Source: Spirochaetales bacterium (GTDB taxonomy: Bacteria; Spirochaetota; Spirochaetia; Sphaerochaetales; Sphaerochaetaceae). Taken from it: a stretch of 40,839 nucleotides of DNA. Made by a program: the position numbers and the translations under genes. Where the stretch lies: contig JAGBWX010000104.1 in NCBI GenBank assembly GCA_017629575.1, positions 1-40,839 on the forward strand, in the 5' to 3' direction. Below the pieces are notes generated by a model that searched no databases, was not told the origin of the DNA, and saw only the letters and a list, made by a program, of their open reading frames with translations. Shown in pieces: positions 1 through 40,839 of this stretch. How positions within the stretch are numbered: the first letter of the stretch is position 1; every line of letters begins with the position of its first letter.

Positions 1-243
1 CTTGAAAAAGATAAAGAGGACCTTAAAAGTCTTATTTATGGGGTTTTAGAGACAGTAGAGGAACTTGATGCAAAGACTGTTGTCATTACTCCATATACAA
101 GAAGATTCAAGAAATTCCCTGTCAAGGAGTCACTTGGGTTAATTCTTTCTGCAATAAATAGTTATCCAATAGATGAAAGCGTAAGATTCATCATAGCGCT
201 CAAGGATTCGAATGAATTGAAGATTGCAGAATCACTCATTTAA
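1..243 (+). CDS. C-terminal 80 codons of an unrecognised protein (partial)
   Basis: Frame 1 is open from the first base to a TAA at 241-243, so only the C-terminus of a gene entering from the left is visible. The fragment is a mixed alpha/beta sequence with a hydrophobic strand (KTVVITPYTRRFKKFP) and an acidic helix. The pattern of a strand, a loop ending in FP, and a helix followed by a strand (VRFIIAL) is vaguely like the end of a macro (ADP-ribose binding) domain, but this is only a guess. A palindromic terminator follows at once. The reading frame is well supported; the function is not. Confidence 0.6.
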   Translation, partial: LEKDKEDLKSLIYGVLETVEELDAKTVVITPYTRRFKKFPVKESLGLILSAINSYPIDESVRFIIALKDSNELKIAESLI

Positions 244-250
244 AAAGTAA

Positions 251-272
251 AATGCCTCCAATTGGAGGCATT
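251..272. terminator. Palindromic bidirectional terminator between convergent genes
   Basis: A perfect inverted repeat (AATGCCTCCA/ATTGGAGGCATT) lies between the end of the partial gene on the + strand and the end of ygeW on the - strand. The flanking sequence is only moderately T-rich on each side. Its position between two converging 3' ends supports termination in both directions. Confidence 0.65.
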
Positions 273-295
273 CAATTTGATTTGTGACTTTTTGA

Positions 296-1507
296 TTAAG
301 CTTCGAGGATTCTATCCTTGTCAGCATTAAGGAGCTTTTCAAGAATTTCAGCTGGATCTTTAAACTTAGCAAGCATGATCATAGCTGCAATTACGTATGG
401 CTTGTAGCTAGCTTCCTTGTAGAGAGGAACGAGATAGCGATCGAATACTGATGCTTCAACTTCGCCTTCCTTGCAGCTTACGCCTGTGATATCAGCTGGG
501 AGACAATGCATGTAGAGAGCCTTGCCGTCCTTAGTCTTCTTCATGAGCTCTTCTGTACATGTCCAATCCTTGAACTTTGCATTGTTCTCGAGACATCTCT
601 TCTCAAGAGCCTTAAGCTCATCAAATCTGCCTTCGCCAACAAGCTGAGTTCTCTCTTCCATTACTGCAAATGGTGCCCATGACTTTGGATATACGATATC
701 TGCGCCTTCGAAAGCTTCTTCCATTGATGTAACTCTCTTGTATGAGCCACCTGATGCTGCTGCGTTAGCTGCTGCAACTTCTTCAATCTCAGGCATTACG
801 TTGTAGCCTTCTGGATGAGCAAGAACTACGTCCATGCCGAATCTTGTGAAGAGGCCGATGATTCCCTGAGGAACAGAAAGAGGCTTGCCGTATGATGGTG
901 AGTAAGCCCAAGTCATTGCAACCTTCTTTCCCTTGAGATTCTCTACTCCACCAAAGTAGTTGATTACTGAAAGCATGTCAGCCATTGACTGTGTTGGGTG
1001 GTCAATATCGCACTGGAGGTTAACGAGAGTTGGTCTCTGCTCGAGAACGCCCTGATCAAATCCATCCTGAACAGCTTCTGCAACAGTCTTCATGTATGTG
1101 TAGCCCTTGCCAATGTACATGTCGTCTCTGATGCCGATAACGTCAGCCATGAATGAAACCATGTTAGCAGTCTCTCTAACTGTTTCACCGTGTGCAATCT
1201 GAGATGTCTTCTCATCAAGATCCTGCACTTCAAGACCGAGGAGGTTACATGCTGATGCGAATGAGAATCTTGTTCTTGTTGAGTTGTCTCTGAATACGGA
1301 AATACCTAAGCCAGAGTCGAAAACCTTTGTTGAAATATTGTTTTCTCTGAGGCCTCTGAGGATTTCTGCAACTTCGAATACAGCTGCGATCTCATCGTCG
1401 CTCTCCTTCCAAGTGTGGAAAAAGTCGTTCAAATACATACGGCTGATATCCAGCTTTCTGAGTCCTGCAATTCTATCTCTAATCTCTGCCTTTGTCTTCT
1501 TTGCCAT
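296..1507 (-). CDS. ygeW: YgeW, carbamoyltransferase-family protein of the purine cluster
   Basis: A 403-residue protein closely resembling E. coli YgeW, a knotted member of the aspartate/ornithine carbamoyltransferase family. The carbamoyl phosphate binding motif STRTR is at residues 76-80. The characteristic stretches HPTQSMADM, MTWAYSPSYGKPLS and MHCLPADI follow, and the length matches the family. The carbamoyl acceptor is not established for YgeW. In purine-degrading anaerobes it travels with xdhD, ygfK, ssnA and ygeX/ygeY and is thought to act on a ureido intermediate. Start: ATG at 1507 behind CGGAGG. It is monocistronic here, with its own promoter and a tandem TGCAACA site upstream, and ends at the palindromic terminator. 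Confidence 0.93.
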   Translation of the reverse strand: MAKKTKAEIRDRIAGLRKLDISRMYLNDFFHTWKESDDEIAAVFEVAEILRGLRENNISTKVFDSGLGISVFRDNSTRTRFSFASACNLLGLEVQDLDEKTSQIAHGETVRETANMVSFMADVIGIRDDMYIGKGYTYMKTVAEAVQDGFDQGVLEQRPTLVNLQCDIDHPTQSMADMLSVINYFGGVENLKGKKVAMTWAYSPSYGKPLSVPQGIIGLFTRFGMDVVLAHPEGYNVMPEIEEVAAANAAASGGSYKRVTSMEEAFEGADIVYPKSWAPFAVMEERTQLVGEGRFDELKALEKRCLENNAKFKDWTCTEELMKKTKDGKALYMHCLPADITGVSCKEGEVEASVFDRYLVPLYKEASYKPYVIAAMIMLAKFKDPAEILEKLLNADKDRILEA

Positions 1508-1537
1508 GGTGAACCTCCGTGTTCATTTTCTGTCTAT

Positions 1538-1566
1538 AATTTATCATGCGTTATAAAACCTAGCAA
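1538..1566 (-). promoter_or_regulatory. Predicted ygeW promoter
   Basis: On the - strand there is TTGCTA (-35, 1561-1566), a 17-bp spacer and TAAATT (-10, 1538-1543), about 30 bp before the ygeW start codon. The match is moderate. It gains weight from the tandem heptamer site placed 8 bp upstream of the -35. Confidence 0.5.
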
Positions 1567-1574
1567 GAAATTGT

Positions 1575-1591
1575 TGTTGCATTATGTTGCA
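1575..1591 (-). promoter_or_regulatory. Tandem heptamer operator upstream of ygeW
   Basis: On the - strand this reads TGCAACA-TAA-TGCAACA, a perfect 7-bp direct repeat with a 10-bp period. It ends 8 bp upstream of the predicted -35. The same element, in the opposite orientation relative to the gene, is found before ygfK (23775-23791) and before the PLP enzyme gene (26110-26126) at the same distance from the -35. The position suggests an activator site; the binding protein is unknown. Confidence 0.6.
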
Positions 1592-1703
1592 TAGTCTTTT
1601 TTTAAACGAGAAGCGCCAAACAGTATTTAGTTTGTAAACTACAAGATTCGTATGAAAAATAAAAAAAGAAAATCCAAATGCTTTGAAATAATGTCTGATG
1701 AAA

Positions 1704-1730
1704 TAAGGGCGCCTTTCAAAACGCCCTTTA
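1704..1730 (-). terminator. Terminator after selD
   Basis: Inverted repeat AAGGGCG (1705-1711) / CGCCCTT (1722-1728) just beyond the selD stop codon. On the - strand a short T-rich stretch follows. It would end the yedE-sirA-DUF3343-selD transcript. Confidence 0.65.
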
Positions 1731-1733
1731 AAC

Positions 1734-2771
1734 TCATTTGAAATATACAGCTTTTTCCTTTCGCTCTATAACTTTACCTATAATCCTGCAATAAGGCTTA
1801 CCGATCCTTCTAACAACTTCTTCCGCATCCTCTTGATTTAAAAAGAGCATAAGGCCACCAGATGTCTCTGGATCGCAGCATAAATCCTTCATCTCCTGTG
1901 AAAGAGATGAATCGAAGTCCACTTTATCTGCAACATAATCTAGATTATGGTACATGCCCTCAGGAAGAAGGCCGAAGCGAGTGTACTCTAGCGCATTAGG
2001 AAGGATTGGAAGCTTTGAGGTGTCTATCTCAATTGTAACGCCACTGGCATTTGCAACCTCACTAGAGTGCCCCGCTATCGAAAATCCCGTTACATCTGTT
2101 GCTGCATGAACACCAAGATCCCTAGCAGCATCCCTGCCCTCTTTGTTGAGTCTTGTCATGGAATCAACAGCAGCTTCAACGCTCTCAGGGGAGGCCTCTC
2201 CTCCCTTTAAGGCCGTGTTTATTATTCCAACACCTAACGCCTTTGTAAGAACGATTGAGTCTCCAACCTTTGCACCTTTGTTGGACCAAACCTCATCTTC
2301 CCTCATAAAGCCTGTTACGCATAGTCCATACTTTGGAGTTGGATCTGAGATTGTATGGCCACCAGCAACTACTGCTCCAGCCTCTTCGATCTTCTTGAGA
2401 CCACCTAGAAGAATATCCTCCATTACAGAGAGGTCTAAGCATGATGGGAAGCATAGAAGATTCATTGCAACATTAGGCTCACCGCCCATGGCATAGACGT
2501 CAGATAGTGCATTTGCTGCTGCAACCTGGCCAAATATGAATGGGTCATCTACCATAGGTGGAAAGAAGTCTACAGTCTGTACAGATACAATGTCATCCTT
2601 TACACGGTATACAAGAGCATCGTCGGCACTCTCAAAGCCCTCGATCAGACGGTCTGAGGTATGGAGCGGAAGCTTGTCTATGACGCTATGCAAAGCCTCA
2701 GGAGGAAGCTTTGCTGCACATCCTGAGGTCTTAACCATAGAAGTAAGTTTTACGTCACTCTTTGTTTTCAT
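1734..2771 (-). CDS. selD: Selenophosphate synthetase (selenide, water dikinase)
   Basis: A 345-residue SelD that makes selenophosphate from selenide and ATP. The N-terminal loop SGCAAK supplies the catalytic Cys18 and Lys21, equivalent to Cys17 and Lys20 of E. coli; Cys rather than selenocysteine is encoded. Other SelD signatures are TVDFFPPMVDDPF, AAANALSDVYAMGG, GGHTISDP and CCDPETSGGL. It is the last gene of the operon yedE-sirA-DUF3343-selD, and its first 17 bp overlap the preceding gene, so translation is probably coupled. No selA or selB is in the window. The neighbours argue that its selenophosphate feeds the labile selenium of molybdenum hydroxylases, as in the orphan-SelD genomes described by Haft and Self (2008). 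SelA/SelB elsewhere in the genome cannot be excluded. Confidence 0.95.
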   Translation of the reverse strand: MKTKSDVKLTSMVKTSGCAAKLPPEALHSVIDKLPLHTSDRLIEGFESADDALVYRVKDDIVSVQTVDFFPPMVDDPFIFGQVAAANALSDVYAMGGEPNVAMNLLCFPSCLDLSVMEDILLGGLKKIEEAGAVVAGGHTISDPTPKYGLCVTGFMREDEVWSNKGAKVGDSIVLTKALGVGIINTALKGGEASPESVEAAVDSMTRLNKEGRDAARDLGVHAATDVTGFSIAGHSSEVANASGVTIEIDTSKLPILPNALEYTRFGLLPEGMYHNLDYVADKVDFDSSLSQEMKDLCCDPETSGGLMLFLNQEDAEEVVRRIGKPYCRIIGKVIERKEKAVYFK

Positions 2772-2991
2772 ATATCATCCTATAGCTTTCGCCTTCCTTT
2801 ATGTATACAGCCTCCAGGTTCTCATCAGATAACTCAACATCAAAGGGAGATGAGAAGAATGCTGCTGTTCCACAGGATGAGGAAAGCGATCTTGGAACTG
2901 GGGCGAGACGAGAGCCAGAGACTCTCTTCTTGAACATCATCGCCCCATAGTGATTGTGAAAAGTTGCTACTTTTTCAGAGTTAGTGTCCAT
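2755..2991 (-). CDS. DUF3343 protein, putative Se/S carrier
   Basis: A 78-residue protein with the DUF3343 hallmark PVPRSLSSSCG, in which Cys40 is the likely carrier residue. DUF3343 proteins are often annotated as putative selenium/sulfur carriers because they co-occur with YedE/YedF and NifS-like genes; a biochemical role has not been firmly shown. It overlaps the sirA-like gene upstream by 25 bp and selD downstream by 17 bp, so these three proteins are probably made in step. The position suggests it passes persulfide or perselenide between the SirA-like protein and SelD or the hydroxylase maturation system. Confidence 0.82.
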   Translation of the reverse strand: MDTNSEKVATFHNHYGAMMFKKRVSGSRLAPVPRSLSSSCGTAAFFSSPFDVELSDENLEAVYIKEGESYRMIYENKE

Positions 2992-3170
2992 TCTCCATCG
3001 CTCTCTACAATAACAGGCTCAATACCGAGAGCCCTTGCAAATCTGGAGATATTCTCCATTGGAACACGGCTGTCTACTGTAACAGCAACCTCAGAGTCTT
3101 CCTTGAGGGCTCTCTTAGTCATTATAACAGGTTCTGGACAGGATAATCCTCTGCAATCGATTTTTTTCAT
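2967..3170 (-). CDS. SirA/TusA/YedF-like sulfurtransferase
   Basis: A 67-residue single-domain SirA-like protein. The CPxP motif (Cys11-Pro-Glu-Pro) near the N-terminus is the persulfide/perselenide-carrying site in this family, and a second Cys is at residue 6. The start was set at ATG 3170, which follows GAGG and begins the typical MKKIDCRGLSCPEP sequence; an upstream extension in the same frame lies inside yedE and is not likely translated. It directly follows yedE (1-bp gap), the same pairing as yedE-yedF in E. coli, which suggests selenium uptake followed by carrier loading. YedF proper is longer and has a second domain; here the DUF3343 gene may play that part. Confidence 0.88.
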   Translation of the reverse strand: MKKIDCRGLSCPEPVIMTKRALKEDSEVAVTVDSRVPMENISRFARALGIEPVIVESDGEWTLTLKK

Positions 3171-3171
3171 A

Positions 3172-4257
3172 TTAGGCCTCCCTCTTCTTGATGAATGTAT
3201 TGATAGAAGCAATTGCAAGTAAAATTGCGATAGATCCAATTACAGCAACCTTGCCATAAATTGAAGGTCCACCAACGCTAGTTGCGCTGTATGCTGATGA
3301 AGCAAGTGAGAAGTTATGAGCAAATGCAGCTCCTGCAATCAAGCCAAGAACAGCAACAGCACTGTCTGTGTTTCCCTCTCCTGCAAGTACCAGCTGTCTA
3401 AGAGGACAGCCACCAAGAAGCGCTGATCCAAGACCAACAACCAACATGCCCAAGAAGTTCCAAACATGCTGTGAGTGAGCAACTGGCTGACCTGCAAAGC
3501 CAAGATTGAACTTGCCTGTTGCAATGTTCATAACCAATGCTGATGCGAAAATAGCTATAAAGCCGCCAAGGAGAGTCCAATCCTTAACGAGAATGACATC
3601 TCTAATTCCGCCAACCATGCACATTCTTGTTCTCTGTGCCATGATTCCAACGATAAGGCCAGCAGCAAGAGATGCGATAATTGGAGCATGCATTGATCCT
3701 GGTCCGCTAGTTGAGAAAGCGAAGATAGATGGAACTGCAATGAAAAGCACAAAAAGAAGGATTGTTGATGCTGGAAGAACAACACCCTCTGACTTTGTCT
3801 GTGTTCTAGCTCTTCCAAGAGAGAAACCCTTTGAAAGGAAGTAACAGCCAATAGCAATGCCTGATGCAAAGCCAGCAAGAGCAACAAGTGCATTCAAGTC
3901 GCCAGCTGCTAAGCGAAGCACCATTCTAAATGGACAACCCAAGAATACCAAAGCTCCAATCATTACCATGAAAGCAATGAAGAATCTTGTAATTGGAGCA
4001 GAGCCACCTCTAGGCTTGAACTCGCCTTTCAGTAAGCTGATTATAAATGAACCAAGAATCAAACCGATAATCTCTGGTCTTACATATTGAACTACGCCCG
4101 CTGTCTGAAGCTTAACAGCACCTGCTATATCTCTTAAGAAGCAAGCAATGCAGAAGCCCATGTTACCTGGGTTTCCCAAAAGTACTAGAGCTACTGAAAT
4201 GATGCCAATAGCTACGCCTGTAAGAATTAAATTACGCTTATCTTTGACTAGTGTCAT
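3172..4257 (-). CDS. yedE: YedE family putative selenium transporter
   Basis: A 361-residue polytopic membrane protein of the YeeE/YedE family with roughly ten hydrophobic segments. Conserved Cys/Gly motifs are repeated: GFCIAC, FLGCPFRM, GTRMCMVGG-like (RTRMCMVGGIRD) and GGCPLRQL. These are the thiol-bearing pore motifs of this family of sulfur or selenium compound importers. The start was set at ATG 4257 behind AAAGGAGGAAT; an in-frame extension to 4335 lacks a ribosome binding site and overlaps the divergent gene. It is the first gene of the selenium operon, expressed from a promoter just upstream. The selenium role is inferred from the selD neighbourhood. Confidence 0.9.
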   Translation of the reverse strand: MTLVKDKRNLILTGVAIGIISVALVLLGNPGNMGFCIACFLRDIAGAVKLQTAGVVQYVRPEIIGLILGSFIISLLKGEFKPRGGSAPITRFFIAFMVMIGALVFLGCPFRMVLRLAAGDLNALVALAGFASGIAIGCYFLSKGFSLGRARTQTKSEGVVLPASTILLFVLFIAVPSIFAFSTSGPGSMHAPIIASLAAGLIVGIMAQRTRMCMVGGIRDVILVKDWTLLGGFIAIFASALVMNIATGKFNLGFAGQPVAHSQHVWNFLGMLVVGLGSALLGGCPLRQLVLAGEGNTDSAVAVLGLIAGAAFAHNFSLASSAYSATSVGGPSIYGKVAVIGSIAILLAIASINTFIKKREA

Positions 4258-4274
4258 GTAATTCCTCCTTTTTT

Positions 4275-4303
4275 TATATACTTTACCATTATATTTTTCA
4301 CAA
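4275..4303 (-). promoter_or_regulatory. Predicted promoter of the yedE-selD operon
   Basis: On the - strand TTGTGA (-35, 4298-4303), a 17-bp spacer and TATATA (-10, 4275-4280), followed 12 bp later by the yedE ribosome binding site. It lies in the 76-bp gap between divergent genes. No tandem TGTTGCA element is present here. Confidence 0.5.
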
Positions 4304-4333
4304 AACAATGGAATTTTATGGTACCTTATCATC

Positions 4334-5473
4334 ATGAAGAGGATTTATCTGGACAATGCAGCAACATCTTATCCAAAGGCCCCCGGTCTTGGCTCTGTCA
4401 TTGCCCAATACATAGAAAACAGCTCAGTTAATCTTAATAGAACGGAAAGCAGCGAGAGCTTTTCCGTATTCGAGACCATCTATGGCTTAAGGGAAAACCT
4501 TTGCACTCTATATAATTACAACCATCCAGAATCCATTGCATTCACAAAGAATGTAACAGAATCTCTCAATTGGATAATCAAGGGATTACTTACAGAAAAA
4601 GACCATGTGATAGTGTCATCAAATGAGCATAATGCGATGATGCGCCCCCTTGTTCAGATGGGAATTCAGTTTGATAGAATTCCATCAAACGACCACGGAT
4701 TTGCTGATTATTGTAAACTTGAGAGCCTTATCAGACCAAATACCAAGGCTATTTTGATCAATGGAGCAGGCAATGTATCTGGTGCAATCGAGGATCTATC
4801 GATTCCAGCAGAGATAGCAAAGAAGCACAATCTTCTGTTTTTCATAGATGCAGCCCAAGCATCTCCTTTTGTTGATATAGACATGCAAAAGCTAAATCTA
4901 GCTGGTGTTGCCTTCACTGGACACAAGAGCTTCTTAGGTCCACAAGGCACTGGAGGCATGATTCTGAGAAGGGATATTGCAGAGACAATCAATCCTTTGA
5001 TTGCTGGTGGAACAGGATCGGAGAGCGACAGGGAAACAATACCAACATCCCTTCCAGATAGACTTACTCCTGGAACTGAAAACATTCCAGGACTTGTTGG
5101 ACTTGCACACTCGGTTAAGTATGTGATTGAGAACAAGAAGGTGCTCTATGAGAGAATTATGGAGAGGACAGAAAAGCTCTATCTTGGACTTGAGGCAATT
5201 GATGGAATTGATATAAAGGGACCTAACCTAAACGAAAGAAGAACGGGAGTTATATCAATCACATCAGATAAGAAGGACATTGCAGAGATTTCATCTCTTC
5301 TCTTGGAAAGAGGTGGAATCGAGACCAGAGTTGGCCTCCACTGCTCTCCTTCTGCGCACAAGAGCCTTGGAACATTCCCAACAGGCACTCTTAGATTCTC
5401 TCCAGGTCCATTCACTACAGACGATGAGATAGAAACAACCATCTCCCTCATCAAGGAGATTATCAATGACTGA
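4334..5473 (+). CDS. Class V aminotransferase, cysteine desulfurase-like (EF2568 type)
   Basis: A 379-residue fold-type I PLP enzyme of the NifS/CsdB group. It opens with YLDNAAT, has the cofactor-binding FIDAAQ (about 170-175), the Schiff-base lysine in GHKSF (Lys198), and a catalytic Cys (Cys337) in HCSPSAHKSLGT. This is the pattern of TIGR01977 (EF2568-like), whose members sit in selenium-dependent molybdenum hydroxylase clusters. It is expected to release sulfur or selenium from cysteine or selenocysteine for SelD or for the hydroxylase active site. The gene is divergent from yedE and overlaps xdhC by 8 bp. No ribosome binding site is obvious before ATG 4334, so the transcript may have a very short or absent leader. 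Confidence 0.88.
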   Translation: MKRIYLDNAATSYPKAPGLGSVIAQYIENSSVNLNRTESSESFSVFETIYGLRENLCTLYNYNHPESIAFTKNVTESLNWIIKGLLTEKDHVIVSSNEHNAMMRPLVQMGIQFDRIPSNDHGFADYCKLESLIRPNTKAILINGAGNVSGAIEDLSIPAEIAKKHNLLFFIDAAQASPFVDIDMQKLNLAGVAFTGHKSFLGPQGTGGMILRRDIAETINPLIAGGTGSESDRETIPTSLPDRLTPGTENIPGLVGLAHSVKYVIENKKVLYERIMERTEKLYLGLEAIDGIDIKGPNLNERRTGVISITSDKKDIAEISSLLLERGGIETRVGLHCSPSAHKSLGTFPTGTLRFSPGPFTTDDEIETTISLIKEIIND

Positions 5474-6398
5474 CTACTATATGACATTAAGAGAGCTCCT
5501 GAAAAATGGAGACGTTGAAAGATACACTGATTTAGAGAACAGGAAGGAAGGCTTATATCAAGATGGGAAGCTTATTTATGGCGATGATATAGCCTCTGAG
5601 TCAGCAATCAAGGAAGTAATAAAGCCAGAGGTGCATCTAGTACTGTTTGGAGCTGGGCATATTGCAAAAGCAATCTATGACTTGTCTGTACTTCTTGGAA
5701 TGAAAATAACAGTCTTTGACGAAAGACCTGAAATTCTCAATGAAGAAAGGTTTCCAAACGCAGAGAGGATATTGATGCCTTATGAGGATATATTCAAAAG
5801 CGATTTCTCCTTTTTTAGGCCTTACTACCTCATCCTCACCCATGGACATGATCATGATAAGAACGCTCTTCGATATTGCCTAAATCGAAGCTACTCATAT
5901 CTAGGCATGATTGGATCTAAGGGAAAGGTTGCATCAACTCTCAATGATTTAAGGGAAGAAGGCTTCTCTGATGAGAAGCTCTCTGGAGTTCACGCACCTA
6001 TTGGACTCAAGATTGGAGCCCAAAGTCCAGAAGAGATTGCAATATCTATAATGGCAGAGGTAATTGGCGAATACAGAAAGGACAAGAACCTAGTAAATAT
6101 CAGTCCTGATTATTTGAAGGCAGTGTCATCAAAGAGAGGCATTGCTGTAAGAATCATAGAAAAGAGAGGCTCTGCTCCTAGAGCAATTGGCTCAGAGCTC
6201 TTTGTCACTGAAGACAAGTGCTACGGAACAATTGGAGGCGGTGCAATAGAGCTGAAGGCAGAAGAGGTTGCAAGAGGTCTCCAGAAGGATGAAGAGGTAT
6301 TCCTTGTCAAAGAGCATAGACTCTCTTCAAAGGGAGACCTTGGAATGATCTGCGGGGGTGATGTAACTCTCTTATATCAGCTTAGAGCGCCTAAATAA
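5466..6398 (+). CDS. XdhC family hydroxylase maturation protein, domain order swapped
   Basis: A 310-residue XdhC/CoxI family protein, needed in other bacteria to insert the sulfurated (here perhaps selenated) molybdenum cofactor into xanthine dehydrogenase-type enzymes. A Rossmann domain comes first (LVLFGAGHIAKAI, residues 58-70; THGHDHDKNAL; GMIGSKGK; HAPIGLKIGAQSPEEIAISI). The small XdhC domain (EKRGSAPRAIGSELF, YGTIGGGAIE) comes last. In canonical XdhC the small domain is N-terminal. ATG 5466 follows AAGGAG with 7-nt spacing and overlaps the desulfurase gene by 8 bp, so the two are cotranslated. Its 3' end overlaps the convergent amidohydrolase gene by 27 bp. A C-terminal EF2563 domain, as in E. 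coli YqeB, is absent. Confidence 0.88.
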   Translation: MTDYYMTLRELLKNGDVERYTDLENRKEGLYQDGKLIYGDDIASESAIKEVIKPEVHLVLFGAGHIAKAIYDLSVLLGMKITVFDERPEILNEERFPNAERILMPYEDIFKSDFSFFRPYYLILTHGHDHDKNALRYCLNRSYSYLGMIGSKGKVASTLNDLREEGFSDEKLSGVHAPIGLKIGAQSPEEIAISIMAEVIGEYRKDKNLVNISPDYLKAVSSKRGIAVRIIEKRGSAPRAIGSELFVTEDKCYGTIGGGAIELKAEEVARGLQKDEEVFLVKEHRLSSKGDLGMICGGDVTLLYQLRAPK

Positions 6399-7943
6399 TA
6401 GAGAGATGGCATATAAAAGAGGTCTCTTTATCTTCTTTGCCACCTTGCCCTTGATATATACACCAACCAAATCCTCTCTACAGAGTTCCTCTAGAGGGGA
6501 TTTTCTATATACATTAAAAGTTGCCTCATTTCCTATAGCGAGCGAAAAGTCCCTACCCTGCGCTTTTCCTGCATTTATCGAATATGTTCCATATGCCTTC
6601 TCTGGCTTTATGGACTGAGACTCATTGTAGTAATGGATCATTCCCTTCATCTGCAAGAAGGGATCTATCTCCTGAACAGGAGAGTCTGAGGAGCCTAAAA
6701 GACATACACCGCTATCTGAAAGCTCTTTAAGAGGCATCAAGAGACCAAGCTGCTTTTCTGTAAGATATGCTTCATAGCTCTTCAGATAACGCTTATCGAT
6801 ATATGAAAAGCCTGGCTGGATTGTCACTGCAATATCAAGGTTTTTCAAATTCTCCACAGCAAGTCTTGATGGGAATTCTGCATGGTCTATCCTGTACATT
6901 CCACCACTCTTATGAAGTCTATCCTTGTTCTCTGAATACGCAGCAATCAGCTGATCGATTGCAGCAGGACCTATAGCGTGGGCAGATAGGAGAATATCAT
7001 CATCAATCGCCTTCTTTACCTGTGAGGAAATAAACTCATCCTCATAGTACTTGTGGCCAGAGTCCTCAGAATTTCTGTATGGAGAATAGAAGGCGGCACT
7101 CATGGAGTTTACAGCACCATCAAGTTCCCAAGAGGAGCATCCACCAAGCCTCTTTCTCCTTTGCATATTGAAAAGAACATCCGCTTTATCAAACTCCTGA
7201 TACTGAGGATACAGGATGATATCCAAAGGAAGCTTTGATGCAATGAGTGCCAGTACCCTTGTTAGAAGATCCTTTCCACCATCCTCATTTCCATCTAAAG
7301 CAGCAAAACCAGAGAGACCTGAGCTATATGCATTGTTTATAAATCCTGCAATGCCCTTTATAAGCGTAGATAGCTTCACAGATGAGGCTATATACCCAGT
7401 AATCTTTCCTTGATTGAATTCATGTGCCTCTCCCCTCAATATCCCATCAGGATAGGCCTTAACATCCAAGCCTATTGCCTCCATCATCTTTGTTGATAGA
7501 GTTGAAGAGTGTCCATCGATTGTATATACGACAACGGCCTTTCCTGGAGCTGCTGAGTCTAGCTCCTCCCTTGTAAGGAGCCTTGGTTCTGAGAATGCTG
7601 TTGGAATAAAACCATTGGCAACTATTATCTTGGCCTTGGGATTTGACGCAGAATATGCCTTAAGCCTAGAAAGTGCATCTTCTGCATTCTTTGGATATAC
7701 ACCATCATCCTTTACCTCTGAAATAAAGAAGCTCTGTCCTGCAAGAACTATCGTATACAACAGGTGCATATGGGAATCAAAGAGCCTTGGAGCAATATGA
7801 GCGCCATTTAGGTCTACCACCTTATAGCCCTTAGGAATTTCATTTCCAAGATATGAAATCCTACCCTTTTCTACGCCTATTGCTGTATAGATCTCAGAAG
7901 ATGAGAAGGTATGTACTTTGCAGTTTGTATAAAGTGTTCTCAT
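6372..7943 (-). CDS. Amidohydrolase family 3 (YtcJ-like) metal-dependent hydrolase
   Basis: A 523-residue protein of the amidohydrolase superfamily, YtcJ-like (Amidohydro_3). Metal-site motifs are FDSHMH (His58, His60), LSAHAIG, YRIDHAEF and the C-terminal GSSDSPV aspartate. The N-terminus has the usual small beta-sandwich strand set (YTNCKVHTF, GRISYLG). The natural substrate is unknown; YtcJ relatives act on N-substituted formamides and similar amides. It follows the permease gene with a 4-bp ATGA overlap, so uptake and hydrolysis of one compound is a reasonable guess. The C-terminal ~25 residues are basic and hydrophobic (PLLYAISLLFRRSKLI), which is unusual for a cytosolic hydrolase. No good ribosome binding site is seen; translational coupling may suffice. 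Confidence 0.82.
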   Translation of the reverse strand: MRTLYTNCKVHTFSSSEIYTAIGVEKGRISYLGNEIPKGYKVVDLNGAHIAPRLFDSHMHLLYTIVLAGQSFFISEVKDDGVYPKNAEDALSRLKAYSASNPKAKIIVANGFIPTAFSEPRLLTREELDSAAPGKAVVVYTIDGHSSTLSTKMMEAIGLDVKAYPDGILRGEAHEFNQGKITGYIASSVKLSTLIKGIAGFINNAYSSGLSGFAALDGNEDGGKDLLTRVLALIASKLPLDIILYPQYQEFDKADVLFNMQRRKRLGGCSSWELDGAVNSMSAAFYSPYRNSEDSGHKYYEDEFISSQVKKAIDDDILLSAHAIGPAAIDQLIAAYSENKDRLHKSGGMYRIDHAEFPSRLAVENLKNLDIAVTIQPGFSYIDKRYLKSYEAYLTEKQLGLLMPLKELSDSGVCLLGSSDSPVQEIDPFLQMKGMIHYYNESQSIKPEKAYGTYSINAGKAQGRDFSLAIGNEATFNVYRKSPLEELCREDLVGVYIKGKVAKKIKRPLLYAISLLFRRSKLI

Positions 7944-9085
7944 ATTGTGACCACATTGCCAACAGCCATAAGGACATACATGATTGCAATGACAATCTGC
8001 AGAACTGTTCCACCGCCATTACCGAAGATAGAGTCTCCTTCCTCACTCCTGCACTTTCTGAATGCAGGGATTACCATCACTGCAACTATGATTGCAATCA
8101 GTCCTCCTGCAAGGCGCATGAATTCCATAAAGCCACCCATTGGAAGAAGTGTAAGGAGTAGAGATGGAAGCGTTGCAATAATCCAGCAAAGCCTCTTTGA
8201 CATTCTTGTCTGCTCCTCAACGATATCTGAAAGAGCAAGAGATATTGACCAATAGGTTGTAACCATAGCCAGCAGTGTGAAGATGGAACCAACGAGTTCT
8301 GCCCACTTTCCGATTCCTCTAGACCAGCCAACCATAGCAACTTCTGTAATCTCTGCTGATGAAAGCAATGAAGATACTGTAATGAGTATGATTAGGATGT
8401 AATTATTCATCATACCAAGAATTACAGCCTTCTTAATTTTCTTTGTGTCGCCATCAAGACCCTTTACTGCCTGAGGAACTGAGAAGAATTCAGAGAATGC
8501 AAACATTGCCATTCCAAAGTATGCCAAAGCAGCATTGACCGAGCCCAATTTAATAGGAAGTGGATTCGAGATATTAAAGAAAGATGACGCTGAAAGAATG
8601 AAAATCAAGGCATAGATAATTGCAACAGCAATCTTCTCGCTAACGCCTACAGCCTTAAGCCCAAAGAGTACTACAGATGCAGCAACAACATAGAAAATAA
8701 GTCTTGCAAAGATAGGAGCAACGCCCAGCAAAGGAGAGATAATCTCCTGAGCACCCTCAATATATGCAGCAAGATTTGTAAATAGGACAAGCATCATGAT
8801 TATGAAGAAGGCCATTGTCATGACTGCCTTCTTCTTTCCTGTAAAGAGATACTTTGAGAATACTGAGATGATCTGGCCATCCTGCCCGCTCTTGATTGAG
8901 AGCTCTGCAATCATCAAATGGAGAATGATTGATGATACAAATGCAATTGTAAGAATTGCAAATGCACCAATGATTCCATTCATTTTTGCAAGATAAGGCA
9001 TCGCCATTACGCCTCCGCCTATTCCATAGCCTGTAATAATACAAGCACTTTCCCAAACTGTCAGCTTACTCTTTGATTCACTCAT
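7940..9085 (-). CDS. Amino acid permease-like transporter (HAAAP/APC superfamily)
   Basis: About eleven hydrophobic segments in 381 residues. The N-terminal TM1 motif GYGIGGGVMAMPYL and the following helices resemble the aromatic/hydroxy amino acid permease group (Tyr/Trp/Ser permeases) of the APC superfamily. ATG 9085 follows AAAGGA; an in-frame TTG at 9103 gives a six-residue longer form without a suitable ribosome binding site. It is the first gene of a two-gene operon with the amidohydrolase (ATGA overlap) and lies inside the purine/selenium island, so its cargo may be a nitrogenous catabolite rather than an aromatic amino acid. The family assignment is fairly safe; the substrate is not. 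Confidence 0.78.
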   Translation of the reverse strand: MSESKSKLTVWESACIITGYGIGGGVMAMPYLAKMNGIIGAFAILTIAFVSSIILHLMIAELSIKSGQDGQIISVFSKYLFTGKKKAVMTMAFFIIMMLVLFTNLAAYIEGAQEIISPLLGVAPIFARLIFYVVAASVVLFGLKAVGVSEKIAVAIIYALIFILSASSFFNISNPLPIKLGSVNAALAYFGMAMFAFSEFFSVPQAVKGLDGDTKKIKKAVILGMMNNYILIILITVSSLLSSAEITEVAMVGWSRGIGKWAELVGSIFTLLAMVTTYWSISLALSDIVEEQTRMSKRLCWIIATLPSLLLTLLPMGGFMEFMRLAGGLIAIIVAVMVIPAFRKCRSEEGDSIFGNGGGTVLQIVIAIMYVLMAVGNVVTI

Positions 9086-9138
9086 GTTTCCTTTGTAATT
9101 CAAATAGAGACGTTAGTCTACATCGAATGCAAACGACA

Positions 9139-9166
9139 TAAAAAAAAGCCCAAGACTTGCTTGGGC
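9139..9166 (-). terminator. Rho-independent terminator of the molybdenum hydroxylase operon
   Basis: Stem GCCCAA (9148-9153) / TTGGGC (9161-9166), seven-base loop, followed on the - strand by a run of at least seven T. It lies just after the xdhD-like stop codon and separates the hydroxylase operon from the permease operon. Confidence 0.9.
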
Positions 9167-9184
9167 AAATTGTCAAACTAATTA

Positions 9185-12058
9185 TCAGAACTTTCCAAGT
9201 CCCTTGAGAATCTTCTCAGGAGTAATTGGCCATGTGCGAACCCAAACTCCACAAGCATCAGCAATAGCCATCGCAATAGATGGAGCGGCTCCATTAGTTG
9301 CGATTTCAGAGATTGACTTAGCTCCGAATGGGCCGAACTTGTCATCAACATCAATTAATACTGACTTGAAGTCCTCTGGGCTCTCATAGATCATTGGTGT
9401 TCCGTAGTCTGTGAAGTTAGCATTTACGCATGTGCCATTCTCATCAAGAATCATACCTTCATAGAGGGTATGGCCAATCGACTTCATAGCAGCACCATAC
9501 ATCTGGCAAAGAGCAATCTCAGGATTGATTGGAGTTCCAGCATCCTGGAGAGCATAGAACTTGTTAACCTTTATTTCACCAGTTCTTACGTTTACAGCAA
9601 CTTCAGCAAAGTGTGCGCCATAAGGAACTGCGAAGTTAGGTGTTACGAATGTTCCCTTTCCAATCATCTGACCTCTGCCATCGCCCTGGAGAGCATCGTG
9701 GCTGAGCTTAGAATATGTGATTTCCTTTCCGCTCTTTGAAACAATCTTGCCAGGCCATACGAGCTCAAGCTCTTCTTTTGGCTCACCAAGCTGCAAGGAA
9801 GCTTCTACGAGTACCTTTTCCTTAAGATCCTTAACAGCCAAGAGTGATGCGTTTCCTGAGAAGTATGTTCCAGAAGATGCATATGCACCTGTATCGAATG
9901 GACAAGAGTCTGTATCGCCAGAGACAACAGATACTACCTCTAGAGGAACTCTCATGATTTCAGATACGCACTTAGCAGAGATTGTATCCAAGCCTGTTCC
10001 GAGGTCTGCGCCACCTGAGAAGAGGATGAATGTTCCGTCTGTCAGGAGCTTGCACTGTGCTGTTGCATGGTCCAATCCTGGAAGACCAGAACCCTGCTGA
10101 ATCATTGCAAAGCCCTTTCCAATCTTCCAATCAGGATCCTCTGAGACTTCCTTCTTGCCCCAGTTAATCATCTCAGCACCCTGATCGAGAGCTTCCTCAA
10201 GACCACATGAGCCAACAGGAACAACAGCTCCTTCTCTACCTTCGCCAAGGCCCTTGAGGATTTCAAGCATGTAGCCCTCATGGACAATGTTCTTCTTAGC
10301 CATCATAAGTGGATCGATGCCAAGCTTCATTGCAAGCTGTCCCATGCAAGAGATGATTCCAAAATAGCCCTTAGGTGCACCGTAGCCCTGATAAGCGCCC
10401 GTTGGAGGAATGTTTGTGTAATATGTAAGAAGATCGTAATACATATTATCTACAGCAAAGATAGGAAGAGTCTTTGAAGATGCATTCATTGGAACTGTAA
10501 GACAGTGGTTGCCATAAGGACCAGTGTTGGCTCTTACATCCATATAGATAGCAGTAATTGTGCCATCTTTTTTACCACCCATCTTAACTCTAACTCTCAT
10601 TGGATGACGAGTTGAGTTTGCATAGAACTCTTCAGCTCTTGTATTTCTGTAATAAATTGGCTTTCCTGTAATCCATGTGCAATATCCAACAAGATCTTCA
10701 ACAAGAATATCCTGCTTAGAGCCATAGCCACCGCCAACGCGCTCCTTGATGATGTGAATCTTGTTCTCTGGAATCTGACATACCCAACCAACAATTCTTC
10801 TTACATGGTAAGGAACCTGTGTTGAGCAGTTCATTACAAGTCTTCCACCCTCAATGTGTGCATAGCAAACATGAGGCTCAAGTGGTGTGCACTGAATCTG
10901 GCTAGTCTGATATGTTTCATCAACTACAGCATCTGCTTCAGCAAAGCCCTTTTCAATATCACCAATGCCACCATGTGCACCTGCTGCGATATTTCTATGG
11001 CTATCGGCATGGAGAGGGAACTGATAAACAATCTTTCCATCTCTCTCATCAGATGACTTGTTATACTCATCCAGGTCTGCAGGAGCCCCTGCTCTATACT
11101 CTACAATGCCGTTCTGAACTACAGGAGCACCATCAGCCATTGCTTCTTCAACTGTGAAAACAGGAGCAATTGGCTCATACTCAACCTTGATAAGCTCTGC
11201 AGCCTTATCTGCAATTTCTTTAGTCTTAGCAACGATGCCAGCCACTCTATCGCCAACATGTCTAACCTTCTTATTGAAGAGGCGTCTGTCATGTGGAGAT
11301 GGCTCAGGATTTCCCTGTCCTGCCTGCATATAGTAGATGTCTGGGCAGTTGAATGCAGTTACAATCTTTGCAACTCCATCGAGCTTTTCAGCCGCAGATG
11401 TGTCAATAGACTTGATATAAGCATGTGCAAATGGGCTTCTTAATACGTGGAGGCACCATGCGTTCTCTGGGACCTTGTCCTCCACGAACACAGGTTCACC
11501 GGAAACTAATGCAGCTCCGTCAATTTTTCCAGTTGGCTTTCCAATAAAGTCCAAGGAAGGTCTGAATGAAGGTGCAATCTCAGACTTGAACTCACCCTCA
11601 TCCCTAAGCTCTATTGCAAGCTTGACTGCAAGATAATAGTGCTCATAGCCAGCATCTCTGATGAAGATGCCTGAAAGAGCTTCCTGAATATCAGCTTTTG
11701 TTGGATTAGGCTTTTTATCAAGAAGCCAAGTGAGGATAAGAGCAGCAGCTGGTGCATTATAAGCACTTTGAACGATGCCAGCAGCAACCATAGCCTTCTG
11801 AACGTAGTTGATTTCTCTACCATTCATAAGTCCTTCTGCTGTCATGATTTCTGCGCCCTCAGCCTGATAAGCGAGAATGAAGTTAGAATACTTCAGAACA
11901 CCATTGAATACGATAGTGTCAGAGCCTGCGAAGCCTTCTCTATCGTCAGAGTCTCTTACTGAGTTGTAGCCAGCTCTATAGAGAACATCTCTGAGTCTTT
12001 CATCTCTTTCAGCGATAAGAACGATATTTTCGCCATTGATTCTACACTTGATATCCAT
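9185..12058 (-). CDS. xdhD: XdhD-like selenium-dependent molybdenum hydroxylase large subunit
   Basis: A 957-residue homologue of E. coli XdhD (956 aa), a molybdopterin-binding hydroxylase of the xanthine dehydrogenase family thought to act in purine conversion. Residues 1-160 follow a [2Fe-2S] domain fold, but every cluster cysteine is replaced (REGFAGSDTIVFNG, GIVQSAYNAPAAA, SGIFIRDAGY). From about 165 on come the two Mo-binding domains with RVGGGYGSKQD, GAYQGYGAPKG, SGGADLGTGLDT, VSGDTDSCPFDTGAYASSG and the catalytic glutamate in FGAKSISE near the C-terminus. The start codon ATG 12058 follows AAGGAGG, 2 bp after the YgfM-like gene. It is the last gene of the five-gene operon. The E. coli protein shares the degenerate N-terminus, so this is a family trait. 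The substrate is inferred, not shown. Confidence 0.92.
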   Translation of the reverse strand: MDIKCRINGENIVLIAERDERLRDVLYRAGYNSVRDSDDREGFAGSDTIVFNGVLKYSNFILAYQAEGAEIMTAEGLMNGREINYVQKAMVAAGIVQSAYNAPAAALILTWLLDKKPNPTKADIQEALSGIFIRDAGYEHYYLAVKLAIELRDEGEFKSEIAPSFRPSLDFIGKPTGKIDGAALVSGEPVFVEDKVPENAWCLHVLRSPFAHAYIKSIDTSAAEKLDGVAKIVTAFNCPDIYYMQAGQGNPEPSPHDRRLFNKKVRHVGDRVAGIVAKTKEIADKAAELIKVEYEPIAPVFTVEEAMADGAPVVQNGIVEYRAGAPADLDEYNKSSDERDGKIVYQFPLHADSHRNIAAGAHGGIGDIEKGFAEADAVVDETYQTSQIQCTPLEPHVCYAHIEGGRLVMNCSTQVPYHVRRIVGWVCQIPENKIHIIKERVGGGYGSKQDILVEDLVGYCTWITGKPIYYRNTRAEEFYANSTRHPMRVRVKMGGKKDGTITAIYMDVRANTGPYGNHCLTVPMNASSKTLPIFAVDNMYYDLLTYYTNIPPTGAYQGYGAPKGYFGIISCMGQLAMKLGIDPLMMAKKNIVHEGYMLEILKGLGEGREGAVVPVGSCGLEEALDQGAEMINWGKKEVSEDPDWKIGKGFAMIQQGSGLPGLDHATAQCKLLTDGTFILFSGGADLGTGLDTISAKCVSEIMRVPLEVVSVVSGDTDSCPFDTGAYASSGTYFSGNASLLAVKDLKEKVLVEASLQLGEPKEELELVWPGKIVSKSGKEITYSKLSHDALQGDGRGQMIGKGTFVTPNFAVPYGAHFAEVAVNVRTGEIKVNKFYALQDAGTPINPEIALCQMYGAAMKSIGHTLYEGMILDENGTCVNANFTDYGTPMIYESPEDFKSVLIDVDDKFGPFGAKSISEIATNGAAPSIAMAIADACGVWVRTWPITPEKILKGLGKF

Positions 12059-12060
12059 TC

Positions 12061-12756
12061 TTACCTCCTTCCCTCGAAAATGACAGAGGCAAGATACTTC
12101 TTGTACTCTGCACTGCCTCTAAGATCTGATACGAACTCTATGTTCTTATAGATTTCCCTATCCCTTCCAAATGCTACAGGAGAACCGGATGCGGAAATCG
12201 CATACATTCCCTCAGACTCTGCGGCAATCAATGTTGCATGAGAAGAAGATGTGATTGCAATTTTCTTTGCCCAGCCCTTTCTTCCGGCAGCAATTCTGAT
12301 TGCCTTCACAACGCCCTTGCAATTCTTGCTGATATATACAGAGAGAGGCTTTACCTTCTCTCCTGCATGGCACTCGATTACAACCTCTGCTTCAGCTGCA
12401 AGAAGAGCTGCAAGCATGTAGCTATCATCTCTTTTTAAAGCTACGTTGCCACCGATAGTTGCCATATTTCTCTTTTCAAAGGATGAGCAGAAAGCTGCTG
12501 CATCTTTGATGAACTCTGGAACAAGTTCGCATTCCTTGATGCTCTGGAGTGTTGCTCCTGCTCCAATAATTAGCTTATCGCCATCAATGGAGATTGAAGC
12601 ATCTAGAAGAGCTGAAATATCAATGAGTTCAGCACTGCTGTCTACAGAAGAATTGAGGCGAAGAACTTCTGTTCCTCCTGCAAGATAGGCTGAATTCTCA
12701 ATTTCATGTCTAAGCTTTACAGCTTCTTCAAGTGTCTTAGCCTGATGAATGACCAT
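12061..12756 (-). CDS. ygfM: YgfM-like FAD-binding subunit of molybdenum hydroxylase
   Basis: A 231-residue FAD-binding subunit of the CO dehydrogenase/xanthine dehydrogenase type. Flavin contacts are seen in YLAGGTEV (residues about 23-30) and RNMATIGGNVAL (about 95-106). It is shorter than XdhB-type subunits and resembles E. coli YgfM, which is encoded beside xdhD and is the presumed electron-accepting partner of XdhD. Here too it immediately precedes xdhD. ATG 12756 follows AAGGGGG. The gene lies 10 bp after the second FAD subunit gene. Confidence 0.85.
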   Translation of the reverse strand: MVIHQAKTLEEAVKLRHEIENSAYLAGGTEVLRLNSSVDSSAELIDISALLDASISIDGDKLIIGAGATLQSIKECELVPEFIKDAAAFCSSFEKRNMATIGGNVALKRDDSYMLAALLAAEAEVVIECHAGEKVKPLSVYISKNCKGVVKAIRIAAGRKGWAKKIAITSSSHATLIAAESEGMYAISASGSPVAFGRDREIYKNIEFVSDLRGSAEYKKYLASVIFEGRR

Positions 12757-12766
12757 TGCGCCCCCT

Positions 12767-13633
12767 TTACTCGATAATTCCCTCTGGAGAACCTGAAGCT
12801 ACTGCATCAATAAAGTAATCGAGCATTCTTCTTGTAGAGTTCCTTCTCCACTCAGGCATTGCATGTGGGCTGATTACGCCATTCCATGCATCCAGGAATT
12901 CTTCCTTCCTTGACTTTAGCTCTTCTGGTGCAAGACCGATGAGCATTCTCTCAGCATCCTTGCCTCTTGCAACCTTAGGACCAGCAGCACCTGAAGATGC
13001 TCTGAAATCAACAATCTTTCCATCCTTTACTTTGCATGCAGCTGAAAGAGAGAGCTTTGAGATAGCATTTGCTCTTCTTGTACCAATCTTTCTGTAGAAG
13101 ATATATGTGAAATCTGCTGGAGGAATGATTACCTTGGAGATGATTTCATCCTCTCTCAGCTCTGTCTTTTTTGCGCCCTTGATGAAGTCATCGAGAAGCA
13201 TCCTTCTTGATCCTTCAAGACTGATGAGCTCAACCTCAGCATCCAAAAGGATAAGAGGCTGAGGCAAATCGCCCTTTGGAGAAGCGTTTCCGATGTTGCC
13301 ACCGATTGTGGCGCTATTTCTAAGGGAGATAGCACCCATTCTTGATGCAGCAGATCTAACAAGGTAGTGAACGTCTTCGCATTCAGCAATCTCTCTAGAT
13401 ACTGTGAGTGCTCCAATTTCAACAGAACCATCTTCCATCTTCTTGATGCCCTTGAGCTCGCAAAGATTTGTTATGATCATGATTGGCTTCTTGAACACAG
13501 GAGACAGGCCAGACCCCTCATAGTGCTGAACCATTAAATCTGTTCCGCCAGCAAGAGGAATAGCACCTGTTGCCTTTCTAATTGCAAGAGCCTCTTCCAA
13601 TGTCTTTGGGATGTAGCATTTTACTTCTGCCAT
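12767..13633 (-). CDS. XdhB-like FAD-binding subunit
   Basis: A 288-residue FAD-binding subunit of a xanthine dehydrogenase-type complex. Motifs: IPLAGGTDLMVQ (about 26-37), RNSATIGGNIGNASPKGDLPQ (about 105-125), and the C-terminal CO_deh_flav_C domain (YRKIGTRRANAISKL onward). ATG 13633 follows AAGGAG and overlaps the [2Fe-2S] subunit gene by 13 bp. With the two genes upstream it forms a complete large/FeS/FAD trio, so this operon encodes one full hydroxylase plus the XdhD/YgfM pair. Confidence 0.9.
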   Translation of the reverse strand: MAEVKCYIPKTLEEALAIRKATGAIPLAGGTDLMVQHYEGSGLSPVFKKPIMIITNLCELKGIKKMEDGSVEIGALTVSREIAECEDVHYLVRSAASRMGAISLRNSATIGGNIGNASPKGDLPQPLILLDAEVELISLEGSRRMLLDDFIKGAKKTELREDEIISKVIIPPADFTYIFYRKIGTRRANAISKLSLSAACKVKDGKIVDFRASSGAAGPKVARGKDAERMLIGLAPEELKSRKEEFLDAWNGVISPHAMPEWRRNSTRRMLDYFIDAVASGSPEGIIE

Positions 13634-14103
13634 AAGTCTGCTCCTTTCTCTGCTGCGAGATGAATGGATTCGACGATCAGGTCATAGCCTGTGCAGCGGC
13701 AGATATTTCCGCTGATAGCCATTCTGATTTCATCCTCATTAGGATTAGGGTTTCTATCAAGAAGGTAATATGCTGCCATAACCATGCCAGGGATGCAGAA
13801 GCCACACTGTACAGCTCCACCCTCAGCAAATGCATTTATGATGCACTGGCCCTTCTCTGTATCTCTAATGCCTTCGATTGTCTTGATGTCAGATCCACAG
13901 CATGCGCCAACTGGAATAATGCAGGAAGTAACGAGTTCGCCATCCTTTAATACAGAGCAAGCACCGCACTCGCCTTCGCCGCAGCCTTCCTTAGAGCCTG
14001 TGAGCGAAAGGTCTTCCCTGATTACATCTAAAAGTCTTCTGAGTGGATCGCCGTTATATACAATTTTCTTGCCATTTAATGTGAATTTGATTTCAGCGGA
14101 CAT
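13621..14103 (-). CDS. [2Fe-2S] subunit of molybdenum hydroxylase
   Basis: A 160-residue small subunit with two [2Fe-2S] clusters. The plant-ferredoxin-like cluster is in GCGEGECGACSV plus a downstream Cys (TSC), and the second, four-helix cluster is in VQCGFC and NICRCTGY. All eight cysteines are present. ATG 14103 was chosen because GAGGAGG lies 10 nt upstream and the following sequence starts the ferredoxin fold; a longer in-frame reading to 14163 is buried in the preceding gene. It overlaps the large subunit gene by 11 bp. It is the only intact FeS subunit in the operon and could serve both large subunits, since XdhD has lost its own clusters. Confidence 0.93.
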   Translation of the reverse strand: MSAEIKFTLNGKKIVYNGDPLRRLLDVIREDLSLTGSKEGCGEGECGACSVLKDGELVTSCIIPVGACCGSDIKTIEGIRDTEKGQCIINAFAEGGAVQCGFCIPGMVMAAYYLLDRNPNPNEDEIRMAISGNICRCTGYDLIVESIHLAAEKGADLWQK

Positions 14104-16231
14104 TCTTGAGTGCCTCCTCGATATCTTCTGGTGGGATTGGGATAGAGCGTACTGTGATTCCAAGTGCTCTCTCTACTGCATCTACATATGCAGCTGATGC
14201 GCCATTGAATACGAGCTCTCCCATGCCCTTTGCTCCAAATGGTCCCCATTCATATGGGTTTTCCTGGATGTGATATTCCTGCTTAGGGAAGTCCATTGAT
14301 GTTGGAATTACATAGTCTGACATGCTTGACTGCCTGAAGTAGCCCTTTCTGTTTTCAAGCTTCTCCATTGATGCATAGCCAAGAGACTGCATGATTCCGC
14401 CATTGATCTGGCCATGTACGATCAACTCGTCGATAGCCTTGCCGATCTCGTGTGATGACCAAATGCCAACTGTCTTGATTTCATTAGTCAGCTTATCTGC
14501 CTCAACCTCAACACATGCAATGCCCCAACCGTAGCCGAGGTAGGCATCGCCTCTGAAGGTGGACTGATCCCAAGGATGTCCATCTGGGTGTTCGTATTCA
14601 ACCTCTGTTGAGAAGTCGCCTTCAGCCCAGCGCTCCTTCATCTCGAGAGCAGCTCTCTCAACGAGCTTTCCAACGATCATTGTTGAGCGGGAAGCTGCTG
14701 TTGGGCCAGAGTCTACAACCTTTGAGGTATCTGGATTGTCATATGAGATGTTCTCCATTGGAAGCTCAAGAACTGCGGCAGCAATCTTTCTAAGCGCTGT
14801 CTGGAAGCCCTGTCCCATCTCTGTTGAGCCAACCTGAATGTCTACATTATCGCCAGTCTTTACAAGTCTTGCGTGAGCCTTGATGATTGCCTGTTCGCCA
14901 TTGCCTGTAAATGCACCACCATGGTTGTACATTGCAATACCGATGCCCTTTCCTGATCCAAGCTTATATTCAGCAGCCTTTCTGTAGTAATCAGATGCCT
15001 CTGTTACAACCTTGATCATCTCAGGAAGCATAACCTCCTCAACAATGTGGCCATTTGTAACTGTCTCGCCACCCTTCTTGATAAGATGAGCTTCCTTGAA
15101 TGCGAGAGGATCGACGCCAAGGTGACGTGCGATATGGTCCATATGGGTCTCGATTGCAAAGAGTGTCTGAGGAGCTCCAAAGCCTCTGAATGCACAGGAT
15201 GGGAATGTGTTTGTTGCAATGCCTTCACCCTTTAAGTATGTGTTAGGGAAGTCATATACGCCATTTGCATGGAATACGCCTCTCTGGAGAACAACGTATG
15301 ATGATGCAAGATATGCACCGACGTTATATCTGATGAGGCCCTTTGTTCCGAGGATTTTTCCATCCTTGATTGCTGTCTTATAAACAACCTTTGATGGGTG
15401 TCTCTTAACTGAGTAGAGCATATCCTCTTCTCTGTCGAAGATCAGCTTGATTGGCTTTCTGACTACATTGAGAGCAACAAGCATTGGGCCTGCAATAACA
15501 TCTGGGAAGTGTTCCTTGCCACCGAATGCTCCACCAGTTGTTGTCTGGCGAACGATGATATCATCATATGGCTTGTTAATTAGTCCAGCTACTGACTTTC
15601 TAATGTAGAAAGGACACTGGGCTGATGCATAGACAACATACTTTCCATCTTCAAAAAGTACGATTACACCATTTGTCTCAAGGTGAACATGCTCCTGGAA
15701 GCCAGTCTCAATTGTCTCCTCGAAAATCTCATCAGCCTCAGCAAAGACTTCTTCCATGTCCTTGCCCTTTTCGCAGAAGAGCTCACAGGTAATGTTGTTT
15801 CCATCTCTGATTGGACCGCCAACGAGGTTTACGCCATCGTCGATTGAAACAGCTGGAGTCTCTTCTTCATACTCGATCTTGATTCTATCCTTCAAGTATT
15901 TGAGGACATTTCTATCTGGACCAACTACGAGACCAATTGTCTCGCCTACATATCTTACATCGCCTTCTGCAAAGGCTCTCCAGTCCTTTGCAATCATCCA
16001 AAGCTCATTCTTTCCACCTACTGGAATATCTTTATAAGTGATGAACTTATAGCCCTTTGGCATCTGTGGGGTTTCTATGTTGAGAATCTTTCCTCTTGGA
16101 ATAGAAGAACGAACCATATACGCATATTGCATTTCAGGGAATGAAAGGTCGCATACATATTTAGCATCGCCTCTTGCCTTAGCAACTGCATCTACTCTGA
16201 TTACTTTGTCGTTTATCTTAGTTGATGGCAT
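14093..16231 (-). CDS. Xanthine dehydrogenase-type molybdenum-binding large subunit
   Basis: A 712-residue molybdopterin-binding subunit of the xanthine dehydrogenase family. Motifs in order: DAVAKARGDAKYV near the N-terminus, TTGGAFGGKEHF (about 235-246), AFRGFGAPQTL (about 350), GSTEMGQGFQTAL (about 470) and the catalytic glutamate in PFGAKGMGEL (about 670-680). No FeS domain is fused, which fits a separate [2Fe-2S] subunit next door. ATG 16231 was chosen (AAAGGAG, 5-nt spacer) over a GTG six bases upstream that would abut the ribosome binding site. It is the first gene of the five-gene hydroxylase operon. The substrate, most likely a purine such as xanthine or hypoxanthine, is inferred from the cluster; related nicotinate- or CO-type enzymes are alternatives. 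Confidence 0.9.
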   Translation of the reverse strand: MPSTKINDKVIRVDAVAKARGDAKYVCDLSFPEMQYAYMVRSSIPRGKILNIETPQMPKGYKFITYKDIPVGGKNELWMIAKDWRAFAEGDVRYVGETIGLVVGPDRNVLKYLKDRIKIEYEEETPAVSIDDGVNLVGGPIRDGNNITCELFCEKGKDMEEVFAEADEIFEETIETGFQEHVHLETNGVIVLFEDGKYVVYASAQCPFYIRKSVAGLINKPYDDIIVRQTTTGGAFGGKEHFPDVIAGPMLVALNVVRKPIKLIFDREEDMLYSVKRHPSKVVYKTAIKDGKILGTKGLIRYNVGAYLASSYVVLQRGVFHANGVYDFPNTYLKGEGIATNTFPSCAFRGFGAPQTLFAIETHMDHIARHLGVDPLAFKEAHLIKKGGETVTNGHIVEEVMLPEMIKVVTEASDYYRKAAEYKLGSGKGIGIAMYNHGGAFTGNGEQAIIKAHARLVKTGDNVDIQVGSTEMGQGFQTALRKIAAAVLELPMENISYDNPDTSKVVDSGPTAASRSTMIVGKLVERAALEMKERWAEGDFSTEVEYEHPDGHPWDQSTFRGDAYLGYGWGIACVEVEADKLTNEIKTVGIWSSHEIGKAIDELIVHGQINGGIMQSLGYASMEKLENRKGYFRQSSMSDYVIPTSMDFPKQEYHIQENPYEWGPFGAKGMGELVFNGASAAYVDAVERALGITVRSIPIPPEDIEEALKNVR

Positions 16232-16311
16232 TCTCACTCCTTTTCCATTATCGTTTTAAACCTATAATGAAGATCGAACCGGCATGAAAAAACACGGCTA
16301 TTTATGATGCA

Positions 16312-16320
16312 ATTATACCA
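16312..16320 (-). promoter_or_regulatory. Extended -10 promoter of the molybdenum hydroxylase operon
   Basis: On the - strand TGGTATAAT, an extended -10 (TGN-TATAAT), lies about 80 bp upstream of the large subunit start codon. No good -35 is seen at the usual distance, as is common for extended -10 promoters. The leader of about 75 nt contains no obvious riboswitch. Confidence 0.5.
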
Positions 16321-16463
16321 CCATAACTTGATAGTAACCTCTTTTTTTGGAAAACAACAAATTTCCTATAAAAAAAGAGGGCTTTTAATTCTTTTGTAAA
16401 CCTAATCTACAAAAAAGAAACAAATTTTGTGTGCTTACGAACTATTTGCAACAATAGTCAAAC

Positions 16464-16485
16464 AAAAAGCCCCAGATTCTGGGGC
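16464..16485 (-). terminator. Terminator of the Gfo/Idh-type dehydrogenase gene
   Basis: Stem GCCCCAG (16469-16475) / CTGGGGC (16479-16485) followed on the - strand by TTTTTGTTTG. It lies about 107 bp beyond the stop codon of the dehydrogenase gene. Confidence 0.88.
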
Positions 16486-16591
16486 AAAGAAGGGAAAGGG
16501 GTATTATTTAAAAAGACAGGAATTCACACACCCCGAATATTGATGGATTCAGATTATCACAGTTTATTCATATGTCAATATAAATAATTCC

Positions 16592-17656
16592 TTATGAATT
16601 AAAAAGTTCACTTACATTTATTGGAGTCTTTGCCTGAGCTGATGCATAAATTGCATCGATGATTTTCATCAGCGTCAAAGCCTGCTCTGCATCAGGTAGT
16701 GCAACACATTCTCCATTTAAAGCCTTTAAGAACATTCCAATGAGGTCCAATCTTCCCATCTCACCATCGCTGTCATAGACATCGGAGGTATTCTCGCCCT
16801 CATACCACTCAAGAAGGTCCTTCTTCTTATCGCGGCTGATTCTTGTAAGCTTGGCGCCAGCCTTTGTTCCCTGAAGAGTGATTGCGCAGTTCTCCTCCTC
16901 AATCATCTCAGCCCAGCTAGCTCTTGAGAATATGTTTCTTCCATCCTTAAATGTAATCATGGCATGGGATGCTGACTCAACATTGACAGGAAGGTTTCCC
17001 ACAACCTGACCTCTTGAGAAATCTGGATTGTCTATGAATGTGTCGAAGTTGGATGCAAGCACGTACTCTGCCTCTGGGTAGCCCATCATATAGAGAGAAA
17101 GGTCGAGCATGTGAACAAGGTCGATTACAGGTCCGCCTCCGCTTAGTTCCTTATTGGTGAACCAACCGCCAAAGCCGGGGATGCCTTCTCTTCTAACCCA
17201 TTCGGACTGGATGCTGTTAATGTCGCCCATCTTGCCTTCATCAATTCTTTTCTTGAGCTCTAAAGCACCCTTTCTTGCTCTGTTATTGAAAGCAAAAATC
17301 AGCTTCTTATCTGTCTTTTTGGACTCTTCAACCATCTCCAAAGTCTCTTTGGCATTCATTGCCGGTGGCTTTTCTGAGTATACATGCTTGCCAGCTCTGA
17401 GAGATTTGATGGCAATGTCTTTGTGGCTAGAGTTTGGAGTGCAGATTGATACGATATCAAACTCTGCATCGGAAGAGAGAAGCTCTTCCATTGAGCTATA
17501 GAAGTGCTTGATTCCCCTCTCCTTTGCAAAGGCCTCAGCCTTGGCTATGTTGTGATTAACTACAGCAGTTACCTCAGCCCCATGAAGAACAAAGCCTCTA
17601 TAGTGGCTCTCTGCGATATGCCCCGCTCCGATTATTGCAACTTTAAATTTGTTCAT
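16592..17656 (-). CDS. Gfo/Idh/MocA family oxidoreductase
   Basis: A 354-residue NAD(P)-dependent dehydrogenase of the glucose-fructose oxidoreductase/inositol dehydrogenase family. The N-terminal Rossmann fold has IIGAGHIAESHYRGF (residues 8-22), and EKPPAM (about 95-100) contains the conserved EKP lysine. The C-terminal half is the usual alpha/beta substrate domain with GGGPVIDLVHMLD. It stands alone with its own terminator. Family members oxidise sugars or polyols; nothing here identifies the substrate, and a role in the purine island is not evident. The upstream region holds two perfect inverted repeats that may be operators. No strong ribosome binding site precedes ATG 17656. Confidence 0.85.
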   Translation of the reverse strand: MNKFKVAIIGAGHIAESHYRGFVLHGAEVTAVVNHNIAKAEAFAKERGIKHFYSSMEELLSSDAEFDIVSICTPNSSHKDIAIKSLRAGKHVYSEKPPAMNAKETLEMVEESKKTDKKLIFAFNNRARKGALELKKRIDEGKMGDINSIQSEWVRREGIPGFGGWFTNKELSGGGPVIDLVHMLDLSLYMMGYPEAEYVLASNFDTFIDNPDFSRGQVVGNLPVNVESASHAMITFKDGRNIFSRASWAEMIEEENCAITLQGTKAGAKLTRISRDKKKDLLEWYEGENTSDVYDSDGEMGRLDLIGMFLKALNGECVALPDAEQALTLMKIIDAIYASAQAKTPINVSELFNS

Positions 17657-17684
17657 AGAGAAATTCTAATCCAGCAGAAGAGAT

Positions 17685-17703
17685 AAATAAAGAATCTTTA
17701 TTT
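17685..17703. promoter_or_regulatory. Perfect inverted repeat, possible operator
   Basis: AAATAAAG-AAT-CTTTATTT, an 8-3-8 perfect inverted repeat, lies 29 bp upstream of the Gfo/Idh gene start, in its leader or promoter. It could bind a dimeric repressor or form a weak hairpin in the mRNA. Confidence 0.4.
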
Positions 17704-17710
17704 GTCTTTC

Positions 17711-17727
17711 CATAATGGAACATTATG
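17711..17727. promoter_or_regulatory. Second perfect inverted repeat, possible operator
   Basis: CATAATG-GAA-CATTATG, a 7-3-7 perfect inverted repeat, lies 55 bp upstream of the Gfo/Idh gene and 19 bp before the -35 of the divergent TM2 gene. Its size suits a dimeric helix-turn-helix regulator of one or both genes. Confidence 0.4.
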
Positions 17728-17745
17728 TATTGCTAAATAATTCAA

Positions 17746-17775
17746 TTGACGATGAAACTGAACAATTTATATAAT
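17746..17775 (+). promoter_or_regulatory. Promoter of the TM2/zinc-ribbon gene pair
   Basis: TTGACG (17746-17751), 18-bp spacer, TATAAT (17770-17775), followed by GAGGGGA and the ATG at 17816. A strong sigma-70-like match. Confidence 0.7.
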
Positions 17776-17815
17776 CTTTTAGTATATATTTCTTTAAATT
17801 TCCGAGGGGAATATC

Positions 17816-18442
17816 ATGGCCAAAATTATTAAGATTACAGACCTGACTGTTTTTATAGGCTTAGACAATGGAACAATCAAGGGAGTAAGAAAAGATAGCA
17901 TATCCTTTGTTCCTGCCGTAGATATGAAAGTACAGGTAATCGACGATGGAGCAGTAACTGTTGTTACACCTTTAGAATCATTTGAAAATGTTCCAGCAGA
18001 GACTGTAGAAGAAGTTGTAGTTGAAGAGACTGTTCCTGTAGTAGAAGAATCAACAGAAGAGGTTACAGAACCTGCAGAAGATGTTGCAGAACCTGCTGCT
18101 GAAGCTCCAGCAGAAGAAGTTCTTCCTGTAGAGGCAGCTCTTCCTGTTGAGGAAGCAAAGCCTGAGGAAACAAAGAGTGTAGAAAAGGCTGAAGATAAAA
18201 AGTCAGCTAAGAAATCAAAGAAAAAGAAGCAGAAGGTTACAGATAAGCTTACATATATCATTCTTGCCCTTACATTCGGAAAGCTTGGTATTCATAAGTT
18301 CTTTGCAGGCAAGATTTTTGCAGGCATTATCTACTTATTGCTTGGATCTATCCCAATTGTTTCATTGATTGTTTATATTTTCATTTTCTTCGACTTGATC
18401 ATTGCGCTCTGCAAACGCGCAGATGAAAGAGGAAACATTTAA
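17816..18442 (+). CDS. TM2-domain membrane protein with acidic Pro/Ala linker
   Basis: A 208-residue protein in three parts. Residues 1-60 form a small beta-rich domain of unknown type (ITDLTVFIGLDNGTIKGV). Residues 60-125 are a low-complexity Glu/Pro/Ala/Val linker that then becomes very Lys-rich. Residues 140-205 form a TM2 domain: two hydrophobic helices around the FGKLGIHKFFAGK region and a C-terminal helix ending CKRADERGNI. TM2 proteins are small membrane proteins of poorly known role. The gene is well expressed by its promoter and ribosome binding site and is followed by a zinc-ribbon membrane protein gene. Function unknown. Confidence 0.85.
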   Translation: MAKIIKITDLTVFIGLDNGTIKGVRKDSISFVPAVDMKVQVIDDGAVTVVTPLESFENVPAETVEEVVVEETVPVVEESTEEVTEPAEDVAEPAAEAPAEEVLPVEAALPVEEAKPEETKSVEKAEDKKSAKKSKKKKQKVTDKLTYIILALTFGKLGIHKFFAGKIFAGIIYLLLGSIPIVSLIVYIFIFFDLIIALCKRADERGNI

Positions 18443-18480
18443 TCCATAGTCTTGGGTTATTGAATTTTAGGAGCGTATTT

Positions 18481-18963
18481 ATGAAAACATGTACATATTG
18501 TTCAAGAGAAGTTGAAGATAATACTAATTTCTGCCCAGATTGCGGAAAGCCATTCAATGAAGTCAAAGATGGAAAGAAAAAGAAGCGCAATATTGTTGTA
18601 AACAATAAGCTGATCAGCATTTTTGCAGGTATTTTCTGTATTTTCTTTGCTGCACAATATAGGGAATTCAAATTGTTCTGCGCTTTTGCTGTTGTAGTTG
18701 GCGCAGCTCTTCTGGTTAATAGAAAGAATTCAAAGGATGATGTTCTCACTCACTGCATTAAGGTTACCTTAATTGTTCTTGGAGTGGTTGCTATTGCTGC
18801 CTTCCTTATTCAGCTAGATGGAACAATGCCTATAATTAATACACTGGAGGAACTTGGAGATAAGGTTCAGGACTCTTTGTATGACTTTGAGAGAGATGTT
18901 ACAAAATTGTTGAAAAACAACAAGAAAGCATTAGAAAGTCTCCTTGATATACTTGATGTTTAA
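18481..18963 (+). CDS. Zinc-ribbon membrane protein of unknown function
   Basis: A 160-residue protein. The N-terminus is a zinc ribbon (CTYCSREV, then CPDCGKPF; Cys pairs at residues 4/7 and about 18/21). A Lys-rich stretch and two or three hydrophobic segments (LISIFAGIFCIFFA, LFCAFAVVVGAALLV, VTLIVLGVVAIAAFLI) follow, and the tail is an amphipathic, charged helix. ATG 18481 follows TTTTAGGAG; a TTG 21 bp upstream is in frame but unlikely. It lies 38 bp after the TM2 gene and is probably cotranscribed. Many small bacterial membrane proteins have this zinc_ribbon_2 plus membrane layout; the role is unknown. Confidence 0.82.
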   Translation: MKTCTYCSREVEDNTNFCPDCGKPFNEVKDGKKKKRNIVVNNKLISIFAGIFCIFFAAQYREFKLFCAFAVVVGAALLVNRKNSKDDVLTHCIKVTLIVLGVVAIAAFLIQLDGTMPIINTLEELGDKVQDSLYDFERDVTKLLKNNKKALESLLDILDV

Positions 18964-18983
18964 TATCAAGCAACACGCAAAAT

Positions 18984-19015
18984 TCCCTCTTATTTTTAAT
19001 AGGAGGGATTTTTTT
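18984..19015 (+). terminator. Terminator after the zinc-ribbon gene
   Basis: TCCCTCTTA paired with TAGGAGGGA (one G-U) followed by seven T on the + strand. It ends the TM2/zinc-ribbon transcript. Confidence 0.8.
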
Positions 19016-19059
19016 ACCTTTAGCTATCTCATAAATTTCCAAGAAAACCTTTTTTGCCT

Positions 19060-19090
19060 AAAAAAAGTGCCCTTTCCTAAGAAAGAGCAC
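19060..19090 (-). terminator. Terminator of the ygfK-ssnA operon
   Basis: On the - strand GTGCTCTTTC paired with GAAAGGGCAC (one U-G), tetraloop-sized loop, then a run of T. It lies just after the ssnA stop codon and faces the + strand terminator of the zinc-ribbon gene. Confidence 0.85.
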
Positions 19091-19100
19091 CTAACAGCTA

Positions 19101-20447
19101 CTAAGCTTTGATCTTATCTACAGTCTTCCAGACTCTAGAAGCGATCTTTTCAGCTTCGCCATAGATCTTATCTACATCCAAGTGTGGGAATACTCTGTTT
19201 TCCATCACTACTCTACCGTCTACGATAACTGTATTTACATGTCCTGATGCCATGCCCCAAACAAAGTGTCCTGCTGCATTAGCGTTTAATAAAGGAGTTG
19301 GATTCTTGTAATCGAGGAGAACGAGGTCTGCCTTGTATCCAGCTTCAACTTTACCCCACTTGCCTCTTCCACCGAAGTTTGAAGCTACAAGCTCATTGCC
19401 TCTATTGAGAGCTGCTACAAAATCTGATGGCCAGAATGGACCACCGTCATCCTTATGCTTGAAGAATGCACACTTGAGCTCTTCAAACATATTGCCGCCA
19501 CAGCCATCTGTTCCAATAACAAGCTTCTTGATCAAAGGAAGCTTATTGCAATAGCCAATGTGGTTGTTCATGTTTGATCTGCCCTGGTGGGAGATGAAGC
19601 AGCCTCTTTCATTAGCCTTTGCTATTTCCTTCTCACTGAGCCATACGCCATGAACAAGAAGAGTATTATCTGCAAGAAGTCCAAAGTCATCAAGTCTATC
19701 TACAATATCCTTGCCATAGTGATGATGGGAATGAATCTGGTCGTAGTGAGCCTCTGCAACATGCAGGTGCATGCCTCTTCCAGTTTCCTTCACAGCTTCG
19801 CTCATTAGCTTCAAGCCTTCATCAGGAATAGTGAATGGAGCATGTCCGCCAATCATTGCTTCGCAGAGAACATTTTCACCCTTTGCTCTTCTTGCATCGA
19901 CTTCTTTTGCAAAGCGGATATTTTCCTCAACACCTTCCTCAACTTCCTTCATGCCACCATTTCTATCTGTGATTTCGAAACAAGTAGATCCTCTGACACC
20001 TACTTCTTCCATACCTCTTGCAATAGCTGAAAGAGAGCCTTTGATGTAATTAGGAGATGCATGATGGTCAACACAGCTTGTTGTACCAGCTGCAATTGCA
20101 TCAAGAGAACAGATAAGTGATGAGTAGTAAGTTGCTTCCTCATCAAGACCTCTGTCGAGTCTCCACCACCACTCCTTAAGAACCTGGATGAAGTCTTCCT
20201 GAGGACCTGCTGAAATCTGCATGCCTCTTGATAAGCCAGAGTAATAATGATGGTGTGAGCATACATTGCCTGGCATGAGGGACTTGCCAGAACCGTCGAT
20301 TACCTTAGCACCAGGGATATTATCCCCAGCGCCCTTGCCAACAGAGAGAATCTCGGAACCTGAAATGACAACGTCTACACCCTCTAATACATCAAATGGA
20401 GGCTGAGTCTGAATAACTCTAACATTCTTGATTACGAGCTTTTCCAT
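19101..20447 (-). CDS. ssnA: SsnA, putative aminohydrolase
   Basis: A 448-residue amidohydrolase superfamily protein matching SsnA (E. coli 442 aa). Metal-binding motifs: VCSHHHYYSGLSRG (His65-67 region, the HxH), MHLHVAEAHYD, LLVHGVWLSE and the catalytic Asp in IGTDGCGGNM. SsnA belongs to the chlorohydrolase/guanine deaminase-like group and is a marker of anaerobic purine catabolic clusters together with ygfK, ygeW and xdhD; its exact substrate is unproven. It starts 3 bp after the ygfK stop codon, with the ribosome binding site AGAGGAG overlapping the end of ygfK, so the two are cotranslated. Confidence 0.92.
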   Translation of the reverse strand: MEKLVIKNVRVIQTQPPFDVLEGVDVVISGSEILSVGKGAGDNIPGAKVIDGSGKSLMPGNVCSHHHYYSGLSRGMQISAGPQEDFIQVLKEWWWRLDRGLDEEATYYSSLICSLDAIAAGTTSCVDHHASPNYIKGSLSAIARGMEEVGVRGSTCFEITDRNGGMKEVEEGVEENIRFAKEVDARRAKGENVLCEAMIGGHAPFTIPDEGLKLMSEAVKETGRGMHLHVAEAHYDQIHSHHHYGKDIVDRLDDFGLLADNTLLVHGVWLSEKEIAKANERGCFISHQGRSNMNNHIGYCNKLPLIKKLVIGTDGCGGNMFEELKCAFFKHKDDGGPFWPSDFVAALNRGNELVASNFGGRGKWGKVEAGYKADLVLLDYKNPTPLLNANAAGHFVWGMASGHVNTVIVDGRVVMENRVFPHLDVDKIYGEAEKIASRVWKTVDKIKA

Positions 20448-20450
20448 ATC

Positions 20451-23400
20451 TTACTCCTCTACAGGACCCAAAAGGTATGGGTATGAGATGAATACTTCAG
20501 CAATCATTGCCTTGATTTCATCTGGTACATCTGCTTCAACGAAACCGTCGTCGTTGATCTCTCCCTTGATAATATTTCCGGCATAGCGAATAGTGAGCTT
20601 TTCACCATCTGCAAGGAAACCTGAGTTTTCTGAATTCTCGAAGTCATCCATTCTTGAGAAGAGTGTGAACTTCTTGAGGTATGGACCACCTGAGTGTGGG
20701 CAGAATGTTGCACAGTTGCCGCACTCGTTACAGTATGCATCGAGGTGGAGAATCTGGAATGGATCTTCAAAGATGCCTGATTCTCTCATATCGAGAGCAA
20801 CGTTTGCTCTGTTAGGACAAACCTCTACACACTTGTTGCAAAGATATGAGCATTCAACACATCTTGATGCCTCAATCTTCAAGAAATCCTTTGCACCAAG
20901 CTCTGCAGGAAGAGTAATCTTTGCCTTCTTTGAGCGGATGGATGCAAAGAACTTATTCTCTGCTTCAATCATTGCCTCTTCTGACTCTTCTTCCTCTTCT
21001 TCGTGATCATGTCCACATGTGCATTCATGGTCTTCACCATGGTCGTGGCCACATGTGCACTCATGATCTTCATCGTGATCATGTCCGCAGCAGCATTCGT
21101 GGTCTTCATCATGATCATGTCCGCATGTGCAAACATGTTCTTCGTCATGGTCGTGGCCACAGCAGCAATCGTCGTCATCTTCACCTTCGAGCATCTTCTC
21201 GTATACAGAGTCAATTGCCTTATCTACAGCATCGCGAGCTGATGCAATGCATCTTACTACAGTTGATGGGCCAGTCTTTGTATCGCCGATAACAAATACA
21301 TTTGCCTTTTCTTCGTCAGCGCCTAATGCCTTGAGAACAGCAGGATCTGCCTTTTCGCCGATAGCAGAGATGATGTATGAGCAGTCAAGCTTGAATGTTC
21401 TGCCAGTATCAACAGGTCTTCTTCTGCCAGAAGCATCCTTTTCTCCAAGTTCCATTTCCTTGACTGTCATGATGCCATCTGTAAGATCTGCAGGATTTGC
21501 GAGGAATACAAACTTGATGCCATCGTTCTTTGCCATGATGTATTCTTCTCTATCAGCAGGCATTTCTGACATTGATCTTCTATAGATGATTGTTACGTTT
21601 TCTACGCCCTTGATTCTCTTAGCCATTCTAGCTGCGTCCATAGCAGTGTTTCCGCCACCAATGACTACAACGTCCTTGCCAAGATCGATATCTTCGCCAT
21701 GCTTAGCTCTGTAGAGGAATGAGATTGCAGATTCTCTTCTGCCGTTGCCTGTAACACCTGGGTCGTTAGACTTGTCAGCACCGATAGAAACGAATACATA
21801 ATCAAAGCCTTCAGCCTTGAGCTCATCTACGCTCTTCTTTGCTGAGAAGTGGAACTTAGCGCCCTGAGCCTCAACAAAATCGATATCCTTCTGTACAGCT
21901 GCTGCTGGGATTCTGAACTCAGGGATAATGTTCATTACAACGCCACCAGCATTAGGCTCTTTTTCAAATACATGAGTATCAAAACCTGCTGATGCAAGGA
22001 AATATGCAGCTGAGAGACCTGCAGGACCTGCACCGATTACAGCAGCCTTTACATCTGCTGGTTCATCCTTGCCACCCCAGATTTCTTTCTTGTAATCCTC
22101 AAAGCCCTGCTCTGCGCAGATTCTCTTTACTTCTCTAATCTGAACAGCGCCCTCATAGTCCATTCTTGTACAATGGAGCTGACACTGATGGTCGCAGATC
22201 CAACCTGTGATGTTAGGAAGTGCGTTTGTCATATAGATGAGAGCAAGAGCCTCTGAGATTCTTCCCTCACCTGCAAGTGCGATGTAATCTGGAATTGGCT
22301 GATGAATTGGACAAGCTTCTACACATGGAGCTACATAGCAATCAAAGAGCTCAAGAGGAGTTCCAACCTTAGCTTTGTTATCGCCTCTGAAGTCCTTTGA
22401 TACGATGCCTTCTGGATCTGATGCCTTATCAACAAGCTTCTTGAGCTTTGCAATGTCGATATAGTCCATGTCCCAGCCCTTTGACTGATAGAGAACCTCT
22501 GCAATCTGCTTCATTCTCATATATCCGCCTGGCTTGAGCATGTCTGTTGCTAGTGTGATAGGATGGATGCCGCTTTCGAGGATATCCTTTGCAGAAAGTG
22601 CAGATGCGCCACCTGAGTATGATACAGGAAGCTTGCCATTGAATTCCTCTGAAAGAACGAGGGCAACTCTTGTTGAGATAGGAAGAAGAGTTCTTCCTGA
22701 CATGTATCTTTCATCTCCAGGAAGTACATCCTTAGGGTTTACGTTGCCAAGAGTGTTTGTAAGCTTAACGCCGAAGCCTCTACCTTCCTTTGCTGCGAGC
22801 TCTACGAGGCGATGGAGCATCTCCTTTGCATCCTTAAGCTGAAGATCGTGCTCAAATGCTGAACGAGCAAGCTCGATATTATTGAATCCGAGAGAGTCGA
22901 GAATGCCTCTTACTGTGTCATAGCCAAGGAGTGTTGGATTAAGCTTTACGAATACATCAAGCTTCTTCTCTGTAAGAAGGTAGCTACAGATAGCCTCGAT
23001 TTCCTTTGGAGGACAACCGTGCATTGTAGATACTGTTACTGATGGTGAAATATTCTTTGAAATCTTATCAAGAGATGCGATTACTGCATCCTCTGAGCCC
23101 TCAAGGTCTGTCATCTCAAACAGTCCATCCTTGAGCATTTCTCTAGCTTCTTTGATATAAGCATCAAAAAGAGGCTTCTTTCCTGCATCGATCATTGAAT
23201 CGATGTAAATCTGCATCTTTTCCTGCTTGATGCCTTCAAGGTTATAGCCAACTGACATATTGAAGATGAATGAAGGCTTTTCTATAACAGCCTTCTTCAT
23301 TGCTGATTCGAGGATATGGAGAATAATCCATGCCTTCAAATATTCGTCATAGGCCTTTTCAAGTGTATATTCTGTTGACCATTCAACGTTATGGCCTTCA

Positions 23401-23705
23401 TCTCTTGCATCAATACAAGGCTTTGCAATCTCTAGATGGTCCATGATCTGGACTGTCTTGAGCTCCATGAATCTAGCGCCAACAAGGTAGCTAGTTACAA
23501 TATTCTGAGCGAGCTGAGTATGGGGACCTGCTGCAGGACCAACTGGAGTTGTGCAGCACTGGTTGAATACTTTTACAGTCTTGTCACCCTTGTCTGAGTA
23601 GAATTCCTCTCTTGGTATACCGAAGACTGAATTCTGATTTCTGTACTCTCCAACAATTCTCTCAAGAAGTTCGGAGAAGGAAACTGGTCTCATGATATCT
23701 GCCAT
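20451..23705 (-). CDS. ygfK: YgfK, large iron-sulfur flavoprotein with His/Cys-rich insert
   Basis: A 1084-residue homologue of E. coli YgfK (putative selenate reductase subunit; role in purine catabolism). Residues 1-450: dihydropyrimidine/dihydroorotate dehydrogenase-like FMN barrel (MSVGYNLEGIKQEKMQIY, STMHGCPPKEIEAI, VKLNPTLLGYD). About 455-530: N-terminal glutamate synthase-like FeS segment (CVAPCVEACPIHQPIP, CDHQCQLHC). About 545-835: FAD and NAD(P) folds (IGAGPAGLSAAYF, VIGGGNTAMDAARMAKR). Residues 847-906: five 12-residue repeats rich in Cys, His and Asp. About 945-1010: two [4Fe-4S] clusters (CVECSYLCNKCVEVCP, CNECGNCATFCP). ATG 23705 is preferred over ATG 23711 because GGAGGG abuts the latter. 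Promoter and tandem operator lie upstream; ssnA follows. Confidence 0.93.
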   Translation of the reverse strand: MADIMRPVSFSELLERIVGEYRNQNSVFGIPREEFYSDKGDKTVKVFNQCCTTPVGPAAGPHTQLAQNIVTSYLVGARFMELKTVQIMDHLEIAKPCIDARDEGHNVEWSTEYTLEKAYDEYLKAWIILHILESAMKKAVIEKPSFIFNMSVGYNLEGIKQEKMQIYIDSMIDAGKKPLFDAYIKEAREMLKDGLFEMTDLEGSEDAVIASLDKISKNISPSVTVSTMHGCPPKEIEAICSYLLTEKKLDVFVKLNPTLLGYDTVRGILDSLGFNNIELARSAFEHDLQLKDAKEMLHRLVELAAKEGRGFGVKLTNTLGNVNPKDVLPGDERYMSGRTLLPISTRVALVLSEEFNGKLPVSYSGGASALSAKDILESGIHPITLATDMLKPGGYMRMKQIAEVLYQSKGWDMDYIDIAKLKKLVDKASDPEGIVSKDFRGDNKAKVGTPLELFDCYVAPCVEACPIHQPIPDYIALAGEGRISEALALIYMTNALPNITGWICDHQCQLHCTRMDYEGAVQIREVKRICAEQGFEDYKKEIWGGKDEPADVKAAVIGAGPAGLSAAYFLASAGFDTHVFEKEPNAGGVVMNIIPEFRIPAAAVQKDIDFVEAQGAKFHFSAKKSVDELKAEGFDYVFVSIGADKSNDPGVTGNGRRESAISFLYRAKHGEDIDLGKDVVVIGGGNTAMDAARMAKRIKGVENVTIIYRRSMSEMPADREEYIMAKNDGIKFVFLANPADLTDGIMTVKEMELGEKDASGRRRPVDTGRTFKLDCSYIISAIGEKADPAVLKALGADEEKANVFVIGDTKTGPSTVVRCIASARDAVDKAIDSVYEKMLEGEDDDDCCCGHDHDEEHVCTCGHDHDEDHECCCGHDHDEDHECTCGHDHGEDHECTCGHDHEEEEEESEEAMIEAENKFFASIRSKKAKITLPAELGAKDFLKIEASRCVECSYLCNKCVEVCPNRANVALDMRESGIFEDPFQILHLDAYCNECGNCATFCPHSGGPYLKKFTLFSRMDDFENSENSGFLADGEKLTIRYAGNIIKGEINDDGFVEADVPDEIKAMIAEVFISYPYLLGPVEE
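20988..21167 (-). repeat. Five 36-bp in-frame repeats encoding a His/Cys/Asp metal-binding-like insert
   Basis: Within ygfK, five tandem 36-bp units encode CCCGHDHDEEHV, CTCGHDHDEDHE, CCCGHDHDEDHE, CTCGHDHGEDHE and CTCGHDHEEEEE (residues 847-906). They sit in the linker between the FAD/NAD domain and the C-terminal ferredoxin domain. The units differ at synonymous positions, so the array is not a very recent expansion. CxCGHDHD resembles Ni/Zn-binding His-Cys tails of metallochaperones. Confidence 0.93.
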
Positions 23706-23738
23706 ATGCATCCCTCCATGTATTTGTCTACTAATTCA

Positions 23739-23766
23739 ATTCTACAACAGATTGAAATGTAGTCAA
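23739..23766 (-). promoter_or_regulatory. Promoter of ygfK-ssnA
   Basis: On the - strand TTGACT (-35, 23761-23766), 16-bp spacer, TAGAAT (-10, 23739-23744). A degenerate second copy of the tandem heptamer element (23743-23759) overlaps the spacer, and the good copy sits 8 bp upstream of the -35. Confidence 0.7.
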
Positions 23767-23774
23767 ATTAATTC

Positions 23775-23791
23775 TGCAACAGATTGCAACA
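23775..23791 (-). promoter_or_regulatory. Tandem heptamer operator upstream of ygfK
   Basis: On the - strand TGTTGCA-ATC-TGTTGCA, a perfect direct repeat with 10-bp period ending 8 bp before the -35. A 20-bp near-copy (at 23741 compared with 23773, 32 bp apart, about three helical turns) lies in the promoter spacer. It has the same geometry as the site at 26110-26126. Confidence 0.7.
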
Positions 23792-23798
23792 TTCAAAA

Positions 23799-23830
23799 GA
23801 AAAAGGGCCAGACATTTTTCAGTCTAGCCC
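23799..23830 (-). terminator. Terminator after the broken DUF4190-like gene
   Basis: On the - strand GGGCTAGAC paired with GTCTGGCCC (one wobble), followed by TTTTTCTTTT. It isolates the ygfK promoter from upstream transcription. Confidence 0.82.
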
Positions 23831-23850
23831 TACCATAAGCCTTAATTTTT

Positions 23851-24162
23851 TTAAAAAAGGAACATGAATGGCACTGTGAATGCAATGCCGATTCCGAAGA
23901 CAAGAAGCGCAAGTTTTACAGAGGAAAGGATTAAGCCAATCAAACCCAATACATAACCTGCAGATAGAAGGGATGTCTTCACGCCTTCATTCTTCAGTCT
24001 TCCACCCTTTACGACAGAGATGATTCCCAGAACAAAGCCAACAATGCCGAATCCCTCAAGCACCAATACTGCAAGCAGAGATAGTAAACCTCAAATAAAA
24101 GTTGTCTGTCCAGGATCTTTTCCATTATCCTCGTTCTGAGGAGGTTCATAATATTCACTCAT
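23851..24162 (-). pseudogene. DUF4190-like small membrane protein interrupted by an in-frame TGA
   Basis: From ATG 24162 one frame runs to 23851 with a single TGA at codon 24 (24091-24093). The part before it is a polar leader (MSEYYEPPQNEDNGKDPG, then QTTFI). The part after it has two hydrophobic segments around GGRLKNEG. The layout mirrors the intact neighbour at 24250-24576 (polar leader, then FVLSILS..., KVSKLKNRG, second helix pair), so both halves belong to one gene. A nonsense mutation (for example TGG to TGA) is the simplest reading. Recoding as selenocysteine is possible in principle because selD is nearby, but the codon falls inside a membrane segment and no convincing SECIS hairpin follows. 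A sequencing error is also possible. Function unknown. Confidence 0.7.
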
Positions 24163-24249
24163 AGCATCAAGTTACCATTGATAATCGCGTCAATCAAGCG
24201 ATTTAAGACAAGTACATACAATCCACATCTTGCCCCATTTTTACACACA

Positions 24250-24576
24250 TCAATCGAACAATTCGTAAAGAATGTGTGACGAATGAACAGATTCAATCAT
24301 TGCAAATGAGAAGATGATCAATGCAAATAGCGCAATCACAAGTACAGATAGTACGATGCCAATGATGCTCATTGTATAGCTTGCTGTGATCATAGAGCTC
24401 TTCTGGCCCCTATTCTTCAGCTTAGATACCTTAACCAGTGCGATGATTGAAAGCACAAGGCCAACTAAGCCTGGTGCAACAATAGATAGAATCGAGAGCA
24501 CAAAAGGTGCAGTTTCTCCTTCATGTCTATTCTCCGGCTCTCCCTGATAAGGGTGTCCTGTATATTCATTTTCCAT
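24250..24576 (-). CDS. DUF4190-like small membrane protein
   Basis: A 108-residue protein with a polar, Glu/Gly/Pro-rich N-terminus (1-25) and two hydrophobic hairpins. A basic loop, KVSKLKNRGQKSS, in the middle is typical of DUF4190-type proteins. ATG 24576 follows TTAGGAGG. A related, broken copy lies 88 bp downstream, so this is a tandem duplication. The family is found in many bacteria and has no established function. Confidence 0.75.
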   Translation of the reverse strand: MENEYTGHPYQGEPENRHEGETAPFVLSILSIVAPGLVGLVLSIIALVKVSKLKNRGQKSSMITASYTMSIIGIVLSVLVIALFALIIFSFAMIESVHSSHILYELFD

Positions 24577-24690
24577 AAATTAGCCTCCTAATTTTGTTAC
24601 TTTAATTATAACTCTATAAGTTTAATAGGAAAAGCATTTAATTTGCAGATTATTCACCAATATGGTGTAAAAAAGATATATCATCTAAAT

Positions 24691-25230
24691 ATGGAAAGAC
24701 TAAAAGAGTATACCGTAGCACCTTTGGAAGCAACATCTCAAACTCCTGAGGCAATCATCTCAGGCATCCTTGATGATGAGATTAAGGCAAGGATGATTAA
24801 AGTCATCAAAATTGAGGCTCCAATTCGTCAATCGCTTCTTTATAAGAGAACGATAAATTCTTTCTCTCTACAGAAGGTTGGCTCTAGAATTCTTCAAAAA
24901 TTTGATGAAATAGCCACAAGTCTTGATTTTGACTATATCGAAGAAAATGGCGAAAAGGTATATATCTTTGGAGAATCTCAATTCTTCAGACCTACTCCAG
25001 ACTCCGAGGTAAGGTACTCTTATCAGATTCCATACATAGAAGGCGCAAACTGTATTCTCCACATCCTTGAATCTAGAGATAAATCCTCTTACACCCAGAA
25101 AGAGCTTTCATATATCTTTGCAGAGACAATGGGCTACCAGAAGCTGGGTGCAAAGGTATTGGAGCTCTTTAAGGAGTCGCTAAAGGATCAAAGAATCAAG
25201 AAGAACAAAAATGGAAGAGTACAGAAATAA
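24691..25230 (+). CDS. Stand-alone DUF3320-like domain protein
   Basis: About 179 residues from ATG 24691. The motif IEAPIRQSLLYKRTINSF followed by KVGSRILQKFDEIATSL resembles DUF3320, a domain normally found at the C-terminus of large superfamily I helicases of restriction or defence type (pattern EaPI-hydrophobic-RR, then G-R-hydrophobic). A second copy-like stretch (ILESRDKSSYTQKELSYIFAETMGYQKLGAKVLELF) suggests two winged-helix-like units. No helicase part is present. The start is uncertain: no good ribosome binding site precedes ATG 24691, and a TTG at 24643 would add 16 residues. It overlaps the following HD-domain gene by 20 bp. Either a helicase remnant or an independent DNA-binding protein; function unknown. 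Confidence 0.6.
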   Translation: MERLKEYTVAPLEATSQTPEAIISGILDDEIKARMIKVIKIEAPIRQSLLYKRTINSFSLQKVGSRILQKFDEIATSLDFDYIEENGEKVYIFGESQFFRPTPDSEVRYSYQIPYIEGANCILHILESRDKSSYTQKELSYIFAETMGYQKLGAKVLELFKESLKDQRIKKNKNGRVQK

Positions 25231-26083
25231 GCGCCTTTATAAGATATATGAAAATAAGGTATCGCAAATAGAGACGCTTCCTGAGTCTAGGACAATATTC
25301 AAATCAGAAAGAGCTCAGACTGAAATTCTATATTCAGAATCCGGGGATACTACTCTTATAATCGCTGGAGAAGAATATAAGGGAAGCTTCTATTTAGCAT
25401 CAGAGCTGTTGGAGGAATGGATTCTTCCCCTACTTGTAGAAGGATATTCACCTTCTCTCTGGAATCTTTCACCAATAGATTCCAGCTATATAAATGAACG
25501 TATCCTACCTATGTATGATAACTTTGATGGAGCCCATCAAAGAGACCATGCAATATCGGTAATCGATGCAAGCTTAGCTGCTGCAAAAGACTTGGGAGTA
25601 AACCCTGAAATCTGCTACATTGTTGCAGCCTTCCATGATATCGGACTCACTATATCCAGAGAATTTCACCACACAGAGTCAGCTAGGCTATTTAGGGAAA
25701 ATGAGTATATTAAGTCTCTGCTTTCTGACCAAATCATAAATCTGATTGCCCAAGCCATCGAAGATCACAGAGCATCTAGCAAGAATCTCCCAAGAAGCAT
25801 CTTTGGGATAATCGTTGCCGATTCAGATAGGCTTCTAGAGCCAAGAACTGTTGTCTCAAGGACTATAAAGTTCGGAATTGCAAGATATTCCTCCTCTTTT
25901 GATATGCAATTGGAAAGATGCTATGACCACATTAGTAAAAAATACTCCCGAGAGGGCTATTTAAAATACTATCTCCCTACAATACAAGATATTAACAATC
26001 GCGAAAAACTTTACAAACTTGCAGAGGACAAAAAAGCGTTCTCAAAATTTTTCGATGAAATATATCAAGAAATTGTAAAATAA
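25211..26083 (+). CDS. HD-domain phosphohydrolase-like protein
   Basis: A 290-residue protein. Residues 1-90 form a poorly defined domain with several beta strands. From about 105 on comes an HD domain with His113 (HQRDHA), His142-Asp143 (FHDIG) and a downstream Asp (IVADSDRL, about residue 207), the set expected for a metal-dependent phosphohydrolase. HHTESARLF adds further histidines. HD proteins hydrolyse nucleotides or other phosphate esters; the substrate cannot be read from the sequence. It overlaps the DUF3320-like gene by 20 bp, so the two are cotranslated. Confidence 0.75.
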   Translation: MEEYRNKRLYKIYENKVSQIETLPESRTIFKSERAQTEILYSESGDTTLIIAGEEYKGSFYLASELLEEWILPLLVEGYSPSLWNLSPIDSSYINERILPMYDNFDGAHQRDHAISVIDASLAAAKDLGVNPEICYIVAAFHDIGLTISREFHHTESARLFRENEYIKSLLSDQIINLIAQAIEDHRASSKNLPRSIFGIIVADSDRLLEPRTVVSRTIKFGIARYSSSFDMQLERCYDHISKKYSREGYLKYYLPTIQDINNREKLYKLAEDKKAFSKFFDEIYQEIVK

Positions 26084-26109
26084 TTTAGGTTTACATCAGT
26101 TTTTATTTT

Positions 26110-26126
26110 TGTTGCTTTTTGTTGCA
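26110..26126 (+). promoter_or_regulatory. Tandem heptamer operator upstream of the PLP enzyme
   Basis: TGTTGCT-TTT-TGTTGCA, direct repeat with a 10-bp period (13 of 14 bases identical), ending exactly 8 bp before the -35. It has the same element, orientation and spacing as upstream of ygfK. Confidence 0.7.
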
Positions 26127-26134
26127 ACTTTTTC

Positions 26135-26162
26135 TTTACAACCTTTTTTATAGGCTTATACT
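26135..26162 (+). promoter_or_regulatory. Promoter of the PLP enzyme gene
   Basis: TTTACA (26135-26140), 16-bp spacer, TATACT (26157-26162). The ribosome binding site AGGAGG (26173-26178) begins only 11 bp after the -10, so the leader is short. Confidence 0.7.
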
Positions 26163-26185
26163 GGAGTTAGCTAGGAGGCAAACAC

Positions 26186-27649
26186 ATGCTTATCAACTTA
26201 GAAAAACACCCAGAAATCATAAAGAAAAATGCAGAAAGATGTAAGGAAAAGGGAATCACACTCCCAACATTCAAGCAAATGAAGAATCCTGCTCTCATTC
26301 CTGACAGCGTAAAGGAAAACCTCAAGAAGGCAGGCCTTTGGGATGTTAATCCAGTTAACCTCTATAGAATCAACTGGCACAATGAGCCTAAGGAAGCTGG
26401 CGGCCTCTACAATGACGTAAACTTCATTGAAATCCCTAGAGAAATTACAGGAACTAAGGCTAGAGTTTTAGCACTCGCTGGCAAGTGGTTCCCTTGTGGA
26501 GTACATAAGGTAGGCGCAACATACGCATGTCTCGCACCAGCACTCGTAACAGGTAACTTTGACGCAGTTGAGCAGCAGGCAGTATGGCCATCAACAGGCA
26601 ACTACTGCAGAGGCGGCGCATATAACTCAGCTCTCCTCGGATGTAAGAGCATCGCGATCCTTCCTGAAGACATGTCACAGGAAAGATTCAATTGGCTCAA
26701 GACTGTAGCTGGCGAAATCATCGCAACTCCAGGCTGTGAATCAAACGTTAAGGAAATCTTCGACAAGTGCCATGAACTCGATGCAGAGAGAGGCAAGCAC
26801 ATTGTTATCTTCAACCAGTTCGAACAGTTCGAAAACTACCTCTGGCACTATGAAATCACAGGTTCTGCTATCATCGAAGTACTTGAAAAGCTCGGTGTAA
26901 AGGCAGAGAACGTAAAGGGATACGCATCTTCAACAGGTTCAGGCGGAACACTCGCTGCTGGCGACCACCTCAAGGACGTATATCCAAACATCAAGATTGG
27001 TGCTGGTGAAGCTCTCCAGTGTCCTACACTCCTGAGAAACGGCTTTGGCGGACATAGAATCGAAGGCATCGGCGACAAGCACGTTCCATGGATCCACAAC
27101 GTAAAGAACACTGATATGATCCTCGCTATCGATGACCAGGATTGTATGAACATCTACAGACTCTTCAATGAGCCAGCAGGTATTGAGTATCTCAAGTCAA
27201 TCGGCATCAAGGACGAAGACATTGAGAACCTCCAGCTCTTCGGCATCTCAGGCATCGGCAACATGCTTTCAGCAATCAAGATGGCTAAGTACTATGAAAT
27301 GGAAGAAGATGATGTTGTATTCACAATCCTCACAGACTCTTCAGTCATGTATAAGTCACGTCTCTTAGAGCTTGACGAGCAGCTCGGACCATTCAATTTC
27401 ACAGAAGCAGCTAAGGTTCATGCAGCTTCACTTCTGCATCAGGGCATCGACAACGCTCTCGAGCTTACATACTACGAACGTCTCAGAGTACACAACCTCA
27501 AGTACTATACATGGGTTGAACAGCAGGGCAAGACATATGATGAACTGAACAGACAGTGGTATGACAGAGACTACTGGAAGTCAATTCCAAGAATGCTTGA
27601 TGAAATCGACAAGCTTATTGAGGAATTCAACAAGATAATTACAGGCTAA
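26186..27649 (+). CDS. Fold-type II PLP-dependent enzyme of unknown reaction, highly expressed
   Basis: A 487-residue enzyme related to the cysteine synthase/threonine synthase/diaminopropionate ammonia-lyase group. The likely Schiff-base Lys108 is in FPCGVHKVGATYA, and the phosphate-binding STGNYCRGG is at residues 136-144. A Gly-rich SSTGSGGTLAAGD follows at about 250. It has a ~90-residue N-terminal extension and a long C-terminal tail rich in Tyr/Trp compared with classical members, and it is not YgeX (about 400 aa, different motifs). Codon use is strongly skewed to C-ending and AAG codons, unlike neighbours, pointing to very high expression. Promoter and operator match those of ygfK. It may supply the amino acid lyase step missing from this purine cluster, but that is inference. 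Confidence 0.8.
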   Translation: MLINLEKHPEIIKKNAERCKEKGITLPTFKQMKNPALIPDSVKENLKKAGLWDVNPVNLYRINWHNEPKEAGGLYNDVNFIEIPREITGTKARVLALAGKWFPCGVHKVGATYACLAPALVTGNFDAVEQQAVWPSTGNYCRGGAYNSALLGCKSIAILPEDMSQERFNWLKTVAGEIIATPGCESNVKEIFDKCHELDAERGKHIVIFNQFEQFENYLWHYEITGSAIIEVLEKLGVKAENVKGYASSTGSGGTLAAGDHLKDVYPNIKIGAGEALQCPTLLRNGFGGHRIEGIGDKHVPWIHNVKNTDMILAIDDQDCMNIYRLFNEPAGIEYLKSIGIKDEDIENLQLFGISGIGNMLSAIKMAKYYEMEEDDVVFTILTDSSVMYKSRLLELDEQLGPFNFTEAAKVHAASLLHQGIDNALELTYYERLRVHNLKYYTWVEQQGKTYDELNRQWYDRDYWKSIPRMLDEIDKLIEEFNKIITG

Positions 27650-27659
27650 TAGCCATAGA

Positions 27660-27684
27660 GGGCCGTCAATCCGGCCCTTTTTTT
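27660..27684 (+). terminator. Intergenic terminator between the two PLP enzyme genes
   Basis: Stem GGGCCG (27660-27665) / CGGCCC (27672-27677), then seven T. It lies between the PLP enzyme and the threonine synthase-like gene only 20 bp before the latter's start codon, so it is likely to reduce, not abolish, downstream transcription. Confidence 0.88.
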
Positions 27685-27703
27685 CAATATAGGAGTAAAT
27701 AGT

Positions 27704-28924
27704 ATGCGTTTCAGATATATCTGCTCAGATTGTGGCAGAGTCTATGATACAGAAGATTTAATGTACCAGTGCCCAGTTTGCGCAAAAGAAAACGATGGCA
27801 CATCCTTCTCAAAGGGCAATCTCATTGTTGAGCTCTCAGAGGAAGTATTGAGAACAGCAAGAGAAAAGGATCATGTTACACCAAATGACTTCTATCCTTA
27901 CCCTAACGACAATGAAAAAGAGTATCCAATCGGAGTTACACCTTTGATGAAACCAGAGCGCTTAGCTCTTGAGCTTGGCACTCCTAACCTTCTCTTCAAG
28001 CTCGACAGCCAGCTAATCTCTGGTTCTTTCAAGGATAGAGCAAGCTATGAAGTAGCACTCCAGGCAAGAGCTCTTGGCGAGAAGAAGATAGCACTAGCTT
28101 CCACTGGCAATGCAGGCGCAGCAATGTCTGCAGTAGGCGCAGCAATGGGCTTGGATATCATCCTCTTTGTTCCTGCTTCAGCTCCAATTAATAAGCTTAT
28201 GCAGTCAGTTTTATATGGGGCTAAGGTTGTTCCAGTAAAAGGAAGCTATGATGATGCATTCAAGCTCTCAATTGCATATACAAACCTCAAGGGTGGTATC
28301 AACAGAAACACTGCATATAACCCAATGACAATTGAAGGCAAGAAGTCTATTTCAATCGAGCTCTTTGAGCAGATGGGCAGAAGTATCCCAGATGCAGTAT
28401 ACGTACCAGTTGGCGATGGCTGTATTATTGCTGGCGTTGCCAAGGGATTTATTGACCTCAAGAGAGCTGGTCTGATCGAGAAGCTTCCTAGAATCATCTG
28501 CTGTCAGAGCACAGAATCCGCTGCTATTACAAATGCAATCAACAGTGAAGACTACTCAGAGTTCAATGCAACAACCAGAGCTGACTCCATTTCTGTTGGT
28601 CTTCCTGCAAATGGCAGAATGGCTCGCCGCTATGTCATTGAGTCTGAGGGTTGGGCTGTTACTGTAACAGACCAGGAAATCCTCGATAGCCAGCTTGAGC
28701 TCACATCAAAAGCAGGTGTACTTGCAGAGCCAGCTGCAGCTTGCGCATATGCAGCATTCAAGAAGGATAAGGAAAACTTCAAGTCCAAGCTCGGAGAGAA
28801 CGCAACAGCTGTTGTACTTCTCACAGGCTCTGGATTTAAAGATATGAAAGCTTTTGATGGCAGAGTATCTCTTCCAAATGCCATCGAAAACAGCGAAGAA
28901 GAAGTTGCAAAGCTTCCTTTCTAA
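27704..28924 (+). CDS. Threonine synthase-like PLP enzyme with N-terminal zinc ribbon
   Basis: A 406-residue fold-type II PLP enzyme. The N-terminal zinc ribbon has Cys7/Cys10 and Cys23/Cys26. The Schiff-base lysine is in SGSFKDRA (Lys110), the phosphate loop is ASTGNAGAAM (132-141), and a C-terminal LLTGSGFKD closes the fold. This matches threonine synthase (ThrC) of the zinc-ribbon type, which converts O-phosphohomoserine to threonine. No other threonine genes are near, and it follows a different PLP enzyme by 54 bp, so a catabolic role (threonine, cysteate or diaminopropionate-like substrates) is an alternative. ATG 27704 follows TAGGAG. No separate promoter is visible, so it depends on readthrough of the terminator upstream. 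Confidence 0.82.
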   Translation: MRFRYICSDCGRVYDTEDLMYQCPVCAKENDGTSFSKGNLIVELSEEVLRTAREKDHVTPNDFYPYPNDNEKEYPIGVTPLMKPERLALELGTPNLLFKLDSQLISGSFKDRASYEVALQARALGEKKIALASTGNAGAAMSAVGAAMGLDIILFVPASAPINKLMQSVLYGAKVVPVKGSYDDAFKLSIAYTNLKGGINRNTAYNPMTIEGKKSISIELFEQMGRSIPDAVYVPVGDGCIIAGVAKGFIDLKRAGLIEKLPRIICCQSTESAAITNAINSEDYSEFNATTRADSISVGLPANGRMARRYVIESEGWAVTVTDQEILDSQLELTSKAGVLAEPAAACAYAAFKKDKENFKSKLGENATAVVLLTGSGFKDMKAFDGRVSLPNAIENSEEEVAKLPF

Positions 28925-28954
28925 TTCACCTCTCCAAATATTACCTTTCAAGTT

Positions 28955-28988
28955 GAACGGCGCCCAAAAACAGGCGCCGTTCTATTTT
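28955..28988. terminator. Bidirectional terminator
   Basis: Perfect stem GAACGGCGCC (28955-28964) / GGCGCCGTTC (28973-28982) between the convergent threonine synthase-like and M81 genes. T-rich on the + strand side (TATTTTTAT). Confidence 0.88.
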
Positions 28989-29027
28989 TATCTAACTATA
29001 TATAAAAGCAAGATTTATTAATTTAAA

Positions 29028-30503
29028 TCAAAGCATAAAGGATGGCTTGAATTCAAAGTCCCCATCCAACGGATAGATAGGACGAGGAATCTTCTTGTAA
29101 TCAAGACGAGTGAATACCTCATTTGAACTACCATCAGTGAGTGCCATCATGCTTCTCTTTGAAATAGCTCTAATTTCCGGCTCTAGATATCCAAGCTTGA
29201 CGACAATGCACTTTCTATTCTCAGGTGAAACACCGAGAACCCTCATCATCTCAGGATCATAGCAGCCAACATGGCCAGATGTAACAACAACATCAACACC
29301 ATCTATTCTTAGAAGGGCTAAATCTGAGAAATAGGCACCTTCCCACTTCTCTCTTATAGCCAACACCTTTGCAGAGCATTCAATTGGAGATGAGGTTTTT
29401 GAATCAAACTTAGCACCCAAAGATATTTCAACAGTCTTACCTACTCCAGCCTTTATGGCAGCAGCAGTAACCTCTGGGTCATAGATTCCCTGATAAACAA
29501 GCGGAGGATCTAGCTTAGACATCCTCTCATCGGCAAGAATCAGCTTCAAGAAGTTTGTCACATCTTGGCTAGAGCCGGCTGTAGGATTGTCCCCGCTATC
29601 TGAGATAACAACAGGATAAATGCCTGATGAAATACTCTCAAAGGACTTATCTAAGGCAATGCTTGGCTCATGAGTCTCATTGTAGAAGGTAAAGGAGGCT
29701 CTCCTTTCCCATACATAATCTGCAATCTTCAAGCAAGCTGAATCCGCAAGCTTTTTATCGCCATTGGTAACAGAGAGGACATATGCACTTGTGTTTTCAG
29801 TATCTGCCCATGGAAATCCCATCAGAAGAGACAATGCTGTAACACCATCTGTTGCCTCTGTCTCTCTAACTTTTTCCATGATGTCACTCATTGGATACAC
29901 GTTGGTTTCGCTCATCTCGCCTGATGCAAGAAGAGGAACCCTGATCGCGCTCATCACAGGCCTAAAGCCACCATTAAGATATGAGATAAGCATCCTTGCA
30001 GCATGCTCACCTGTTTCAAACTCATCGATATGAGGCGCTGTCTTATATCCGACAAAGCCATCAGCAGACTTAAGCATCTTCTCAGTGAGTGTTGCATGCA
30101 TATCCAAAGAGACGAAAACAGGAACATCGGGGCAAATTTCCCTGATTCTTCCAAGAACATCTTCCTCTGCTGGACCAATTTCCTTAACTCTCATCGAACC
30201 ATGTAGGGCAAGACAGATGCCATCAAGAGGAAGAGCTTTTTTAATTGTATCGAGCATCTCATCTCTTAGCTCTTCATAGTAAGACCTATCCCATTCGCCA
30301 TTTGGAACAGCACGAGCAAATAAAGTAGGAATTAGCTCATACTTATCTTTAAGAGTTGCTATTATGCCACTAATTGCATTTCTTGAGTTAAAGGAAAGGA
30401 TATCTTCGCCTCTAGAAACGAAGATATCCCTTTCTCCTGTGACAATTGGATTAAATGTATCGGACTCATGGTGTAGCCCGCCGATTGCTATTTTCTTAGC
30501 CAT
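29028..30503 (-). CDS. M81 family (MlrC-like) metallopeptidase homologue
   Basis: A 491-residue member of the M81 family, whose named member MlrC (microcystinase C) degrades linear peptides; most bacterial members have no known substrate. Family signatures: GGLHHESDTFNP at the N-terminus, SLDMHATLT and YKTAPHIDEFETG (metal ligands), SDSGDNPTAGSSQD, and a C-terminal MlrC_C domain (GVSPENRKCIVVKLG). It overlaps cutC by 8 bp (ATGGCTAA), so the two are cotranslated from the cutC promoter. These proteins often accompany amino acid or sugar uptake operons; no transporter is beside it here. Confidence 0.88.
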   Translation of the reverse strand: MAKKIAIGGLHHESDTFNPIVTGERDIFVSRGEDILSFNSRNAISGIIATLKDKYELIPTLFARAVPNGEWDRSYYEELRDEMLDTIKKALPLDGICLALHGSMRVKEIGPAEEDVLGRIREICPDVPVFVSLDMHATLTEKMLKSADGFVGYKTAPHIDEFETGEHAARMLISYLNGGFRPVMSAIRVPLLASGEMSETNVYPMSDIMEKVRETEATDGVTALSLLMGFPWADTENTSAYVLSVTNGDKKLADSACLKIADYVWERRASFTFYNETHEPSIALDKSFESISSGIYPVVISDSGDNPTAGSSQDVTNFLKLILADERMSKLDPPLVYQGIYDPEVTAAAIKAGVGKTVEISLGAKFDSKTSSPIECSAKVLAIREKWEGAYFSDLALLRIDGVDVVVTSGHVGCYDPEMMRVLGVSPENRKCIVVKLGYLEPEIRAISKRSMMALTDGSSNEVFTRLDYKKIPRPIYPLDGDFEFKPSFML

Positions 30504-31245
30504 TGATTTTCATCACATTCTGTACTCTGGAAACAGATGTATGAGCAATAGTGAACTCACTCTGTCTCAAGAGACCACCCATATAGATGTGACCTGGATG
30601 GAATTCCATCTTAGATGCAAATTCCTGTGGAAGATGAATATGGTACTCCTTTGCTTTGATGATATTCTTCATCTTCTCAAAGTTTCTCTCTGTGATGCCA
30701 CAGCCTGGCATTACGATGATTCTATCGCCAGCTCTTTCAACGAGCTCAGCAAGCACATCAGCACCCTCTGGGACTGTTGCTTCCTGACCGGAAGTAAGAA
30801 CTCTATCAACACCAAGAGAAATAAGTGTCTCCAAGGACTCAAAAGCATCTGTTGTCATATCAAAGGCACGATGGAATGTAACAGGAAGAGGACGAGCAAG
30901 CTCAATGATTTCCTTGGATCTCTTTACGTCAATCTTTCCATCTGGAGTGAGGATGCCAAATACAATGCCGTCAGCACCGTTTTCCTTGAAAAGCTTAATA
31001 TCTTCCTTCATTGCCTCAAATTCAACATCGCTATAGCAGAAGTCGCCACCGCGAGGACGAATCATGACATTGATCTTGATTGACTTTGTATTGTTTCTAG
31101 CTGCCTTATAAACACCGAAACTAGGAGTACATCCGCCTTCAAAAAGGTCAGAGCAAAGCTCAACTCTATCAGCACCACCCTTTTCAGCAGCAATAACTGA
31201 CTCAGCAGATTCTAGACATATTTCAATTAGGACCTTGTTATCCAT
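30496..31245 (-). CDS. cutC: CutC family TIM-barrel protein
   Basis: A 249-residue CutC homologue. The N-terminal IEICLESAESVIAAEKGGADRVELC and GGCTPSFG are diagnostic, followed by MIRPRGGDFCYSD, FGILTPDGKID, TFHRAFDM and VLTSGQEATVPEG. CutC was named for copper homeostasis, but a direct copper role is disputed and the TIM-barrel fold suggests an enzyme. Its coupling with an M81 gene is in line with a metabolic, not metal-related, function. ATG 31245 follows AGGAGG. Confidence 0.92.
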   Translation of the reverse strand: MDNKVLIEICLESAESVIAAEKGGADRVELCSDLFEGGCTPSFGVYKAARNNTKSIKINVMIRPRGGDFCYSDVEFEAMKEDIKLFKENGADGIVFGILTPDGKIDVKRSKEIIELARPLPVTFHRAFDMTTDAFESLETLISLGVDRVLTSGQEATVPEGADVLAELVERAGDRIIVMPGCGITERNFEKMKNIIKAKEYHIHLPQEFASKMEFHPGHIYMGGLLRQSEFTIAHTSVSRVQNVMKING

Positions 31246-31413
31246 ACTTCCTCCTAAAGATGTATATTACCATACAACTTTGCTAAAAACTAATAAAAAG
31301 GACTATCCAGCTTTGAAATATATCCCATTAAAACAATATCTAAAAAAGAGAAATTTTGATGACTTTTAATTGTTTAGCTTTAAGTTCAAGCTAAAGATTC
31401 TAACGATTGTTAA

Positions 31414-31440
31414 ACAAAAGGACAGGGGGCTTCCCTGTCC
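31414..31440 (-). terminator. Terminator of the lipoprotein gene
   Basis: Stem GGACAGGG (31420-31427) / CCCTGTCC (31433-31440), followed on the - strand by TTTTGTTT. Confidence 0.85.
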
Positions 31441-31462
31441 AAACACAAAACAAAATTACCTC

Positions 31463-33415
31463 TTAAAACACTGGTCTTCCATTCATCCTATCAAATTGTC
31501 TATTTCCCATAGCATTTGGATCGAAGTTAGGAGGAGTCATCAAGCCTCCCCTATTTCCTCCGCCAAGTACTGTAATAGCTGATGCTGGAGCTGCGCTAGC
31601 TGTTTCCTCTCCTCCAGCCACTGTAATGTTTGCAAAGTATGCGCCGTTGAAGAAGTAGTCAGCGCTTATCTCTACATTTCTCAAAAGCCTATAAGTTTCA
31701 CCACTCACGATATCTGAAGATGCGATGATGCCTGAGTTAGCCCTATCAAAATTCGCTGGAACTGTGAATGCAAGAATTGCGCTTCCAGTACTATCAAGAA
31801 GAGCAAAGCTCTCACCAGAAGCAAAGCCACCACCAATTGAAAATACATAGCCCTTGGATTCTCCTCTTGATGGGCTCTGTGCTCCAGCTCCACTAAGGGC
31901 AACAAGGTAGCCACCATTGTAGATAAAGTTGTTGTCATTGTCGCAGTCGATTGCCATCTCAGGCATTGTTGAGCCTAGAGCTACAATCAAGCCACCATTG
32001 ATGATTATCATTGCGTTTGCATCAAGGCCGTCAGCTGCACGTGTGTAAGCAAATAAGGAACCTGAGTTAATAACAATGTTTCCGCCAGCGTTCAAGGCAT
32101 CGTCTGTTGCACATACCTCTATAAGGCCACCATTGATTACCAGATTGTTCTTTGCCTCAATGCCCTCTGGAGATAGCGAGATATCATCATGCTCATAAAT
32201 CTCACCAGTTGTAGTTACCTTAACAACTCCATTATTGATGAAAACATTTGGAATTGGATCGTCCTCTGTTGCCTCTGTCTCACCATCCTCATCAGCCTCA
32301 AAGCCTGCAGTGAGAGCCTTTCCAACAGAGTCGATTGTGATTGTTCCACCATTGATTACAAGATAACCCTTAGGATTGTCGCCCTCTCTGCCATTTACCT
32401 TGATGCCCTTTGATTCCTCTCCAAGAACTGAGCCATATGCATAGATTTCGACATTTCCTCCATCCTGGATATAAGCATCATCTGCGCTGATTCCATTTCC
32501 CTCAGAATACTCATCGCAGTTGATGATTAAGCTTCCAGATAAAACTCTTACAGTGCCATCAACCTTCAAGCCATGCTTCTTGTATGCAGTTACCTCAATC
32601 TCGCCCTTGCCGGAGAAGATGATATCTCCAGAGGCTGTGATTGCGCCCTTCTTCTCATTATCATCGCTATCGGAGATTCTATTGATTGAACCCTCTGCAC
32701 TATAGAAGAAAGCCTTTGTTCCACTCTTAAGCTGCATTGCAGGAAGTGCCTTACCCTTCAACTCAACATCATTGAGTGTGATAACGTAATTAGCACTATC
32801 GCTCTTGATTGCAATTGTTCCCTCAAAGCTTCCTTCAAGGTAGTAATTGTACTTTCTGCTTGTGCTGTTATTGATTTCAATAATATCTTCTTTCTTTTCA
32901 ACAGATACGCCATCAGGAAGCATTGCAGTAATGAAGCTATCACCATTGAGAAGAATAACTACAATCTCATATTCCTCGATATTTGGAATGTCTGCAGCAT
33001 CGTGGTATGTCTCAGCAAAAGCAGGAGATGAAACAGATTTTGTTGAAACCTCATAGAGAAGATCAGACTCATCAACTGTAAATTCAATTGGCTCTGATGG
33101 TGTGATAGAGAAGTTCATTCCGCCACCGTTAAAGCCACCACGGTCCATCATTCTTCCAGGATCAAACTCACCACCCATTGGCATAGCACCTAGTTCGAAA
33201 GGCATATTCTCAGGAGGAAATTCACCTCTCATTGGCATCATCTGGCTTGGATCTAAATCCTCTGGACTAGTCATTAAAGGCTCTTCAATTACAGGCTCCT
33301 CCACTTCAACAGCTACAGCCTCAACTTTTTTTATTTCTGCTGGATTTTGTGATGCACACCCCATAAGCATGGCACCAATCAATAAAAGCAATAAAGCATG
33401 AACAGTACTCTTCAT
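31463..33415 (-). CDS. Beta-helical lipoprotein with carbohydrate-binding (DUF4353-like) domain
   Basis: A 650-residue lipoprotein. The signal peptide has the lipobox LMGC (cleavage before Cys20). Then comes a Pro/Met/Gly-rich linker (MMPMRGEFPPENMPF..., GGEFDPGRMMDRGGF) up to about residue 110. A long repetitive beta-helix-like region follows, with recurring NGG/INxG turns (LVINGGTI, LVINGGLIEV, IVINSGSLFA, IIINGGLIVAL). The C-terminal end is again Gly/Asn/Met-rich. This is the architecture of the carbohydrate-binding domain-containing proteins (DUF4353), often found beside CotH kinases. It is exposed at the cell surface or periplasm. ATG 33415 follows GGAGGGG; an upstream in-frame start would spoil the signal peptide. 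Monocistronic with its own terminator. Confidence 0.85.
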   Translation of the reverse strand: MKSTVHALLLLLIGAMLMGCASQNPAEIKKVEAVAVEVEEPVIEEPLMTSPEDLDPSQMMPMRGEFPPENMPFELGAMPMGGEFDPGRMMDRGGFNGGGMNFSITPSEPIEFTVDESDLLYEVSTKSVSSPAFAETYHDAADIPNIEEYEIVVILLNGDSFITAMLPDGVSVEKKEDIIEINNSTSRKYNYYLEGSFEGTIAIKSDSANYVITLNDVELKGKALPAMQLKSGTKAFFYSAEGSINRISDSDDNEKKGAITASGDIIFSGKGEIEVTAYKKHGLKVDGTVRVLSGSLIINCDEYSEGNGISADDAYIQDGGNVEIYAYGSVLGEESKGIKVNGREGDNPKGYLVINGGTITIDSVGKALTAGFEADEDGETEATEDDPIPNVFINNGVVKVTTTGEIYEHDDISLSPEGIEAKNNLVINGGLIEVCATDDALNAGGNIVINSGSLFAYTRAADGLDANAMIIINGGLIVALGSTMPEMAIDCDNDNNFIYNGGYLVALSGAGAQSPSRGESKGYVFSIGGGFASGESFALLDSTGSAILAFTVPANFDRANSGIIASSDIVSGETYRLLRNVEISADYFFNGAYFANITVAGGEETASAAPASAITVLGGGNRGGLMTPPNFDPNAMGNRQFDRMNGRPVF

Positions 33416-33504
33416 AACCCCTCCAAAAGAAAACATCCATCACATATTAAACGAAAATCTTGCGAATATTAAAAACCACACATAATCAACAAATTATTCA
33501 TTTA

Positions 33505-33533
33505 AAGAACAAATAGGCGGTTTCCCGCCTATT
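33505..33533 (-). terminator. Terminator of the ABC exporter operon
   Basis: On the - strand AATAGGCGG-GAAA-CCGCCTATT, a nine-pair stem with a GNRA tetraloop, then TGTTCTTT. It follows directly after the stop codon of the second ABC gene. Confidence 0.88.
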
Positions 33534-33534
33534 A

Positions 33535-35511
33535 TCAACTGAGTTCAAAAGCACCAGTGTATAAGTTGTAGTAAACTCCCTCATCCTCAATGAGGCTATC
33601 GTGAGTGCCACGCTCAATGATTCTGCCCTTCTCAAGAACCATGATAGCGTCACTGTTTCTTACAGTTGAAAGCCTATGGGCAATTACAAATACAGTCCTG
33701 CCTTCCATCAGCTTATCCATGCCAGACTGAACAAGAGCCTCTGTATGGGTATCGATAGATGATGTAGCTTCATCCATTACAAGAACAGGTGGGTCTGCAA
33801 TAGCTGCGCGAGCAATTGATAAAAGCTGCCTCTGCCCCTGCGATAGGCCTTCACCATTGTTTTCTATCAAAGTGTCATAGCCATCTGGCATCATCATGAT
33901 AAAGTCATGGGCATTTGCAAGCTTTGCAGCTCTCTCTACCTCTTCATCTGTTGCATCAAGCTTTCCATATTTGATATTGTCCTTGATTGTTCCTGTGAAA
34001 AGGTTTGTCTCCTGCAAAATCATGCCAAGGGAATGTCTCAAGTCTTCAAGCTTGATGTCCTTGATATTTACGCCATCGAATGTGATTGCGCCATCTTTGA
34101 TGTTGTAAAACCTATTAAGAAGATTTGTAATAGTTGTCTTACCTGCACCAGTTGAGCCTACGAAAGCAATCTTCTGACCTGGGGTAGCATAGAGAGAAAT
34201 ATCGTGAAGGACTGTCTTATCTGGAACATAGCCAAAGTCTACATCCTTCATAATCACTTCGCCCTTTAATGGAACATAGCGATATTCCTTTCCGTTTTCA
34301 TCGACTTTCCACTCTGACTCATCTACAGACTCAGGCTCAGAGAAGAGCTCTGGATCGATATCTCTCTTAACAGAGAATGCGTCATTGAGGACGATATCTC
34401 TGGTAATCTTCCAGCCCCATGAGCCAGTCTTTTCAGAGCATTCATTTCCATCCTTGTCGAGGTTGACAAGAGTAACTGTTCCATTGTTCTCTTCAACCTC
34501 AACATCCTCAAGCTCATAAATTCTCTCAGCACCGGCAAGGGCTACAAGAAGAGAGTTCATCTGGTTTGCAATCTGACCAATGTTGTTTGAGAAGGACTTT
34601 GAAAGCTGCAAGAAGGCTGCAAGAGCGCCAATTGTATAGGCTCCACTGCTTCCAACTGCCAACGATGCACCAACAAGTACAAGAACAACATATTGGAGGT
34701 TTCCAATATTGTTTGATATAGGGCCCATGGATCCTGCCCAGCTATTAGCTTGAGTCATTGCAACTCTAAGCTTTTCATTGAGCACATCAAAATCCTTCTT
34801 GCTCTTTTCTTCATAATTGAAGACCTTCACAACTCTTTGTCCATTGATCATCTCTTCAATAAAGCCATTGACGTCACCAAGAGACCTCTGCTGATTGATG
34901 AAGTACTTACTGGACTTCTTTGCTACAGTGCCTGTTGAAAAGAGCGTGATTCCAATGAAAGCAAACACAACAAGTGTTAGCTGCCAAGAGTTTCTTATAA
35001 GAGCCAAGAATACAACGATGATAGTCAATAGCGCCTGGATTAGGTGGATAAGACCATTTGATATCAACTGATTGAGAGTATCTGTATCGTTTGAGAAGCG
35101 GCTCATCAATGAACCATGTGCATTTTGGTCAAAATAGGAAAGAGGAAGCTTTTCCAAATGCTTGAACATCCTGTTTCTTATTTTGAATATGGAACCTTGC
35201 GAAACTCCAACCATTATATATGCCTGTAAATAGCTGAAGATTACAGATATTCCTACAACTACTCCATACTTAACTAGGGCATCTATTGCTCCAGACCAAT
35301 CTGGATTGATTACGCCAACCATTGGCTCAACGAAGCTATCGATGAACTTACCAATGAAGTTTGACGCATATACTGTTGTCAAAGATGTAACGATAATAGA
35401 AAGGAGGATAAAGGCAATGATAATCATTCTGCCCTTAAATACATCCTTCAAAACTCTCTTAAGTGTCTTTACGGGGTTCTTAGCTTTAGGCCCCATCTTC
35501 ATCTTAGCCAT
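33535..35511 (-). CDS. ABC exporter half-transporter, catalytic-site partner
   Basis: A 658-residue type IV ABC exporter half: six membrane helices (about 30-310), then an ATPase domain. Walker A is GSTGAGKTT, signature LSQGQRQLL, and Walker B VLVMDEATSSID with the catalytic glutamate intact. An unusual insert of roughly 80 residues, rich in charged residues (EDVEVEENNGTV, GSWGWKITRD, SESEPESVDESEW-like), lies between the membrane and ATPase domains. ATG 35511 is preferred because it follows AAGGGGGG and begins MAKMKMGPKAKN; a longer in-frame reading to 35595 runs inside the upstream gene. It overlaps the partner gene by 8 bp. Together they form a heterodimeric exporter, perhaps for lipids or drugs. 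Confidence 0.9.
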   Translation of the reverse strand: MAKMKMGPKAKNPVKTLKRVLKDVFKGRMIIIAFILLSIIVTSLTTVYASNFIGKFIDSFVEPMVGVINPDWSGAIDALVKYGVVVGISVIFSYLQAYIMVGVSQGSIFKIRNRMFKHLEKLPLSYFDQNAHGSLMSRFSNDTDTLNQLISNGLIHLIQALLTIIVVFLALIRNSWQLTLVVFAFIGITLFSTGTVAKKSSKYFINQQRSLGDVNGFIEEMINGQRVVKVFNYEEKSKKDFDVLNEKLRVAMTQANSWAGSMGPISNNIGNLQYVVLVLVGASLAVGSSGAYTIGALAAFLQLSKSFSNNIGQIANQMNSLLVALAGAERIYELEDVEVEENNGTVTLVNLDKDGNECSEKTGSWGWKITRDIVLNDAFSVKRDIDPELFSEPESVDESEWKVDENGKEYRYVPLKGEVIMKDVDFGYVPDKTVLHDISLYATPGQKIAFVGSTGAGKTTITNLLNRFYNIKDGAITFDGVNIKDIKLEDLRHSLGMILQETNLFTGTIKDNIKYGKLDATDEEVERAAKLANAHDFIMMMPDGYDTLIENNGEGLSQGQRQLLSIARAAIADPPVLVMDEATSSIDTHTEALVQSGMDKLMEGRTVFVIAHRLSTVRNSDAIMVLEKGRIIERGTHDSLIEDEGVYYNLYTGAFELS

Positions 35512-37225
35512 TTGCCCCCCTTGTCTGTGTCTCATACAGATCTCTGTATGCTTCATTGGTCTTGATAAGCTCATCATGAGTTCCCACAGCTTCAATCTCG
35601 CCCTTGTTCATGATGACAATCTTGTCTGCATCCTCGATTGAGGAGATTCTCTGTGAGATGATGATCTTAGTCATACCCTTGACGCTCTTGTTGAGAGCTT
35701 CCCTGATAGACCTATCTGTTGCTGTATCTACAGCGCTTGTTGAGTCGTCGAGAATAAGAATCTTAGGCTCCTTCATCAAGGCTCTTGCAATAGTAAGTCT
35801 CTGCTTTTGACCACCAGAGAAGTTTGAACCGCCCTGCTCAACCCTAGAGTCAAAGCCGTTTTCCTTTTCTGAAATGAAGCCAAATGCAGAGGCATGCTTA
35901 GCTACCTCTTCCATCTTCTCTAAGCTGCCATTCATGTCACCCCATCTGAGGTTTTCTGCAATAGTTCCCGAGAAGAGAGTATTCTTCTGTAGAACTACAG
36001 ATACAGCATCTCTGAGTGCATGTACATTGTAGTCCTTAACATCTATTCCACCAACGCAAAGTGAACCTGATGTTACATCATAAAGCCTTGCAATAAGTGA
36101 AATTAAAGTAGTCTTACCAGATCCTGTTGTACCGAGAATGCCTACTGTCTCTCCACTCTTGATGTCAAGATTGATGTTCTTTAGAACATTCTTTCCTTCC
36201 TTATAGGCAAAGTCTACATTCTTGAATGAAACAGAGCCATCTGGAACAGACTTAATGCCGTCTTCGTTGAGGTCCATGGAAATTTCGCTTTCAAGAACTT
36301 CTGCAATTCTCTTCATGCTAGGCCATGAGATTGAGAACATGATGATTATCATTCCAGTCATGATGAGTGATGAGAGAATCTGGCCGGTGTAGGTGTAGAT
36401 ACTCATAAGCTCACCAGTTTCCATATTGCCTACATTGATGATCTTTGCGCCAAGATAGGAGATTGCGATCATGCAGGTATATGAGATGAGCATGATTACA
36501 GGATGCGTTGCAGCCATGATCTTCTGTCCCTTGGAGAAGTTGTACTTGATATTCTCAGCGCTCTCTCTAAACTTGTCTTCCTCAACCTCTTCTCTGACAT
36601 AAGCCTTTACAGTTCTAATTCCGTTGAGGTTCTCCTGTACGACTCTATTGAACTTATCAAAGCCCTTGAAGGCTCTTTCGAAGTACTTCTTTGTAAGAGA
36701 GAATGTCAGGATAATTCCACAGATGATTACAGGAATCGCAATTGCAAATACAGCGGCAAGCTCAGAGCCATTTCTGATTACCATTATAATTGCAAAGATA
36801 AGCATAACTGGGCTTCTGAATGCCATTCTGATTGCCATCTGGAATGAGTTCTGAACATTCTGTACATCTGTTGTCATTCTTGTGATCAAGGATGATACAG
36901 AGAAACGGTCAATATCCTTGAATGAGAAGTCCATTACCTTCTCATAGATGTCATGCCTCAAGTTTGTGGCAAAGCCTGCAGATGCTGTTGCGCCCATGCG
37001 TGCAGAAAGAACACCGAAGGTAAGAGCCATAAATGCAGCTCCAACCAAATAAAGAGACATCTTCCAAATGTATGCCATATCGCCATTGGCAACGCCTTTG
37101 TCGATAATCAAGGCCATCAATGTAGGAATCAAGACCTCCATAGCAACTTCGCCAATCATTGAGATTGGAGTTATTATGGCATATTTCTTATACTGTCTAA
37201 CCCTTGAGAATAAAGTTTTTATCAC
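35504..37225 (-). CDS. ABC exporter half-transporter, degenerate-site partner
   Basis: A 573-residue ABC exporter half with six membrane helices and an ATPase domain. Walker A is GTTGSGKTT and the signature FSGGQKQRL. Walker B reads ILILDDST, with Asp where catalytic Glu is expected. Such a non-canonical site is typical of one half of heterodimeric exporters (TM287/288 type), and the partner downstream keeps the Glu. The start was set at GTG 37225, which follows GGGAG with a 5-nt spacer and gives an N-terminus VIKTLFSRVRQYKKYAI; the reading upstream of it crosses a terminator. The gene begins only 13 bp beyond that terminator's T-run. Confidence 0.88.
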   Translation of the reverse strand: MIKTLFSRVRQYKKYAIITPISMIGEVAMEVLIPTLMALIIDKGVANGDMAYIWKMSLYLVGAAFMALTFGVLSARMGATASAGFATNLRHDIYEKVMDFSFKDIDRFSVSSLITRMTTDVQNVQNSFQMAIRMAFRSPVMLIFAIIMVIRNGSELAAVFAIAIPVIICGIILTFSLTKKYFERAFKGFDKFNRVVQENLNGIRTVKAYVREEVEEDKFRESAENIKYNFSKGQKIMAATHPVIMLISYTCMIAISYLGAKIINVGNMETGELMSIYTYTGQILSSLIMTGMIIIMFSISWPSMKRIAEVLESEISMDLNEDGIKSVPDGSVSFKNVDFAYKEGKNVLKNINLDIKSGETVGILGTTGSGKTTLISLIARLYDVTSGSLCVGGIDVKDYNVHALRDAVSVVLQKNTLFSGTIAENLRWGDMNGSLEKMEEVAKHASAFGFISEKENGFDSRVEQGGSNFSGGQKQRLTIARALMKEPKILILDDSTSAVDTATDRSIREALNKSVKGMTKIIISQRISSIEDADKIVIMNKGEIEAVGTHDELIKTNEAYRDLYETQTRGANG

Positions 37226-37237
37226 AATTGCTCCCAA

Positions 37238-37264
37238 CAAAAAAAAGAAGCGGCAACCCGCTTC
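37238..37264 (-). terminator. Terminator after the P-II gene, just before the ABC exporter start
   Basis: On the - strand GAAGCGG-GTTG-CCGCTTC followed by nine T. It lies between the P-II gene and the GTG start of the ABC exporter, leaving no room for a promoter between terminator and gene. Confidence 0.9.
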
Positions 37265-37331
37265 TTGCAATATAATGTTTTTCTGCTTATTAGTCAGCAG
37301 TAAAGCCAAGACTACACTAAAAATACATCAA

Positions 37332-37922
37332 TTAGCCGAGTGTTTTGAAGGAGCTAACTGGCATTGTGAACATAATTGCCTTGCCCTTCTGCTTTAAGCA
37401 ATCGAGAGATCTGATAGACTCCTCAATAGCCTCAGCCTTTGCTCTATCCTCTACGATGATGAGCATCTCCTTCTCTGCAACGATTGGATAGCCAAAGAAC
37501 TTTGTATCATCTTCCTTCGCTGTTCCATGCGCATTGATGATTGAGCCACCCTTAGCGCCTGCCTTTCTAGCAGCCATCATTGCATCTTCTGCATATCCTG
37601 CCTCGCAAATTACTTGTATCATTACTAAATCTGAATTCATACTATCTTCTCCTTCCAGCCCGGATTTCAGGAATACAACAATTCCCTTAGTCTTAACGGT
37701 CGAAACGGCATCACCTATGCTTTTCTCAAGATTCTCTTCAATCATTGAGTAAAGAACTTCTCTCTTGCTATCGCCAAAGCCAAGGGCTGCAAGAATTGAG
37801 CTTGTTGCTGTGCCCTTTGCATTTGCAATAGTTCCACCAGGAGCTCCTGCGCTTCTAGCAGCAGCCATTACCTTGCCCGCATCGCCTTTATTGACGATTG
37901 CAATCATCATCTTGCCACGCAT
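37332..37922 (-). CDS. Tandem P-II domain protein
   Basis: About 196 residues containing two P-II-like units, roughly residues 1-95 and 100-196. Each has the P-II core pattern ARxAGAxGGxIxNAxGTA (AARSAGAPGGTIANAKGTA and AARKAGAKGGSIINAHGTA) followed by a strand with a Glu/Lys-rich helix. It lacks the classical T-loop tyrosine context of GlnB/GlnK and is P-II-like. Start: ATG 37922 (AAGGAGG, 7-nt spacer) rather than GTG 37925; the ATG shares its A with the TGA of the DUF1538 gene, so it is tightly coupled. The pairing with a membrane protein recalls GlnK with AmtB and suggests a regulator of the DUF1538 protein. Confidence 0.85.
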   Translation of the reverse strand: MRGKMMIAIVNKGDAGKVMAAARSAGAPGGTIANAKGTATSSILAALGFGDSKREVLYSMIEENLEKSIGDAVSTVKTKGIVVFLKSGLEGEDSMNSDLVMIQVICEAGYAEDAMMAARKAGAKGGSIINAHGTAKEDDTKFFGYPIVAEKEMLIIVEDRAKAEAIEESIRSLDCLKQKGKAIMFTMPVSSFKTLG

Positions 37923-39373
37923 CACGCAACCTCCTTCTTTTGAACTTTCTTAATTGTAGTATTATATATTACACCGAGAATTTCGATTGTAACAACAGGC
38001 ATCATAGCAATAAGGCCAATCATGCCAAAGCTGGCATTGGCAACATCTCCAGAGAGAATTGATGCAGCACCAATTACAAATGGAAGAAGGAAGGTAGATG
38101 ACATTGGACCTGTAGCTACGCCACCGGAGTCAAAGCCAATTGCAACAAAGAGTGTTGGACATGCTGGCATCATGGCAATGATTGAAAGATAGCCAATAAT
38201 CAAGAATGGCCAAATTGAGAGTCCACCAATGATTCTCATCATAGACATAGCAACAGCAAGGGCAACACCTACAGAGATGAAGAGGAGCATGATGACACGT
38301 CTGATTTTGCCCTGTGAGATATCTTCAACCTGCTCTGTCAAAACCCAGACAGCTGGCTCGGCAAGAACAACAGTCGCACCAAGCACTGCTCCAATTACAA
38401 CCAAGAGGATATCTGAACCAGTTGAGGCAATAGCATTTCCAAGCGCTGTTGCAACTGGCATGAAGGTAGACTTAACGGCAAAGAGGAAGAGAATGATTCC
38501 AAACCATGTATAGACAATACCAAAGTACATTCTCATTGCCTTAACTCTAGGCAGCTTCATTACGAGAATCTGGATGAGCACGCAAATGACGATGATTGGT
38601 GCAAGTGCAATTGTTACTTCTTCAATTACATGGATAAAGAGCTCTGGCAGAGCCTTTACTGCAGAGGTTGTCTCTACAGCCTCAAATGTGCCGGAAGAGA
38701 ATACGCCAAAAAGAAGAACGAAGAGAACAGGTCCTATAGATGCAAGACCTGTATAGCCGAAGGCATCCTCTTCCTTCTTTCCAAGGGTATGGGCAACACC
38801 TAAGCCTAGAGCCATAATAAATGGAACAGCCATAGGACCAGTTGTCGCTCCACCGGAGTCGAAGGCTACAGATACGAAGAACTCTGGAACCTGGGATGCG
38901 ACGAGGAACAAAAGGCCGATGCCAATTGCCATGGTTATCTTCAATGAGAACTGTGTAAGAGTTCTCAAATAGGAGATAGCCATGAAGATACCAACTCCAG
39001 CAGCGATTACGAGAGTCAAAACCAGCTTGTTTACAGCTGGATTAATCTGAACAACCTGATCTGTCAAAACAGCTACGTCCGGCTCTGCAATTGTGATGAC
39101 CATGCCCAAAAATACGCCTGTTGAAAGCAGAAGTGCCGTATTCTTCTTCTTTGTAACAAGGCTTCCAAGCTGATTTCCAACTGGTACGAATCCAAGATTG
39201 ACGCCCATGAGGAAAAAGGAAAGACCTACAACTACAAGCAGAATAGATAGAACGAACTGCACCAACGGAAGTGCTGGGGAGAAGATACCAAATACAAGAC
39301 CGAGAATAACTGCAATTAGAGCAATCGGAATGACAGAAATACTTACTTCCTTAAGCTCTGCAAGAAATCCCAT
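37922..39373 (-). CDS. DUF1538 family membrane protein
   Basis: A 483-residue integral membrane protein with about twelve hydrophobic segments in two homologous halves. Each half has a repeat of the type FDSGGATTGPMAVPFIMALGLG (residues about 170-190; similar FDSGGVATGPMSSTFLLPFVIG near 415-435) and a TIAEPDVAVLTDQV / VLAEPAVWVLTEQV pair. This internal duplication and the AEP and SGG-TGPM motifs define DUF1538. The family is thought to be a transporter, but the substrate is unknown. It is translationally coupled to the tandem P-II protein downstream (TGATG overlap). The ribosome binding site (TTAGGT) is weak. Confidence 0.88.
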   Translation of the reverse strand: MGFLAELKEVSISVIPIALIAVILGLVFGIFSPALPLVQFVLSILLVVVGLSFFLMGVNLGFVPVGNQLGSLVTKKKNTALLLSTGVFLGMVITIAEPDVAVLTDQVVQINPAVNKLVLTLVIAAGVGIFMAISYLRTLTQFSLKITMAIGIGLLFLVASQVPEFFVSVAFDSGGATTGPMAVPFIMALGLGVAHTLGKKEEDAFGYTGLASIGPVLFVLLFGVFSSGTFEAVETTSAVKALPELFIHVIEEVTIALAPIIVICVLIQILVMKLPRVKAMRMYFGIVYTWFGIILFLFAVKSTFMPVATALGNAIASTGSDILLVVIGAVLGATVVLAEPAVWVLTEQVEDISQGKIRRVIMLLFISVGVALAVAMSMMRIIGGLSIWPFLIIGYLSIIAMMPACPTLFVAIGFDSGGVATGPMSSTFLLPFVIGAASILSGDVANASFGMIGLIAMMPVVTIEILGVIYNTTIKKVQKKEVA

Positions 39374-39445
39374 TTATATATTACCTAACCCTTTAGACTG
39401 TCTATTAACTAGCATATAAATATTCTAGTTTACGTCAATTAGTTA

Positions 39446-39474
39446 AAAGAAAACCCGTTCTATTTTTGAACGGG
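39446..39474 (-). terminator. Terminator of the decarboxylase beta/small subunit operon
   Basis: Stem CCCGTTC (39454-39460) / GAACGGG (39468-39474), followed on the - strand by TTTTCTTTT. Confidence 0.88.
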
Positions 39475-39505
39475 CAAAGTGATTTGTTTATATGGATATA
39501 AGGTA

Positions 39506-39673
39506 TTACTTATCCTTCTTTGAAATCTTTTCTGCAATCTTGTTGATGACAAGCACAGAAACAAAGATGATGCCCATGGAGGCAATCAAGAGGCCCCATG
39601 CTGTGAATCCACCTTTTACAGCTTCTGCAAATGCATTGGCCGCACCATAATTTACGTGATAGAAATTAAACAT
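39506..39673 (-). CDS. 55-residue single-pass membrane protein, OadG-like position
   Basis: A 55-residue protein: a short soluble start (MFNFYHVNYGAANAFAEAV), one hydrophobic helix (AWGLLIASMGIIFVSVLVI) and a basic tail (KIAEKISKKDK). AAGGAGG overlaps the end of the oadB stop codon 11 bp upstream, so it is clearly translated and coupled. Size, topology and place fit the small gamma (OadG) subunit of sodium-translocating decarboxylases, which anchors the complex. However OadG usually precedes the alpha and beta genes, and no metal-binding histidine tail is seen, so it may be a gamma-like or unrelated accessory subunit. Confidence 0.72.
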   Translation of the reverse strand: MFNFYHVNYGAANAFAEAVKGGFTAWGLLIASMGIIFVSVLVINKIAEKISKKDK

Positions 39674-39684
39674 GCCCTACCTCC

Positions 39685-40824
39685 TTAAATGCTGAACATG
39701 CCAAGGATCAAGCCGCCTGCGAGAACAGAGCCAATCTGACCTGCAACGTTTGCTCCGAGAGCAAAAGGAAGAAGGTGATTCTGTCTGTTAGCTTCCTGGC
39801 CAACCTTCTGGACAACACGTGATGACATTGGGAATGCTGAGATGCCAGCACCACCAATGAGAGGATTCATCTTATTCTCCTTCTTCATGAAGAGGTTTGC
39901 AATCTTGATGAAGAATACTCCGCAAGCTGTATCGAAGATGAATGCAAGAAGACCGAATACGATGATCATGAGTGTACCAACTGTAAGAAGGTCGTTTGCA
40001 TTGAGCATTGGAGCAATAGCGAGACCGAGGATGAGAGAAATCAGTGGTGATAGGATGTTCTGAGCTGCATTTGAAAGTGAATCAAGAACACCACATTCTC
40101 TCAAGAGGTTGCCAAACATGAGCATGCCAACGAGAGCTGCTGAGTCTGGAGCCATGAGGGAGCAGATGATTGTTACAGCAATTGGGAAGCAAATCTTTGT
40201 TGTCTGGCTGATTGAACCCGCTGTATATGTCATCTTGATTGCTCTTTCTTCCTTAGTTGTGGTGAGCTTGAGAACTACAGGCTGGATAATCGGAACCAAG
40301 GCCATGTAGCAATAGGCAACAATCAAGATTGGTGCGATGAATGTTGAACCCAAGCGCTGTGATACCATGATCGCTGTAGGACCATCAGCTGCACCGATGA
40401 TACCGATTGAAGCAGCATCGTTGAGTGGGAAGAAGAGAGAAGCAAGCATCATTGAAAGGAAGATACCGCCCTGACCTGCTGCGCCAACGAAGATTAGCCA
40501 TGGCTTCTGGATGAGTGGACCAAAGTCAATCATAGCACCGATGCCAATGAAGAGAAGAAGTGGTAGAACTTCCCATCTCTCAATACCTGTGTTGTAGAGC
40601 CAGGCAAGGATTCCATTGCCTGTAGCTGCAGATGCAGTTCCAACAAGGCCTTCTGCGATCACTGATCCAGGAACATTCACCAGGATAGCGCCGAATCCCA
40701 TAGGTAAAAGCAGAGTTGGCTCCATTTCCTTCTTGATAGCAAGGAAAATCAGCAGGCAGCCCAGCAGGATCATGACGATGTCCTGCCAGCCAAATTTCAG
40801 CAGGTTTTCGTACAGAATTTCCAT
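39685..40824 (-). CDS. oadB: Sodium-translocating decarboxylase beta subunit
   Basis: A 379-residue polytopic membrane protein of the OadB/MmdB/GcdB family, which decarboxylates the carboxybiotin of the complex and pumps Na+ out. Conserved segments: PLLLFIGIGAMIDFGPLIQKP, NDAASIGIIGAADGPTAIMVSQ with the essential Asp (GAADGPT), SMMLASLFFPL, and the C-terminal NPLIGGAGISAFPMSSRVVQ and HLLPFALGANVAGQIGSV. ATG 40824 follows GGAGGT at the window edge. The substrate (oxaloacetate, methylmalonyl-CoA or glutaconyl-CoA) cannot be told from the beta subunit; the alpha and biotin carrier genes should lie beyond the right edge. Confidence 0.93.
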   Translation of the reverse strand: MEILYENLLKFGWQDIVMILLGCLLIFLAIKKEMEPTLLLPMGFGAILVNVPGSVIAEGLVGTASAATGNGILAWLYNTGIERWEVLPLLLFIGIGAMIDFGPLIQKPWLIFVGAAGQGGIFLSMMLASLFFPLNDAASIGIIGAADGPTAIMVSQRLGSTFIAPILIVAYCYMALVPIIQPVVLKLTTTKEERAIKMTYTAGSISQTTKICFPIAVTIICSLMAPDSAALVGMLMFGNLLRECGVLDSLSNAAQNILSPLISLILGLAIAPMLNANDLLTVGTLMIIVFGLLAFIFDTACGVFFIKIANLFMKKENKMNPLIGGAGISAFPMSSRVVQKVGQEANRQNHLLPFALGANVAGQIGSVLAGGLILGMFSI

Positions 40825-40839
40825 TCCGTACCTCCAATC

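Follow-up and report, generated by a model that had tools for sequence, protein, structure and literature searches.

A tandem TGTTGCA element upstream of purine-breakdown genes in Sphaerochaetaceae and a WYL-like protein as its candidate regulator

Our analysis concerns a 40,839-nucleotide stretch of DNA from a Spirochaetales bacterium of the family Sphaerochaetaceae (contig JAGBWX010000104.1), referred to here as the window, which carries genes of purine breakdown. A mismatch scan of these 40.8 kb located a 17-bp direct repeat, TGTTGCA-N3-TGTTGCA, upstream of three genes; the genes, elements and predicted promoter boxes are as follows.

296..1507, minus strand: ygeW, carbamoyltransferase (TIGR03316, 758.7 bits against a cut-off of 500)
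1538..1543, minus strand: predicted -10-like TAAATT of ygeW, 17-bp spacer, read directly
1561..1566, minus strand: predicted -35-like TTGCTA of ygeW, 8 bp from the element, read directly
1575..1591, plus strand (reversed relative to the gene): tandem element of the ygeW promoter, exact match
14093..16237, minus strand: large subunit of a molybdenum hydroxylase (XDH-like), no site with at most one mismatch upstream in the window
19101..20447, minus strand: amidohydrolase (PF01979) directly 3' of ygfK, putative ssnA, so labelled because of gene order
20451..23711, minus strand: ygfK (TIGR03315, 1258 bits against a cut-off of 835)
23738..23743, minus strand: predicted -10-like AGAATT of ygfK, 17-bp spacer; TAGAAT in many orthologues
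23761..23766, minus strand: predicted -35-like TTGACT of ygfK; often TTGACA in orthologues
23775..23791, minus strand (the gene's orientation): tandem element of the ygfK promoter, exact match
26110..26126, plus strand (the gene's orientation): tandem element of the PLP-enzyme gene promoter, one mismatch, not conserved
26135..26140, plus strand: predicted -35-like TTTACA of the PLP-enzyme gene
26157..26162, plus strand: predicted -10-like TATACT of the PLP-enzyme gene, 16-bp spacer
26186..27649, plus strand: PLP-dependent enzyme of the PALP fold, cysteine-synthase-like, under all curated NCBIfam cut-offs listed

The preliminary description had placed the element upstream of ygeW, ygfK and the PLP-enzyme gene, reversed at the first and in the gene's orientation at the other two, and both points hold, with two exact copies and a single mismatch at the PLP-enzyme gene. 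The distance from the end of the element to the -35-like hexamer, read directly, is 8 bp at all three promoters, as had been claimed, and the boxes at ygfK and ygeW are sigma-70-like. A degenerate second copy said to lie in the ygfK promoter spacer matches the element at 10 of 14 positions and no more. Allowing up to three mismatches, the window itself shows no enrichment (5 sites found, 6.68 expected). Across 139 genomes of the window's order, which is represented by the one family Sphaerochaetaceae, 873 copies with at most one mismatch were counted against 16 for a reversed control pattern; three sites in 40.8 kb are therefore far above chance. The repeat has a period of 10 or 11 bp: among the matches listed, 150 pairs of exact TGTTGCA words lie 0–30 bp apart, with gaps of 3 bp in 59, 4 bp in 15 and, third highest, 23 bp in 13. 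An RNA element was rejected as an explanation, the window having no Rfam match and the site occurring in both orientations relative to the gene. A distinct TGAAACA repeat adjoins a PrdR-like sigma-54 gene on another contig (C111) and was set aside.

Assignment of sites to genes shows what the element accompanies. Across 19 genomes, 91 of 112 sites lie before members of 19 query gene families, chiefly genes of purine breakdown, purine transport and carbamoyl-phosphate metabolism, so that unlinked promoters of the pathway share one site that is conserved at orthologous promoters. The 112 comprise all 100 listed matches of G001–G016, one of six from G017, two of six from G018 and nine from the window's genome (G000), duplicates with identical upstream sequence having been dropped. 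Five sites elsewhere were assigned to homologues of the window's XDH-like large subunit, and biosynthetic carAB-like and purE genes carry sites too. In loci fetched from four further families, a survey of those loci and not of every site in the genomes, the element stands collectively before ygfK, carbamate kinase, purine permeases and XDH. The proposed purine regulon is thus supported genome-wide and in relatives, with sites concentrated before purine-breakdown, xanthine dehydrogenase and purine-transport genes. Its suggested selenium arm finds no such backing: selD and the yedE-like gene lack a site in the window at up to three mismatches, and no site with at most one mismatch lies upstream in the mapped clusters (six for each gene, window included).

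Conservation at orthologous promoters was counted after removal of duplicates with identical upstream sequence and of homologues that fell below the identity limit (40 or 45%) or began late in the query. The site is present at 27 of 28 ygfK orthologues, always in the same orientation, at 32 of 33 ygeW orthologues, always reversed, and at all 26 carbamate kinase orthologues, in one orientation; other upstream intervals gave 20/22, 31/32 and 23/23, respectively. With the -35 located by a crude consensus search, the gap is 7–9 bp at ygfK and 4–8 bp in 23 of 32 ygeW orthologues, a correction to the fixed 8-bp gap described earlier. Three of five ygeY genes carry the site (four of four at a higher identity limit), and the two without it lie after ygfK and ssnA and are transcribed the same way. 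It precedes one of four adenine deaminase homologues and none of three xdh homologues, for which the query start is uncertain. No site lies within 110 bp of any of 12 PLP-enzyme homologues, which rules this gene out as a conserved member; of the three window promoters, those of ygfK and ygeW keep the site in relatives.

The best candidate for the protein that reads the element is c18, an uncharacterised 323-residue WYL-like regulator encoded on a contig other than the window's (G000:C73:26589-27557). Its N-terminal helix-turn-helix matches Pfam HTH_11 in 32 of 32 members (E<=0.1), above the cut-off in the window genome's protein, and its DNA-binding core reads GVHRST in 17 of 18 compared proteins and GIHRST in the remaining one. 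The C-terminal WCX domain (PF25583) is matched in 31 of 32 members at E<=0.1 (best 2.8e-8), exceeding its cut-off in two of five C-terminal parts scanned alone and falling below it in the window genome's protein. The Pfam WYL domain gave no match in the window genome's c18 (E<=0.01) or in five C-terminal parts (E<=10, with filters that drop most weak matches), and the stretch corresponding to the W-Y-L motif reads VTGRLRHT; for these reasons we call c18 WYL-like and not a member of the WYL family. A c18 profile matches DriD chains over residues 241–314 (E 3e-5). A low-confidence model of c18 (pLDDT 65, with values under 50 for most of residues 1–77) was searched with Foldseek; DriD or PafBC chains make up 15 of the 17 matches at E<=0.001, with DriD at E 1e-9. 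TM scores run from 0.12 to 0.37 across these matches; for DriD they are about 0.2–0.4, with an rmsd of about 17–22.

The c18 gene carries the element itself. After removal of duplicates with identical upstream sequence and of c18 matches that start beyond residue 3 or have too little upstream DNA, a site with at least 12 of 14 matches, N3 or N4, lies within 100 bp upstream of 74 of 103 orthologues, as against 1 of 523 other genes of the same loci and 9 of 2060 shuffles; the other 29 upstream regions have no clear site. A draw from the class Spirochaetia beyond the family compares 12 genomes that have a full-length c18, with a mean of 5.7 sites, to 290 others, which include genomes with weaker partial c18 matches, with a mean of 0.73; at least four sites occur in 8 of the 12 and 9 of the 290 (Fisher p 7e-9), with eleven in one of these nine (G436). 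Within the family, ten genomes have at least two sites and no c18 that we could find, among them G067 (5 sites), G078 (9) and G120 (96% complete; 8 sites, 4 exact). Assembly gaps could explain the absence in genomes whose congeners have c18; the set contains no congener of G067, G073 or G076, the last of which, a single contig, lacks c18 and has four one-mismatch matches. G031, with no sites and with a c18 match that lacks the helix-turn-helix, looked like a case of co-loss but was dropped because that match stops at a contig end.

From these computations we infer that the element is a purine-breakdown operator in Sphaerochaetaceae and some other Spirochaetia, and that c18 is probably its regulator. 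Each of two c18 subunits would occupy one TGTTGCA word, the words being spaced by one helical turn. At ygfK, ygeW and ygeY the site is upstream of the -35, in a conserved orientation and within a narrow range of distances. Bound there, c18 could contact sigma or the alpha C-terminal domain and activate these genes in the presence of purines; a position near -52 would be plausible for activation at all three. The carbamate kinase site covers the -35 region, mostly with 5 or 7 bp between it and the -10, and c18 would sit there as DriD does on its sites. At the c18 gene, Bullifex and the window's genus have the site ahead of the -10, whereas Sphaerochaeta and some other genera have it beyond the -10, suggesting that c18 represses its own gene in the latter. 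A single fixed activator position is thus an incomplete account of the carbamate kinase and c18 sites. On balance we lean towards a broader reading, in which this relative of the WYL activators would govern, as a master regulator, both purine breakdown and the carbamoyl-phosphate economy in several families of Spirochaetia. It would act through head-to-tail heptamers at about -52 or about -28, would control its own gene as well, and might sense a purine-derived ligand through a degenerate sensor domain.

The position of the sites also bears on the idea that c18 represses all of its targets and that a ligand derepresses purine breakdown. The first word of the carbamate kinase site coincides in part with the -35 position, and the site beyond the -10 of c18 in several genera is placed as a repressor's might be; ygfK promoters lie near consensus (TTGACA, TAGAAT) and would need little activation, and sites before the biosynthetic carAB-like and purE genes would fit general repression. 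However, the sites of ygfK, ygeW and ygeY occupy an activator-like place, and carbamate kinase has, by eye, no clear -35 of its own, so that uniform repression seems somewhat unlikely.

The site upstream of c18 could also mean that another regulator, of the AraC or TetR type or unseen, binds the purine operator and has c18 in its regulon. Sites in genomes with no c18 found would agree with this, and two candidates adjoin the element: an AraC-cupin gene, c21, for which two loci show a site at the gene start, and a TetR gene, c15, which in three loci faces the element belonging to ygfK or its neighbour. Yet c21 homologues (E<=1e-50) occur in 23 of 48 genomes of the genus and, of the 22 upstream regions examined, 3 attain 12 of 14 matches, which led us to reject c21 as the general binder; c15 was judged from those three loci; and an AraC-type response regulator following c18 was rejected likewise, being adjacent in only 22 of 105 loci. 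Since site counts track c18 presence across families, another binder appears quite improbable. That the element is a chance or common word of AT-rich spirochaete DNA is scarcely credible: the window's lack of enrichment at three mismatches is outweighed, at zero to one mismatch, by the control counts, the carbamate kinase promoters and the low average in the 290 other Spirochaetia genomes, and we reject it.

The predicted DioR regulon of Clostridiales includes dpaL-pyrC-argE, pbuX, ygeW-ygfK-ssnA-ygeY and yqeB/xdhC-type genes, and its table lists the function of DioR as Unknown (PMC6615313). This gene set resembles the present targets, whereas DioR promoters are of the sigma-54 type with an enhancer-binding activator and ours are sigma-70-like with a WYL-like protein as the probable regulator. 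The WYL-domain activators DriD, PafBC and SiwR share helix-turn-helix and WCX parts with c18, DriD and PafBC being the best structural matches of the low-confidence model. The sites of DriD, set at a constant distance from the -10, overlap with the -35 (PMC12340889), a placement resembling that at carbamate kinase. The DriD operator is a pseudo-palindrome and that of SiwR a 19-bp imperfect palindrome, and both proteins respond to DNA damage or genotoxic stress (PMC12340889, PMC10693628), in contrast to the direct repeats, purine genes and absence of a Pfam WYL domain here. BrxR has its inverted repeats on the downstream side of the promoter of its own gene (PMC9122601), and in several genera the c18 site is placed likewise, but the BrxR/CapW repressors belong to phage-defence islands and are a weaker structural match. 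If c18 binds the element, its operator is a direct repeat and not an inverted repeat like those of DriD, SiwR and BrxR. Because the published WYL operators, in the parts available, are inverted repeats tied to DNA damage or phage defence, a metabolic, direct-repeat WYL-like system would be new.

The anaerobic reductive urate pathway comprises YgfK, SsnA, HyuA, YgeW, YgeY, YgeX and YqeA, and its use by anaerobic gut bacteria, which break down urate through ygfK-ssnA-ygeW, has drawn interest in connection with gout (PMC12507026). Many of the genes that carry the element here belong to it; the main text of that paper mentions neither 'regulator' nor 'operon', and our literature search found no account of how spirochaetes control the ygfK-ssnA-ygeW route. 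Our results offer a candidate regulator, a predicted operator and a list of targets that can be tested in cultured Sphaerochaeta or Bullifex. If the proposal is true, it would move a WYL-like protein from stress defence to ordinary metabolism, and would pose the structural question of how a direct repeat is recognised by a protein of this type.

Three copies of a 17-bp element, TGTTGCA-N3-TGTTGCA, which consists of two heptamers in direct repeat, lie in the window where the preliminary description had placed them:

1575-1591, forward strand: exact match, adjoining ygeW (TIGR03316)
23775-23791, reverse strand: exact match, adjoining ygfK (TIGR03315), which is followed by an amidohydrolase gene
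26110-26126, forward strand: one mismatch, adjoining the gene of a PALP-fold PLP enzyme without a confident family name

The promoter spacing reported there is also correct, with 8 bp separating the end of each element from a -35-like hexamer and a further 16-17 bp leading to a -10-like hexamer. Neither tRNAs nor Rfam families were found in the window. Positions 9185-16237 hold a molybdenum-hydroxylase cluster that encodes two large subunits as well as two FAD-type subunits, the latter separately at 12061-12756 and 12767-13633.

The assembly to which the window belongs (1.41 Mb in 131 contigs) contains nine elements at no more than one mismatch, against none for the reversed control pattern. 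Beside them stand ygeY, ygeW, ygfK and the PLP gene; an ABC transporter of the BMP family and a second ABC ATPase, of sugar/BMP type; a deaminase-fold protein together with a MATE transporter; an adenine deaminase together with a xanthine/uracil permease; and a regulator of 323 aa, here called c18. By crude calls, open reading frames overlap two of these nine elements and 11 of the 13 two-mismatch matches; the remaining two adjoin a permease (contig C23) and fall inside a different repeat (C111). The latter, at G000:C111:10182-10198 (locus L025:3183 region), consists of clustered TGAAACA words flanked by the gene of a PrdR-like sigma-54 activator and a pdxA-like gene, and is probably a separate regulatory array.

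The element occurs in 47 of the 48 genomes of the genus (273 copies versus 4 for the control) and in 135 of 139 genomes and 21 of 22 genera of the order, represented here by one family (873 versus 16). Among the matches listed, 150 exact word pairs include 59 with 3 bp and 15 with 4 bp between the words, giving a period of 10 or 11 bp, or one helical turn. In 78 exact sites, A comes next to the end of the first word in 45% and of the second in 28%, a pattern that favours a direct repeat over a hidden TTGCAA palindrome.

Target genes were counted in 19 genomes (G000-G016, with G017 and G018 in part), a site being assigned when it lay at most 260 bp upstream of, or up to 40 bp inside, the estimated start of a query-family gene. 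On this rule 91 of 112 distinct sites fell to one of 19 families, a measure of coverage rather than unbiased annotation, since the families were picked from genes already seen beside sites. Carbamate kinase (17), ygfK (16), ygeW (15) and xanthine dehydrogenase (7) had the most, followed by ygeY and BMP-type transporters (5 each) and a phosphomutase (4), which has a common intergenic region with ygeX. The PLP enzyme, c18, guanine deaminase, adenine deaminase, purE and a 240-aa unknown protein had three each, and ygeX, two permeases and a deaminase one each. Two of the 21 other sites precede genes belonging to a single cluster, in which the member that was scanned resembles a purine nucleoside permease (NUP). 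Outside the family, groups f3, f4, f17 and f25 between them carry sites before ygfK, carbamate kinase, AzgA-like and xanthine permeases, and xanthine dehydrogenase, and the site-bearing ygfK is often divergent from the PLP enzyme. We conclude that the element is almost certainly the operator of a purine-breakdown regulon.

Several further observations were made. ygeW was found in 46 of 48 genus genomes, and two of its matches (G013:C17:10157-11353 and G018:C8:19410-20606) have one internal TAA each. The class-wide search found eleven elements with at most one mismatch in G436, a distant genome without c18. Loci L312 and L291 (genomes G120 and G154) have sites before genes that by eye resemble serC and serA.

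The geometry between element and promoter given in the preliminary description is that of a genuine class of promoters; in a second class the element sits next to the -10. All sites at ygfK orthologues (27 of 28) have the same orientation as the gene and end 7, 8 or 9 bp from the -35 in 8, 6 and 13 cases, many of the promoters having TTGACA and TAGAAT. Sites at ygeW orthologues (32 of 33) are all reversed, with a gap of 4-8 bp in 23 of 32 and other values in nine. The site is likewise reversed at ygeY (4 of 4 at 45% identity or more; an earlier count gave 3 of 5, the other two genes coming after ygfK and ssnA). We lean towards activation at ygfK and ygeW. The second class is seen at carbamate kinase, where all 26 genes have the site in the same orientation and the best -10-like hexamer lies 5 or 7 bp past it in 20, so that it spans about -36 to -18. 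The PLP-gene site did not hold up as a conserved promoter site, as none of 12 homologues has one within 110 bp.

The candidate regulator is encoded on another contig of the same assembly:

G000:C73:26589-27557: gene of the 323-aa regulator c18

By sequence and structural model c18 appears WYL-like. Its best structural matches, from a weak model, are DriD and PafBC, and sequence profiles match DriD chains in its C-terminal part. Pfam identifies HTH_11 and WCX; no Pfam WYL domain was found, and for this reason c18 is not counted among the WYL-domain proteins. Across nine distant proteins its HTH part (residues 1-45) retains 71-80% identity to the protein of the window genome, and identity elsewhere falls to 34-61%.

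Within the genus, 47 of 48 genomes have c18, as do 125 of 139 family genomes at E<=1e-20. A site (at least 12 of 14 matches, within 100 bp) lies in 74 of its 103 distinct upstream regions; the corresponding figures are 1 of 523 for other genes and 9 of 2060 for shuffles. This site precedes the start codon by 14-22 bp, past a -10 that resembles TATACT or TACAAT, in Sphaerochaeta halotolerans, Aphodenecus and several other genera; Bullifex porci and Ornithospirochaeta have it ahead of the -10. Autorepression is likely in several genera. A class-wide draw of 394 genomes included 302 from outside the family. Of these, the 12 with full-length c18 averaged 5.7 sites versus 0.73 in the 290 others, some of which have weaker partial matches. 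Within the family, 14 genomes without a c18 match averaged 3.5 sites versus 6.6 in the rest (p 3e-4); of the four without any site, three lack c18 and in the fourth it is cut by a contig end. Counting against c18, ten family genomes without a match keep at least two sites, including G120 (96% complete); seven have congeners with c18, so that gaps are likely in those seven. Overall, we consider c18 the probable binder of the element.

The proposed arrangement differs from the closest known systems. DioR, predicted for the equivalent genes in Clostridiales in the accessible part of PMC6615313, is a sigma-54 regulator, whereas our candidate is WYL-like. The available portions of PMC12340889 and PMC10693628 describe DriD and SiwR as binding palindromes and responding to DNA damage or genotoxic stress, and that of PMC9122601 describes BrxR as binding inverted repeats, in defence islands; the element here is instead a direct repeat, before purine-breakdown genes. 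No account of this regulon appears among the papers listed on the motif, on WYL proteins with purines or spirochaetes, and on urate-gene regulation, subscription papers being mostly outside this coverage.

In two genomes an element with a 4-bp gap (11-bp period) precedes carAB-like genes (L233:5856 and L234:5593), a label that rests on a Pfam match of the small chain, whose partner has 1061 aa. Both loci have a third exact TGTTGCA word further on, and similar strings occur in G013, G018 and G020 among the matches listed. The regulon may include serine synthesis in some genomes, and the sites before carAB-like genes may indicate that carbamoyl-phosphate synthesis is controlled reciprocally.

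Follow-up and report, generated by a model that had tools for sequence, protein, structure and literature searches.

The urate locus and the array in YgfK

The window, by which we mean the whole 40,839-nucleotide stretch of Spirochaetales (Sphaerochaetaceae) DNA analysed here, comes from contig C80, part of a genome of 1.41 Mb that is 85% complete. It contains a near-complete reductive urate locus with ygeW, selD, a YedE-type transporter gene, a cysteine-desulfurase/selenocysteine-lyase-like gene, an XdhC-like gene, an XdhD-type gene, ssnA and ygfK; a PALP-family enzyme encoded at 26186-27649 could be YgeX. The features on which the analysis relies are the following.

20451-23711, minus strand: ygfK, 1086 amino acids in unbroken translation (TIGR03315, 1258 bits, cut-off 835)
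20988-21167, minus strand: five 12-residue CxCGHxH units, YgfK residues 849-908, by exact parse of the units
20922-21261, minus strand: the whole acidic insert region, from AlphaFold secondary structure and the alignment of relatives
19101-20447, minus strand: ssnA, metal-dependent amidohydrolase, 3 nt downstream of ygfK (TIGR03314, 544 bits, cut-off 455.5)
9185-12058, minus strand: XdhD-type Mo hydroxylase of the same pathway (TIGR03313, 1225 bits, cut-off 1102)
1734-2771, minus strand: selD (TIGR00476, 363 bits, cut-off 125)
1734-6398: selD with the YedE-type selenium transporter, cysteine desulfurase/Sec-lyase-like and XdhC-like genes, adjoining the urate cluster

Other genes share the window. 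Plus-strand genes at 17816-18963, flanked by the xdh genes and ssnA, encode a TM2-domain protein and a zinc-ribbon membrane protein. A 195-residue ORF at 24643-25230 matches DUF3320 and weakly resembles the C-terminal part of the anti-phage protein ProA (44.9 bits, cut-off 1500); an HD-domain ORF (25211-26083) adjoins it.

The array-bearing protein scores above the curated cut-off for YgfK and, judged by homology, would serve reductive urate breakdown as its flavin/Fe-S reductase. In E. coli, XdhD converts urate to yanthine, YgfK reduces yanthine and SsnA opens the ring; YgfK alone gave no detectable product, and the coupled YgfK/SsnA assay contained 1 mM ZnCl2 (PMC12507026). Given this role in yanthine turnover, YgfK is no longer best taken for a selenate reductase, and the old name is no guide to the array.

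The five units are, in order, CCCGHDHDEEHV, CTCGHDHDEDHE, CCCGHDHDEDHE, CTCGHDHGEDHE and CTCGHDHEEEEE, with the consensus C(C/T)CGHDHDEDHE, and tandem-repeat analysis (TRF) returned periods of 36/72. The CxCGHxH motif occurred 0 times in 2000 shuffles of the ygfK ORF. Two long helices (residues 818-847 and 911-930 in the AlphaFold model) flank the insert, and the array directly precedes the C-terminal ferredoxin domain. Model confidence falls below a pLDDT of 50 at residues 849-903 only and is high elsewhere; a 100-residue stretch holds 12 Cys, 14 His and 39 Asp/Glu. The array is thus predicted to be both disordered and dense in Cys, His and acidic ligands. A PDB search with the array gave only a chance-level match (E 0.43), and a literature search for its literal motif strings gave none. 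The preliminary description had recognised five 12-residue repeats, each with two or three Cys and two or three His, in the linker that joins the flavin domain to the C-terminal ferredoxin, and both the count and the position hold. Its estimate that the protein exceeds E. coli YgfK by about 50 residues is close to the excess of about 55 that we find over enterobacterial YgfK (in Citrobacter, about 1031 residues with a 30-residue linker).

The claim that the units are kept by selection on the protein was also borne out. Among the units of the window, pN/pS is 0.15, a rough ratio given the few synonymous sites, and third-position identity is 0.56 against a chance expectation of 0.51-0.56. We also considered recent slippage or concerted evolution and rejected it, because the units are no more alike within a species than between species (third positions 0.551 and 0.552).

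Across the whole genome, the coding pattern of the motif, searched as DNA, matched eight times, five in ygfK and three in one other gene, while a reversed control pattern gave 0 matches. The second gene (L035:8225-9589, contig C100) encodes a TPR protein with the C-terminal tail CRCGHHHHHHGECGCGHHHHDHECSCSNHDEEECGCGHHHCH and lies upstream of a tsaE-like gene. Several further species of the genus have an orthologue of this TPR protein with such a tail. In G013, the TPR tail is Cys/His-rich and the YgfK insert has no His, so that, in this one genome, the loss of His from the insert does not extend to all such arms.

The insert across the family

The family sample comprised 123 species with a readable YgfK insert, from 22 genera in the search. 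An acidic insert is present at this site in every one of them, and the array is therefore neither peculiar to one strain nor an assembly artefact, either of which would have undermined the preliminary description. Counted between fixed alignment points, the family insert spans about 43-103 residues with 30-55% Asp/Glu, whereas the same points enclose 29-35 residues in nearly all cases in other bacteria. At least three Cys and at least two His are found in 87 of the 123 inserts. Aligning YgfK from relatives, as had been proposed, showed that repeat number varies: most species have 0-3 CxCGHxH motifs, and the maximum of five is reached in the window only. Both insert length and motif number vary freely among relatives.

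Over the YgfK tree we count only two changes in the state of the insert itself and about seven in its Cys/His content. Several species (for example G174, G175 and G156) have acid-only inserts, which implies that the Cys/His arm is dispensable for YgfK, and a His-less clade adjoining the window in the tree has kept its Cys and lost only its His. Between sister species, Cys (77%), His (70%) and the acid class (74%) are conserved while other residues turn over (46%; Gly 34%).

Histidine content and a ZigA-like GTPase

What is new in our data is a reciprocal distribution between His in the YgfK insert and a ZigA-like GTPase that has a D/H-rich loop of its own. A combined query was run over the whole order (139 genomes), and YgfK inserts were then read from the fetched regions. 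Where the ZigA-like gene is present, 16 of 19 inserts are His-less and three bear His; where it is absent, only 5 of 104 are His-less and 99 bear His, as if a His arm could sit on either YgfK or the ZigA-like protein. Within the genus of the window, no array-bearing member has such a GTPase, whereas most of the genomes with His-less inserts do. The anticorrelation is strong by Fisher's test (3.6e-13, or 6.8e-7 when genomes below 90% completeness are set aside). Pagel's dependent model was preferred as well (LR 29.6, 4 df, p 5.8e-6), in a test with a known weakness when events are few and on a YgfK gene tree built without the insert. Strictly independent contrasts run nearly all one way, mostly 3-5 against 0, and are too few to reach p <0.05. 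Importantly, we came upon the association post hoc, when SelD had already been tried. It has exceptions on both sides: G080, G084 and G086 have both the arm and the ZigA-like gene, and G030, G156, G161, G162 and G172 have neither a His arm nor that gene.

The ZigA-like proteins of relatives have 400-450 residues, with a G3E GTPase domain carrying a GCICC motif and, in nearly all fully readable cases, an acidic loop with 4-37 His. ZigA is their best-matching model (NF038288, 307-319 bits), and we call them ZigA-like only, because this score is below the curated cut-off of 600. Five of them, whose acidic loops contain up to 37 His, are:

L184, 6145-7422: ZigA-like G3E GTPase
L183, 5245-6576: ZigA-like G3E GTPase
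L181, 4564-5790: ZigA-like G3E GTPase
L182, 4458-5678: ZigA-like G3E GTPase
L179, 4200-5492: ZigA-like G3E GTPase

These genes are patchy across the family and have no evident shared genomic neighbourhood. Their products share 77-82% identity across species with more divergent YgfK proteins (about 58-62% identical to that of the window), a likeness that suggests horizontal spread of the gene. Other G3E matches (123-136 bits, in G059, G062, G064, G066 and others) share about 30% identity with the ZigA-like proteins and were kept apart as another subfamily.

A putative zinc arm and its alternatives

Based on these results, we consider that the array is a Cys/His arm binding d-block metals, which would act on YgfK as a tethered zinc buffer or loading arm with SsnA as the likely client, and we give this reading a probability of about 0.55. 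The disordered, strongly acidic arm would hold several d-block ions at modest affinity, Zn(II) being the likeliest, and would buffer or load metal from its tether on the urate-pathway reductase; its likely local client would be SsnA, the amidohydrolase that must act together with YgfK. At the level of sequence, metal binding is supported by the retention of Cys and His between sisters while other spacer residues turn over, and by the anticorrelation of His with a relative of a zinc-chaperone GTPase. That the disordered Cys/His arm trades places with this His-armed relative is also what points to a zinc buffer or loading arm. We infer metal binding in the cell, zinc as the metal, and SsnA as the client rather than general zinc buffering; zinc in particular is taken from the resemblance to ZigA, at a score below that model's curated cut-off. 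SsnA is the natural client because its gene lies 3 nt downstream, because it is catalytically coupled to YgfK and because it was assayed in vitro with added zinc. Nevertheless, this step is a guess, since ssnA adjoins ygfK also where the linker is short and armless, so that SsnA needs no arm in general. More tentatively still, and with the odds well against it, the family may have built a zinc-loading arm into YgfK as an alternative to the ZigA-like arm for metallating SsnA or its partners.

The main rival is a protective sink, in which the arm would bind excess Zn, Cu or Ni beside the [4Fe-4S] clusters of YgfK and no delivery would be needed. The place of the arm directly before the ferredoxin domain fits this, as do the mixed Cys/His/acid ligands, which give no sign of specificity, and the free variation in length and number. 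A sink does not, however, predict the exchange with the ZigA-like GTPase, unless both follow the supply of zinc, scarcity of which induces the ZigA family in A. baumannii (PMC11834433); we regard the sink as unlikely, if a serious contender. The deflating alternative is an acidic spacer or solubility tether, whose disorder and negative charge are conserved and whose Cys and His are tolerated and idle. Every insert is indeed acid-rich, acid-only inserts exist, and Cys/His content has changed far more often on the tree than the insert itself. Yet Cys and His match the acids in conservation between sisters and exceed the other residues, most species carry several of each, and an idle arm would leave the non-random link with ZigA-like genes unaccounted for; we rate this alternative slightly less probable than the sink.

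Two further alternatives come from the preliminary description, which had proposed either a metal store (Ni, Zn or Cu) or a thiol reservoir handling electrons or selenium; our data favour the metal, speak against nickel in particular, and count against the reservoir. A HypB- or Hpn-like store for nickel enzymes would have precedent in the His-rich tails that bind Ni in SlyD and HypB (PMC7055735). However, array-bearing members of the genus of the window have no HypB/UreG-type G3E GTPase, and G030, with a His-less insert, has a hypA-hypB-like pair (L187); nickel storage is therefore very improbable. A HypB-sized G3E match was also seen in G005. The reservoir, in which the thiols of the array would hold selenide or electrons for a neighbouring Se-dependent hydroxylase, draws on the presence of selD, the YedE-type transporter gene and the Sec-lyase-like gene within the window. 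Furthermore, SelD without SelA and with YqeB is a marker of the Se-dependent Mo hydroxylase system (PMC2276186), and this combination is what we find: YqeB (TIGR03309) is encoded on another contig of the genome and selA was not found in it, at 85% completeness. Selenium at this locus therefore probably serves a Se-dependent Mo hydroxylase. For the array itself the evidence points the other way, since its type has no phylogenetic association with SelD (among independent pairs, two same, one opposite and three without difference), Cys-free inserts occur in SelD-positive species, the His-less clade keeps its Cys, and the clearest covariation with the ZigA-like gene is that of His, not of Cys. A reservoir is thus as improbable as the nickel store. 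SelD as a covarying trait had been an impression from two His-less, SelD-less genomes, G013 and G030, and failed in the independent pairs. Both genomes (L021 and L023) are fragmented, and the failure to detect selD in them may reflect either loss or assembly gaps; YqeB is still present in G013, so that some of the SelD gaps may be of the latter kind.

If the arm supplies zinc to a pathway partner, metal delivery can be part of a metabolic enzyme in place of a dedicated chaperone. The exchange with the ZigA-like GTPase offers a natural experiment on the cargo and the recipients of bacterial COG0523 proteins. The pathway also has medical interest, since gut bacteria that degrade urate anaerobically bear on gout.

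In the literature searched, metal-binding disordered arms are known on chaperones and none is described in the middle of a catabolic reductase. Metallothioneins are disordered, Cys-rich and bind several metals; the array differs in its high His and acid content and in not being a separate small protein. Closer in composition are the SlyD tails of E. coli and H. pylori, which are unstructured, rich in Cys, His, Asp and Glu, bind several Ni or Zn and vary between species (PMC7055735). Metal binding is known for SlyD and predicted for the array, and the settings differ: SlyD is an FKBP prolyl isomerase with a terminal tail, whereas the array is an ordered 12-residue repeat inside a flavin/Fe-S reductase in which a Pfam scan found no FKBP domain. 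YgfK of other bacteria is homologous to that of the window over its full length and has the same operon partner, SsnA (PMC12507026), with the short linker in most cases in place of the long acidic one. The COG0523/ZigA and UreG/HypB families resemble YgfK in that only some orthologues have a His-rich arm, and His stretches occur on UreG where UreE is missing and may stand in for the absent chaperone (PMC2770081). Those proteins have a GTPase, unlike YgfK, in which the Pfam scan found no G3E GTPase domain; in this spirochaete family, the armed ZigA-like protein occurs mainly in species whose YgfK arm is without His.
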